This document shows, in pieces, positions 1 through 64,000 of a DNA stretch of 64,000 bases. The position numbers were made by a program, and so were the translations under genes. Below the pieces are notes generated by a model. The model was given only the letters and a program-made list of their open reading frames with translations. It did no database searches and had not been told where the DNA came from. The first letter of the stretch is position 1. Each line of letters starts with the position of its first letter. Origin of the DNA: Thozetella sp. PMI_491 (Eukaryota > Ascomycota > Sordariomycetes > Chaetosphaeriales > Chaetosphaeriaceae); the NCBI GenBank assembly GCA_021432635.1, contig MU270018.1, positions 7,579-71,578 on the forward strand. Reading direction: 5' to 3'.

Positions 1-95
1 TAATAAACTAATAAACTAATAAACTAATAAACTAATAAACTAATAAACTAATAAACTAATAAACTAATAAACTAATAAACTAATAAACTAATAAA
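1..95. repeat. AT-rich 8-bp tandem repeat
   Basis: About twelve head-to-tail copies of the unit TAATAAAC fill the first 95 bases and run off the window edge, so the full array is probably longer. AT-rich DNA continues to about base 185, after which base composition becomes ordinary. It is not a known fungal telomere repeat (TTAGGG type). Confidence 0.9.
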
Positions 96-943
96 AGAAA
101 TAATTAATCTTTCTCCTCCTCTTTAGATATATATAACTCAGATATATCTTTAATTTTCTAGCTTTTAAGTAAAATAAGCCTTTTAACTGTTTCTAGATCA
201 AGCCGATAGACCTTGTCGCCATCAAAGCGATCGTAGTGTCCAGTTCAGCACTAACGCCACTCTCCCGACGGTATCCTCGCTCAGTACACATACCTCTAAG
301 CCTTGCAACCATAATACGGGTTAATATGGGAATCCTAAGGTGATTCCTGGACTATGGTTTGCACACCTCTGTTGCATCTTAGCCTGACTAGTCAGCAGAA
401 GCAGTCTAGATCATCTTACGTATAAAACCGGCGATGGAAGTGTCAAAGGCCTCTGAGTATTGCCCGTACACCCGTGGCGCCAGAAGTTCTCTACCAGGAC
501 AATTGGGAGATTAAAGTAGGGGCTATCTGCCGGCCAAGGGACAACGAGGTGCTACGGCTTCATCTATGGGTTCCACAGACGATCCAAGGGCGTGCTAGCC
601 TACGGCGAGTTGGAGATAAACTGCAGAATGGTTATGGTCGATTTCTACACTCAGCACAGAGCTACCACGACTGAAGATGATAGCAAGTACTTTGAACTCG
701 TCGCCAACATGCAACGAACACCAACAGTCCCTCTACCCGGGTTACGGCCCAAGCGCGGGGGAAGCGGTTTGTAGATGCTACTAGAGCCCTTGGTGCTCGA
801 GAACAGAAAAGAAGAAAAGAAAACCTCCCATCCACGCCCGGAAAACTGAAGAGGTAGCTAGTCCAATCTCACCCCAAGAACTGAGAACTCAAGGTGCCTA
901 AGGAGATCGATGTTTGTCCTGACCTTTCTGCCACACCACTCCC
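96..943. other. gene-free stretch, AT-rich at its left end
   Basis: Bases 96-185 are AT-rich and resemble the edge of an AT-rich block. The rest holds only short open frames (such as 474-674) with no recognisable motif or splice pattern. I see no gene. Confidence 0.5.
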
Positions 944-3238
944 TCAATATCTCCGCCTTGGCGCCATTGGGTTTATAATGGGCGAGTGGTGTGCCTGAAA
1001 CAAATTTTCATCACGCCCGCCGTATGTGTCACGATATATATCCCGGTGGCGCGTGTCACGTTGCCTTCTTGGCTCTCGGCCCACGGAAAATTCCACGTTG
1101 GGAGAAGCTGCTGGGGGAGGTTCCGGGACCAGTGGGGGAGGAGGTGGGGCCTTGGCCTGCGAGCGGGAAACATACGGGGGCGAAGGAGGGAAGAAGAAGT
1201 CTTGATCATCATCAGATGATTCCTCAGGGCGGCTCCGGCGATGTGACCGATGTTCCCTTCGCCGCGCCTGACTACTGGCGTCCGGACTGCCATCTCTGGG
1301 CCAGCCTTGGCCATGCAGACGTGCCGTAGATGATCCTCTCCTCCTCCTCCCACTTCGAGTGTCACCGTAAGGAGCGTGCGCTTCGATGTCGTCCTCATCG
1401 CTTGCTTGGACCGGAGGATTAGGCACTCGTGGGGGTGGGTTGGCCGGAAACAGGTGCGGGTCTTCAGGTTCTGTTGACGACCTACCATCATCGCTTGGAG
1501 GTTCGAGTTCCGGCGAGAACGGTCGGCCAGGAGAGTTTCGTCTCGGCTGAGGCGCATGTTGCTGGTATTGTGCTGTGTGTATAGGATCCCGGAACGATTC
1601 TCTCGGCACGTGCATATCCTCGTGGCTAAGGGAGGCCCGGTATGAGGTGCCATAATTCTCGGCATCTCTGGCACCCGGCCTGGTGGATCGCCTATCTTTC
1701 GGGGATTGGCGGTGGTCTGTTGCGGGGTCCGGCCGGCTTGAGTCCGGAGGTTGCGGCACTGATGGGGGTACGGTGAAGTGCCCCTCTCCACCGTCATGGC
1801 TGGGCACGTAGCCTCTGTCGGCACGCTGCTTGCCCCGGGCCTCTTCAATCTTGAGGTTCCGCAGCGCCTCCATGACAATATCGTGTATCGCGGCTCGCGA
1901 TACAAGCTCCCTGGATCCCAACGTAGCAAGTTCTAGCCGGCTTCCTTGGGCCTCGCTTAAAACTTCGGCGGGCGGCTCGCTGGTTAGTCGCCCATCGCTT
2001 TCTCCTACCTTGGTCTTGATGAGCTCCTTAATCTCTTGCGACAACTGCTCCGATCCCACCTCTCTCCGGCTACCCCATGAGCTCAGGCTTTCATTGTCAT
2101 CTGGTTGTCTATCGAGCACAGGCTTCCCTCCGACACGCTTGCTCTCAGAATTCCGGCGCTTCCCATCGAGATCTAGCGGGGCGTCGTTGGAGCCACGCCG
2201 TCGTTGCATGCGCCTGCGCACTTCGGCCTTCACCTGGTGCCTGACAAGCCGTTCGATATCTCTTCGGTGTGTGTCTTCTATACTATGCTCCTCGTTGCCG
2301 CCAAATGCCTGCTGAGGGCTTTGCTTCGCCTGCTCACGGACGTCTGTTTGCCTGGAAGGAGTGACAGGTTGCCCTGCCCGGTGCGTATTGCCATTCTTTG
2401 CGGCCTTTCTTGTCTCGTGTTGCGAGGTCGACACCTGCGGTGCAACGAATGGCTCCTCGTGGACGGAGCCATGGTACCGGGGCGGCCCCGGAGGGGTATA
2501 GCCGGGACCATATATTCCGGGCTGATGGAAAGTCGGGTAGCTGGCAGGGTATGGGGGCTGGTTCCCCGAAAATTGGTCAACGGGGAAAGGGACATAGCCG
2601 GGAGCGGCCGCTTGGGCACTGTAGCCACCATACGCGCCCGTACCTGGCCAGCGAGGCAGGGCAAGCCCATAAGGCGCAGCTGCTACGCCAATGGGAAAGG
2701 AACCTGGATGATGCTGGCCCAAATGAGGCGGGGGCGGAGGCGGGGGACCTTGGTAATAAGTAGTGGATGGATGGCTCTCTCGTCTCACCGGGGGGGAGAA
2801 CTGGGCGTATGGAAGGCTATAGGGCGCCCCTCCGACGCCGAAGGAGCTCGGATGCTCAGTATACCCATGTATGTCCTCAGTGCCGTGTCGACTCCCAGGC
2901 GTGGTCTCGAACCAGCCTTGCTGGCGCTGGTGCCGACGCGTAGGTCTGAGTCGACCAGAGCTAGACTCGCTTGTGCGCCTCGAGGTCCTGCTCCGGGGGC
3001 CACTCGCAGCCTCCTCGACCGAGCTTTCGCTGCAATCGTCGCTATCGACTTCCTCTGCGTCGTTCTCGTTCGCCGACTGGCGGCTCCCAACCTCTTCTCC
3101 CCGCCCGGACGGGAGCCGGGCCACAGCGCCGGTATCAGCGGGCCGCTGCACAGGGGGCCGCGTGGAATGCGGCCCGGTGGATGGCTCAAGTTGGCCGTCG
3201 GGCACCGAAACTAACCTCGGGCTGCCGTTCTCAGCCAT
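944..3238 (-). CDS. large disordered Pro/Ser/Arg-rich protein, unknown function
   Basis: A single open frame of 764 residues starting at the first ATG (protein begins MAENGSPRLVS); the frame extends five codons upstream but only from a TTG. Most of the protein is low complexity: acidic and serine-rich near residues 60-85, a run of eight prolines near residue 170, a Tyr/Pro/Gly-rich middle (about 180-260), and many Arg/Ser and Pro/Glu stretches towards the C-terminus. Short charged segments, for example around DIERLVRHQVKAEVRRRMQR, could form helices. No enzymatic domain, signal peptide or membrane segment is visible. The long unbroken frame in GC-rich DNA and the consistent amino-acid bias support a real gene. 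I do not recognise the family; a scaffold-like or RNA-associated role would be a guess. Confidence 0.6.
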   Translation of the reverse strand: MAENGSPRLVSVPDGQLEPSTGPHSTRPPVQRPADTGAVARLPSGRGEEVGSRQSANENDAEEVDSDDCSESSVEEAASGPRSRTSRRTSESSSGRLRPTRRHQRQQGWFETTPGSRHGTEDIHGYTEHPSSFGVGGAPYSLPYAQFSPPVRRESHPSTTYYQGPPPPPPPHLGQHHPGSFPIGVAAAPYGLALPRWPGTGAYGGYSAQAAAPGYVPFPVDQFSGNQPPYPASYPTFHQPGIYGPGYTPPGPPRYHGSVHEEPFVAPQVSTSQHETRKAAKNGNTHRAGQPVTPSRQTDVREQAKQSPQQAFGGNEEHSIEDTHRRDIERLVRHQVKAEVRRRMQRRRGSNDAPLDLDGKRRNSESKRVGGKPVLDRQPDDNESLSSWGSRREVGSEQLSQEIKELIKTKVGESDGRLTSEPPAEVLSEAQGSRLELATLGSRELVSRAAIHDIVMEALRNLKIEEARGKQRADRGYVPSHDGGEGHFTVPPSVPQPPDSSRPDPATDHRQSPKDRRSTRPGARDAENYGTSYRASLSHEDMHVPRESFRDPIHTAQYQQHAPQPRRNSPGRPFSPELEPPSDDGRSSTEPEDPHLFPANPPPRVPNPPVQASDEDDIEAHAPYGDTRSGRRRRGSSTARLHGQGWPRDGSPDASSQARRREHRSHRRSRPEESSDDDQDFFFPPSPPYVSRSQAKAPPPPPLVPEPPPAASPNVEFSVGREPRRQRDTRHRDIYRDTYGGRDENLFQAHHSPIINPMAPRRRY

Positions 3239-4923
3239 CGGTGCGGCCGCCAATGAAGGCTAGGCACGGCGGCGAGGTCCTCTGCTCGACGAGCAATCGC
3301 CGCTGGTGGGGGCGTCGTGGTTGGCCCTCGAGGGCTGCGACAGCCGTGATCACGAACTGGGCAGTTGGGCCACTAGGCACGGCAATGTGAGACCAGGAGT
3401 AGTGAGCACACCGACGACCTTCGCCTAGGAATGGGCCGGTAAACTGGTGGTGGCCACGGCGGAGAGAGCTGCCCCGCTGCCCAAGCAACGACCATGCGCT
3501 GTCTCGGAGGGGTTGGCGGGCTGCTCCGAGGCAAATGCAGCATCCAGAGCTCCTATGCAGCTAGATGCGGCCGTAACCGGAATGGACGGCGCGGTACGTG
3601 GCAGGCTGGCAGCTGGTGGCCGGGGCGGGGCGCTTGCCCAAGTGCGCCAGTCATCGTGTGCTCGCGTTGGATGGGGCGAGGCAGGTCAGACCAGTCATGT
3701 CCCTCGTGGAGGAGATGGAGGAGCATGTCGTAGAACCGAGCCCCAATCAACCCCAACATAATGCCCCATTTTCTCTGCCATTTGGTTCGATGGTTCGTCC
3801 CCCTACTACAGTCAATGCAGCACGAGATGGGGCGAGCAAAAGGCCACGGCCGAGCGCGACCCCAGTCGCCGTAAACATGCAGAATGCTTGCATGCTGTTC
3901 AACGAGAGAAAGACGGCCTTGGTTAATTATAATAGTGGGTAAACGCTAGTGTGGCGACCTCGCTTTACCTGCCTCTAAGCCGCAAGAATGCTGGCTCGAA
4001 GGAGATAGATGCTTAGAAGTTCCCTGCTTAGGAGTTCCCTGCTTAGCCTGTGGAGTAGAGAGTCGCTACCGAAAATACTTACCTTGGGTAGATACCTTAC
4101 TCTGTAGACATACGGAATAGAATGGCCCCAAACCGGCTGCTAGCTAGGTACCAAGTTACCTTAATAGCTGTAACACGGTTGGCTAATAATAAATGAGTTA
4201 ACTGCCTGCCCAGTGCGCGCCCGGGGTGAGACGCTTGGCCCCAAAGATCTCAGCATCCGACTGGGACGTAACAGTAAAGTCTTGTATTATAAGAGAGAAC
4301 CAAAAAAAAAAAAACCCGAAGCAATGGTGATATCTGCGTAGCCTTGTTGCGCCCCTCAGGGGAATTGCTTCCCGCCGCCAAATAATTGCTTAAGCAAGTC
4401 AGCCGGCTAGCAAGCAAGCAAGTAAGCAAGAATGGAAGCAGGCAATAATAGCAACAGCCCCGGGCGCGGTACTGGCTTGCGCCTGGCTTCCTCTCTGGCG
4501 GCGCGTTCTTCGTCCGTCACAGCCTCGCTGGTGAATTGACCGCCCTCTAGCTGCCAGAGAGGAGGAGGGAGACAAAGGGCGAGAGAGCGACAGACAAACC
4601 AGCAAATCCCCTCCTGTCCTCGTGCCGCCCCCCCAACTCTTATCTCGCCTGGCGTATGCAGCCCCCCGGAAACCACCCAGGGTTGGCCGAAAGGGCAGGC
4701 GCCACCACTTGTCATACGTTCCGCACCGACCTGTGACGCGCAGGCCTCCGCCAAGCGTAGCGCCAAATACAGACATGCAGAGATAAGAAGAACAGGGAGC
4801 TCTTCTGTCTGCCCGTGGCTTCACTTCGCCCGTTCCCATCTGCATCTGCAACATTCCGTACGCGAGGTCTATCCCAGCCGTACGTGATGGATATCCGCCT
4901 CGGCCCCTCTTCCGCGCGCCCAG
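3239..4923. other. intergenic, no gene seen
   Basis: Contains an A13 run at 4302-4314, a short imperfect repeat of AGTTCCCTGCTTAG near 4017-4050 and an imperfect GCAA/AAGC repeat near 4395-4440. A 364-codon antisense frame (4399-5493) is treated as a shadow. I see nothing coding. Confidence 0.5.
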
Positions 4924-6092
4924 ATGGACCACCCTACTCTTGATGTCTTGGTCAGGAGCCTCGGAGCCGCCTTCGAGGCCGGCTTGGACTCGCTCGCTCG
5001 CTGGGACACACGACAGCACGCCGGGAACCATTATCATGGCCGGCCGGCAAGCGCTCCTGCCACTGTCAAGTGTGCGCTCAGCGCCTCCTACGACGTCTCG
5101 AGCCACCGGATCCGAGCCACGTACCAAGTAGCCTTTGCTATCATAGGCCTCGAGTTCGCCGTCGGCAATGGTCCGCATATCCAGCCGCTCGTCTGGCACC
5201 CCCCATTCCCCTCCTGCTCTGCTGACCGGTGCCTCCAGAGTCCAGCAGAAGCTGCCTCGCTGCCAACCTAGAACTTCTCGAGGAGAGTGTTTGCCAGCTA
5301 TCTGGTAACGTAGCCGCGGCCCAGGCCCGTCCCGTCGATTTTGGCGACGCATTGCGCACCTCCGAATCCGTTCGCATCCGGTGCATCGCGGCGCTCGCTG
5401 AGCAATACCGCCGCCTTTCTGCCGGCCGCGCTCTTCCGCAGGAACTCCCCATCCCCAAACCCCGAGCACCTCTCCCACCTGCCGAGTTGCCACGGGCGGC
5501 TACGGCCAGCGATTGTCTTTCCCCGCCCGCCGTCACTCCATGCCAGGATTGCGATCAAGCCTCGGCACACTGTCCCTCGAGCCCCGGCGCGACGGGCATT
5601 TCGGAGCCCCCTTCACCTCCCCCGACTCCAAAGATGGTTCCTGGATGCCTGCCAGACGCGGAACCTACGCCTTCCTCCGGTCCTAGGAATGGTGTGTTTA
5701 GCATCTTCTGCGCGCATGCCATGGCTCTGCAGGTTGATCTTGGTCGCGAGCCTCCCGGTCCCCCGCGTCGTTGCATGTGTGGGTTTGATTGGGCCATCCC
5801 CGAGTTGCCTCTTCAGGTTGACTCCGTTGGACTGAAGCACGGCTTCCGCTTGACCAGGCGATTCTTGGCCAAGTCCCACTGTGGCCGTCGCCGGGAGCTA
5901 GATTCGGCCGTGGATGCCGCCACAGAGCCCAGCCCCGACTCCTGGGGAAACGGTTATGGCTGTATTTTCTGCACTTCGACCGGCCGTACCGAAAGGTATG
6001 AGACCATTAGCCAACTTCGTATCCACATTGATGCCGTCCATACCAAGTGGCAGATGCTTCACGACCACGACATGGCATCTATGGGTAGGTAA
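4924..6092 (+). CDS. conserved fungal protein with a C-terminal C2H2-like Cys/His motif
   Basis: The 3' exon (open from about 5226 to the stop at 6092) encodes a helical segment (LELLEESVCQLSGNVAAA then DFGDALRTSESVRIRCIAAL), a Pro-rich linker and a C-terminal motif: Tyr-Gly-Cys-Ile-Phe-Cys followed about 20 residues later by His-Ile-Asp-Ala-Val-His, which suits a zinc-binding finger. Such proteins, annotated as hypothetical or C2H2-like, are common in filamentous ascomycetes. The 3' exon has no ATG at its start. An upstream frame beginning ATG 4924 (MDHPTLDVLVRSLGAAFEAG) is a plausible first exon, joined by a short intron with a CTGAC branch point at 5222-5226. Two pairings keep frame: 5191-5240, or 5121 to 5245/5248. 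Neither donor is ideal, so the 5' half is uncertain. DNA binding is inferred only from the finger. Confidence 0.55.
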
Positions 6093-9000
6093 CTGCTATC
6101 TTCCGGGGAACTCAGCCGGCCGCCCTCGGTTAATCCCGAAACAGACTGCCCGAGACGTATCATAGGCAGGGCAGTGTGACCGGGTGTTCTGGGTGTGAAA
6201 ACGCGCCACCAATTTACCTACCACCACTATCACCTATGGCCTCCTGACCTGCCATGTAAATAGCTCTGTCATTATGCTATTACCCCCCCCCCCCCTTCTT
6301 TCCCGCGAATCATCGAGGCGGGGCCTATGATGCTACTGCCCGTCCCACCAAGGCCGGGCCTGGTCACCTCTTGATCTAGTTCCCCGGCTACTGGGGCAAC
6401 CTACTCCTTGCTCGGGGTTCGCCCATTTCTGTGCCGGCAAAGGACCGTGGGCTGCCCTGTGCCACATTTGGATGCACCCGAGACCACCATACCCCAGCAC
6501 GCAACCCCGGGCATGTATGGCTAATCCGGGATCGTATAGTCGGTGTGGTGCTGCTGCCTGGACAGAAACTGCCTTGACCGGAGAGATCACAACCCTCTGT
6601 TGCGTGGTGGGCGGAGCTGCATTCATCTGGCCACTGGAAGCCGCGCACGACTAGCTAGGAAATACCTTACTACAACGACCGTCTAGTGGAGCGCCACGGT
6701 GCTAAGTCGCGAGAGCAGAGTGTCTGAGACATTGGGATCCAGCTATACGATAGGCTTCCAGCGTGGCTAGCTTTTGCCTCGCATCGACTTTTCTGCTTTC
6801 CCCGTCTTTTCTATCCCGGGGGCACGACGGAGAGATTTCACGCCACGCACTTTACGTCCTTGTCTAGGGGGGGGGCACCGTATACACTCCAAGGGATGAA
6901 GAACATGGGAAGCTAGACATTCGTGTTTTCTCTCCTCTTCTATTCTTCCCATCGGTATGCTCCATGCGACGCCGAAAGCCTCCGATTTCGCTATACCACA
7001 CTTCCTCCAGCCACTGTCCCACTCCAACACCTCCGAACACTTGGAATATCCAACGGTCGAATACACGTTCCCTCCAACGCCCGAATTGCAGTTGAGTGAT
7101 TGTCAAGCTGCTGGTCCGCCATAGCTCCGGCAAGGGTCACCATGCAGGCCGAAGGCGAACCAGGCGTAACGGGACGTGGCCCCCTTGCTCCTCTCCTGGC
7201 CAATACCGGGTCTCATTGTCGTAGCCGCTGGGGAATGCCACCAGAACGTATCCTTCCTGTGTCCTTCCGCTGGAAAACTCCAGGGGTGAGGTTTACGGCT
7301 TTTGGATGCGCCACTCGACGCGCGCGCGCTCGAGCTGCGTTGATTTTCAAACTCGCGGGTATTCAAAAGCGACCGTAGTAGGCGCAGGAGGATATCACGC
7401 AAGTGTACTTGTTTGATATAATGGGAATATCTCCTATTGCCTTGCATTCGACATTGCCGCAGGGCTCGACTAACTCCGTGATCTGGTGACCCTGCAAACA
7501 GTGCATCAGTCAACCAGCCAGGATAGTACTGGCATTACTGCCGTAGTGACGTTAAGATGAAGCCAAGGGCCACTCCGCCCCTCGTCAAATCTATGTGCGG
7601 GGATGGGTTGTGTTAAACGATACGTACACATCGGTGATGGAAAAACACGCGCCGACAACACATCGATCAAGTTGTTGTCTGTGAGAGGGGCTGAGCCTAG
7701 ACTTGGGTTGTCCGAACGGAGAGCGCGGCGAGCGTTCAACTCACGAACAAGGCACGCGGCACGGGTTTACTGGTCTTTCCGCTGCCGTCTGGGCTGCCGT
7801 CCGGGCTGGGTCTGTAGGATAAAGGTTCAGGCAATGTTTTTATCGGTGGATAGATGTCCACGGCGAGCGAGCCAGGGCGGATGGAGATGGCCTTTATATC
7901 CAGGGCTGCCGACTACAGCGACGTCAGCACCCTAGAGAGGAAGGGGGGTAGAAACAGGAGGAGATATCTTGATTCAGTCTTTCTCCCTTCACAAATCCGA
8001 CCGGCTGCTTCCTTTCGGGTCGGGCGGCATACCCCATGGAGACCGATAACAGTTTCGTCGCAGGGACTTCAGCGCTAGAGAAGGAACGAATAGGGTAAAT
8101 ATGACAAGACCAACGGCACTCCCCCCAGCATATTGTCTATATCGTGGCAGGTCACTGTGAAGTGTGTATATGTGTCGTGTAGGTGGGCGGAGCTCTGCTA
8201 AGAGGCCGCGTGCAGAGCCCGCAACACCATGTATCAAGGCGCTCGGCGAGCCTGGAAGACGCTATTTGGCTGATGTAGAGCGGAGATCCAGAAAAGAGGT
8301 AATCCCGTTTGGGTATATCCCCAGATAGGGTGCATGCGCGCATGAGTGGGGTGGTATGGCTGTGGGCGGGTGGCTTGTCTGCGCCAGAACCCCCTCACCG
8401 GCCAGGGTTGGGAAAGGTAAACTACTCTCCTGGAAGTCACATCGCTTGCTATCTTTACTCGACACCGCGAAACTGGGCCACAGGCTACCCTGCCACATGG
8501 ACAGGCGGTGGCATTAAAGCCAAGCCTCAACCCCCCCCCCCCTTTCCCCCTCTTTCTCTGAGAAGGCGGATGGGCGAATACTTCGTCATTGAGCCCTGCA
8601 AAGCACGCTCTCCGCGGGGCATACATTGTACAACCGTTGTCGTATGGCTGACGGTCGCTGCCTTTCCAACAAATGCTGTCGGTAGTAGACAACACGTCCG
8701 TGCCCTGTCCGTCAGCACCCTTGTCCACGTTGTTGCCCCATCCCTTCCCCGTCCCGTTCTTAAGTTCATGGGCATGCAGGGCCTGGAACTGGTGGGGTTT
8801 CTGCCTTAGTGGATGTTCTTATAGCTCCAACAAGCGGAGAACGGGGCTCGCTCAATACATGGCACTCCGGACACGAAGTCAGCTACCATTGCTCCAGTCG
8901 CCCCGCCGAGGCCTGTAGAGATGGCTCACTCTGTCGTGTTGCTGGGTTTGGTTCGGCTATGGGCCGGTACCACACGCTGTTGCAATGAGTGTCCTTGCAA

Positions 9001-9957
9001 CTCTGGCGTCACCACTTGATGCATGACTCCTAGCTCTAGACCCAGCTTCGGTGCAAACTTGATAGATAAGGAGCTCGCTCATAGCTGCTCTAAACCCCAC
9101 CTCGAGGTCCTTGGAGGGGGCGAGGGGGAGGGGAGGGGGGTGGTCAAATGACATCGTGTTGACTCCTATGCTAATATGATGTCGTTGTTGCTTGATTTAT
9201 TGTCTGGCCCTGATTTGCGATACTCGCTAGCCCGCCCCATACTAGCCCCTGATATCGATACTCATTCCGGTCACTGAGCGTAAACCTGACACACGGGGCT
9301 TGATTCGCGAGCCTCGTCCCGCCCACCATGCCATGCTACCCTTGCTCCTATATGGCATACCACGCCCATGCCGCGCCATCCCAACCGCCTCTCCCCCCTC
9401 CACCCCTACCATTGCAGCTTCGTCTTCCTGTCATCAATGACGAAGGAACCCCCACCATCGGATGTCTCTGAGCCGGTAGGCTGGCCACTCAGGGGTGGCA
9501 AGAGAGCTGGCAAAGTACAGGTGCCTATACGGGAGGAATTTTGTTACAGCGGACATGCAGCGCCCCAGTGGGAAGTAACAACGCGTCTTCGGTCATGTGT
9601 GAACGACCGGGACGCTCCCGTCTCGTCGCCATCACGTACCGCACTTGCCTTCCCCTCCTCCCCCCCAGCGAGGCCTGTCCCCGTGATGCAGTGGCAGGGT
9701 CAAGAAGGCGCGAAGATTAGGTCCTTTTGTTTTGACTGCCAAGCCCGGCCTATTTGCCAGGCGACGAGGCCCTTCCGATCGCTCACTACCCCTCCCAATA
9801 GTCCGACGCGAAGCCCTCTCACTACCGGCATCTGTTGGTCGGAGTCATGAGCTGGCCCTGCCGTGAGCCCCCGTGGGCAGCCGCACCAGGCAGGCTATCC
9901 GCGAAGCACCCCATGGTCCATGCGTATTGCGTTCATGCGCCATGAGCCTCGGCTAGC
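6093..9957. other. long gene-poor stretch
   Basis: About 3.9 kb with only short, unconserved open frames on both strands (for example 7103-7513 minus, 8234-8728 minus, 9368-9850 plus), none with a recognisable motif or a convincing set of splice sites. Homopolymer C runs lie near 6284 and 8529. It could hold relics or long untranslated regions, but I see no supported gene. Confidence 0.45.
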
Positions 9958-12365
9958 CTACCACTCCGCCCAGCCATCATGATGTGCCACGGCACAAAGT
10001 GCTGCATAGCGGGATGTAACCCACAGAGCAAGGAAATGTAGGGCAAAGAGCACAAGACTCATACGCCAACCCCAACCCCAATGTGGCGTATCGCGCCTTG
10101 CAACACTACGGATGCCTCCCGCATCTGCCATCGTAGGATGTACCCTCGCCGGGTCATCGTTGACCATCCATCCGGCGTTGCCTTGGGAACTCCAAGCCGC
10201 CAACTCCATGCCCGCTACAGCCACCAGTGAGACACCGACGCTAGGGTAGAAGGTGTAAGGCCAACAGGCCCACGACAGAGACAGAATTTTGACTAGAAAT
10301 GTGACCAGACGAACGGATAAGGATACCGTGTGGGCGTTACGACGAAGCCACTGCCCGGCTCTGTACCGTGCAAGGAGCGCGTGGTGTTTAATATTGTTGA
10401 GCCGCGTTGCCGGTGGCGCCATTAGCAGCGGTGTGCTGGCCGAGGGGCTAGGGAGCGGGCTCGTTCCGCGCCGAGCCCCTGAAATGCTGCCGGTGGGCCG
10501 CTCCGGAGATCGAGATCCACTACGGCTGTACCCGTCCTGGCTGCGAGATATGGCCATAGATGGACCGAAGCTATGTCCCCTGTGACGTGGAGAGCCCGGA
10601 GCCACCCCCGGGCGTTTGTGAAGGCCAGATTGCAGGCCACGTTGCGAGGAGGCGTTATCCATGGTGGTGAGATCTTCATCGGAAGAGGATGTCGCTCGTG
10701 CCTGCTTGGTTGGATCTATGGGAGCAGAGGAACGTGACATCAGCACAAGATCTAAGGGCTAGGACGGCGGCTAGACTCACCTGGAATGGGTGTACCGGGA
10801 GGGACGGGGGAGTCTAGACTCTGGATTCGACGCCCAGCGAGCCCAATAGAAGAAGGGCTGGAGCTTCTCGGAGCTCCGGCTCTCGCCATACCTTCTAGAC
10901 TTGACTCGCTCTTCATGACCGCAAGGACCTCGCTCGCGCTAGGACGGTCCACGGGGTTGAGCGCCAGCAGGCGCTTCAATAGTTGATACAGCTTGGATGG
11001 TAAGTCGGGGCGCTCCCGTCGTTCATCCTGGAAGCCCTTCCAATCCGTGATCTCGGCACGAAGCAAGTCGATGTCTTCAAGCTCTTCCTGGACCGTATTC
11101 GCGCTCTGGTAGGGCAACCGGCCGAAGCACATAAAGTATAGTATCATGCCCAGTGAGAAGATATCTGACTTCGTCGTAAAATTGCCATAGCCGCCCGTCG
11201 CCGGGTCTCGCCTAAGGACCTCGGGGGCGCAGTACGAGATGGTGCCCGTCGATCCCGTTGACATGCGAACCACATTCTCGGGCTGGACTTCACCGAAGTC
11301 GCTGATCAGACACGTGAGATGGTTTCCTTCGCTGTGGAGTAAACAGTTACTCGGCTTGAGATCACGGTGGATGTAGTTGGCACCATGGAGATAAGCCAGT
11401 CCCGAGGTGATATCCTTGAAGAGGGAGTATATCTCTTCAAAGGGCAAGCGACGCTGGGACTGCAAGAGACCCTGGGGGCGTTCGGCCTGCCCCTTAGAAC
11501 GTCGGCGCATCTGGGCCTTGAGATCTTCTTTGGTGGCCTCCCTAGGGAGCTCGCCGACTACGTAGTGCAACAGATCCCCGCCATTGCAATACTGTTGAAG
11601 AATGAAGGCGCAAGCGACGCTGGGGCCGAAGCGGTTGAGCTTGACGTCCTCTAGCCAGACATGGCGGTAAGAGACGAGGTTGGGGTGCGATAGTTTGGCC
11701 AGTAGCTCGACCTCGATCAATACCTTTTCAAGCCAACCATGGTCGTCGCCGACGGGGACACGTTTGCAAGCAAAGTGGCCCAGGCTGCAGCCGTCGATCT
11801 CGTGTCTCACGAGGAGGACGACGCCTTTGCCACCTCGCCCAAGCTCACGCTCTTCGATGAAGAATGTAGAAAAGTAGTTGGGGCTGAACGCCTCCCGCCT
11901 GATACGACTGCCTTCCTGGACCGCAGGTGTGCTTGACACAAACTCGGCCTCCTCGACCGTTACATCGTCACACTCGCGACCATCGGAGGCATCGCTGGTT
12001 ACGGGAACTGGCTCAACTAACCGGCGGATTGGGCTAGAAGGAGGCCGTGTATGCACATCAGCACGGCCACGGCCGGCACGAAGCATGCGGAAGTAGTCAG
12101 GATCGACATAGCTCTCGTGCTCGACAGGGGGGTCGAAGTGCCTCTCAGCCGAGGAGGATCGCAGGGGCTGGTGGCATGTCGGGCACTCTGCCAGCTGGAG
12201 GCCGCGGATCTCGAGGCGGCGCGAGGCGCGATCGCGGACAACGATCGCGTTGCGGTGACGCCTGCGGGAGACGCTTGTTAGCTCACAGGCTAGGGAGGGC
12301 GTAGGGGAGATGGCTCACAGGACTATCTCGTTGCCCTCGCGAGGATGGTATGGAATTAGCGACAT
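9958..12365 (-). CDS. IKS1: Iks1-like serine/threonine protein kinase with C-terminal membrane segments
   Basis: Exons 12365-12319, 12261-10781 and 10715-9958 give 761 residues; introns 12262-12318 (CTAAC branch, CAG acceptor) and 10716-10780 close in frame. The N-terminus (MSLIPYHPREGNEIVL, then RHRNAIVV) and the Cys42-Pro-Thr-Cys45 pair followed by His match the pre-kinase part of fungal Iks1. The kinase domain shows the Gly loop GRGGKGVV, the Lys in ACKRVP, the catalytic loop HRDLKPSN, the DFG triad (SDFGEVQ) and the APE motif (CAPEVL). It is therefore expected to be active. After a Ser/Pro-rich linker the last exon carries at least two hydrophobic stretches (VRLVTFLVKILSLSWACW and MSLVLFALHFLALWV), which suggests a membrane-anchored kinase. 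Cellular role in yeast is poorly defined. The short first exon and the kinase-to-tail intron are clear from sequence. Confidence 0.88.
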
Positions 12366-13288
12366 GACGCCTCAACTGCCTTAGACGGGTACGCTCGCGG
12401 GCGCGCCCATTTCGACGAGCGAGAGCGTATGCGAAGCTCTGTGGCGAAAGCAAATGAATCGGGGATGTTGGCGTGGAGCTATGACAGCACCTTGTAGAGT
12501 ACAGCACGGGACTTGACTGCGGGGCTAACACCACACCACACGGGCCCTATGCAGAAGGGGCAGTCGTTTAGCGTCAAGCCTACCCGGGGGATCGAAAGGC
12601 AGGGCCAGGACTAAAGGGTTAATTTGCACATGGGAGGTACCGGGAGGGTGTTTGGCGCCGGCACAGGTGTAGATGTGTAAATTCAAGACGTTGGCTGCCA
12701 AGGAGAAAGAGGGAACCAAAGCAAGCCCCGCGTTTCCCCAAGACTTGGCTCGCGCCCCACTCGCCTCCGTGTGAGTGGAGGAAGCTAGGCTGAGAAACAG
12801 CAACAATACCTAATACAAGCAATTGCGCCTATCCTTGAGAAGAGGCAGAAGGTGCCAACCAAGCTCCACTCACTGCACCTTGATTCACAAGCTAGCGCGT
12901 CTCGCTCAATTCTGCCCTCTAAATTGGCCTATCAAGAGGAGCTGTCCCCCCTGGTCTCCCACTCCCTTAGTCCCTCCAGACACCCTCGCTGAAGAACGCT
13001 TAGAATCATGATTAAGTCCCGACTAGAGACTCGACTGAACCTCCATTTGACGAGCGGGCTCTAGCTTTCGAGATTCGAATGCATGATACGTCGTGTGCTC
13101 AGTCTGGAACCCTGATGGCAAGATTTAAATCCCTAGCAACCCTCCCTCCCCAGAACAACTACCTTTCTCTCGTGCTATTTACAACTACCATCGCCATCTA
13201 GGGCCGCAGCGTAGGTACTCGCAGCTGTCTCTCCCCCTTGCCACCTCAAACCTCTCCCCCTCCTTGCAGGCCCAAACATGCGCGGTCG
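12366..13288. other. intergenic between IKS1 and the permease gene
   Basis: Holds the IKS1 5' region and the 3' flank of the permease gene. Pyrimidine-rich tracts occur, but no open frame with support. Confidence 0.5.
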
Positions 13289-14795
13289 CTACCGAGCTAC
13301 AGCGGGGACGAATCCTCTCCGGTGTATGGCTGACCTCATGGATAGCGCAGACCTTCTGGCAGAGCTACTCGTGCCGCCGTTTGGTTTATAACCCAATCCA
13401 CCTGTCGTGCTTCCCGGGCCAAAGTCTGGGATGCCGCCTAGGCTGCCAAAGATGTCGCCAATATAGTTGGTCGGCGTGATGCCGTTCTTAAAGGTGCAAT
13501 CCCAGCCTTTGATGATGCCCTTGACGATCTCGATTCCTGCATTGTAAATGTTGGCGATGGCGATTCCGAACCCATTTTGGTCTAGCACACGAAGGTGATC
13601 GAACGGAGACACGCCTGGCGGCGGCCGGTCAAAGTCAGAACCTTCTCGCCATGTTAGCCAGGTCCTTGCGCCTCCCAGTCAGGGGCTGCTCACCCGTTCG
13701 CATCACAATGATACGCCCAAAGTCCACCAACCCCTCGATCGCCATGCGCAACAGGACCTCCAATGTCGCGTTGTCTTCCTGGGCTGTCATGCAGTAAACA
13801 CCGGATCCGTTGGTCCAGGACGATGTTGTGTTTTCGAACGCCTCGCTGAGCAAGGCGCCCGAGTAGTAGACGTCGCTCGTGGCAGAGTCGCACTTGACTA
13901 CCGACGGTGGCTGGGTCGCAGCCGTATAGGCTTCCCCACTGGCGGCGTACTTGGCACGGTACTCGGCCGCCTCGGCATTATCTGTCAAGTTGGCCTTGGA
14001 GGCAAGGACAAAGGCGACATCACGCAGCGCCTCGTTCACCTCGAGTACCTCGGTTCCGTACAGGATGGTGGGGTACTCAGAAGGCAAGTATGTGCCGTAA
14101 GGCAAATAGCCTGTTGTGAAGTTTTCGGGCATCTCGCGCGCATCGAATTCATACTGTAGGGCTACCTGGACAGCATACTTGGCGAGAGCAACGCCGCCCA
14201 AGGTCGAGTACTTGGGGTTCACACCCGCGATTCCGCCCACCAGGAAGTACGTCTTGGTCAGGTCGAACTTAGGCGACAGCGCCACGGCAGTGATAGTCGT
14301 TGCCGCATTGATCTCCGACTCGCCCGTCGTCACCTGACAGATCGAAAGATCCTCGACGCAGTGGACATGAGGGAAGAGCATTGAGAGCCCGGGCGCCGAG
14401 ATGTTGACCGCAAGGATATCCCCCAAACCGCTTGACGGCATGTTGGTGTACCAGATGTCGGCCTCGGGGTCGAACTATACGTCATGTTAGTCGGGACGGG
14501 TGGGGAGGCTAAGGGCGCGGCGCGAAGGCGGTGGCAATGCGACACCGGCCTTGCGTTGTGCATTCGCTGGCGGGCTCCCGGGTACCACCTCGGCCGAGAC
14601 GGGTGGCCGCAGTTGCGAGCAGAGCAGCATTGAGGGGGAGGTTGGAAGTGAATGACAGACCATGCTAATAACCATGACCTTCGGCGCAATCTTGGCCTCG
14701 CGGGCTTCGGGCTGGGAAGAGGGAATAGCAGCTGCTAGGCGGCCCAGCTGGCCGCAAGCCAGCGCAACACCGGCGGCCCGCGGGAGGAAGCGCAT
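13289..14795 (-). CDS. purine nucleoside permease (NUP family)
   Basis: Exons 14795-14661, 14474-13694 and 13641-13289 give 422 residues. The start is the ATG that opens a cleavable-looking signal peptide (MRFLPRAAGVALACGQLG). Conserved NUP features follow in order: IAPKVMVISM before the first intron, FDPEADIWY just after it, CQVTTGESEINAA, YFLVGGIAGVNP, and the C-terminal SDFDRPPPGVSPFDHL produced only when intron 13642-13693 is removed (CTAAC branch, AAG acceptor). The first intron (14475-14660) is 186 nt, longer than most here; like the repeated family A introns it begins GTCTGTC, but it shows no further likeness. The family is named for purine nucleoside transport in yeasts and also resembles nucleoside phosphorylases, so the true activity could be catalytic rather than transport. 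An extracellular or secretory location is inferred from the leader. Confidence 0.85.
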
Positions 14796-17700
14796 CGTAG
14801 TCCGGAGGGGTTGGGTGGCAGAGAAAATAAGAGCCCAACTAGAACTCGGAGGGTGAGGGGGCAGGGAAACGGGCTGGGACTCGGGGGTAGGTGCAGGTAA
14901 TAAATTATGTTCCTGAACCGCATCCTCATTCACTACCTAGGAGCCTAGCCTCCGAACTGACTGACCCTGGCAGCTTGCATCAAGGCGGATCTGCACGGCT
15001 GCGATAGGCAACACGGCAGACCAAGAGGCTTCACTAGAGATTAGTGCGTGGGGAGGCCGAATTCCCTCTGACGAGGGCCCCGCAGAACCCGCCCTGATGC
15101 TCCATGGCCGCCCTCTGTATCTGTCTATACCAGTCTCAGACAGGTTGTTTTGCCTACCGAACCTGAGTCGCGTCTCGAACACTGACAGCTCGGTGGGCTG
15201 GTCGGCAAGCTGAGCAGCATAGAGTTTTCCAGAACTCTCTGTCGCTCACCCGTATGTTGGGACCATCTGCGAGCTTGCCTCGGGGATTCTGATAAGAGAC
15301 TACGCAGCACCTCACCCGTGTGGGCAGTTACCCAGCTCACCCCTGTAAATATTAGAGAGCCCAGCGCCCGCCAATGTGGGCAGGTACTGTAGAGTAACTG
15401 CTGCATAGTGGCGTAAGGGCGGGTCTGGTGCGGTGGAGGCCCTGGCCGTGCCCCGTGGCCCCCATCTCGTTTCGCGCCTGCGTCGTCGGTGACGATAATA
15501 AGGTAATTGCTCCGTAGGCGTGGGCTGGAGATAGCTGTATTATCTCGCTCATGGCGCGCTCAAGAGTTGGGCCTCCGCAGGCGCGGGGCGTTCAGGAGCG
15601 GGTTGCATGTAGAATTCAGTTGAACTCCGTAGGCTAGCAGGTGGAGACTGTGTTTTCGGGACAGGGCAAGCAAGGCGATTGGGCTAGTTAGGTAAAGAGT
15701 TTTCGGTGCAAGACACATAGGAAAAGTAGATAAACATCCGATAAGAATTCGCTCACAGCAGCTGCTCCTCGGTTGGCAGATAAGGATGTGTGTGAGTCAA
15801 AGTTTTGATTTGGCAAGGGGGCAGATGTCTCTCTCCGGAGGCGGGTAGAGAGGAGGTGCGGCCGACCCGCGTAAGAAGCGTTAGGACTTCTCTTCTGCTT
15901 ACGAGTACTGCTTTGAGAAGATCGATGACCAGACAACTGGGCTAAGCACCGCGCTGTGTCTGTAAATTGCAAGAAACATAGACCGTGGCATATCATTACT
16001 GCCTACGATAGTCATGAACACAGCACGGCAGGGCTCATTAGACGCTTTCGCAAGCATCTAGTCGGAGCATCGGATGATGCCCAGGCCATGCTCCAGGACG
16101 AGGAGAGATTGTGGTCCCGTAACCACTGGGTCTAATCCTTTCAAGCGTCACCGGTTCGCTGCTCTTCTTAGCAGGGAGCAGCTGCCGCACTGACCCAAAG
16201 CTAATCGAGCTTTGAGGCATGACCGAGGTGGCCGGAGCTGCGAGGCTAATCCCGCTGTCTATCAATCCCTGGCCTCGTGGGCGACGACCTATCGAGTAAG
16301 CATGCATCTAGTAGCACCGAGTACTGGAGTTTGTCCAAGCCAAAGATAACGGGGTGGGGTCAAGTAGGTGGGCTGGCAGGCAGGGATTGGCAGTCAAGCA
16401 ATGAGCCGAGTTAGGAAGGTGCCTAGACGGCCAGGTACTTTCTATGTATTTAGGGCAAGCATGCATGCATCATCGAGCTGAACAAGGGCACAATGGCATC
16501 AGCAGCGCCTTGCCCACCCTACCCGGAAACAGCTTGGGGATTGGGGGGTCGAGTGCTGACAACTTGGCTGTCCACGTCTCCGAGGTATGGGACAGGTATT
16601 TGCAAGGCAAGTGCTTCACAGAGTGGTTCTTATTCGGTGCTTTCTGCAAACCTCGCGTGTCAGGAAATCAATACGTCACAATCATATCGACAGCCGCTAG
16701 CACAGCTTGTCTTGTGCCATCTTCCACCTGTCTCGCTCTCCTGCATTGACATGGACAACAACAGTGCGTGGTAGTCACCTACTGTGCAGTAGTAAGTTTG
16801 TGACGCGCGTTAAAACCTAGCCGCTGAAGACTTGCACTCCCACTGAAGAACGTAGCCGGAGAGCCGCCATTATAAAGAGATACCACTACAGCATCGTCTA
16901 GATTCCTACCCCCGTTGTGAACCTTTGCCCGCGCCCGTTGGATACACCCCGATCTTGTTCTCGGCTGAAGCCGAGCGTTGTGGCGCGAGCCTACCGTTAC
17001 TCTGCAGACAGCCACCGTGCCTGCAGACTTTGGTACGACAAGCACTAGGTTCCACCTAGCGGATGGCATTACCTCCCGCTTAGCGCTACATTCTTGCCGT
17101 TTGTTCAAGGGATTTATCGAGCACAAATTAACCAGCCCTTCGACAGTATCTGTATTGCCGGTAACTTGGTTGCAGCCTGGAGCTGTAGGACACGCAGTTT
17201 GCCTGCCTTCCGAGCATCCCCAGTACCATTAACCGAGTGTCCTCGTCCCATCGGAGAGAGGGGTGAAGGGATGCGATGAGCTACAGTGGGCCCGCATTAA
17301 AATCGAGTCGCTCGTACATTTCACATATTAAACCCACTAATTTTACATTGCTTCACACCCAGATTCCCAAAGAAATTAATATTATAATATTAAAATAAAA
17401 ATCTTTATAAAAAACTTTCTTTAATAAATAGTATATTATATATATAATTCTTTTACTTATTTATCTTATATTATATATTATTTAGACGATAGTTCATTAG
17501 TATCTATTTCTTAACAATTTTCGTTCGCTATATTACTAATTACAGCTCCTGTAAGACCTTATTATATATTTTCTAAATATTCTACCTACTATAAGTAAAT
17601 AAAAAACAGGGCTATAGGCATTTGTTTTGCTTAAAAACGCTGTTTCTTCCATTTATTACCTCTCTAGTAGCATCTCCTTTTTTTTTTAGCTTTTTCTCTT

Positions 17701-19213
17701 TTCTATTGGTTTGGTGCACGTCCACAAAAGCCCCATTTTACCATATGTTAGAGTGCCAACTCGATTAATGCAACCTGACTGAATGGTTGCACAAGATGTC
17801 AGCAGGCCTAGCTATATCTCGCTTGGCGTGCCTCTGTCACACCTCTTCCTGTGTCCCCGAACCCTTGTCTGCGACCAGGCTCGAGCAGTCAAGGCTCCCG
17901 TTCCAGACTCTCGTGTCCTCAGTAGTCTCGGGTAGCGGTTCCCAGAGAGAACCTTGCCAGCACAATTTTTTTTTATCCCGAACCCCGCGAGCGCTCTAGC
18001 GCTATCGTATTTGGCTTCGAGGGTTCAGCTGGCTCGACTACGAGGTAGAAGAATCTGTTTCATCGACTAATCTAGCCTATAAGCGCTCTAACCTGGGCTA
18101 GTACGGGTGAAGCGCGTGCAAAATTCGCTAAATGATGGCGTCGGTGCGGTGCATACTCGAGCCCACTACTGCCACCAATCCGCATTAGCCTTGCCTCCGA
18201 CGAGGTGTGGTGACATAGATCTAAACGTTCGATGCTCGTAGCCTCGACTAAGCCACTAGACATGGTTTATACGCTGGGATCTTGGCGTATTAGATCCATC
18301 TTGTCGCAACTAGAGGATTGGCTTAACACATCAGGGGAGAGACCGGTCGAGAGACCCGGATCAGACTTCCGGGTATCCAGGAGAAGCCGGACGAGTCGAT
18401 GCGGGACAGTAACCGGCCCCACACCGTCTCTTAGCCGGCCGGGTACCGGGACCGGGCATTGCCAGTCCGGAGCTGTCATTGTCTCCGGAAGCCTATGATC
18501 CATATCTAGTTGCGAGGCGGAGGTCAGTTACTATCTACAAAAATGAGTCTTGAGACAGCGGGTGCACAGTATTTTATACCACCTAGCAACTCCAGCAACT
18601 CCCGGCAACCCCCAACCTTTCTTAAAAATGGGAAGAAAAGTGGCCGCAGTAGTGGCTGGGAGCACCAACCGGCCTCACAGCTTCAGGCACTTTCGCGCTT
18701 TTTTCTTTCTTACTGGCCCACACTGGCAAGGTAGCTGCGGCTTGTATTGTACTGCATTGGACTAATCCGCAGTTAACTGCCTGGAGCTCAGAACGTTGCC
18801 AGGTATACGGGTTGACAAGACCTTGGCTGCTTGGTCTAGCTGGAACATCCTTAACATTGCATTCGAGGCATGTGTTACTAGCTTCTTATATAAACTATAG
18901 TGATTAGGTAGGGGCCAGTAGTAGGATCATAGTCTGCTATGAGAGAGGGTGAATTGCCACGAAAAAGTGTGTATGGAGGAGGTATTCTTAAAGATTAACT
19001 TAAAATGGTATAGCTGGTTTACCCGCAGGGATTCACCCCACAATACCTGCAAGTGGGGCTCCGAATACCGGAACTTGCTGAAGCTCTCGTGCTCGTGGAG
19101 CTAACGAGCTCCAGGTTCTGCCGGGCCGCGGAAGAAAAATAAAAAAAAAACCCTCCAGCACACCAGACAACACGAGACAATATATCATTTTCAAGGCCAA
19201 TTGAACCGCCATC
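14796..19213. other. gene-poor region around an AT-rich island
   Basis: 4.4 kb without a supported gene. Short frames (15688-15996 minus, 16444-16774 plus, 18232-18498 plus) have no motif. The only marked structure is the AT-rich block listed separately. Confidence 0.45.
17310..17720. other. AT-rich island, probable RIP-altered repeat relic
   Basis: Roughly 400 bases change abruptly from balanced composition to very high A+T with many TATA, TTATA and AATATT strings and no long open frame, then return to normal by about 17720. In Pezizomycotina such islands are usually old repeats mutated C-to-T by repeat-induced point mutation. No element family or terminal repeat can be recognised, so its origin is an inference. 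Confidence 0.45.
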
Positions 19214-20367
<1,154 letters not shown>

Positions 20368-21175
20368 AGAGAGGGGGAGGAGACAAGGGGAGGAGAGAGT
20401 TTACCCAAGCTCTTGATCCCCCACTGCAGGATAGAGTTAAGCGCACAGGCCAAATCTGAGGCGCTTTACATGTAAAAGTAACAGCCCATGGCGCTCCGGA
20501 GGCGGAACACGTGTTAATAATTAACATCCCGCATCGCTAACAGCTATCTCACCGTTGGTTTTTACGCCAAGTGCGTAGCTTTGGGGGTACCCTGGGCTTT
20601 ATCGACAATCACTAGCCTCGCCGGGAAATGTCATCAGTGTTGTATAATACGCCCCTAGCCAGGCTGGCCGCAAGCTATCGGCGAATATGGCACATAGAGC
20701 AGCGGCAAGACTGTGCGGCACCTTCGATGTATCCTGCACAGAGGACTTGTGCGCACGGAACATCGTACGCGAACCTCCGCACGCACATGGGCTGTTCCCA
20801 ACCGAGGGACCCGGGCACTGGGTTAAGCTGCCGGCATGGGGTATTAGCCTGTATGCAATATTGCTCTCTCCAACCGCGACGGGGCGCACCGGCGGGGCCT
20901 AGGAGGTCTGAGGAAGGAACTTACTATGCGAACCACTTTGCAAACCCGGTTAATGCTCTTGTGGGAATCCCGACTCCACTAGCCGAAGGACATGAGCCTA
21001 GGGCGAGCATATTAGGTCACAGACCTCGAGCGTGGTAGTAGATTGGGAGCTCAGCTTCTGGATAAATAGCGCTCTGCATAACCTATCCCCCAGGTGGCAT
21101 ATATTCAGCGGTATGTCCATCACCAGGACCTAGCTAGACTGAGCAATTAGCACTAGAACCAAGCAAAGAGACACC
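20368..21175. other. intergenic
   Basis: Follows LYS12. Short frames at 20628-21038 have no motif. The last part is the promoter and 5' leader of the small secreted protein gene. Confidence 0.5.
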
Positions 21176-21675
21176 ATGAGAGCCACAATAGCCTTGTTCG
21201 AAATTGCCGTGGGCTTGTTCCTCTGGGATGGAGCGCTCGCGTCCTGTGGGTGGTACCTCAATGCGAACGACTGCATCTGCATGGTCTGTCTTCCCGTGTT
21301 CTTTATTGACTTTTTCGTCGAATATCGGGAGCTTTTGAGCTCCGGCTCTTGAGCCATGCTCCAGGCAGCTACCTAAACATTCATTCTAGGAAATTACTAA
21401 CACTCGGGCATGGATAGAATAGCGTAGACGGACATCTCATGGCCGACGAGACTTCCTTCTGCTGCCAGCAAATGGGCCTAAGAGCTTCCAACAATGTGAG
21501 TTATCCAACATCTTACTCTCCGACAGCTACCACACAGGACCACTAGGAGGGTGGGGGTGCGCGAGAGACTGGCTGACACGTATAGAAATGCGCTGTCGAT
21601 GAGGATACTCGGCAGATCTATAAAGATTGTTGCAAATGGCTCCAGGAGACGAGCGTGATCGGTCACTGCCGCTAG
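21176..21675 (+). CDS. small secreted cysteine-rich protein, three exons
   Basis: Exons 21176-21283, 21418-21495 and 21586-21675 join in phase 0 to give 91 residues. No single open frame shows this gene; it emerges from splice signals. The first 22 residues (MRATIALFEIAVGLFLWDGALA) form a hydrophobic signal peptide with an Ala-Leu-Ala cleavage context. The mature part has nine cysteines: one at the new N-terminus, a CIC, a CC in TSFCCQQMG, KCAVDED, a CC in YKDCCKW and a final HCR before the stop. Paired CC and CxC spacing is typical of fungal secreted effector-like or surface proteins. Intron 1 is a copy of introner family A; intron 2 (21496-21585) ends after a GGCTGAC branch at TATAG. Function unknown; secretion is inferred from the leader. 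It converges on the downstream minus-strand gene. Confidence 0.78.
21284..21417 (+). mobile_element. introner-like element family A, copy A1
   Basis: 134 nt forming intron 1 of the secreted cysteine-rich protein gene (phase 0). It begins GTCTGTCTTCCCGTG, carries TTTTTCGTCGAATATCGGG, a central hairpin (GGAGC 21328-21332 with GCTCC 21358-21362; inner GAGC 21337-21340 with GCTC 21345-21348), then CATTCTAGGAAATTACTAAC as the branch region and ends GGGCATGGATAG. Near-matching sequence occurs as introns at 36440-36573, 53181-53313 and 60867-61005. Confidence 0.9.
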
Positions 21676-22121
21676 GTGACCACCAGTCGCAAGATGAAGA
21701 GATGGATGGACCTTACTCCAGCCCACCGTGACGTCCTAGGGAGCGTGGATATGTGACACTTCAGAGACACCTAGAGGGGCCGAATTGCCAAGTGTAGTTC
21801 GGCTGCTATACGCAGTCGGGCAAACCACCGATGTATCTACGTTCAACCCCGGGGTATCTCGGCGAGACACAAGGGAAAGCAAAGCTAAAGGATGGGTGCG
21901 CAGATGAGAAGGACGAGAGCGAGCGAGAACTGCATCAAGAATGGAGATATGTATTTTCTCTTGTCGCCACAAGGTAACGAGTCTGTCTTACGGAGGGAAA
22001 CTCTGTCCCGCCCCATGTGACCGTTCGAGTTGCCTGGACCGGTGCCATTGCCAGGGGGGTGACTTGCTTGTGAGTCTAAGCATTGCTCTCATGCAAGGAC
22101 TGGCGCCCGACAATACATTGA
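21676..22121. other. convergent intergenic interval
   Basis: Shared 3' flank of the secreted protein gene and the mitochondrial membrane protein gene. No supported frame. Confidence 0.5.
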
Positions 22122-23086
22122 TTACTGGCTACTTCTGTCTCCGCTATCCAACTCATTTGGCTGTGTATCTACTGCACCACGAAAAACAGCCAAGTCTTTT
22201 GGCTGGTTGCCTAGAACAACTGTGTGGTGTCGTAAGTATTTCGGACGGTAATTAAAGGCCGCCCTGGAGCCAAAGGGTGGGAGGAGAACTCACGTCTATC
22301 GAACAAAAAGTACGTCGTCACCAATAATATGGGGAGCGCGACGATCACCGAGGTGAGTTTCCTCGAGGCTTGTTTATACTCGACGCTTGCTGCGGAAGCA
22401 GGAGAGGGCTCTGTCGGGGCAGGGCGGGGAGGTTGGGTCACTACGACCGGGTTGCGCTTCACCGCAAGCGAAGCGGCTGCAAGCTCGATGGGAGGCGCTG
22501 TCGCCGGCCTCAGTGGGTGTTGCACGGGCGTCGGAGTCGTCCTAGAGAGAGGGGAGACATAGCTGGCGGGCCTATTCACCCTGGCAGCAGGCTCGGCAAT
22601 TGGGGCTACCGCGGGTTTGTTGTCGGCCCCGGGAGTGCTCATCTTGCTTGTCGGGTGAGCAGTTGTCTTGGCTGCTGTCGTCGATACTTTCTTTGCGCTC
22701 GTGACACTCGCTTTCGCAGGCTTTGGGAGGGGTGCGCTGCCCTTGGTGGAAGCGCTCCGGGTGCTGAGCTTTGGGGTCGCAAGGGAAGTGGTCGAAGGGC
22801 TAGGGGAGGGAGCCACGGGCATTGCCCCGCTCGTCTTCTTCCTCGGCGACTTGGACGGAGGGGGGACGGTGCTTGTGGTGCTCAGGTTCTTCTTAGACAC
22901 GCCAGCCGGGTCCTCTTTGGAAGTGGCGGCCTTCTTCGCTCGGGGCTTCGCTGTTGTTGCGGCATACCGCAAACTTTGCTGTAAGCAGCAGCCCGCCTGC
23001 TGCTGATGTAGCTTATACGGCGAGGCCGCCGGTGTGCGTTTCCGCAGGATGGCAGCACGCCTGGCTACTAATCTGGTGGCGAGCAT
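22122..23086 (-). CDS. mitochondrial single-pass membrane protein, unknown function
   Basis: Exons 23086-22294 and 22219-22122 give 296 residues. The start is the ATG opening a basic, hydroxylated presequence (MLATRLVARRAAILRKRTP ... SLRYAATTAK) typical of mitochondrial import. A long Ala/Pro/Ser/Lys/Thr-rich disordered stretch follows, then residues RKLTSVIVALPILLVTTYFL form one membrane segment. Intron 22220-22293 splits the codon after FDR; removing it gives LVLGNQPKDLAVF and a C-terminal tail, which fits the pattern of small fungal mitochondrial proteins with a 'membrane helix then RLVLG' ending. Without splicing the frame runs on into an unlikely tail. The gene is convergent with the secreted protein gene. 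Inner-membrane location is inferred; no enzymatic motif is present. Confidence 0.65.
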
Positions 23087-24236
23087 TTTGGAGGGCGAAG
23101 GGAGGCCGGGCAAGGTTGAGACCGGAAACGATTTTTGCGCGTGATAGCTAGGTAGCTACCTCGATGGAGGGCGAGCCGGGAAGAGAGAGAGCCGGCCGGG
23201 CGCGCAATGCGCACACAAGCAACGCGACTCAAGTATAAACATGGTCTGACGGCCCCAGCTCCGTCAGGACGAGATATGCGTGCGCCAGCCCTTGCGACAA
23301 ATTGTCGGGGGTAATTCTAAGCCAGTCGAGCTGGACCGCGTTGCTCTCGCGTCGTGTCGTCCAATTTTTTTGGAGGGGTTTGTTGCCAGTTGGAGATTAA
23401 AACGTCATGCACTAAAACATCCGCAAGTGGGGTGACCAAGCTTCCCCGTCCAATAATACGGTTGGCAGCTCTCTCGCACCCCTAGCTTGCAGAGCTTGCC
23501 GGGAATCAAGCACCACAGCAGCTAGGCCACCCCTTCCACCTTCCAGCCCTTCTTCCAACTCCGTACCTAGATAAACCACGGGGTACCTTGGGTAGGTAGA
23601 GAGCTCTGACTCATCTGAGCGTGCGCAGCCCTTGGCGAACAACCTCATCTTCTACCCGGCTGTTGATCCCAAGTCGGCCGCGAGGTTTACTGGTTGGCGG
23701 CGGGGCTCGTATTGTGAGGATCGTCGTGTTCGGCCGCGTGCCGCGTCTATCGAATCAGGCAGAGAAGCACCAAGGTAGGGCCTAGCTCTCTTATCAGCCT
23801 GCTCCCACTGGGGAGAGGCTTGCGATCTTGAGGAGCTCCTGCCTTTGACGCTGCGCCGAAGGTATGTGCTGAGTAGAGAGAGGAGCGGGTGACAAACCGC
23901 CTTTCTGCCCCTAGTGCGACGGCCCACAGCGAAGATGTCATCGCGACCTATCTGCATGCAATTGCATAATCCCTAGTGCAACGTTCTGAATCGCGTAGCA
24001 GCGGGGGGAAGTGCCATCCATCCTGCTGGGAGCTTCCTGCATGCCCGTGATATCTCTATATTCTCCTCCCCGGCACCCTGTCAGCACGACCCTTCCCCAT
24101 CCCCGCTCCCAAGCTACCACGTAGCATGCGTTCTTGGCCTACCTTGCCTACCTTTACCTTGAGCACCTTGCCTCTTTGCCGGCCCTAGATCTGCCCCACT
24201 CCAGACTATCTTGTCTAGACGTCTGTACAAGCAGCC
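23087..24236. other. divergent intergenic region
   Basis: Between divergently transcribed genes, so it probably contains both promoters. Short frames only; no motif recognised. Confidence 0.5.
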
Positions 24237-25112
24237 ATGACGACCCGACACATCCTTCTCCTCGGGGGGCACGGCCAGGTTGCACAGCACCTTACCGCAT
24301 TTCTACTCCAGGCCTCGTTGAGTGTCACCAGCATCGTTCGAAACCCGGATCAGGTATCTGCCCTCGAGAAACTTGGCGAGAACCGGAGCGGGACGCTCGA
24401 GGTCCTGGTCCGCAGCCTCGAGGATGTGAAGAGTGAGGCGCAGGCTAAGGCTATCTTGGACGAGGTCAAGCCTGACTGCGTCGTCTGGAGCGCAGGCGCG
24501 GGAGGCAAAGGTGGCCCTGAGAGAGTAAGTACCTGCCTGCCTTGACCCATTTGACCTAGCCCGCCCGTCTCTACCATATTCGGTGCCCTGTGCGACAACG
24601 ACTGACAGGCCTCGCAGACCCTCGCCATCGACCGTGACGCAGCCGTGCACTTCATCCACGCGAGCGCTGCTTATGGCTCTATCACGCGGTTTCTAATGGT
24701 GTCCTACCTCGCCTCGCGCCTCCAACGCCCTGCTTGGTGGGATGACGCCTCGTGGAAGTCCGCATGCGAGTTGAACACCAAAATTCTCCCGACCTATTAC
24801 CAGGCCAAGATTGCTGCCGACGAAGCTCTCTATCGGGTATCCAAGCAGCGCCCGGAGTTCGTCGGCATCAACCTCCGCCCAGGGACGCTGACCACGGAAA
24901 ATGCAGGCAAAGTGGAGCTTGGTAAGACCAAGGGCTCAAGGGGAAACGTCAGCCGCGAATCTGTGGCCAAGATTGCCGCCTTGCTACTTCAGTCTGAGGG
25001 GATCGAAAACACTTGGCTAGACCTTCTCGATGGAGATGAGGAACCGGAAGCGGCCGTCGAGCGAGTTATTAGGGACCATGTTAATGCCGCAGAAGGCGAG
25101 CCCTTTTTCTAA
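24237..25112 (+). CDS. NAD(P)-binding protein, atypical short-chain dehydrogenase (YMR090W-like)
   Basis: Exons 24237-24524 and 24618-25112 give 260 residues. The N-terminus TTRHILLLGGHGQVAQHL is a Rossmann nucleotide-binding turn (GGHGQVA in place of the usual GxxGxxG). The body has the pattern of NAD(P)-binding atypical SDR proteins: DCVVWSAGAGGKGGPER, then TLAIDRDAAVHFIHAS, then the helix with YYQAKIAADEAL and GINLRPGTLTTENAGKVELG. The intron (24525-24617) begins GTAAGT; the acceptor at 24617 (CGCAG) is preferred over one nine bases upstream because the latter sits only two bases past the branch point; both are in frame. Substrate unknown; yeast relatives are uncharacterised. Confidence 0.8.
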
Positions 25113-25641
25113 CACCCGCAGCGTACATTATCACGCATGCTGAGTCCCGCGACAAGAGACATGATCTAATGTACCAGCCCTATCCGGATATACGTGATTC
25201 TGTAATAGGGAGTGTCTCCCGCGGGGAGTATCAAGGCATTTATATTTTCCGAATAGCGCTAGGCCAAGAAAAGAAAAGAAAAACCCTCCAAAGTAACAAA
25301 AGCTATGAAACAAGAGGCAAATTCCTAATCCCGGTCTCTCAAGAGGACAATTACGCGGTAGTAGACTCCACGCCCTCTTCTGCGAGTAAACACTGGAGAA
25401 TAACCGCGACAAGAGAGGGAGGGAGGGAGGGAGGGAGGGAACGGGATGGGGGGTGGAGGTGGAGGAGAGATGACTGTGCCTAATGGAATACCCGCATATA
25501 CCTCAGCCACTACCCTCGTAAACTTCCCTTGCTGGTGGCTCAAGGATGCACTCAGCTGTAACACCACTGATCTAAATCAAGCTGTTCTTCGCATTCGACA
25601 GTGTCTACCTTGGGATAGCTGGCTGCCCCTTCACATTAACT
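25113..25641. other. convergent intergenic interval with a simple repeat
   Basis: 3' flanks of the NAD(P)-binding and Clr5 genes. Holds the GGGA repeat listed separately, nothing coding. Confidence 0.5.
25415..25440. repeat. (GGGA)n microsatellite
   Basis: Six uninterrupted GGGA units, followed by a purine-rich G/A tract to about 25470. Confidence 0.9.
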
Positions 25642-26241
25642 CTATTTCGGGCAGGTTCGTTCGGGGTCTGGGGAGGGAGTTCGGTAGCCAATATCGCCGT
25701 AGAAGTCGGCATCGTAACCGGGCCTAGGAGAAGCGATAGCGGTGGCAACGTCTAGGCCCCTCCTCTTAACATAGTTGTAGATGCGTCCCCAGTCGACCTC
25801 CCGGCCTCGTATGGTGAAGACGGTCTCCTTTCCAGCCTCCTCCCTCTCTTTCCTTAGACGCAAAAGCTGCACGACCTCCGAGTACCGATAGTTTTTGTCG
25901 AGACCCCAGTGCCTGAGCCGTGTCTTGTACATCCTTTCTCTAAACAATCCCCTCGGGTGGTTAGATGATGTGTTTATGAGCCGAAAGGGACGCAGCTGCC
26001 TCGTGAGCACGTACGTGGCCTGAAATCCATGGGTTTGCCTCATGGTCTTTATAACCTCCCTCAGAGAAAGATTCTGGTCGAGATAGAGCTCCTGGATGGT
26101 AAGACGGTGGGACTCCCAGTCAGAGGAGCAGGCCCACCTTGGATGCCCGCGAGACGAGGTGACGTCGCACATTGTATTCGGCAAGTCGGGGAGGCTCGGG
26201 GGGAGGCGGAATTGCAGTAGCGAGAGATGCGAACAAGACAT
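25642..26241 (-). CDS. Clr5-domain protein
   Basis: Exons 26241-26015 and 25939-25642 give 174 residues. The Clr5 domain lies at about residues 40-95: WESHRLTIQELYLDQNLSL, then REVIKTMRQTHGFQAT, continuing over the splice into ERMYKTRLRHWGLDKNYR. The 75-nt intron (25940-26014; GTACGT donor, TTTAG acceptor) keeps the frame open, so an unspliced reading also exists, but only splicing joins the domain as ERMYK. After the domain come a basic helix and an Asp/Tyr/Pro-rich tail. Clr5 was named for a fission yeast factor in mating-locus silencing; most filamentous-fungal members are uncharacterised and often occur in accessory regions. Start could alternatively be the internal ATG at 26172. Confidence 0.8.
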   Translation of the reverse strand: MSCSHLSLLQFRLPPSLPDLPNTMCDVTSSRGHPRWACSSDWESHRLTIQELYLDQNLSLREVIKTMRQTHGFQATYVLTRQLRPFRLINTSSNHPRGLFRERMYKTRLRHWGLDKNYRYSEVVQLLRLRKEREEAGKETVFTIRGREVDWGRIYNYVKRRGLDVATAIASPRPGYDADFYGDIGYRTPSPDPERTCPK

Positions 26242-27971
26242 ATAGGTACTCTATGTACAAACTGGGCTGCTGGGGACAATGAACTACACAGTGGTCGTCG
26301 AGGCTTCGTCAGAGGAGTCAGATACGCACATGCGGATCTGTACTTGTGCGTGTGTATATATGCATGTGGCTGCCTGGTCTCGTTCAGCTTGACATCTTGC
26401 CTAGAGATCATGAACGCAACTCGAATGATATGCCCTTCCATCACTACACGCGGCCCGGAGCGTTCGCGAAAGGACCGTGCATTTCTCACAGGTTTGAATC
26501 TTCCCTTGCTATACTCTAGCTCATCGGACTGCTCCATCTCCTGCCAGACCCCACTCCTCATATCACTCCCTCAGCCGACCCAGATCATACAGTCGTGCAT
26601 GTATGAAGGCATCAAGAATCGCACGAAATGTTGTGATAGGCAAGGACGACGAGCTTGCTCGCCGGCTCTGATGCACCTCTACGGCGAAGCCACGGCGCAT
26701 ACCGCTTGCTATAGCTTGACTCAATAATCCTCGACCGACAAAGACTTTCGGCTTCTAGATACCTCAGCGCGCCCGGCCTGGAATAATCGGCAACGATCCG
26801 ACGACGCCCTTTAATATGATTACTGGTCGCTAGGTCGGGTCTCTAAAGTCTCCCTCTTCCCGGTACTTGGGGCACTGTAGCGGCTCAATTGGGTGCCGCT
26901 CCGTCTGGGAAAGTACCGTGCATCCTCCTGCTAGGGGTGGGGGAAAGGACCGCGCAGCCAAGTGCCATAACCACCAGCCCGACCTCATTGAAAGTACCCC
27001 ACATAGGGATCCGCTTGACGGTGCAACACCCGCGCCGGGGAGTGGAAGTTGCCGGGTCATCAACACCCCACCATTTCTGGATGCTCGTGGGAGCGAAGAT
27101 ACGATTGTACTGGCCGATGGCGCGCTAGTGAGAAGGCGTGTCATTACGCATCGTGGGGCAGATCGCATGCTCTCCTCCTCGCTGCTGCGAAGGGTCGCTG
27201 CTTGGCCCTGCCCTGCAGTAGCTGAGGGCCTGCAGCCTCCTCACATAGATGGCCACGAAGATGCGGCAGCACCTGGCCCAGGCCACCTGCTATCCTCCTA
27301 GCTAGGAGGGAATATCAACGACCGTCGATGCATGCCTGACTGACCCTGGGATACCATAGTGCTCGTCAAAGCGGCCGGGGTGGATCGGCCGCACAGGACA
27401 AGCCAGTAAGCAATAGCCATCGGACAAGATGGTTGGGCGACGGCGTGTTGGTCACCAGGAGGCAGCTGCTCGACGGAGAACCGGAAGCATAGAGAATGCC
27501 GGTGATCTAGTGGCTTAGGCGTCTGATTGGGTAGTCTTGCAATACCCTCCGAGCTCGCTGCGTTGTAGGGCCAGCACATGGGCGCGTGCTTACATGTGTA
27601 TGTGTACATATCAGACAGGAATAGGTAGGTCTTTAGAAAGGGGCAGGACGAACAGGAGGAAACTGGGTTTACGTGTGTCACAAACGGGACACTGTAAACT
27701 GCCTGGATTAGACACTACCACTCTCGTTCTGCACATTAAGCAGGTAACCCCCCGCCCCCCCGACCTGCGCCGACGGCTGTTTCTTCACTCGGCCCAGGCC
27801 TTGCCAAGCAAGATCATTTATCTACGTACTTGGTGGCAGGCAAGGGCGTACGGCCAACTTTGGACTGCACATACTAGAGCCTCCTCGTAACCGTGCAGCC
27901 AGGCTGGACTTGAACGGACCTCAACGCGAGCCCGGGTCAAGTAAGCCCCAAGGCAAATCGCAGCGCACTGG
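26242..27971. other. intergenic, no gene seen
   Basis: 1.7 kb upstream of the Clr5 gene and downstream of the Atg28-like gene. Open frames at 26227-26727 and 26867-27301 lack recognisable motifs and splice context. Confidence 0.45.
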
Positions 27972-29951
27972 TCACTCTACATCATCATCATCATCCCTGC
28001 GGTGCTCCGCGAGGAATTCAGGGGGGACCTCGTTCTCGTTGTCGTCGCCGCTGGTCTCATGCTCGGAGGTTGTTGGTCTGCTGCCCTCGCGAGTTTCCGA
28101 GGGCTGGAGGCCTGTGGGCACCTCAGTGTTGTCCTGTACTGCCTTATCGGCATGCATTCCGAGTAATTGCTTGCTCGTGCTTGGATCCGGGGGATGAAAT
28201 ATGCTGCCGGACCCTATCCCGCCCCCAGATCTCGCGACAGGCGGGGTCATCGTATTGTCCTCGTCTAGGAAGGTCGCGCCTAATGCTTCTCGAAGCATTT
28301 CTTCGGCCTCCCGGAATGCCTCAAGTTCTGCGCCAATAGCACAGATCAAAAGATTCCAGCCCTCGTTCTCTGCTTTCCGTAGATGCTCCTCAAGACCGGC
28401 CACGACTTCAGCCATCTTGCCTAGCTGAGAATGCATGGCCCGCTCGGGGGAGTTCACACTGGCTTTACTCTCTCCGTCGCCGTCGGATTGTGGGTGCCTA
28501 CTAATCTCTTCGCGCAGTCCTCTCTCAAAGTCGGAGACGAGTTTCATGGTCTGCTTCCACACTTCCCCCCCTTCCTCGAGTGCAGAGCGATCTTTATCTA
28601 CTTCGGATTTGCGCCCCTCGAGAATCCTGACCTCACTTTCCCACCAGTCTTTCGCCATGTCTGCAGTCCGCCTTTCGGGCCGCATGCGGAGAAACTCAAC
28701 TCCGCCGGGAGACTGGTCTACTCGATCTAGAGCGACGCTGGCTGCGGTACCCTCCGAGTGACTATTTCCTGGGATGCCGATGGCTTCGAGATCAAGGGGG
28801 TTGATGGGCGGTCTGCGAAGTATTGCCGAAACCCGGCCGTCGACGTCCTTCAGTGCGCCTCGATACCCGCTCAAGCCTGCCTCACGGCGGTTTCTCACGT
28901 CCTCGATCCGACCAGTAAGCCACCTCTTACGAGTGCGAAGGCCGACGAGCCTCTCTTCTAGCTCCGTGATCTCAGTCGAGACTGCTGCCTGCTCTTCACC
29001 GAGCTCCCGCAGCTCGTTCGCAAGAGGCTCCTCGTGGTTCGATTCGAGTCCGCGCAACTCCTCTGTAATCCCGGCCTTTTGTGCCGATAGTCTGCGCAGT
29101 TCTGCGAGAGCCCTCTTGCGAATGCTTAGCGCGGACGTGAGGTTTGCGTCTTCTTCGGCCTTGAGGTCTGCCAATAGCGCCATGCTCCGAGATAGCCCAG
29201 CCCTCGCTCCCCGGAGACCCATAGGTTTCTGTCGGGGTTGCCGAACGGGTACCACTTCACCTGATGCCGTGGCGTCCGGCGGCTCAAACGCGACACGGGG
29301 ACGATGTGGCGTCGACGAAGCGATGACGGGAATACTGCTCAGCGCGCTGGTACCTTCCGCACTGCGCGCCAAGTGCAAATGTTGCTGGGAAGCCGTGGGA
29401 TCAAGGCTCGCCGTAAGCCCGAGCGACTGAATGTCAAGTAAGTCTTGCAGTTCCTTCTGGAGCGCTCCCTCCCGCCGACGAAGGTTCCGCCATGCAGTAT
29501 CCGCTTCGTAGGACCGTCTTTGTTCTCTCGATTGCGTCGGCGATACTCGCTCGTGGAAGACACCGCTAAAAGCACTCCGTGACAGGGATGTGGAGCCGCC
29601 CAAGTCGCTGGGCTGGCCGGGCCGAGGAGTGGCATCCTCCTCGTCTCGATATAGTAACCTCGAGATTGCAATCGGCGGCGGAGGTCCGGCAAACAGCGCT
29701 CGGGGTTTTAGTTTTGAAGCAGAACCAGTAGCGCTCGCCTTGTCGCTGAAGGCGCCAGAAGGGGACCGGTTCCTGTGGCTGGAGGAGGACCGTCTGGAGG
29801 CGGAAGGCCTATCTGTGGGCAGGACATCATCCGGGCGAGGAGACAGATCGGCGAGGTGAATCGGGGGGCTAGCCGGCTCATGTAGCGGAAGAAGGGAGCG
29901 GTCACCGCGAGAGAAGGAGAGGCGTGGGAGAAACGATGAGTTCATGGCCAT
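27972..29951 (-). CDS. ATG28: coiled-coil protein, probable Atg28-like autophagy factor
   Basis: Intronless frame of 659 residues starting at the ATG that gives MAMNSSFLPRLSFSRGDRSLL; the frame extends eight codons upstream but from a GTG. The N-terminal 230 residues are disordered and Ser/Pro/Arg-rich. Long charged helices follow (about 240-380), with heptad-like Leu/Glu/Arg patterns such as LADLKAEEDANLTSALSIRKRAL and ELRELGEEQAAVSTEITELEERL. A more conserved block is WWESEVRILEGRKSEVDKDR and VWKQTMKLVSDFERGLREE, then a helix HLRKAENEGWNLLICAIGAELEAF. This organisation and the NSSFLPR N-terminus fit filamentous-fungal Atg28, a coiled-coil protein linked to selective autophagy. It ends in a run of Asp codons from a CAT repeat (27983-27996). 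The family call rests on memory of the architecture, so a generic coiled-coil protein remains possible. Confidence 0.62.
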   Translation of the reverse strand: MAMNSSFLPRLSFSRGDRSLLPLHEPASPPIHLADLSPRPDDVLPTDRPSASRRSSSSHRNRSPSGAFSDKASATGSASKLKPRALFAGPPPPIAISRLLYRDEEDATPRPGQPSDLGGSTSLSRSAFSGVFHERVSPTQSREQRRSYEADTAWRNLRRREGALQKELQDLLDIQSLGLTASLDPTASQQHLHLARSAEGTSALSSIPVIASSTPHRPRVAFEPPDATASGEVVPVRQPRQKPMGLRGARAGLSRSMALLADLKAEEDANLTSALSIRKRALAELRRLSAQKAGITEELRGLESNHEEPLANELRELGEEQAAVSTEITELEERLVGLRTRKRWLTGRIEDVRNRREAGLSGYRGALKDVDGRVSAILRRPPINPLDLEAIGIPGNSHSEGTAASVALDRVDQSPGGVEFLRMRPERRTADMAKDWWESEVRILEGRKSEVDKDRSALEEGGEVWKQTMKLVSDFERGLREEISRHPQSDGDGESKASVNSPERAMHSQLGKMAEVVAGLEEHLRKAENEGWNLLICAIGAELEAFREAEEMLREALGATFLDEDNTMTPPVARSGGGIGSGSIFHPPDPSTSKQLLGMHADKAVQDNTEVPTGLQPSETREGSRPTTSEHETSGDDNENEVPPEFLAEHRRDDDDDVE

Positions 29952-30799
29952 GTTGTCGCTGGCTAGATAAACCACATGCCGGCTCGGAGGTGATGCGGCT
30001 CGGTCGTATGTTTGAGGGTTCCAACGTCCGGGGTTGCTCGCTATTCATGCCGTGTAGGCCGTATGGAAATTGGGAAAGGAGCTGGGGGAGGTATTGCAGT
30101 GAGCTGGGGGAAGTATTGCAGGAAGCTGAAGTCGGTATTCAGCGTGGGTCAGCAGCTCGCTCGTGGAGGTTCGGTGCCTGCCACCAGAAGTGGTCAGCAG
30201 AGCTGCTGAGCTGCTGAGCTGCTGAGCTTGTCAAGTACTCCGTACAGCACCTAGTAAGTGGGTACTTACGTATCGCACGGACTGCGTCGAGCAAGGTACC
30301 TTATCAAAGTTACCTCCGTATAGCGTAAGGTAAGGTTGGGTACCAGCGATACCCTAGGTAAGAGGTAAAGTACTGTACAGTACATGATCGCCCTGTATTT
30401 TCTACAGAGTAATTGGAGGTACGGAATATTGATAGTGCTTATGCCCCACCCAGCTGTGAAACAAGACCAATGAATGGGTGGCTTTCGATTATGAGCATCG
30501 TGAGCTCATTAGTGGCACACGACCCTTGTCAGTCAACACAGCACCGAGCTGTGCACATCTTCGCTAAGGTGTGCCCTTGCCTGCTACTGGGGTCGCCGGG
30601 TTTGCACGCATGTGACCAAGGTCTTGGAGAATGCAGTGGCGCAAATCAATCCATGCCAGCTAAATCTATCTATCGGAGAGGGGGGCCAGCACCTCCTCGC
30701 GGGAGAGGGGGATTAGCCAAGGCAGTTGACTGCAATTCGCCTAGCCTCAGAGTGTCACCGAGGTCAAGACGCACAAGCGAACCTTGGAGGCCAGCTACT
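29952..30799. other. intergenic between ATG28-like and pyruvate kinase genes
   Basis: Contains the AGCTGCTG tandem repeat at 30201-30229 and several GGTACC-like palindromic strings near 30295-30390. No coding frame supported. Confidence 0.5.
30201..30229. repeat. AGCTGCTG tandem repeat
   Basis: Three and a half copies of an 8-bp unit AGCTGCTG in the promoter side of the Atg28-like gene. Confidence 0.85.
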
Positions 30800-33288
30800 T
30801 CACTCCAGCCTTCCGATGCCCAAGTGTTCCACGTCAGCTTTAACGATGCGCAGCGTGTTGGTATTGCCTTGGCCACCACGCCAGCCTTGCACAACCACAA
30901 CCATCTCACCCTCGGCGAGCACGTTGAGCTCCAGCGCCTTGCCGAGACCCCACTTGATGCGGCGGTCAACATCCTCCTGCCAGTTGACTTGGTCAAAGTC
31001 GGGCTTAGCCTCTGGGAAGAGGAACGGGTAGCAGCCTCTGTACAAGTGGCAGTACCTGGCAGCCGACGAGCTCCGGGTTACCATGAAGATGGGGCAGACG
31101 GGGCGGTACTTGGACAGCAGCCGGGCCGATAGGCCAGACGTTGAGAGCACCACGATTCCGCCGGCGTTCAGATCCAGCGAGGCACGGACAGCGGCCATCG
31201 CGCATGCCTCGACAGCGGAGATAGGGCGCTTGATCAAGCCGCACATCTCTTCAAAGTGATTGACGTAGGGGATGGTCAACTCAGCCTTGAGGACAGCCTC
31301 ACTCATCTCCCGGATGGATTCCGCGGGATAGTTGCCCTTGGCCGTCTCACCAGACAACATAACGCAGTCAGCACCATCCGTAACTGCGTTACCGACGTCA
31401 CTGATCTCGGCCCGAGTAGGCCGGGGGTTCTTGATCATAGACTCGAGCATCTGGGTCGCGCTTGTCGAAAGTTAGCTAACGACGGAACGCCAAGGCCAAG
31501 CCAACTGGTAACCAGACCTCGCTTGAAGGCAAAGGACTCACCAGATGACAGGCTTGCCCGCAATGTTGCACTGGGCAATCAGCTCTACGAGGTATTAGCC
31601 ATGAGCAAGGCAGTTGTCGGGTGAACCTGCATGCGGAAAGCTGCCGGCTGCTCCGCAAGGCGTGCGGTCACACTTACTCTTCTGGGCCGAGAACACCTCT
31701 GCGGCGGGGATCTCAATTCCGAGCTGGATGGGGATTCAGTGAGTTGCATTCACGACAAGCGCATGCACGGGGCCTAGGCTAGCCCTGAGAGGGAGGGACG
31801 CCGAAAGGAGCTTACATCACCGCGGGCAACCATGACACCATCAGTCTCAGCGAGAATCTCTGGGAAGTTGTTCAGGCCCTGTCGATTCTCGATTTTCGCA
31901 ATGATTTGGATGTGCGAGCCCTCCTTTCCAAGAATATCTCGGATGTCTTTAATATCCTGGGCCCTCCTGATGAACGCTGCCGACTTGTTAGCAAGACAAA
32001 CTAGGTCCACTTGCCCGAGCACCGCACGTACAAGCAAACACCATGTCAACGTTATTGCGAACGCCAAACCGCAGGTCAGCCTTGTCCTTCTCAGACAACG
32101 CCGGGAGGTCAACATCGGTGTTAGGGAGATTGACACCCTTCTTGGAGGAGATGAAGCCGTTGTTCCGGGCACGGGCCTTGACGGTCTTGTCATCGGTTAT
32201 CTCAAGGACATCGAAAGCTACAGTCCACAATTAGCCGGCAAATGCGCGGGCAAGCTACCCAAAATGAACCTACCCAGAACGCCATCATCGACATAAATGA
32301 CTCGGCCAGGCTCGATCACCTTGGTGATGTTCTTGTAGTCAACGTACCTAGACGACGATCAGCGACCTCATACGGCAAAAGGGGGAAGGAGGCGGGCTGA
32401 CATATTGTCCGTGTCACATGCCGTGGCATATTTCTCGTCCGTGGTAATGTTGATGATCTTGCCTGCTGAGATGGGGAGGTCCTCGTCCCCTTTGGTATTG
32501 CCGGTGCGGATCTCGGGGCCTTTGGTGTCAAGGGCGATGGCCACCTGCCTCCCAGGCTGCACCCGCTCGGCCTCGCGCGTGTTATCCTTAATTTCATTAG
32601 CCACAGCGCCTAGGTATGGGTTAGGTCTCTGTAAACACTTTGAAACTTACAATAACGGACTGGTGGTACTCATAGCTGCCGTGGCCTGTGTACGCGTCAG
32701 TGTTAGCATCCAGAGAGTTCAATATCGACGGCGCAATCCATACTGAAGTTCCTATTCACGTGTTAGCCTAGAAAAACAACCTGAGAGATGCGCTAGGAGT
32801 TGCCCAGCCTTGGGCCTTATTTGAGGTGTGAATCGTAAGGGCCAGCAGGATCTGGCTACTCGGAATGTGGGCTTTGGCAATACTTACATCCTGTAGGTGG
32901 CAAACATCAGTATCAGTTTCATGGACTGTCAAGCAAAATTCACTTACCGAACAACGTTCAGGCCGGCCTGACGGAGCTTGTTGATGGCTTCCACCGAGTT
33001 GGTCTATGTTGCGGCGGGCGGGTCAGTATTATCGACCTAAGGGCAATCGAGAAGAGACGATCGGTTAAGTCTGAAGCATTGTGCTGGAGACACACCTTAG
33101 GGCCAATTGTGCAGATGATCGAGGTACGACGAAGGTTTCTCTCTGGCTTGAAGGCCGTGTCAACTGAGCAATGGCGGGTTAGCCAAGGAGGTCGCCAGGA
33201 AGCGTGCTAGCAGCTCCGAGAGAGACTCACGGCTGGCAAGCCAGTCAATCCGGCCGCCCAGCTGGAGGTGGTCAAGAGCAGTCGCCAT
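30800..33288 (-). CDS. PYK1: pyruvate kinase, 13 exons
   Basis: Converts phosphoenolpyruvate and ADP to pyruvate and ATP, the last step of glycolysis. Thirteen exons, all frame-consistent: 33288-33231, 33163-33096, 33003-32948, 32890-32888, 32751-32744, 32685-32651, 32586-32402, 32347-32274, 32217-32032, 31976-31816, 31723-31678, 31584-31542 and 31460-30800, giving 527 residues, the usual fungal length. Conserved blocks appear in order: [47 protein letters not shown]-type loop, [10 protein letters not shown] (catalytic Lys), [15 protein letters not shown] (metal-binding), [23 protein letters not shown] and [15 protein letters not shown]. Exons 4 (3 nt) and 5 (8 nt) are micro-exons required to spell the invariant RMNFSHG. 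The 3-nt exon is therefore supported by protein conservation, not by transcripts. Symbol is generic. Confidence 0.93.
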
Positions 33289-35455
33289 GATGATGTCTGG
33301 TAGAGGCTCGGATGGGATCGGCGGGGCACCAGTGGCTGCAAGGAACGAGAGTCGGGGTGAGGTCTATTTTCCGGCGATAGGGAAAGTCGAAGAAAAGATC
33401 AACTAGATATTGCAGGGTCGCTATAAGTCTCAATGTCAGCCGGAAGTCCAGGAGCAAGAAGGATCAGCTCGAGCGAAGCCAGGAAGGCCGGACGTCCCGT
33501 CGGAGCAAAAGGCCGCTGGGCAGAATCCCGCCCCGCGGCCACACTCATTGAAACATTTGAGATGTGGAGGAGAGTGGAGTGGAGCTGTTCCTGAAAGGAC
33601 TGACCTATAGAAGAAATCAGGCAGCTTTGAGAGCCGTTGCGAATGTCGAAGACGAACAAGCCTGTAGAGCCACGAGTTGACAAAATGGCCTCGTCGAAGC
33701 TCTGGGTAAACCTCAGCATCCCACCTCAAAACCCGTTGCAAAAACGGCACCCCTCCCTCCCCCGTTCGGCATAGTCTGCTTCTTGGCGCGAAAGCTCGGG
33801 AGCAACCAATCAACGTTTCCTGATACGCACGGGCGGGGCAGCTGGGCTTATCGGCTTTCAAAGGCACGTGAATGGGGTGGTGGTGGCCTGAGCTTCGGCG
33901 ACCCTGCCAACGGCCGGCGGGGACAGAACCTCTTGTGACGGGCATCTGGTGACGAGTCCCGTCCCTAGACAAAAGCCAAAGTCGCATCACTCATCACCAA
34001 CCCAGCAAGCTCTGCAGCGTGCGAACCCCGCTACCGAAGGCGATTGTCATATTCCCTCAGTCTGTCGGGCCGCGATCCTCTTTTCTTTGGCGAAAACCCC
34101 GGAGATTCTTCAAGTCCACGTCCCAAAAGTCGATAGTATTGGCGATTAGGAGCTCCGTCAAGATGGTGGTGCGTTGCGCTTCCTCATTCCCTCGCGGCAC
34201 ATCCTGCTCTCCGTTGCTCCCGGAGTCTAAGATTGCTCCTAGTTTCTCAACTTGCTGACATTTGGCCTGTGGTCGAAGCTCGGTCGACTCACCCATTATG
34301 CCTTTGACGCCGTCCTCTGTGAGCCCCCCCCCTCGCCCTGGTAGAAAGCCCCGGGCGTCGCTTGAGCAGAACTGAGCCGGCTAACCCTCGCGAAACCAGT
34401 TTCGGCCTTCCTCGCAGGAATGAAACGATCTACCGGCTTGACGTGAGTCTCAGCCGCTCCATCCCGAATCGTTGCTGTCTGTTCTAGCTCGTCGCTAACC
34501 CATCCCCCGTCTGGGGACCGGCCAGACCCAGTTTTAAGAAGGACAAGATTGCAGGCGAAAACAAGGAGATTTCGACGTGGGTTGATAAGTACCTGGGCCT
34601 CGGGGAATGGGTCATGGACCAGTCGGTTGCCGTTGCGAGTTCTAGTGGGTGGTTTGAGAGGACTCGGTAAAGTCGGGAAGAGAGTGAGGCCACCGCGAAC
34701 TTGGGCTGGGAGTCGGTGGCATACGGAGGGGCCTAGGCGGCCAGCGCTTCCCCCTGGCCGAGCTGCCTTCACGGCAAAAAGGAAGCAGCGCGGGGTGCGG
34801 CAGACTGGCCGCCCCGCAGTGGTATGGACCAACGGTTGGCATTATGGGTGGCGCATCATGGGCTCGGCGCTTGGATTGGCTTGCTCTTAGTCGCCGTGTC
34901 TCTTATATCTCCCTTCAGAATTTTAAGAAAGTCTCTTGTTCGTCTGTGCGTGTCGTCCACCAGTCCGGCATGCTTCTCAAACAGCAGGTATCTGCCTCCT
35001 CCGGCTTGGGTGGCTGGAAGGTCGCAATGTGAGATCTTGGGGGGGCTTGCGATGAGCACCGCGGAGTACCACCCAGTTCCAAACTGTCTCGGGGGCTATC
35101 TTGGAGGGCGCGGGGGCAGGCATTTAGACCCGGAGTGGTAACCGAGGTTCATCATGCAGAGCCGGAGCGGCCTTCATTACTAACCGGGGAATATCCGGCA
35201 CTACCAATAGTAGGCATGAGTATATGGGGTTTCACCAGGTTTAGCTGCCCAGCTCCAGTGAAAATAATCCGAATGAACGATCTGTGTAAATAACAAGCCT
35301 TACTGCCTTATTGCTCTTTACCTCTCTTTCACTTGTCCCTCCTCCTTCCTCCGATTCTTGTGCTACTTCTTCGCTGTAGCATCTTGGAGCAGTGCGACAA
35401 GGCTCCGAGAAAAATCGTGACTACAGCCTACGAAATAGAACCGTTCCGTTTGGCG
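33289..35455. other. intergenic, no gene seen
   Basis: 2.2 kb between two minus-strand genes; the part next to 33288 is the pyruvate kinase promoter and leader. Overlapping short frames on both strands (33436-33990, 34296-34832, 34549-34890) show no motif. Confidence 0.45.
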
Positions 35456-37925
35456 TTACAAGTTATTCACAGGGAACTTGGTCCTCAGCAACTCGCCATA
35501 TCGAAGGATGAGGAAAGCGACAGGAATCATAGCAACCGCAATGAATGCTAGTAGGCTGTTTCCCCATCCCATGCCTAGAGTCTGGAACATTTGAAGGCCG
35601 CAAAGCTACCAAGGCATAAGCTTTCTGCACCTTTTTTAATCAAGCTAGGGAGGGAGAAGGGGCAACAACGCACAGGAAGTACAGCGCCAGCGATGGACCT
35701 GACGACAGTGTTAGCAGCCAGCGCAGAGGCCGCGTAGATGGTAAACGTGTCGACAAGAGCGAGGCTTAGTGCCACTATCGTATCCCGAGTCAGTAATTGC
35801 CTTCCGCGTGGCTGAGACCTGCCTGAAGACCCCGAATTGGGCACCAATCGGTTGGGGCAATCCACTCGTGGGGCAACGACGAAGCTGAAGGCAAATTTCA
35901 TAGACCCCGAAATACGTACTAAAGATGATGATGTTGCCAACACCAATAATTGCCGTGCCGATGAGCTGGAGACGCGGTTAGCGTGAAGAAGAAAAAATAA
36001 CACAAGCTGCGCGAGGGAGGAGGGCACTGCTGACAGGAGCAATCCAGTGTGTCTGGTACTGTGCGGTCCAGCCGTAGATGAACAGGCCGACTGGGAGCAG
36101 GACAGCCCCGACAGGTATGGGCCTCAAGCGGTATTCGGGCTTCATTCCCTGGCCGTCCTTAGCAGCCATCCGTTTGATGCTGCGGTCGCTGGTGATGCTG
36201 AAGTAAAACAGGCCAAACACTGAAGGGGGGGTTGGTTAGCCGCAGTACTCCCGAGGCGTGTCGCGCAAGGGAGGAAGACTTGCTTGATCCTACGCCCAGC
36301 CCGAGGTATACCAGGCCGACGGTGGATGTACTAAACCCGTAAAACTGCGCACGGGGTCAGGGTCTGTCCAGCTCTAGCATGACTAGGAGGCCGCTACTTA
36401 CTTGTTCGAAAAGAATGGTGATGCTCGTGAACATTAGGTCTACCCATGCCTGCGTATTAGTCATTCTCTAGAATGGATGTTTATGTAGTTACCCAGCGCA
36501 TATTTTAAGAGCAGGAGCTCAAATGCACCCGATAGTCGACGAAAATAGCAGCAAGGAACTCGGGAAGACGAACAGAGATATCCATATACAATGGCCATAT
36601 AAACGGCGAATATGAGGCAGATCGGGCTAAAAATTAATAGTCTAAGAGGGCGTACAATGCTTCTCTTGAAGTAGTCGGCTGGAGAGAGGCCAACGTCAAG
36701 CTTAGACCGGAGTAGGTCGTTGCCTGTCTCCTTCCGGAGCCTCTCAGTCTTTCTCGCGAGAAGAACTTGCAGGACAGTTAGGCCATGAAGTGCAATAGGA
36801 AGTTGACTAGGACATGAAGAAGTTTGCGCCAAACCGAAAGGGGGGCGTGAACACGACTTACCGGGAGCATACGTCTCTGCACCAAAGGCAAGCATGGCCA
36901 GGGACAGTGTGCCGGCGAGGATAACGAGGAGCCAAAATACCCAACGCCATCCCTTCGCATCAGCGAGGAAACCCCCAGCAACAGGGCCAATGATAGGTCC
37001 TGTTCTTCCCTGTCAGCTACTAGGCCAAGACGAGAGGATAGGCGGCAACGGGGCCGCACCTAGTAATGGCCCGATACTGAAGGCCGCCATGGCCGCGCCA
37101 CGCTTCTCCTGTGTTATTATGTCGCTGATAGTCCCACCACCGTTTGTCAGTGGTGCTGAGCCAAAGACGCCGGAAAAAAAGCGGAACACGATGAGAGCAT
37201 TCAGGCTCGGAGCCAAAGCACAACCAACTATGAAACTTTAGCACCCGAGTCTAACAGACAAAGCGGGGTGAGAGGCGCAGGAAGGGCGCGGGAGACGGAC
37301 TCAGAAACGCGACGAAGCAGATATTGCAGATGTGGTAAATCCACAGCCTTCCGTATATCTCGGAAAGAGGGGCCATGAGGAGAGGCCCGAGGGCGAAGCC
37401 AAGGACGTAGACGCTGACGACAAACGCGGCCAGCTCGGTGCTGGAGGATCGAAAATCTTGCATCAATTGGGGGACACCGGGGGCAAATACCGAGGAGCCA
37501 AGGGGGGTGATGAAGGTGAGGGTGCTGATCAGGATGCAGTTGACCACCTTCCTCCAAGCAGGCCAGTTGTAGGGATTGGCAGGGTCATCCGGCCCATCCC
37601 AGAAGACAGCGTTGGCATCTTCCTCAGGCAGTGCGGCCGCGGGATCCTCGTCGTTGTTGGGACCGTTGCCTCCTTCCTTTTCGACGTCCCGCGACCCTGT
37701 CAAGCTTGGGCGGTGGGCTAACGAACTCCGTCTCTGCTCCGCTATGGAGCGGCGCCGCTTTTCCTCCCCTCTGTCATCCAATACATACCCAGTGCTTGAG
37801 GGTATATCAGCATCATGGCCTTCGTCAAATGCCTGCACGATGGACTGTTGCCTCTCTAGACCGGCTCCATCAACCTGAGTGGCGCCTTCTAACGCCACAG
37901 TCGAGGGGCTGCTGTGGCCCGCCAT
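35456..37925 (-). CDS. DHA1-type MFS transporter, ten exons
   Basis: Exons 37925-37301, 37227-37060, 36999-36862, 36765-36574, 36439-36402, 36344-36284, 36219-36035, 35965-35920, 35774-35674 and 35605-35456 give 567 residues. The N-terminal 110 residues are cytosolic and acidic. Transport signatures follow: [13 protein letters not shown] before the first helix, [14 protein letters not shown] (MFS motif A), [61 protein letters not shown], and [22 protein letters not shown] with a final WGNSLLAF. This is the proton-antiporter DHA1 pattern of polyamine and multidrug exporters; the substrate cannot be read from sequence. Intron 4 is introner A2, intron 8 is introner B1, and intron 6 (36220-36283) has a GC donor (GCAAGT). 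Plasma-membrane location inferred. Confidence 0.9.
35775..35919 (-). mobile_element. introner-like element family B, copy B1
   Basis: 145 nt forming intron 8 of the DHA1 transporter (phase 1). Sense-strand start GTACGTATTTCGGGGTC, middle CTTCAGCTTCGTCGTTG and CCCCACGAGTGG, a strong hairpin (ATTGG 35836-35840 with CCAAT 35844-35848 on the plus strand, extended by CCCCG and GGGG arms), and end GCAATTACTGACTCGGG then ATAG. Matches introns 52313-52464 and 60436-60572. Confidence 0.85.
36440..36573 (-). mobile_element. introner-like element family A, copy A2
   Basis: 134 nt forming intron 4 of the DHA1 transporter (phase 1). Sense-strand start GTTCGTCTTCCCGAGTTCC, then CTATTTTCGTCGACTATCGG, a central GAGC-TCCT-GCTC stem-loop bounded by GCAT and ATGC, CATCCATTCTAGAGAATGAC at the branch region and the end GGCATGGGTAG. 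Removing it restores the conserved VYGYLYLMFT, so the limits are well fixed. Confidence 0.92.
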
Positions 37926-39725
37926 GGCTGCTGCTCTAGGGTTGGAGCCTCGATCACGGCCACTCTGAACCAGCCGGTTGCGATTCGACTACGATCCCGC
38001 CCGGTCCTGCGCCCGGCAGTATCGCGTGGTTCGCAGCGTCCTCGGCTGACAAAAGGAGGAAACGAAGAGGATATAAACAAGCGATGGATGGTGTGCCGGC
38101 AGAGACAGCAGGCGATTGGGAACTAATGGCGGCCTTGGCCAAAATTTTCGAAGACTCCCGAAGAGGCAGGTACCTGTCATCTATTCCTTACCAGCCAAGT
38201 GAAAGGGCGTCATGGTCCATGGAGATAGAGCTGTGCGCTGGGTATTTCAGTTGCGCGTCTTTCGGCGCATATAACAGAGATGTAGTCGCATTTTAGAAAC
38301 CCCCGATTGTCGTGTTGTTGCATTACAGGGATGCAATCGGTCCAGGTGCTTGCATAAAACTGCACAAGGCGCGCTCTAGTAGCAGTCGGGGATGGTGGCA
38401 TCCGGTCTCCTCCCGGGAAGGGGGCGGGGAGAGGGGCCGCGTTGGTACATAGCTAGGCCGTCTTGGGCGGAACAGTGCGACGTCATGGCCTTCCCCGCGG
38501 AAGGGTTTCCGAAGGCGCCATTGCCCCGGCGTTCGTACGCTCGGTTTTCATCCATAGCCGCAATTCCCCGCCGGGTCGAGCTTTGAGCATAATTACTCCG
38601 TACTTCGGCCACCTCCCGCTCCGATAACGAGAAGCGCCTCTCCGCGGAAGGTGGAGTGTGTGGGTTCTCGGTGCCGTCCGGGCAAGGGGGGGTCCTGCGG
38701 CAACGGCAGGCGGCTGAATGGTTTCCATCGGTGGACCTCGCCGGACGGCGGGAAGAGCGGGGCCGCATCCGGATGCACAATTCTTGGTGGGAAGAGTTTG
38801 GTGTCCAAGAGTCCGGGGCGGTGTCGACCCGCCGTCCCGGCCATCCCGTGCGCCAACCGGGCACCAAGAGAGACGCCAGAAAGGCCAGCGCCAAGTGGAA
38901 GCCAAGCCCATGTAGTCACGATCGGTCTTGCCCGACGATGCAGCGCTGGTCTTGCTAGCTGCATGCTGCACGCACAACTTACCTCCGACGGCCCCCTGCT
39001 CCTTCGAGAGCCTCCCCCGTTGGCTCCTGGTGGGCTAGGCACTGGCGAGCTCCTGGTTGTCACATGGACCGGGGTGTCCTGGCTGTGGCCGCTTGAAGGC
39101 ATAATGACACAAAGGTACCCGAGACAAGGCGTGGCATCAGAGTCTATTTAAACCATCACCCCTTTTCGCATCCTCTATCTTGCGCGCTGGGGAGGCCTGG
39201 TTATCATTCTGTAGAGCGTCGTATTGGGCATTTGTCTGCACATGCGCTGTTCCGAGAAGGTGCTACAAGGACCAGACGAACCCGACAGCAACAAGCCAAC
39301 GGAAACGACTACAGGGCAACCCTAACCCTCCAGCCTTACCCGTTCAGGACCAGTTAAGAAGCTCGTAGTACCTTGGTAGCCTGTGAGCGTCTTATCTAGC
39401 CCACGCCTGCTGAGCATGCGTAACCGCCGTAGCCGTATAGCTGACTCGAGCTAGCTTCTCCGACATCAGCGTTGGCCATCCCATCTCACCTAGAGGTTCT
39501 TGATCCCTTCTCGAGCCGCCCGCCTCGTACCGTTGCTCGTCGACATCTATCACGTCTGTTGCATCCTTTCCGGTTTTAGGTCCGCTACGTCGTTCATAGC
39601 GAGAATCCTTGCCCCTCCTAGGGCAGGTATTCCTTCATCTAACTTCCTTACGTCGAGTCTGGGGTACCAAGGACGCCACTACGATCTCTTCCAGCGGCTG
39701 CGGCACCCCTCTTTCAGACGGAGGT
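37926..39725. other. intergenic, divergent promoters
   Basis: 1.8 kb between divergently transcribed genes. Overlapping long frames on both strands at 38376-39151 appear to be GC-rich chance frames: they share no motif and overlap each other in four frames. No gene supported. Confidence 0.45.
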
Positions 39726-40647
39726 ATGCCGACATTCATCGGCTTCGTCCTGCTTCCGGTCGAGATCCAGGACTTGGTCTGGTTCCACGCGGCCAACTAC
39801 GGGCCATCGATCCAGTTCTTTCACGGCAGGGAGCCACAGGATGTCATGTCTCTGTATTCCGACATGGACTTGATCCCAGATCACCAGGCAGCCGTACGTA
39901 ACCTCCACAACCTCTCTCTAGTATGCAAGGCAGCATACACTGCGGTGCTCAAGAGCATCCGAGCCCTCGACAACCCCACAATCATGAGGCATTCACGCCA
40001 TCGGCCGCGCCCGACCGTGAGCCTGCGCCTTGACCTTCGCTCCGATATCGTCTGCTCGAAGAGCTTGGGGATCCCCTTCGAATGGGCCGAGTACTCGCAT
40101 ATTGTCTTTACGAGCACCCGAAGGTTTGGAGTCCGGTGTGCGGCGAAGTGGGCCGCTGGTGATTTGCGAATCGCACTTTGCGACCATCGAGATGACTGGA
40201 TCCCGAACTATCGGGTGCGAGCCTGTTCACGGTGCCTCAAGCTAGGCGCCATTTTGCTAGGCAAGTTCCAGAGGCTGGAGTGCCTCTATTTGATTGTTGA
40301 CAATCCGCCAATGGAGGACCAACCTGGGGGCTCCATACCCCTGGTAGAAAGGGCGGCCGTGCTGCTCGGGACGCCAGAGATGTTTCACGCGTATCGGGAC
40401 GCCTACTATCAATTCTCGGCATCTCCCCTGGGCTGTGGGAAGGCACAGCCCGTGATCCCACCGCTACCGCCGACGATCGAAGACGAGTTGGTGAGTGCGA
40501 AGGACAACCAGGGGTAGGGGGGTGTCGAAGGCTGACCCATACCAGGGCTATTTATTTGAAAACTTCTCTGGGCCCCGGGGGCTTGACAGCTTATCCAACC
40601 TACGATTCAAGCTCCTTGGGCGGCGAAGACAAGATTTAATTAGTTGA
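39726..40647 (+). CDS. 2EXR-domain-like protein
   Basis: Exons 39726-40490 and 40546-40647 give 288 residues. The N-terminus TFIGFVLLPVEIQDLVWFHA matches the 'F..LP.EI...IW' signature of the 2EXR family, abundant and uncharacterised in filamentous fungi. Downstream are NLSLVCKAAYTAVLKSI, an Arg-rich stretch, and CSRCLKLGAILLGKFQRLECLYL, as in other members that mention a landmark region of lysine/arginine and hydrophobic strands. A 55-nt intron (GTGAGT donor, GCTGAC branch, CCAG acceptor) extends the protein by a 33-residue tail ending RRRQDLIS; without it the frame stops nine codons later. The frame reaches upstream of 39726 only from a TTG. The function is unknown. Confidence 0.65.
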
Positions 40648-41082
40648 TTTACCCGACACTGGCGGCCAAGGGAATGGCGGAAAGAATTAGCGGGCCAGGG
40701 GTCGTGGTGAGCACAGGAGATCGCCATGGTGAAGAATTATCCGACCCTCACTGGAATGACGCAGCTCGGCTTCGTGAAGCCCGTCAAGCTCTTGCTAGGA
40801 CAGGCTAGTCCAGAGCAGTGAGGTTAGGATCCCGTCGCCGAAACAGTGGACACATGGTATGCGGTACGGATAATTCTAATAAGGTAGCTTGGATTCGTGT
40901 TGCTTGCCTCACTCCCTAGCTATGTTAAGCCCGAGATCTCAACCCTAGCTCTTGGCTTCAGTCCTAACGATTGTACATAACAGTTCTGTTAGGCTCCTGC
41001 GCATTTGGTATAACCATCGACGGCGACGGCGGTGCTAGTCAAGTTAGCTAATTAGACCTCCTTCGTGGGGGAGTCGTCGACA
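40648..41082. other. convergent intergenic interval
   Basis: 3' flanks of the 2EXR and small secreted protein genes; no frame supported. Confidence 0.5.
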
Positions 41083-41253
41083 TTACCACGCTGTGATACA
41101 GGAGGCATCCTTCGCGCACCCATCGATACAGGCAACCTGCTGGGCGGCCACGCCAACCTCGCAGGAAGCGATATCCCTGCTGTTGACAGGAGCAGAGATT
41201 GCAGTGGAGGCTACACCGACGGCGAGGAAGGCTAGGAGGACAAAGGGCTGCAT
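41083..41253 (-). CDS. 56-residue secreted protein
   Basis: A short uninterrupted frame of 56 codons plus stop. Residues 1-21 (MQPFVLLAFLAVGVASTAISA) form a textbook signal peptide; PVNSR then looks like a short propeptide with a possible basic processing site. The remaining mature part, DIASCEVGVAAQQVACIDGC followed by AKDASCITAW, has four cysteines spaced evenly enough for two disulphides. Too short for most gene finders. It may continue through an intron not recognised here, since it ends soon after the fourth cysteine. Secretion is inferred; function unknown. Confidence 0.6.
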   Translation of the reverse strand: MQPFVLLAFLAVGVASTAISAPVNSRDIASCEVGVAAQQVACIDGCAKDASCITAW

Positions 41254-42426
41254 GTTGGCCGTGTGTTGGCTGTATCTCGGTCAAAGAGAGTTCCGGAAGT
41301 AGGATGCTGAGTTTTTATCTCTATTGTCGACAGCCTCACGTTAGCTCGGTGTATGGTACAGATGGCTGGTCAGATGCCGGTTCGGTAGTGGTACAACTAG
41401 ACTCCTCACGCGGGTCGCATGAGCCATCTTATACACCAAACCCTGCCACTCTTACCCCAGAGCCCTGGGAAGTTATCAGGATGACATATTCATACCACTA
41501 GTCCCGCCCCCCGTCCTCGAAGGGTTGAGAGATAGTTCCTCGACGTGCTCCGCCAACTTCCCCGCTGTGAGGCTCAAGGCGGAAGGTTGTCCCTAGTTTA
41601 TCCGGCATGGGTGGCGAGATCCGGATACATGCGAAAAGTATGGCATGTGCCTCATCGACTTACTATTTGCATGTGGATCACTGACATTTGCGTTGCCAGC
41701 AACCTACATAGTTCCTAGGTTTAGCTACAGAGCTGGCTGAAGAAAAGCCGAGGTAATGCGATGTCGCCATTAGGTTTCTGCTGGTCGTCATATGGGACAT
41801 CATAGGCGAGGAGGAGCCTTGCTTGGTCTGCACAAGATAGCAGCAAATCTGGCTGTGGTCGGGGGAGCCTTGCTGTCCGGTGGAGTGCATTGTTATGCGC
41901 ACCGATATGGGCCAAGGCCCAAAGTTCGGCTTGCCGTACAATGACTCAGGGAGATCCCGGCCGGTCTATGCACCTCGGGACAAAATACGTGGGTATCCTG
42001 GGCTACATGAAAGCTGTCACCCCAGCTTGTACAAGATGACGCCGACACACGAGCATCTGACGTCTTAGGAAACTTGGCGGTGTCAGGTCTGTGCTGTCGA
42101 CTCCTCCTGCTCCCACGCTGAGGGATGCGGACGGTTCGTAGCTGCTTCTCGAGGAAAGATGGGTGATTACGGAGCAAATTCTCGTGAAAATACCGGAACA
42201 GGCAGGACAAATATCATACACAATTGACACCCAGTGCAGCTGTCTTCGCTGGATACATATTATTATGTAGAGTCTGGCGCCTGGCTTCTAGGCTCCCTAA
42301 TATGCCAATTCTGGATACCCGCAGCATAGATGCCCAGTCTTGCTGCATCAGGGTAGCCGAAGGAGTATACTGGAAAACAGAACTGCAATTTCTGCCACCA
42401 ACCTGCCACCCTCCTCTGTATCGGCC
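41254..42426. other. intergenic, no gene seen
   Basis: Promoter of the small secreted protein and 3' flank of the GH2 gene. Short frames (41678-41941, 41893-42210) lack motifs. Confidence 0.45.
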
Positions 42427-45075
42427 CTAGTTGACCTGCAGGACTACCTGGCCTCCAGCCAACCCCTTCGCAGCAGCCGAGACTGCTATTTGACCCGTGG
42501 AATTCGCGCGGACGATGGCAAGTGCAAGCCCGCTGAAGGCCTTTCGCGTGGAAGAGGGGAACGCCGTCATGTCGGTTGGATCACCATTGTCGGTGCTCAC
42601 AATCTGCCCGGGGCCAGAGATTGAGAAGGTAATGGTGTCGTTCGCCCTTGGTACTGTGTCACCGTTGGCGTCGACCACGGTCACGGTTATGAATGACAGA
42701 TCATAGCCATCGTCCCGTATGGTGGTGCGGTCAGCCGTCACTTGAAGTCGGGCTGCCGCTCCCACCGTCTTCTTGGCATCTGTGGCCCACTGCTTTCCAT
42801 CCTTGTAGGTGACGACGCGGATATCCCCGGGAGAGTACGTCACATTGTCCCAACGGAAGCGGTAAGTATACTGTGCCTTCTTCAGCCTGCCCGCCGACTT
42901 CCCGTTGACAAATAGCTCGGCTTCGTCGGCTGCCGAGAATACGTGGACCGGAGTCACTTCACCCACACGATCTGGCCAGGTCCAGTGGGGAATCATATGC
43001 GCCATGGGAAGGTCCGGGCGCCAGCGCGATTGATACAGGTAGAAACGGTCCTTCTTGAAGCCCGCCAGATCGATGATGCCGAAGTACGAGCTACGTGCCG
43101 ACGAGTATGGCGTTGGCTCGCCCAGGTAGTCCCAGCCAGTCCAGACAAACTCGCCAGCGACATATGGGTAGCGATCCTGCTGACCAAAAACCTTGTCCGG
43201 GGACGACCCCCAGCTTGGAGCATAGAGGTCGTACGCGCTGACATGCATCAAGCCCGCGTTCTCCCCGGCGCGGCTGCCGACGGTGACACTGTCGGCGCTG
43301 GCGACGGGGAAGATGAATGTGCCGCGGGTGCTGAGCACGGAAGAAGATTCGCTGCTCCATATCATCTTGTTTGGGTATTTCTGTCGAAAGTTAGGGAACG
43401 AGGACGACATGGATGTCCCGAGCCCCTCGCCCTGATAGTTCAGGCTCTCGATGTCGAGGGCATCGGCAAAGGGACTCCCCGCCGACGCGCTGTTCATAGC
43501 TGCAGTAGACGGCCGTGTTGGGTCCTCGGCCAGGACGATGTCGTGCAGCTGCCGGCCTATGACCCCACCAGAGTCACTCCTCTGCTCGCCAATTTCATTG
43601 CCGAAGCTCCAGGCAATAACTGAAGGATGGTTTCGGTCGCGTCGAATAAAGGACCGAAGGTCTGCCTCATGCCAGTCGTCGAAAAGTAGGTGATAGTCGT
43701 TGGTCGTCTTCATGCTTTTCCAGCAGTCGAATATCTCGTCCAAGACCATGAATCCTAACTGATCGGCCAGGTCGAGCCATTCTGGTGCGGGCGGGTTGTG
43801 TGACGTCCGTAGGGCATTGACGCCCATCTCCTGGAGCATCAGCAGCTGCCGCTCCGCTGCTCGCAAGTTAAAGGCTGTCCCCAAGGACCCGTGGTCGCCG
43901 TGATTACAGGTGCCTTGTACACGGACCGCCTGACCGTTAACCAGAACTCCCTTCTTGGTATCGTATGCGACCGTCCGGATGCCGAAACGGGTTTCATAAC
44001 GATCAATGGTAGCATTGTCGGCCGTGAGAGTCGTCACTGCCACGTACATGTTTGGGTTCTGGCTGGGTGGCGGCCCCCAGAGAAGCGGGTTCTCTACAGT
44101 AACAAAGCTCTTAAGGGCGCTCCTCCCCCCTGCAGCGATGCTCGCGGATGCTTCAGGGAATGTGACGATGGCATTAGCACTTGCTTGCCTGGTCGCTGGA
44201 TCGAGCAAGTGCACGGTCGTGACCACGTTGATCTGCCGGTCTCCTTTTCCTCTGTTTTCCACCTCGACAGTCAAGTTGAGATCTGCCGACTTGGCCGAGA
44301 CCGTCGGCGTTGTGAGGTAGGTGCCAAACTTAACGACGTGCGTCGGGTCAACCTTGACGAGCCAGACGTTTCGGTAGATTCCGGCGCCGGGGTACCAGCG
44401 TGAAGTCTCGACAGCATTGTCCAACCGGATCGCTAACACGTTGTCATCGCCAACCTTGACGTAGGGAGTCAGGTCGACGCGGAACGAGGCGTAACCGTAT
44501 GGCCACCCGCCAACGAGATTGCCGTTGAGCCAGACCGCTGCATAGGACATGGCCCCGTCGATATCCAAGAAGATGGACTTGTCCAAATCGCCCTCCGCGA
44601 CCGTCAAACGGCGGCGATACCAACCCACGCCGTTTGATGGGAGCCGGCCCATACCGCCGCCGATACCCGGTGCGCCAAACGGCCCTTTGATGGCCCAGTC
44701 ATGCGGTAGATCCACGTGTTCCCACGAGCTGTCGTCGAACGATGCTTGCACGTACTGTATGTTGGTCCCTGGAGGCGTGCCAGAAGGGCGTGCGCGCTTG
44801 GACCCGGTGAGGAAATCATTGGCCGAAGGTAGAACCCAGGACTTCAGGTTGGTCCCATACGTTAACGAATCCGGATTCGAAGTGAAGCGTGAAAACCGCC
44901 AGCCTGCGTTGAGGCTTATGCGCTCACGTTGGATATCCTGCCTTGCCGCATTGACGCGAGGCTCTTGGGGCGTATCTACTTGGGCGAGTGCAAGCTCATG
45001 ATGGGCCAGCAGCATCAGCACCAGGAGGATAAACCCGCGGACACGATGGAGCGTGTATCCAGAGGAAAACAGCAT
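42427..45075 (-). CDS. secreted glycoside hydrolase family 2 beta-galactosidase
   Basis: Intronless, 882 residues from the ATG that opens a signal peptide (MLFSSGYTLHRVRGFILLVL ... ELALA); the frame runs 26 codons further upstream only from a GTG. Domains in GH2 order: N-terminal sugar-binding sandwich (WEHVDLPHDWAIKGPF, WYRRRL, DGAMSYAAVWLNG), immunoglobulin-like domain, TIM barrel (VRVQGTCNHGDHGSLG, MGVNALRTSHNPP, DEIFDCW), then Ig-like C-terminal modules with AELFVNGKSAGRLKKA. The acid/base is Glu494 in SFGNEIGE and the nucleophile Glu576 in IWSSESSS; both are present. The reaction is hydrolysis of terminal beta-galactosides from plant or other glycans outside the cell; related GH2 enzymes act on glucuronides or mannosides, so specificity is not certain. 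Lack of introns beside intron-rich genes could reflect bacterial origin or intron loss. Confidence 0.88.
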   Translation of the reverse strand: MLFSSGYTLHRVRGFILLVLMLLAHHELALAQVDTPQEPRVNAARQDIQRERISLNAGWRFSRFTSNPDSLTYGTNLKSWVLPSANDFLTGSKRARPSGTPPGTNIQYVQASFDDSSWEHVDLPHDWAIKGPFGAPGIGGGMGRLPSNGVGWYRRRLTVAEGDLDKSIFLDIDGAMSYAAVWLNGNLVGGWPYGYASFRVDLTPYVKVGDDNVLAIRLDNAVETSRWYPGAGIYRNVWLVKVDPTHVVKFGTYLTTPTVSAKSADLNLTVEVENRGKGDRQINVVTTVHLLDPATRQASANAIVTFPEASASIAAGGRSALKSFVTVENPLLWGPPPSQNPNMYVAVTTLTADNATIDRYETRFGIRTVAYDTKKGVLVNGQAVRVQGTCNHGDHGSLGTAFNLRAAERQLLMLQEMGVNALRTSHNPPAPEWLDLADQLGFMVLDEIFDCWKSMKTTNDYHLLFDDWHEADLRSFIRRDRNHPSVIAWSFGNEIGEQRSDSGGVIGRQLHDIVLAEDPTRPSTAAMNSASAGSPFADALDIESLNYQGEGLGTSMSSSFPNFRQKYPNKMIWSSESSSVLSTRGTFIFPVASADSVTVGSRAGENAGLMHVSAYDLYAPSWGSSPDKVFGQQDRYPYVAGEFVWTGWDYLGEPTPYSSARSSYFGIIDLAGFKKDRFYLYQSRWRPDLPMAHMIPHWTWPDRVGEVTPVHVFSAADEAELFVNGKSAGRLKKAQYTYRFRWDNVTYSPGDIRVVTYKDGKQWATDAKKTVGAAARLQVTADRTTIRDDGYDLSFITVTVVDANGDTVPRANDTITFSISGPGQIVSTDNGDPTDMTAFPSSTRKAFSGLALAIVRANSTGQIAVSAAAKGLAGGQVVLQVN

Positions 45076-45955
45076 CGTTCCTTGGAGGCTACAGGTATAT
45101 TGGATAGACTTTAGAGATGCGCGGTCTCTTCTCTTATTTATCGATTGGCCCACTAGGCCTGGTGATGCTAGCCCTCGCTTCCTGGTGGAGGACGATGCTC
45201 CGTGGGTAGCGCACGGAACGATACGGCAACTAAACCATCTAGGTAAATGGCCAACTACACCGCATCCTTCATTCGTGCAATCCAGTCGTCACCCATAAGC
45301 TCTGCCCTATCGGGCTGGAATACCGGGAAAGCCCATTGAAGGAGTCTCGGCCCGTCCGTTGCGGTGGTCTTGGCCAGAAATCCACCGTATCAGGCAGGGT
45401 TGTCTCTGGGCTGCTTCGTCCGCCACACTGAGGAGCAGGACGGCTGGTTTGTTAGGTAGGTATAGTGGCTTTAGCCTGTGATTAATCCGGTTAAGTCAAC
45501 GACACGGCCACTAGGTCCCGGTATATTGAACCGGCAGCGAGAACGGCCGCCACGGACACACTCCATGACGAGTCTCCCCCAGCTCTAGTGAGCTCCATCA
45601 CTCTTTGTCTCTGCCAGAGCCCGCACTATAGGCTTCAGTAGAGACCATAGACTGATGGGAAACTACGGGAAGGTGACCAAGCGTGCCAGGGAACGCATCT
45701 GCGTGCCTCAGTCGTGGGTTCTGGGCCTCGGTGGTACATTTCTATTTATCATCTCTCGCAGACAAACGCGAGAGCGGCGAGTCGGCCGCGACCGTCCGCC
45801 TTAGGAGAGGATTGCTGAGAAAGCTCCCGACACGGCAAGTAAGCTCCGGGACGGGCCTCCGGCGGTGCTTGCCGCTGCTGCGGAAGTCCCTGCTGTCACT
45901 TCTTCGTCCACGCGCGGTGCAATATCTATTCGATACTCCGCCTACGCTAAAAAAA
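45076..45955. other. intergenic
   Basis: Promoter of the GH2 gene and 3' flank of the rhodopsin-domain gene. A frame at 45683-46192 is mostly antisense to the latter. Confidence 0.5.
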
Positions 45956-47446
45956 CTAGGCCATTCCGAGTGTAGTACCGTGCAACTCATTGATCATCGT
46001 TACGTCTCTCTTGACTCTCACCGCCATACGCTTCTCTACTGGCTCCGGTTGTGGAGTGCCGACCTTGATCTCCGTCCGAACCGTCGGCTTGAAACCCAGA
46101 TTGGCTTCATGGAGTCTCGATACCGCCGAGAAGCCTGGTTGGTAGCGCTTCAAGTCCTGCGTGTGTTGCCTTATTTGTTCCAGTGTGGCTGACTGGCTCC
46201 TTTGATCTGGCTCGTCACTCTCCAGCTCTGGGAGGTCATCGCGGTAGAACTGTCGATAAAACGTACTGCCCCCTCCCATAGCCGTCTCAGCAGTGCTTGT
46301 TGCGCGGCTCTCTGGGTTGGAACGCTCTGTCATGCCCCTGCCGGAAAACTGCTGTTGATAACCTGCCATGCTTGTCCTGCCGCTGACTCCGGGGATGCAC
46401 CGAGATATGAGTGGCCGCAGTGTTGGCAGGCATGCACATATGATGCCTGAGCAGATCTCGGTGATGCTCCAGACAGAGCTGTCAACGTTGTCCCACGTGA
46501 CATCATCGCCCAAGCGCAAGTATTGGATGCGGATTATGGATATAGCGCAGGTCTTTTCCGCCAGGGTTGGAGCGCGCGTGAGCCCAAGCCGAACAGCAGC
46601 GGGGGTCGCCAGAAAGGAGCACTCACAAAAAAGCCCAGGCTGAAGATGCCAACCAGCATCAGCTTCTGACCGCCCCGCAAGTTCAGCGCGGTCAGAACTG
46701 GGAGAGGGAGGATGAAGATGGTCACATCCGTCACGATACTGCCTGCAGCGTTAACGTACCAGAAAGGCAGGTTCGGGATGCATGTACCGGGGAGACTCTG
46801 GTTCCAAAACTTGTCGACCGGCCAACAGGTGAAAACAACAACTAACAGCTGAGATAAGGACCATAGGGTGACGACGACTAGGGAACAAATCACAATTTTC
46901 TGCATTTTCCGGACAGCAAGAATGCGATAATACTGGATCAGAAATGTCGCCTTGATTGCCATCAATGACGCATTGTAAAGAACAATAGAAACATAGAACA
47001 ACTACTTGTTCGTTAGAGTCACTGGGAGGGATGAAGTGGTACCATCTAGACGCACCTGCAGATACTTGGTGACCATGCCTGAGCTCAGAGTCGAGACATG
47101 TCTTCCTGCCCCGTACATTGTGTCTACTCCGACATCAGTCTCCTCTCCGTGGAGGTAGGTCGAAGCTTGGATCAAGCAGGTACTCACTGGTCGCGATGCT
47201 AACGCCAGCACCCCAGGTGAGAACCTCGGGGTAAGGTTAGTTCCAGACATCAGATGCTTGCTCTGAGAGAAACGGCCTACTCACCATCGAGACTATTGCC
47301 GCGCAGTCATCCAGGCCAAACTGACGGATCAACAGAGTGCGGGTGTAGGTGCGAAGGCCCACGGCGGCCGTAGCCAGGAACAGCATCACAGCCACCACCG
47401 TGATAGTCACGCCGGCGCGTGATTCGCCATCTGTGGGGGATTCCAT
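45956..47446 (-). CDS. rhodopsin-domain (Pth11-like) integral membrane protein
   Basis: Exons 47446-47285, 47224-47188, 47123-47056, 47001-46627 and 46552-45956 give 412 residues. Seven hydrophobic helices in the fungal rhodopsin-domain order: AGVTITVVAVMLFLATAAVG, then LRTYTRTLLIRQFGLDDCAA (the family's 'R.Y.R....FG.DD' motif), YGAGRHVSTLSSGM, YNASLMAIKATFLIQYYRI, VFTCWPVDKFWN followed by CIPNLPFWYVNAAGSIVTDV, ILPLPVLTALNLRGGQK, and WSITEICSGIICACLPTLRP. The C-terminal 150 residues are a cytosolic tail. Intron ends are all GT-AG; exon 2 is only 37 nt. The family includes Pth11-related receptors of plant-pathogenic fungi but no N-terminal CFEM domain is present here, so a sensing role is only suggested. 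Confidence 0.88.
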
Positions 47447-49009
47447 GATGGCGTATCGACACCGTGATTGCAATACGGTTCAAGGGAGGGAAAATGGGCC
47501 ACGTCCTGGGACCACGGTGCAACTGGGTTCCGTATGGAAGACCGACATCTGCTAAGTCGGGAAGTATGCTGCAAACAATGCGCAAGACCGGTCTGCTGCA
47601 AGCACAGCTCGAGGAATAGACTGAAGGGAAAGACTCTTCAAAACGAAGCGGGATACGCAGCGAATGCCTTGACCGGTATCGCGAGCTACTGGGAGAGCGG
47701 GAGGGATGGCAGCGGACCTGGGCCCAAAGGGTGGCGGCGGCGTCATCATATTTGTCCTTTCGCACCAAGTTCCTAAGGGTGATCATCTACCAAACCCCAT
47801 GACCTCACGGCGGTGTCTCGGTGGCGTTGGACTATGGTGCATCAACATGCAACCAACTGGCAGCCCCCGGGGCCAGCGCTCCATTGGGGAGAGAACCGTA
47901 TGGAGGGAGCGTTGCAAGGCTATCGAGGTATTTACCCGGCAACTTGATCGAATTAGGCTCAATATGGTGACCAAAGGCAGGCCACTCCCGAATAGGGCAG
48001 GGACCCCCTGAAGGCTACCGGATTGGCTCTGGTTGAGCATGGAATGGCCCCTCCGGGGGGCAATATATAGAGCAGATAGGAAGAAGACACAGAGTGGAAG
48101 GCCCGCGTTACGGAACTTGACGTAAGACGATAGTCTCAGGCCATGACTGGTCTAAGTCTGCTCAAACGCTGGGGCAGCAACATTGTGAGGACCATGGTCA
48201 GCAGCTGGAGATGCTACGCAATGCCTCTGCAGCGGCAAAATACGTGTCGCAGTGGGTCGTGCGTTCCAGGGAAGTGGCCTGCGTCGATCGAACACTCCCG
48301 ACTTCCGGGCCAGATCTGGGCTGACTTACTCCGCAGTGGTCCAATCCATTCCCTTTGGCACGGGCGCTTGGGCTGCCTGCAGCTGCTGCGTCGATCGGGT
48401 GTAGCGAGTGCTGCGTGCCGGATGCGGCTCTGCGCAGTCTACAGGAGCAAGGGGGAACGGGCGTGTTTAGTTAGCGGGGGAGAGTAGGACAAATCCTGCA
48501 CGTGCGCATCGCAGTCCTTTCCCAGTAAACCGCGTTGTCCCGGTCGAGGTCGACGTGGGCGTCGCAGCCGAGGGGGGGAGCGGACAGAGAGATACAGTAC
48601 CTAGGTACCTACCTAAGTGAGTAGAGTTAGGTATATACCTTTAGAGAGGAAGGTACGCTGGGGTTACTTCAGCATGTACTATACTGACTGCGTCATTGCC
48701 CGAGGAAGTACGGACCGGGATAGGCATAGGCAGTGTGACAGTGGCTTGATATGGCAATTGCATTACCGTGAAAGAGAGGCTAGGGGAGCGGGGTGGGGGC
48801 AAAGGAAGACACCTATTGGCTGGTATAACCTATTTCCTTCCCTTTAGTAATTCTCTCTGCATAAAACTTTGACCTATTACTAATTACTTCCCCTTCCAGT
48901 CGTGCTTTCCGCTTTTATAACTTCGCCCCTGCTAGAGCAGCCAGGCACCCAGCCGTAAGGTACCTTGTAGAGAGAAAGTGCCCCGGTCCGACCCGTAGTG
49001 CTCCTCCCG
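47447..49009. other. divergent intergenic region
   Basis: 1.6 kb between divergent genes, including GGTACC-type palindromes near 48598-48655. Frames at 47468-48011 and 48143-48487 show no motif. Confidence 0.5.
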
Positions 49010-50504
49010 ATGCTTCCTAACGGCTCCGATCTGGGGTCACCACCCGTTCCGAGACGCCGGGGCCGCCCACGGAAGGAGCTCAAACCCAACGATGAGGAGA
49101 CAACCGAGGTAGGACCAAGCCAAAGGGGTGGATGGGAGGCGGGAAGCTCTTCACTGCCTGCGTGCTGACTTGACTGCCTCGGCTTCGTAGGACCGCCGCG
49201 CACGGAACCGTCGGAATCAGCATGTGTTCCGCGTCCGCAAGCAGGCCGAACTGAAATCGAGGGAGGAACATGCGCGCCGGCTCGGGTCCATCGTGGCCGA
49301 GATGAGCTCCGAGTTCCTCGCCTTTGCAGACCAAGCTCTCGCATCCGACACGTTTCGTCTTGATCGCCCGCTCGTGCAACGTCTTCGAGCCGCCATGGAC
49401 CGCCTGGCTTCTCTCGCAAGCGAGGTAGCCGAGCCGACGGTCGAAACGGCTGTAGGCCATACTCGACATCATGTTGCATCTGCTAGGCCGGGCGAGCCAA
49501 AGGCTGCAAAGCCGGTCCTCGAGGCTCGAGCCCTAGAGCCACGAGGCGGTGTGCCGTTAGGCGAAGTACCACCAAACGGAGTACACTCTGAGGCATCAAC
49601 AACTCCAGGAGACATCCCGCTCAGCCCGAATATATTCGGGAACGGCTGGCTCGATAGAATCCCCGCCCTCATGCGAGACCCGGACCTCTCCCACCTACCG
49701 GGGGCTGACGTGCATCCTCTTGGCATCAAATTAGTACGGATTGTTCACCGGATCGCCTACTATGGCCTCTCCGGTTCCCTCGGCATCCCCCCAGATGTAA
49801 TCCAACGACTCTTCGGATATTCTCTGCGGTACCACACCAAGGAGGAGCTCCTGTTCAATGCTCGATGGTTCCTTGGACCTGGATCTCACGAGTTATATCG
49901 CTTGGCGAATGCGTCATTCTTCTCGGGACGCTCGACGCGTGTTGCGCTGAGCGCCGCGCGGGCTGAGCTAAACCTTCTCGACCCTGCCGTGGAGAGAGAT
50001 GCAGTTCAAGACTTTGGTACCGTCTCCAGCGATGACGACCTGATTGCGGCGCACCCGTTCCTGAACGCTGCAGAAGTAGATACGTATCTGAGAGGCATGG
50101 GAGTAAGAGCGGCCGGGGCAGACATCATGGAGCTGGCGATTCCTAAGCGCGAGCCCGAATCACCCGGCTCCGGGGACGCTGGGAGGATACAAATTGGACG
50201 GCAACTTGAGGATGACATGGGTGGCGGCGGCGAGGACCTCTTCGGTCTAGTCGAGTACTTCGACGCTAGTGACAAGATAGCTACGATGGGGTCTGCGACA
50301 GAAGAACATGCCGCCACTCGTGGGGCAACCATGAAAGTCTCGCGGTGCCAACTGATGAAAAATCTGGTCTGTATTTCGGTCTGCCTTGCCTCTGGCCCTG
50401 GGTTTCGGCGCGCATGGATAGACCAGGCACTTGCCGCGGCGGCGGTCAAAGAGGCGTCCCGAGGGAGCCCGCAATGGAGCGGAGGGGTTGCGGTTGGCCT
50501 TTGA
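49010..50504 (+). CDS. bZIP transcription factor with DUF3425 domain
   Basis: Exons 49010-49108 and 49191-50504 give 470 residues. Exon 1 carries an AT-hook-like RRRGRPRKE at residues 16-24. The 82-nt intron joins directly to a basic region, DRRARNRRNQHVFRVRKQAE, with the Asn and Arg pattern of bZIP DNA-contact helices, followed by a short leucine-zipper-like helix. From about residue 200 is the DUF3425 domain: DVHPLGIKLVRIVHRIAYYG, PPDVIQRLFGYSLRYHTKEE, ARWFLGPGSHELYRLAN, and its C-terminal part SRCQLMKNLVCISVCLASGP then GFRRAWIDQAL near the end. This architecture is common in stress and metabolism regulators of ascomycetes. The target genes are unknown. It is convergent with the haem peroxidase gene, the two stops being only about 20 nt apart. 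Confidence 0.87.
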
Positions 50505-50523
50505 CGGCCATGCCACCAATCTA

Positions 50524-51576
50524 TCATAGCTTCGATCTTACCGTAGTCTCGCTCGGTGAAGACACAGAGACGCCATTCCTCTTTGGCGCAGGATGATAAC
50601 CCCCTTTCATATTATCCGTGTTTGTGATGCGTCCGGTGCCGTCCCTAGTAATGCCCAGCTCCATCAGCTTGTCAAAGACTCTGGAGAAGTGCTCATAGAA
50701 CAAGTCCTTGTCCTCGGCGTACTTCTTGACCCAGACTGAGAACGACGGGTCGGAAAGCAGGGCCAAGTCGGTCGGGAGCATCATGAGTTCGGACTCCGTA
50801 TCCTCGTCGAAGTAGACAAACTGCTTCAGGCCGTTGGGTAGGACCTTCTCCTTCCACTCCATGGACATGATCAGACGGAAATATGTGTTGCTGAATCTTG
50901 TCGGCTGGTTCACCCATGGGCCATCAAATCCGCTCCTGGGCGTCAGCATCTCTAGCCTTGAAAGCCAACGGGCGAGGCCCAGGCTGGGCGACGTACCTGC
51001 GGTCGCTGTGGCATCGGCCCAAGGTGTGGGCGCCGCTCAGGGCCACAATCTCCTGGTCGTTAAAGCCCATGCGGTAGAAGATGTGCCTTAGATGGTCGGC
51101 TCCCTGGGTAGCATCCGGGAGACGACCTCGAGGAGGCAGTTTAGAGTCGTCAACGAAATCGGTCCGCCCACCCCGCCACGCTATGTCCGGCCCACCCATC
51201 GCCTTGACAGCTACTACGCCGGCGAGTGTCCAGAGGTCGCTGTAGCTGATCCAGGGATGCCTGGCCTTGATCGGCTCCAGGAAGGCCCGGGCATGCTGCA
51301 GACCAGCATTCGCCGGGTCTCCGGCCTCGGCTTCGAACCGCATCCCGGACCCGTTGGAGCCGCCCGTGTCGGTCTCCTTGTCGTAGGTGCCGGCCGAATG
51401 CCTACGTCGGACGTCAGCAACCCTGCTAGCGTCTGCGCGATCATCGGAGGTGAGTACCATGCCAGGCGAACAAGAACAGGGCCGGCGCTGCCGTCGTCGT
51501 AGTCTGGTTGCCGAAGAATGGCTTCTATGTCACCCCTTACGGCCGCAAAATCTGCGGGACTGGGTGTCTTGGCCAT
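50524..51576 (-). CDS. class I haem peroxidase (cytochrome c peroxidase-like)
   Basis: Exons 51576-51458, 51401-50997 and 50935-50524 give 311 residues. There is no mitochondrial leader: the protein begins [20 protein letters not shown], like the cytosolic cytochrome c peroxidase-like group. Catalytic residues are visible: Arg37, Trp40 and His41 in VRLAWHSAG (this motif exists only after intron 51402-51457 is removed), proximal His165 in [12 protein letters not shown], and Trp182 in SGFDGPW, the position used for radical storage in cytochrome c peroxidase. It reduces hydrogen peroxide; electron donor (cytochrome c or ascorbate) cannot be decided. Intron 50936-50996 closes RRSGFDGPW. The C-terminal 30 residues beyond ITRDGTGRI are unusual and may be a lineage-specific tail. 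Confidence 0.9.
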
Positions 51577-52149
51577 GGCTCTTTGCCGGCTAACTGGTAG
51601 GATGCTTTTGGGGGAGTGAGGCGATTGTCGTTGTTTACAATTTGTCGGTTCGGTGATCAACGGCGCAAACCGAATAACAACGACAATGGATCCTATCTTG
51701 CTTTTCGCTCTCCCAAACTTCTTGTTACGGGCTTGAACGAGAAGACATCGGAGATACGCGCGCAATAAAAAAAAATACCGAGGTTTGCCTCAGCCTGAGC
51801 CTCGGAATCCACCCGGAGGAGCCACTTAGCGCAGGGAAGACCGCGATACTGGGAGCCATGCTGATAAGGAACGCCTGCCTGGGTCCCACTGTGGGCTGGA
51901 CCCATGAAGCCGGGCTGCCGGGCCAGCCGCTGGAGAGGCTCCATGATCCGCTATCATTTTCACATGTGCTGATGCGATATCTGTTTCTGTGGTAGCGGTC
52001 ATGCTACCCGAGGTACCTGACTTTCGGCCCGGTTGGGGATCCAAAGACATACAGCAGAGCAGCCAGAGAAGCGAGAGTCGGCTCGAAACTGCAGCCAGCA
52101 TTCTCAACAGGAGCCTTGCCTAGCAAACCGTCGCCGTGTTGTCTCCCGC
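51577..52149. other. intergenic between peroxidase and RraA-like genes
   Basis: Promoter of the peroxidase and 3' flank of the RraA-like gene. No frame supported. Confidence 0.5.
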
Positions 52150-53352
52150 TCACGAACGATAGGTCTTGCTTGCCTCGCTAAAACTCATCCCTTCTTGGAT
52201 TGCAACGGCCATCTGCGAATCGGCCGCAACTTGCCTAGCCATCAGCGGTAGAACCGCCTCTGCCAAATGTTTCGGAAGCACCACTACCCCGTTAATGTCG
52301 CCGATGATATAGCTGCCCACATCCAAGGTCAGCAATTGCCCTAGGCTGGGTCGACACATACTTCAAGGCCTCGAACTGGGCACCACTCGGCTGCGATTGT
52401 CCATCTGCGGTTCAAGTCATGAAGTCGAAAGGAAGGTAGGAAATTTTGACTCCGGAATACGTACTCCCCTGGGTTGATAGTCAGGTCTTGCTCGTCGTTC
52501 TGCAGCTCGACCGGGACGTTGGTGGCGACCACCTTGACGAGCTGGGCTGGTGGGGCAGTTCCCACGTCTCGAGCGAAGACCTGTACATTGTCAGAGTGCA
52601 TGGCAGCTGACGAGAGAGCCCAGGCAGCTCGCGTCATTTGCACACATGCAGGACCGGGGGCTCTCTCACTGGAAAGCCCAGGTCTCTCTGCTCCTGCAGA
52701 TCCCGAAAGCGCCCGTCAATTACAGAGCCGACCGCCTTGCTCGCCTTGGCCCTTGCCGACATTAAGCTGCCATAGACAGCATTCGGCGTCCTCGGAGGGC
52801 AAGAGACGAACACGACTGCTCCAGCGGGAATGGAATCAATCTGCCCGACCGCCGCCGATTCCACGGGTTAGTGGGCGTGCATAGAGGCAGCGGGGGACAG
52901 GACTGAGGACAGAACTCACGTAGTGTGTGGGGTGGCTGGGACTGGGATCGTCCAAAGGCACATACTTGACCGTGTAGGCCGGCCCCACGATCTTGGTATC
53001 GCCCTCTTGGCGCTTCGGCGACCACATGGTGAGGCCGGAGAGGAAGCCACCGTTGGGAAACTGGAGCTTGCAAAGGGCGTCGGAGACATCGCACCTGAGG
53101 GCGCGTGGCATTAGCGCGCCTCCTGACTTCTCTGATGGCTTTCTGTTGCCTGGTGTTCGACCAATTCCTTACGTGGTGAACTGGCCATGTCCAAGCGTTA
53201 GCTTCCTAGAATGGATGGCCATGTAGAGGGACCCGTGGCATGTCTCGAGAGGAGGAACTCGAGTTCTCTCGAGATTCGACGAAAATGGCAATGCAGAACA
53301 CGGGAAGACGGACCTTCTGGAGCGCCTCGATGATGGGGTCTTGGACTGCCAT
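52150..53352 (-). CDS. RraA-like / 4-hydroxy-4-methyl-2-oxoglutarate aldolase family protein, six exons
   Basis: Exons 53352-53314, 53180-53173, 53094-52920, 52840-52670, 52580-52465 and 52312-52150 give 223 residues, the normal family length. Conserved features: TTCDVSDALCKLQFPNGGFL at the N-terminus, AYTVKYVPLDD, IPAGAVVFVSCPP, NAVYGSLMSARAKASKAVGS, VIDGRFRDLQEQRDLGFPVF (the Gly-x-x-Arg-Asp substrate/metal motif), VGTAPPAQLVKVV, and NPGDYIIGDINGVVVLP (metal-binding Asp). Members cleave 4-carboxy-4-hydroxy-2-oxoadipate or act as oxaloacetate decarboxylases; others have no known activity, so substrate is uncertain. Exon 2 is only 8 nt. Intron 1 is introner A3 and intron 5 is introner B2, so this small gene holds one copy of each family. 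A GTACGT donor two bases inside the Asp codon gives the correct NPGDY. Confidence 0.9.
52313..52464 (-). mobile_element. introner-like element family B, copy B2
   Basis: 152 nt forming intron 5 of the RraA-like gene (phase 2). Sense start GTACGTATTCCGGAGTCAAA, then CCTTTCGACTTCATGAC, a hairpin centred on TGG-TGC-CCA with flanking CGA and TCG, and end GGCAATTGCTGACC then GTGGGCAG. The GTGGTGCCCAGTTCGAGG core closely matches the B1 core. Confidence 0.88.
53181..53313 (-). mobile_element. introner-like element family A, copy A3
   Basis: 133 nt forming intron 1 of the RraA-like gene (phase 0). Sense start GTCCGTCTTCCCGTGTTC, then GCCATTTTCGTCGAATCTCG, a perfect 9-bp hairpin (53243-53251 with 53266-53274), CCATTCTAGGAAGCTAACGC at the branch region and end GGACATGGCCAG. 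Only 8 nt of exon separate it from the next intron. Confidence 0.92.
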
Positions 53353-56300
53353 GATGGTGAGAGGCGACTAGCTTGGGCGGCAGAGTTCTGCCGGCGTTTG
53401 CAAAGCTTTGAGCCAGCAAATGGGTAAAGCTCCAGGTCGCTAAGGTGAGGTGGTGTTCTGCGCCAGAAGAAAGATTACGGCCTTCGCGGCGGCGGGAGTG
53501 CTCTGGGCGATAGCATGAGCCCGGGCTGATTGATGGTACGCAAGGAAGGGATCTTGGACGTCCTGAGCTGGTGGTGTACCACGAGCGGCAAGGTGCGGGC
53601 GCAAAGTTTCCGCGCGCGGGGGAGGGTCGGCCACGGCATGTGCTCGCAGATCGGCCCTCGGCCACCCGCTGCCCGGAGGCTCTGGTGCGGAGTATGTATG
53701 TTGCTTGTAGCTCCGAGGACTGGGTCCAGCCGTTGAGAAAGCATCACTAGGCAGCACAAAATGCCAATTTACGGTCTGGGAAGAGGGCGAATTTACCAAA
53801 GCTTGCATTTATCGATGAAAGGTACTGCCTAATAGGTAGGTACGTCAGCATGCACCGCGTTCTCTTGCCAGCGGACGCCGCGAGGAACGAAGCACCAGCC
53901 AAGTACTGACCCTGGGTTCGCAGTTTAAGTCCCGGGTTTGGACAAATCAGGAGCACCACCGGGTGGCATGCAACACGACGATCTACATTTATATGCTTGT
54001 GCGGGGTTAGTCCGGCCCAGTGCCGCCGGAACGTACAATCGGCTCCCTTGTACAGTGCAAGGGGTTTTTTTCTCCCCCAACGCAAAAGTTGCCACACGGC
54101 GGGACAGAAAGAGAGGGGGTGGTCAGCGCTGATTGACACCCGTCCACCTCATCACCAGCACAGCATGCGACAGGCTATCCGCAGCTGCGGGATCAAGGGA
54201 AAGAATTGCGTTTAGGGGTCACGAGATGTGCAAGCCAAAACCTCACCCAGCGCGTGTCCAAGTAAACGTCCCGGATTATCCTACGGAGTACGGCAACCTA
54301 CCTCGACCCGCAGTTCTGCCGGCAGACTGCAGCTGCCCGGACTGGCCCAACCCGGCAGCGAAAGGGCTATTTTAAGACATGCGCCTCTGCGGTGGCTGGG
54401 CTTCGACGGTCCTCTAGCTCGTCTCATCCCACCACCCCGGCTGCGGCGGTGGCTGTTCCCCCGTGCTCTGCGCCCGGGACAAGCACCAGCCACGACGCTC
54501 GCGCAGGTTGCGGGCGCCAAAGTGCCCGTCCACTCTTTCTGTGCGGTGTTGGGTGCAGTAATCACCTGTATGCCGAGACGAGGCAGACAGCAATGCTCTC
54601 AAGCCATCGATTGGCCGACAGCACCCGTGGGCACGGAAGTGGCGGATCCTTTCTCAGCGCCTCCCCGGGCCTCTAAGTCTTGGGTTGTCTTCCGGACGGC
54701 CTTTTCTGCTCAAATTTTCTGGAAGACGCTAGCCCGGTGGCCATTGGAGCGGCACGGACCTGGGCGAATTGGGACATGGCCGCGAGATGATAATGGTGCG
54801 TGATAGCCCAAACGCTTCTCATCGTCGGCGATCATTAGAGGAGACTCTGCGTTTTGAGGAGGGGGCAGGGGGGCCGGAAGCGCTACTAGACAGGGCGAAT
54901 TAAAGACCTGGAAAATGGATTCCAGAAAATGACATCCAGTCCGCGAAAAGGCAAGACGCCCCAACAAGCGCTTACGAAGTACCTGAGAAATACTACCTAT
55001 TAGAGTGAGGCAGCAGATTCCTCCCTTACTCTCTCACCTCCCCCCACATGCAGCATAACCGCCTGGGCCACAGCGCCAGCCATCCAGCGCAGAGCCGGAC
55101 AAGAGGTTCGCATTGGACGAAACCGAACTAGCAAAGGAGCAGTTGCAGAACTTACAGTTGAGGGTAGCCGTAGTCTCAGCCGTAGCAGTAGTATGAGGGG
55201 AAGAGAGGAGAAAAAGAGTAAGCAAGAAAAGCAATTAATAGGTAAACGAGACGAAGCAATCTGGAATGTCGGTATTACTGCAGCGGCCCATTCTGGCGGT
55301 AACTTGCTTCACGTGGAAATGGAATCCCCACCCACCACGACCATGGCCTCTTGGATGACGCCTCCCTGCCTGTCTGAGTTAGACGACAAGGGGGCATGGG
55401 CCAACATCATACATGGCCCCCCGTCGCTGCCGGGCGACAGAGTGGCTGGCAGGCCTAGGCCGACCAGGGCAGCGGGGTTTCTTGGTTTGCGCAAGGAAAA
55501 AAAAAAATTCACATATTCGTTCGCTTGGTACTTTTGTACAGTACATACATAGGCAGGGGAGGTGACGGGCGGAGGTATGTAATTATAGCACTGTAGGACT
55601 CCGTACGTAGGGGCATTGGACCCCGACTAAGTGCCGCTCTAGAGACACATGTGCAGGCGACAGCACAGGCTGCTTCAGGGGTTGTCACCTTTCGCCTCTG
55701 CAGCCCCGACGCCAAACGGGCGCTTGGTGTGCAATTTCCATGATAGGGATTCCATAAGGTCTGTGGAATTCTGGGGCTATCTGGTGGGTGGTGGACGAGC
55801 CAATACCCGCGATAGTTAGTCTAGGTCGGTAGGGACTTAAGTTCGTACATAGCTATTTAGGGAGTTGGTTACAGGTAGTAGGTACTTGGTAGCTTGCCCA
55901 ATTCATATTTGCCCCCAGACCAGGTACCTGAGGTTGAACCCCCCCCCCCCCCCCCCCCGGGGTTCGGCGCTGCCTGATCATCTGTTACTAGAATCCACTA
56001 CCTGCCTGAGGGGGGAGGAGCGAGGGGGGTGGTCGTCTCTAGCGCGCCGGCTGACGTGGGGACGATTACCCTGCGCATTGAACCGGCTACTTCGCCCATT
56101 TTCGTGCTTGGCAAGCCCACACTGCCTTCCAGCTACGTAGTAGGTAGCCGTCCCAGCCAGCTCACCCTTGGCCGACCGCCCAGCCCTATGAACAATACGA
56201 GGCGCCAATCTTCCAGCCTCAAGTTCTCCTACCTTAACACTACTTTCCTCCCGCCACCCGCCAACACACGGCACACGTTGCGCTCTCTGTACCATTTTTT

Positions 56301-56624
56301 CCCCTTTTTGCGACCGCAGCCTGAGGGGGGGACTCTTCTCCTTGAGATTGACCGGGTCGAAACGACTGTCCGCGTGCCTTCTCCCCTCGACCCGTCAGCC
56401 GTCATCTTGAGCGATCCGAGGAGACGGTCTCAGCCAGGCATCCACCCCTCCCGATCGACAACGAGAACAAGCAGAGCAGGAAGCACAGGGGAAAACAAAC
56501 CTGACGCCTGGCCCTAGTCGCGGACCTGACAAGTGTATAACCCGCCAAGGAGCGCAATGCAGGCGCCTCGTCTGCCGTAGCTGCTTTCTCGTCGCGTCGC
56601 GCCGAACAAAGAAACATTCACAGA
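53353..56624. other. long gene-poor divergent region
   Basis: 3.3 kb with no supported gene. Contains a run of twenty C residues at 55939-55958. Frames at 53440-53808, 54228-54803, 55193-55552 and 56029-56517 are overlapping and motif-free; the last may be 5' leader of the downstream membrane protein gene. Confidence 0.45.
55939..55958. repeat. C20 homopolymer
   Basis: Twenty consecutive C residues followed by GGGG; a likely length-variable tract. Confidence 0.9.
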
Positions 56625-58184
56625 ATGCCGGTGCCTGTTGGATTGCCCATTCTCGTCCCCATCCAAACCCCCCGGGCCTTTGGTTCAAGGACGCCATTGT
56701 GGCCCCGAGATGATCACAAAACCTCCAACGCAAACACCATCGTATGTGATGCACAATGCCGCTGACCATAACCCGTTCTTGCTGACGTTCCACAGGTCAT
56801 CGCCGCCGTCGTAGTCGGCATCCTGGTCCTTCTCGCCGCCATCGTTGTCGTGCGCACGATCCGAGCCCGCCACCCGAATCCCAAGTACATTCCAACCCCT
56901 TTTCTAAAACGAATATGGTCCGGCTGGAATGTGCCACGGTATCGAACGGGCTACCAGGCCGCCGGCGACGATGACGACGTCTCCACGAGACGCACTAGTC
57001 GCCTGCGCGCCGGCTCGGAAAGCGCGGAGGGCGCGCTAGCGGACGCGGGCAGAGGGTCGAGAGGGAACGGCGGTGTAGCGGGCGTCGATCGCAACACGTC
57101 GGTGCGCAGCGTCATGACGCTACCTGCGTATCGATCCAAGGCGGCCGAGACAGAGCAGGTACTAGGTCGCGAAGGCGAGCGTGATGGCATCGACGTGGTC
57201 GTGGAAATGCCGACTGCCGAGGATGAAGAGGCGTTGCGTGATGAAGAAATGGAAGCCTTGTACCAGATCCGGCTGACGCGGCGCCGGCAGATTGCGGAGC
57301 GAGAAGAGCTTCGCCAGGCCAGGCGTGGGGCTCGGCAGCGGCATGACGTTGTCGCACTGGACGAGTTGAGGCGGCAGGCGCGATTGGCAAGCGAGTCGAA
57401 TGTGGACGAGGTGGAGGGGCTACGGCGTGAGCACGAACGCATCAAGGAAACGCGGCAGCGGGCCGTGAGCAGCGTCTCGTACGGAGATCTCGGCGTCGCG
57501 AGAGCCGACGGCACGCGCCTTCGGGCCAATAGCACCGAGAGCGAGCGCGTGGGACTTCTCAGCGACGCCGCCAGCATCGCTCAGAGCCTGAGATCTCCGA
57601 GCAGGACAGGCAGCAGCAGCCTACTCACCCGGCGCGACCGACGTGCCAGCTCGGTGATGAGCATCGACACGGCGCGCAGCAACGACCGGCCAGACTCGCC
57701 CGGCCTCATGACGGGGGAGAGTACCTACAGCTTGCACAGCGCCGGGCGGGCCAGGTCCAGGGCCAACTCGGGGGCCAATTCAGGAGCCAACACGCCGCGC
57801 CTGTCGAGCTCCAACACCCGTGCCGGATCGAGCCCCGAGATCATTGATGCCGAAGAGGGCGACCTCGGAGAGTCCGACATGCCTCCACCGGGCTACGACG
57901 ATGTGAGCCTGGATGATATCACGCCGGTCCACTCGAGGAGCTCTCTATCCGGGCGAAATAGCCCGTACAACGAACCCCCGCCCGACTACCCCGGCCCATC
58001 GCAGGCAAGGAACAACAGGCTTTCGGCACATATGGAGGACCTTGCAGCCGAGGCAGCGACCGACGACGATGGCCAGAGCACCAGGTCGAAATCGAGCCTG
58101 CCGCAGCTGCCGAGCCTCAGACTGCACCAATTACCGCAAATCGTGATTGAGCCATCTAGTGCTCAGCCCCGGGACACCCACTAG
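56625..58184 (+). CDS. single-pass membrane protein with long cytosolic tail, unknown function
   Basis: Exons 56625-56741 and 56796-58184 give 501 residues. A short N-terminal region (MPVPVGLPILVPIQTPRAFG ... NANTI) precedes the membrane segment VIAAVVVGILVLLAAIVVV, whose codons only become in-frame with an ATG after the 54-nt intron (GTATGT donor, CACAG acceptor) is removed. A conserved juxtamembrane stretch follows: PNPKYIPTPFLKRIWSGWNV then P. The tail has a Glu/Arg coiled coil (EEALRDEEMEALYQIRLTRR and EELRQARRGARQRHD, about residues 165-250), then Ser/Arg-rich disorder with PPPGYDDVSLDDITP and EPPPDYPGP, resembling PY-type ligase-binding motifs. Such proteins are widespread but uncharacterised in ascomycetes. 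A trafficking role through the PY motifs is speculation. Confidence 0.72.
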
Positions 58185-59601
58185 CCCCGAGGGGAAGGGA
58201 ATGCATTAGTGAGAACAACAGCGCGCGCACAGCATATAGGAGAAGAACTTTCACCCCCTCCTCCTATGGTTGAGCCTATCCATTTATACACACATTCTGG
58301 GGCGGGGGCCCCATGGAATGGAACGGTTTGAAGTGAAGCATCTTGACGACGATCAATGAACGGTTGGAATGGAGGAACAGAAGCGTGGCTTTTGGAGTAC
58401 GGTCTTTCGGTCACTCAACGCTAAATTATAAGGGCATGCTTCCGAACGCCTCTTTTGTTTTGGTTTATCCAGGGCCCAGGTGGGCAGGCAAGCAGGCAGG
58501 GAGGAGTCCTCCGTACATGTGTAAACATTAATGCCTTCCTAGTCTCCCAGACCTCGGTTGTGCCCTACGAACTGAACAATACCTCGTACTCGGCATTTTC
58601 AAAAAGATCAAGTTTATTTAGAAATGTCCGACCAAGCCAGTGCCTTTGCATACCTTCCAGGTTTCTTAATCCTTAATCTTCCCGATAATTTTTCAGAAGA
58701 AGGGACTTAGGGTCGGTGGTCTTACTTGGTCCCAGTAGAGACATGCCTAGAGGTAATCAAAGGTGGCTTGCAGCTGCAAGCGATGACCAGATGCTAACCC
58801 AGTGTGTTCTATATCTCGGAACCTGCTGGGAGTACACCCAACGCCGGATGCTATTGGATATAAAACCGTAACGGGTGCGCTGAGGTAAACATGAACTGGG
58901 GTGGAAGACGTCAAGCACCGCAAAGCCCCGCCTCCGCCGCTGCCCCTGCCCTTCTTTTGAGATACATTCTTACTCCTTACTTGTCTGGATCCAGAAAGCC
59001 TCATCGCCTGTCGTGATGGATTGCTAGCACTCTGGGCGGTATTCTCGTCAGTTGGCACGACTCTAAGAAGGGGGGGCGCCAGAGGGTCATAAGCTAGACC
59101 CCGTTAGCCTGCTACGTAGTAGTTGTAAGTTCTGGGTATAGCTTAGCAACGAAAGTGGTGCCGAGGTGCCGAATCGGGAACCAGCCGAGACCGTCGAGGC
59201 TAGCGGCGAATGCGGCATCGATTGGCTCTGTGAGGGGATGGGATGGGGGTCGAAAGGCCAGAGCCCATTGCTCCGTCTCACAGGACCAGGTGCTTTCCAC
59301 TCTTCCTTCCTCTCCGGCCCAAACAGATCAACAAGTCGTCCACGAGCGGCATCATCTTTCAGAAACTCGCACGGGACCCCTCGTCGCGAGATCCTATCCG
59401 GAGGCGCTCGTGGATCCGTCTTGTCTCGGCCTCGGTTCCGCAGGGCTCATGTGCATAGCTTCTACTTCTCCCCGTCTCTGCGGCTGAATACAACCGAATA
59501 CAATTGACGGGAGGTCTCGTCTAGGAACGAGTCGGGGCAGGGCCGCGATTGAAACCAGAGCACTCGACGCCCCTCGAATCTAGCACTTACTGGACCTCCC
59601 C
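58185..59601. other. intergenic, no gene seen
   Basis: 1.4 kb; frames at 59155-59507 in overlapping registers show no motif. The end is the promoter of the MFS gene. Confidence 0.5.
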
Positions 59602-61396
59602 ATGGAAAAGGAAACTCTCCGTACCGGCTCCGGCTCGGACCAGCAGGCAGATTCCTTGGTCGGCAATGAGTATGTCGGTGGTGGCCCTCCTCCTGTGCCA
59701 TTGACGGCAGTGCCCGAGCCCGAGGCCAGAGCTTCAAGCCAGCGTTCGCCTGGCCCTACCCCGGACGGGGGCTTGGACGCTTGGCTTCAGGTGCTGGGAT
59801 CGTGGGTTATCTTGGTGCACACTTGGGGCTTGATCGTAAGTACTTCTAGTCTTTCTTTACTCCCCTTTCTACGACCTTCTGAGAGCAACTGTGGGCCTGT
59901 CAGAGCTTTTGACATGAGTTCTGCTCCCGAGGCATGGCGTCGTCCTCTCGAGACACTCCCTAAATGTTGATAAACCGCTGAGGATCCCTTAGAACTGCTT
60001 TGGCGTCTTCCAGTCTTTCTACGAGACCGATCTTCTTAGGTTCAGCTCGTCGTCTGAGATCTCATGGATCGGCTCCGTGCAAGGGGCCCTCCTGCTGCTC
60101 GTCGGAGTGGTGTCGGGACCCCTCTACGATGCCGGCTACTTTCGGGAGCTCCTGTGGGTCGGCATGTTTCTCATTGTGTTCGGCCAGTTCATGACGTCCT
60201 TATGCGTAGCATATTGGCAAGTGCTGCTCGCCCAGGGCTTTTGCATGGGTGTCGGCATGGGCCTTACGTTTCTCCCGTCTGCCGCCATCCTCAGCCAATA
60301 CTTTGACAAGAAACGAGCCCTGGTCCTGGGGATCTCCAGCACAGGATCGCCTCTGGCTGGTATACTCTTTCCAATACTCTTCAGCCGACTGGAGCCCGTC
60401 GTTGGCTTTGGCTGGACCACGCGAGTGATTGCCTTGTACGTATCCCGGAGTCAAAGTGCTCCTTTCAGCTTCATAGTTGGCCCACGAATGAACAATCGGA
60501 GTCAGTCGAGGTCCAACTCGAGGTCTCCGATCAACTATGCCCCAGGCGATTACTGACTCTGGGCATGGGTAGCATCCTGCTGGGCATTTCCGTGATACCT
60601 CTAGTCTTCATGCACACCCGGCTTCCTGCGTCCGGGAAAATGCGGTCCCTCTTCGACCGGTCGGCCTTGGGCGATGCCCCGTATGTCCTCTTCGTTGGCG
60701 GATCTTTTATGGGTTTCTTAACGCTCTACGTGCCATTCTTCTACATCAAAGTGTTTACCGACGCCCACGAGCTCTCTGGGGCAGCCTTCAGTCCGTACCT
60801 CGTCACGCTGCTCAACGTCGGCAGTGTGTTTGGCCGCATCGTGCCCAATGCGTTGGCAGATCACTGGTCTGTCTTCCCGTGTCCTTTATTGCCATTTTCG
60901 TTGAATACCGGGGGCAGTTGAGATCCCACTCTTGAAACATGCTCCGGGTAGCCATTTAAACATCTACTATAGGAAATTGCTAACAGATAGGCACGGGAAA
61001 AAAAGGGGCAATCTAAATATGATTACCCTGTGCACCTTCGCCAGCGGCATTCTGGCGTTTGGCTGGTTGGGCACCCACAGCCTCGGGGGCCTAGTCGTGT
61101 TCGCTCTGCTATATGGCGGGTTTTCTGGGGGTGTCGTGTCGCTAATGCCCAGTGTCATGGTGACTTTGGCACCGGACATGGGTCGTGTGGGTGTCAGAAT
61201 GGGAATGTCGTTCCTGGTGTCAGGCGTGGCGATCCTGGTCGGCACGCCTATCGCCGGGGCCATCTTGGGCGACTTCACCGAATCGGAGTGGCTTGGGACA
61301 ATAGGGTATGGGGCGGCAGGCCTCTTTGTAGCGTCGATACTGTTTGCTGCCTCGAGATTGATGCTTTTCAAGTCGAGAGGTGGTCTAAGAGCCTAG
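59602..61396 (+). CDS. monocarboxylate-transporter-like MFS protein
   Basis: Exons 59602-59835, 59993-60435, 60573-60866 and 61006-61396 give 453 residues. A Pro/Glu-rich N-terminus is followed by the MCT signature GGLDAWLQVLGSWVILVHTW and NCFGVFQSFYETDLL, then SEISWIGSVQGALLLLVGVV, GFCMGVGMGLTFLPSAAILS, QYFDKKRALVLGISSTGSPL, SPYLVTLLNVGSVFGRIVPN, and NLNMITLCTFASGILAFGWL. It probably moves a monocarboxylate or related small acid across the plasma membrane; fungal members include riboflavin and nicotinate importers, so the substrate is open. Intron 2 is introner B3 and intron 3 is introner A4. For intron 3, the acceptor at 61005 gives ADHWGNLNMI, as in relatives; an upstream AG at 60990 would insert HGKKR in frame. 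All twelve membrane segments appear intact. Confidence 0.88.
60436..60572 (+). mobile_element. introner-like element family B, copy B3
   Basis: 137 nt forming intron 2 of the MCT-like gene (phase 2). Start GTACGTATCCCGGAGTCAAA, then CCTTTCAGCTTCATAGTTGG and CCCACGAATG, a two-part hairpin (ATCGGAG 60495-60501 with CTCCGAT 60525-60531; TCGAG 60506-60510 with CTCGA 60517-60521), end GATTACTGACTCTGGGCATG then GGTAG. The 3' end is also close to that of family A. Confidence 0.88.
60867..61005 (+). mobile_element. introner-like element family A, copy A4
   Basis: 139 nt forming intron 3 of the MCT-like gene (phase 2). Start GTCTGTCTTCCCGTGTCC, then GCCATTTTCGTTGAATACCG, hairpin with GAG and CTC inner arms and CCGG outer arms, ATCTACTATAGGAAATTGC followed by the branch TAAC, and element end GCACGG aligned with GCATGG of the other copies, completed by an A-run and AAG. 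An internal AG at 60990 is a second possible acceptor. Confidence 0.9.
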
Positions 61397-62890
61397 TGCG
61401 GGTTGGAATACTCGCTTCTTCTGGCCGAGCAGACGAATGTTTCTCCTTTGGCCTCGCACGTCTTCCAACACTTCTACAGGACCGGGGATTGCGCCGAGTG
61501 CAGCATATATCCCGGCTCTACAAGGCAGGAGGACATAGAGGACGAGGCCTTCTTCCTAAAACGCGAGGTGCGGCCCAAGGTGGCCTCCTCCTGGGCCGGC
61601 TTCTGGGGTCAAGGGTCACGGAGGACAGCGTCTCTAAGACGCCAGTGGGCAGGACCTCCGTAAACAGTAAGTGGTCTTTCTAGCGATGCTTGCGGCTAGT
61701 AACATGCTTCGGCGCATCGCCTGGCCCTCCCTGCCGATTTCGGTCTATTCCAAGGGTTAAAAGCGCTGACAACAATACAGGTCGAGACGCCCCGTTGCCA
61801 AGGACATCATGACAACATCGTCCTCTAGAGCAGGTGTCGTTGACTACAATTTGGCGCAACGGGCAAATTTGGTGGAAACTGGCCAGCTCCAAGCTAGCTT
61901 TTCGGGCTGTACTGCCCACACCGCCGTATCTACAAAGGCTCGTCGAGGGGATCCTGCTAGTCAAGTGCGGCAGAGGAGACAAGTAAGACCCGACCATGGT
62001 AGTTTACAAAGCATTGGTAACAACACAACACGGTTTCTCACTAAGTTAGTGTCAGCCCTTATTCAGCAACTCTGTTGCTACCTCAGCGCCTTGCGTGATA
62101 GTGGAGTCTCGCTACGGCTAGAGGATACTACTAGCCAGGGGTGCGTGCATACGGAAACATGAGGGGAAGCTCTCGCGCCGTGCAGAGAAATGCTGTCTAC
62201 CCACCGCCGTGTCGGCTGTGACTAGCGAAGCATGGAATTGCCAAATGCCCGGGACATGGAAATCCACTGTCCTTGCTGTTTCTTGCTTTACTACGGTATG
62301 TGATACTCGGGAGTGGGCGGTGGGGCAACACGGGCTCCATGATGTGAGGCAGGATGGTGGCCAAACCGCTGGCATCATGCATGACCTGCTCGGTAGAGCT
62401 TCAGATGCCCGTTTATTAGCGAAATGGTGCCCGGACGGGTGGTTTCGAGTAGATCTGCCCCCGGAAGGAGCTTGCAGGACCTTCTACCCTGGCGCAATAC
62501 AGACAAGATAAGCTCTCTGTCGTGGACAATGGTGATTATTAGATCATGACCAATGCTCCGCCCGCCGCCCTCTCCCTGGCTCCCGCGCACCTAGAGCGCC
62601 GAACGGACGGGATGTACACGTACATCAGGATACCCACTCCATGAGACTCTACATTTGGTCGATCTAAGTCCCTAGCCGGGTCTTGGACCCCCCCCCCCCC
62701 CGTCTCCCTTCCTCCGCCCCTGGCCGGCTCCTCTGCATCAGGCAGGATGGAGGCCATCCAAGACCCCATGCACAGGCACCGACAGGTATATATATATATA
62801 GGGGTGACCTTCGACGGAGCTTTCTTCCTCTCTCCTTCCAAAAAAAAAATAGCATTCAATAAACCAGCACCTACTGTTGCTCCTTCCAAG
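61397..62890. other. intergenic, no gene seen
   Basis: 1.5 kb. Contains a C14 run at 62688-62701 and a TATATA stretch near 62787, probably in the promoter of the downstream gene. A frame at 61403-61663 directly after the MFS stop has no motif. Confidence 0.5.
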
Positions 62891-63999
62891 ATGGCTCCCA
62901 AGATCGCTATTGTCTACGTAAGCAATCCTATCCCCCAATTCACAAGTCCATCCTCGCACTCCCCTCGCCTTCCCCCACTTCAGAACGCAGAAGTTACGGG
63001 GGTTGGTGGCAATGGCGGCGCGATCGTCGACCAAAACTAGTACCGGTGGCAGCAAACACTAATGCAGTCTTGCAGTACTCGATGTACGGCCACATCAAGC
63101 AGCTGGCCGAGGCTGAGAAGCAGGGTATCGAGAAAGCCGGCGGTACCGCCGACCTGTACCAGTAGGCACCCACCCCAATCCGGAATGTGCAGGCTGTAGC
63201 GAGAGACGGGGCCGAAGAGGGCACAATAGACGGAGGTAAGGCGGCTGCTAACATGAGTTCTGCCTCTGACAGGATCCCGGAAACCCTCTCTGAGGAGGTG
63301 CTGGGCAAGCTCCACGCCCCCCCCAAGCCCGCCGATGTTCCGGTGGTGGCGGACCCGGCCACGCTTGAGCAGTACGATGCCTTCCTGTTCGGCATCCCGA
63401 CTAGGTATGGAACCTTCCCCGGCCAGTGGAAAGCGTTCTGGGACGGCACCGGCAAGCAATGGGCATCGGGCGGGTTCTACGGCAAGCAGGCAGGCGTCTT
63501 CGTCTCCACAGCCGGGCTGGGCGGCGGTCAAGAGGCGACGGCCATCGCCGCTCTCAGCACCCTTACCCACCACGGCATCAGCTTTGTTCCGCTCGGTTAC
63601 GCGACCTCTTTTGCCCAGCTTACGGACCTGAGCGAGGTGCACGGCGGAAGCCCTTGGGGCGCGGGCACCTTCGCTGGCACAGATGGCAGCCGTCAGCCCA
63701 GTGCCAAGGAACTTGAGATTGCCCAGATCCAGGGAGAGAGCTTCTATAAGATCGTCGCCAAGAGTGTCGGTGCGTGAATCCACGGACGGGCGGAGGTGGT
63801 CTCAAGGCAGTCAGCTCTGGTGCTAACGGGAGCCCAAGCCGGAGGGAACAAGGCGCAGGGTATCGAAGCCAAGCCAGCATCATCGGCTCCGGTCGCCGGG
63901 AAGAAGAAGGAAGTCCCTCTAAGACAGAAGCAAGAGGAAGCCTTGGAGGAGGACAAGGAGGGTCCTTGTGGCCTGCCCGCGAAGTGCGTTGTCTTGTGA
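62891..63999 (+). CDS. flavodoxin-fold NAD(P)H:quinone oxidoreductase (WrbA/Ycp4 type) with C-terminal CaaX motif
   Basis: Exons 62891-62917, 63076-63161, 63273-63769 and 63839-63999 give 256 residues. FMN-binding flavodoxin features: [20 protein letters not shown] (phosphate loop, formed by joining exons 1 and 2), [20 protein letters not shown] (FMN ring loop), and [17 protein letters not shown]. It reduces quinones with two electrons and protects against quinone and oxidative stress. The third exon would stop soon after KSVGA, but a clean intron (GTGCGT donor, CTAAC branch, CCCAAG acceptor) leads to a Lys/Glu-rich tail ending [10 protein letters not shown]. The terminal Cys-Val-Val-Leu is a CaaX box, so the enzyme is probably prenylated and membrane-attached, like yeast Ycp4, which is also lipid-modified. 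The stop codon is the next-to-last triplet position of the window (63997-63999). Confidence 0.9.
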
Positions 64000-64000
64000 G

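Follow-up and report, generated by a model that had tools for sequence, protein, structure and literature searches.

The origin of new spliceosomal introns is a long-standing open question. A 64,000-nt stretch of the genome of Thozetella sp. PMI_491 (hereafter, the window) raises it in a specific form: why do unrelated genes carry introns that are close copies of one another? A sequence-only reading had proposed that these introns multiply as mobile units, and it named Dothideomycete fungi as hosts of introner-like elements (ILEs); Thozetella sp. PMI_491 is a member of the Sordariomycetes, order Chaetosphaeriales. The best overall explanation, to which we assign a probability of roughly 0.85, is that the introns represent two ILE families that spread, we infer, via RNA.

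Intron families of the window and their host genes

Seven introns in the window fall into two families, A and B (Table 1). Each begins with GT and ends with AG on its gene strand, and the copies of a family align end to end within these borders. The positions, sense orientation, and donor-to-acceptor extent described in the sequence-only reading are thus borne out for all seven, as is their excess length, since they span 133 to 152 nt, compared with 57 to 96 nt for ten ordinary introns of the MFS transporter 1 and RraA-like genes. Family profile searches admitting E values up to 10 matched only four A and three B copies in the window, with E values of 9.5e-36 to 3.2e-42 for profiles that had been built from these very copies. 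Copies in the window are 82 to 93% identical to the A consensus or 81 to 86% identical to the B consensus. The acceptor region of the A copy at 60867..61005 has decayed, with a run of A preceding the final G.

Table 1. Introners of the window and the genes that contain them
Feature	Position	Strand	Gene and remarks
Small cysteine-rich secreted protein gene, 3' end unfixed	21176..21680	+	Ab initio model
Family A introner, 134 nt	21284..21417	+	Small cysteine-rich secreted protein gene; 92.5% identical to A consensus; splice site inferred only
MFS transporter 1 gene with nine introns (public name, bicyclomycin resistance protein)	35456..37925	-	Spliced product compared with public protein
Family B introner, 145 nt, phase 1 (codon 484.33)	35775..35919	-	MFS transporter 1
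Family A introner, 134 nt, phase 1	36440..36573	-	MFS transporter 1; splicing reproduces public protein P0001 with 100% identity
RraA-like protein gene, five introns (two introners, three ordinary)	52150..53352	-	Spliced product compared with public protein
Family B introner, 152 nt, phase 2	52313..52464	-	RraA-like gene; absent in 72% identical paralog
Family A introner, 133 nt, phase 0	53181..53313	-	RraA-like gene; 8 nt upstream of retained ordinary intron; absent in 72% identical paralog
MFS transporter 2 gene, 3' part	60038..61396	+	Pfam MFS_1
Family B introner, 137 nt, phase 2	60436..60572	+	MFS transporter 2; Pfam MFS_1 in spliced product
Family A introner, 139 nt, phase 2	60867..61005	+	MFS transporter 2; Pfam MFS_1 in spliced product

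The host genes are as the earlier reading described them. Its claim that splicing occurs at these borders stands for four of the seven introns: the spliced products of the MFS transporter 1 gene (567 aa) and the RraA-like gene (223 aa) are 100% identical over their full lengths to public Thozetella proteins, which indirectly confirms the splice sites of the A copies at 36440 and 53181 and of the B copies at 35775 and 52313. For the copy at 21284, the site is a prediction.

Copies across the genome

The whole-genome search that the sequence-only reading had called for recovered many more copies in unrelated genes. The union of pattern matches and BLAST hits comprises 94 recognized family A elements in the 72.3-Mb genome, with estimates ranging from 94 to 113, and three A patterns gave 55, 63, and 54 genome matches, compared with 0 each for the reversed-pattern control. 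However, the expectation that the window's density would be typical fails. These 94 to 113 copies correspond to 0.08 to 0.10 A copies per 64 kb, while the same patterns caught three of the four A copies in the window (Poisson P of about 1e-4 for three). With some 100 recognizable A copies genome-wide, the window is an exceptional, local cluster. Family B is rarer than A, and two waves are visible, with B older and decayed and A younger, including pairs that are up to 96% alike. When the window and 20 neighborhoods were compared all against all, no family beyond A emerged, only tandem repeats within loci; since this comparison also overlooked B copies, families of B's age would go unnoticed by it.

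Ends and context were analyzed for 85 copies (72 A, from at least 94 A places, and 13 B), which were kept from 91 profile hits after six short ones were dropped. A GT start is found in 83 copies, with one GC and one lacking a match; in 75, the acceptor coincides exactly with the end of the model, and a branch site, CTAAC or CTGAC, is located close to the 3' end. Both splice sites are part of the conserved element. The flanking frame is open for at least 150 nt on either side in the sense direction in 57/85 copies and in the antisense direction in 14/85. At a 45-nt limit, the sense count rises to 80/85, albeit with 67/85 in the antisense control, and so this hardly discriminating count was dropped as main evidence. 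Codon scores favor the sense strand in 77/85 copies. In the remaining 8, the sense score does not exceed the antisense score, and for two gene models out of 31 (L025 and L028) the opposite strand scores higher, so some copies may be antisense or outside genes. Our own gene finder places 25 of 31 copies exactly, although it is crude and over-predicts introns, and its ordinary-intron lengths were consequently left unused. For 15 of the 19 A copies tested, removal leaves a junction that is crossed by a conserved Pfam domain, 13 of these above the curated cut-off. Hosts include GH11, GH43, tannase, P450, amino acid permease, K+ and OPT transporter, and AMP-binding enzyme genes. The features that mark ILEs are present, namely, multicopy full-length similarity in unrelated genes, GT-AG ends, a branch site, a restored frame, and, as set out below, recent gain and absence of target-site duplication, and the seven introns of the window are almost certainly ILEs of Thozetella sp. 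PMI_491.

Might the similarity instead stem from kinship among the host genes or from repeats that are not spliced at all? Several hosts are transporters, and three sugar transporters carry A copies at one site, within 1 nt. Nevertheless, the copies at this common site are 77 to 84% alike, against a family mean of 77%, and none is the tree neighbor of another; moreover, hosts range from GH11 to P450 to AMP-binding enzymes, and the identity of spliced and public proteins for two genes (four of the seven copies) speaks against an artefact. We consider this explanation extremely improbable.

Gain and target sites

Introners were gained after gene duplications in the cases tested. The sequence-only reading had suggested comparing intron presence at the same codon among relatives; run on paralogs within the genome, this comparison found the introners lacking in the clearest cases. 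A 72% identical RraA paralog has all three of the ordinary introns but neither of the two introners. Similarly, in a sugar-transporter paralog (69%), the coding sequence is uninterrupted at both L023 A sites, as it is at the A site of L022 in four of six GH11 paralogs. Together with the host range and the genome-wide copies, these intron-free sites support the claim that the introns multiply as mobile units in unrelated genes.

Not every insertion site was virgin, because in some gene families, introners lie at, or within a few nucleotides of, the position of a paralog's ordinary intron. For the B site of MFS transporter 1, ordinary introns occur 1 nt away in three of five paralogs read. A GH11 gene on C26 has a B-like intron at the exact codon of an ordinary intron in its C3 paralog, and C64 has an unrelated 116-nt intron exactly at the A-copy site of C60 and C62. 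The C64 intron was considered as a decayed A copy, an idea rejected for want of a profile match. All three cases would fit a replacement process in which introner sequence overwrote resident ordinary introns, by conversion or by loss and gain, creating few new positions. Such a process is improbable, given that both RraA introners, both L023 A copies, and the L022 A copy (relative to four of six GH11 paralogs) occupy sites that are intron-free in paralogs, and given that simple overwriting fits poorly with offsets of 1, 5, and 8 nt. Local copying within genes was likewise rejected, as evidenced by four same-gene A pairs (the C60 pair was left out), in which the partner is the nearest neighbor in L015 and L023 only.

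Insertion left no target-site duplication in the 85 copies, where the longest word shared by the flanks averages 3.12, compared with 3.06 after shuffling (P 0.28). The exon borders are nonetheless biased in a family-specific manner: family A has base A at +1 in 41/72 copies, and family B has base A at -1 in 10/13. Paralogs also carry separate copies at the same codon or close to it, at times beside ordinary introns. Both the nonrandom borders and this recurrence are possibly new. The bias could arise from splicing selection instead of target choice. We tentatively raise the less favored possibility that targets are chosen: each family would prefer one exon base in an A/T-rich spot, without duplication, and could therefore strike the same codon of related genes more than once, yet spare an ordinary intron at a distance of 8 nt. 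If so, the intron RNA or the spliceosome would guide insertion into unspliced transcripts or DNA, and many intron positions common to gene families would be parallel gains and not inheritance. The border preference and codon reuse open target choice to direct testing and are relevant to the question of whether intron positions in common can be read as common ancestry. For such work, the genome provides copies of fairly young age, about 100 in number, as well as a family that is older and decayed, and paralog controls with and without an introner.

Route of spread and relation to known introners

We propose that A and B are two families of nonautonomous mobile spliceosomal introns. Each copy brings a donor, a branch site, and an acceptor of its own and hence would be removed exactly wherever it lies in sense within a gene, leaving the protein unharmed. 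Excised intron RNA may undergo reverse splicing at short A/T-rich spots, either of a transcript or of transcribed DNA, and then be reverse-transcribed into the gene; preference for such spots would allow separate copies to arrive at one and the same codon of different paralogs. The odds that spread uses an RNA intermediate appear to us evenly balanced. The classical RNA model has a gene recombine with cDNA made from fully spliced mRNA. This version is disfavored because ordinary introns were kept 8 nt from an introner in the RraA-like gene and 38 and 46 nt from introners in MFS transporter 1.

Stable folding has been reported for ILEs. The Thozetella copies differ in this respect, folding no more strongly than ten ordinary introns (mean z of -0.75 for A, -0.73 for B, and -0.69 for ordinary introns). 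RNA structure was rejected as a driver: for A, pairing in a near-terminal stem plus an internal hairpin occurs in 89% of cells, and shuffles do equally well. The ends of A copies pair no better with each other than with ends swapped among copies (P 0.34), and near-terminal pairing within A is neither copy-matched nor compensated. The B consensus contains a near-terminal inverted repeat that is perfect over 10 nt (duplex P 2e-4) and overlaps the branch site, whereas the A consensus has no terminal inverted repeat, its longest exact match being 5 nt (duplex P 0.075). A test for homology of A and B gave no significant result (P = 0.064).

The B repeat would suit a DNA route, in which tiny nonautonomous DNA transposons with splice sites at their ends are moved by a transposase, and antisense or intergenic insertions are removed or go unnoticed. 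Biased exon borders, as splice-site co-option would produce, and the few copies without clear sense placement also agree with it, and most introner families elsewhere bear transposon signatures, according to the portions of PMC9860276 available. This route is nevertheless unlikely, considering the absence of target-site duplication in 85 copies, the presence of both splice sites inside the conserved element, the predominance of sense orientation, and the lack of a terminal inverted repeat in A. Equally doubtful is the capture of intact intron RNA or its cDNA at double-strand breaks in transcribed DNA, with retention when in sense, a model that the accessible part of PMC12403724 proposes for fungal stwintrons. 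In favor of capture, an insertion made seamlessly beside a retained ordinary intron requires no mRNA template of the gene. However, capture should also yield antisense copies, and it predicts random sites free of nucleotide bias, as stated for stwintrons in that part of PMC12403724, in contrast to the biased borders and recurrent sites found here.

The best reading is that A and B belong to a known kind of element, the fungal ILEs. The literature searched contained no earlier report of Thozetella introners, which may be listed in the supplement of PMC9860276. The available text of that study (Gozashti et al. 2022) describes ascomycete introner families that resemble those of Thozetella in gene bias and absence of target duplication, with A also being devoid of a terminal inverted repeat; because transposon marks are missing, there is dispute over how ascomycete introners spread (PMC9860276 and PMC12403724, as far as available). 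Stwintrons and cropped sister introns of Hypoxylaceae and Xylariaceae (PMC8469720 and PMC12403724, in part) share seamless insertion without target duplication, and the B repeat resembles their NTIRE-10, although its sequence differs and it overlaps the branch site. Unlike nested stwintrons, the Thozetella introns appear simple, with no stwintron noticed when borders were read by eye, and their strong, family-specific border bias contrasts with the lack of bordering-exon bias in the available sections of the stwintron papers. Algal DNA-transposon introners of the Huff type (PMC12403724 and PMC9860276, in part) are likewise short nonautonomous elements serving as introns, but Thozetella copies have no target duplication or co-opted splice site.

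A further close likeness, drawn by description and not by sequence and across fungal classes, is to the ILEs of Fulvia fulva, Dothistroma, and Passalora. In the accessible portion of PMC4457414, these are near-identical introns in unrelated genes, recently gained, longer than ordinary introns, and sometimes present twice per gene. For three of them, the distance to an ordinary intron position in other species is 1, 8, and 3 nt, and two flank a retained conserved intron; in both respects, Thozetella introners are similar.

Two intron families in the window and the genome

The sequence-only reading assigned seven window introns to two families, A and B. When extracted, oriented, and aligned, these segments match from GT to AG within each family, and profiles built from them find just those seven inside the window. 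Full-length identity to Thozetella sp. PMI_491 proteins was found for the spliced products of MFS transporter 1 (MFS1; nine introns, 567 amino acids) and the RraA-like gene (five introns, 223 amino acids), each of which carries one A and one B copy. Four of the seven splice events thereby agree with the public annotation.

Profile searches gave 91 matches, of which 85 (72 A, 13 B) were kept and shorter ones (2 A, 4 B) were dropped. Family A has a median length of 134 nt (128 to 148) and a mean pairwise identity of 77% (best pair, 96%). Family B has a length of 145 nt (121 to 152) and a lower identity (mean, 69%; best pair, 78%), and so B looks like an older wave than A. A strong branch site (TACTAAC for family A, TACTGAC for family B) is present in most copies. 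The B consensus contains a perfect 10-nt near-terminal inverted repeat, TCCAGAGTCA ... TGACTCTGGA (duplex P = 2e-4); the corresponding repeat of A is weak (duplex P = 0.075), and covariation in the proposed A stems did not rise above that of shuffles. These features fit fungal introner-like elements (ILEs). Among the matches listed in the literature searched, with supplements, preprints, and most subscription papers outside it, there was no report of introners in Thozetella, which belongs to the order Chaetosphaeriales, class Sordariomycetes.

Further copies were sought across the genome (72.3 Mb, 157 contigs), in which the window occupies C4:7579-71578. BLAST with one A copy as the query gave at least 41 matches (40 of 68 candidates scored), and patterns for the 5' end, middle, and 3' end of A matched 55, 63, and 54 times, against 0 for the reversed control. 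The union held 95 entries, or 94 once one short copy on contig C81 was merged; pairwise capture-recapture puts the total at 94 to 102, with a Chao bound of 113. The window copy at 36440 escaped this count, and so older copies exist outside it. Family B was also seen beyond the window: searches started from each of the three window copies returned 4, 13, and 1 matches, counting the query itself, and the B profile gave 17 matches across the window and the fetched loci. Of these 17, 13 are near full length (3 inside the window), and one additional B-like copy lies on C26. The sequence-only reading was thus right to expect more copies; the suggestion that the window density might be typical fails. 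The expectation is 0.08 to 0.10 A copies per 64 kb, and the patterns catch three of the four window copies (P about 1e-4 for three, uncorrected for choice of window). Copies cluster in the genome, with 4 close pairs within 2 kb versus 0.25 expected and 18 pairs within 64 kb versus 7.8 expected, under a uniform model without contig ends.

Insertion into genes and gain relative to paralogs

With the copy removed, a frame stays open for 150 nt or more on each side in the sense direction of 57/85 copies and in the antisense direction of 14/85; at a 45-nt limit, the counts are 80 and 67, and the open-frame test hardly discriminates. The codon score is higher for sense in 77/85, and when the element is left in, some frame runs open through just 10/85. 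Our own gene finder, blind to the families, predicted introns that coincide exactly with 25 of 31 copies, and the gene-model score favors the opposite strand in two (loci L025 and L028). No target duplication was found at the flanks of the 85 kept copies. Twenty fetched neighborhoods hold 24 A copies, 20 with an exact gene model; 19 of these (L024_4721 omitted) were compared with Pfam as 140-amino-acid pieces centered on the junction, and a domain spans the junction in 15, exceeding the curated cutoff in 13. These domains (among them sugar transporters, OPT, amino acid permease, K+ transporter, AMP-binding enzyme, P450, GH11, GH43, tannase, and luciferase-like monooxygenase) bear out the view that the hosts are unrelated.

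Paralogs in the same genome provide the presence/absence comparison, and introner sites are empty in the RraA-like and L023 sugar-transporter cases and in four of six paralogs for GH11. The RraA paralog on C110 (72% identical) shares all three ordinary intron positions of the window gene exactly and has no intron at either the A or the B position. Moreover, the window gene keeps an ordinary intron 8 nt from its A copy, indicating that the arrival of A left its neighbor in place. Both A sites of the C13 sugar transporter are read through in a 69% paralog on C19, and the A site of the C18 GH11 gene is read through in paralogs on C2, C9, C28, and C38, with the DNA read for C2 alone. MFS1 paralogs (30 to 42% identical), including those on C88, C23, C3, C34, C14, C12, and C76, run as a single stretch of the expected length across both sites.

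Some copies recur at or near ordinary intron positions, in cases met by chance or picked for match breaks, and so no rate is given. Among GH11 paralogs, the ordinary intron of the C3 gene lies 5 nt from the A site, and the C26 gene carries a B-like intron (43.8 bits) at precisely the position of that C3 intron. The MFS1 B copy lies at codon 484.33. Five paralogs were picked because their matches are interrupted close to this codon; an ordinary intron sits at 484.0 in three of them (C6, C32, and C18) and is lacking in the other two (C9 and C84). In sugar transporters, the A copies in C60 and C62 occupy an identical codon and phase, at which C64 has an unrelated 116-nt intron, and the C1 copy is 1 nt off. 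Other paralogs, judged partly by eye, have introns roughly 9 to 17 nt upstream of the C60/C62 site (C13, C34, C37, C46, C83, and C86), farther downstream (C18), or none at this site (C4, C19, C45, C50, and C78). The C60, C62, and C1 copies show 77 to 84% identity to one another (family mean, 77%), and none of them is adjacent to another in the tree; we therefore take them to have arrived separately. Similarly, PMC4457414 describes ILEs whose distances from ordinary introns are 1, 8, and 3 nt.

Border preference and route of spread

The intron is followed directly by A in 41/72 family A copies (local background, 0.219; P = 1e-10), versus 1/10 ordinary introns (Fisher P = 0.006), and is preceded directly by C in just 5/72 family A copies (P = 7e-6). 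Positions -4 to +2 are 62% A/T, versus 46% at random places in the same flanks (reached in 0/2000 draws). Family B copies have A directly upstream of the intron in 10/13 cases (P = 4e-5), and the A/T excess at the B borders is not significant (147/2000 random draws). In contrast, two stwintron papers (PMC8469720 and PMC12403724) report no such exon-border bias.

Because insertions are mainly sense, genic, and seamless and lack target duplications, the evidence favors spread via an RNA intermediate rather than a DNA transposon. One such route, recombination of the gene with cDNA of a finished mRNA, is disfavored by the ordinary intron kept 8 nt from the RraA A copy. Insertion of the introner into an unspliced transcript or DNA would be a better fit.

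Paired, shortened, and neighboring features

All three window B copies lie in the same gene as an A copy. Other arrangements are listed in the table.

Coordinates of unusual introns, paired copies, and repeats
Feature	Coordinates	Observation
MFS1 intron	window 36220-36283	GC-AG type, donor GCAAGT
Two A copies	L021 (C37:98518-98787)	different subtypes, head to tail; spacer is two bases, CT
One B and one A copy	L061 (C69:294612-295150)	57 nt between
Short intron, C13 sugar transporter	L023, about 3831-3869	B-like ends; probably an internally deleted B copy
Short A-like element	C81:110382-110446	A 5' and 3' ends separated by about 65 nt only; probably an A copy with an internal deletion
Tandem repeat	L022 1-374	period 180 bases
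Tandem repeat	L024 9037-9681	period about 126 bases
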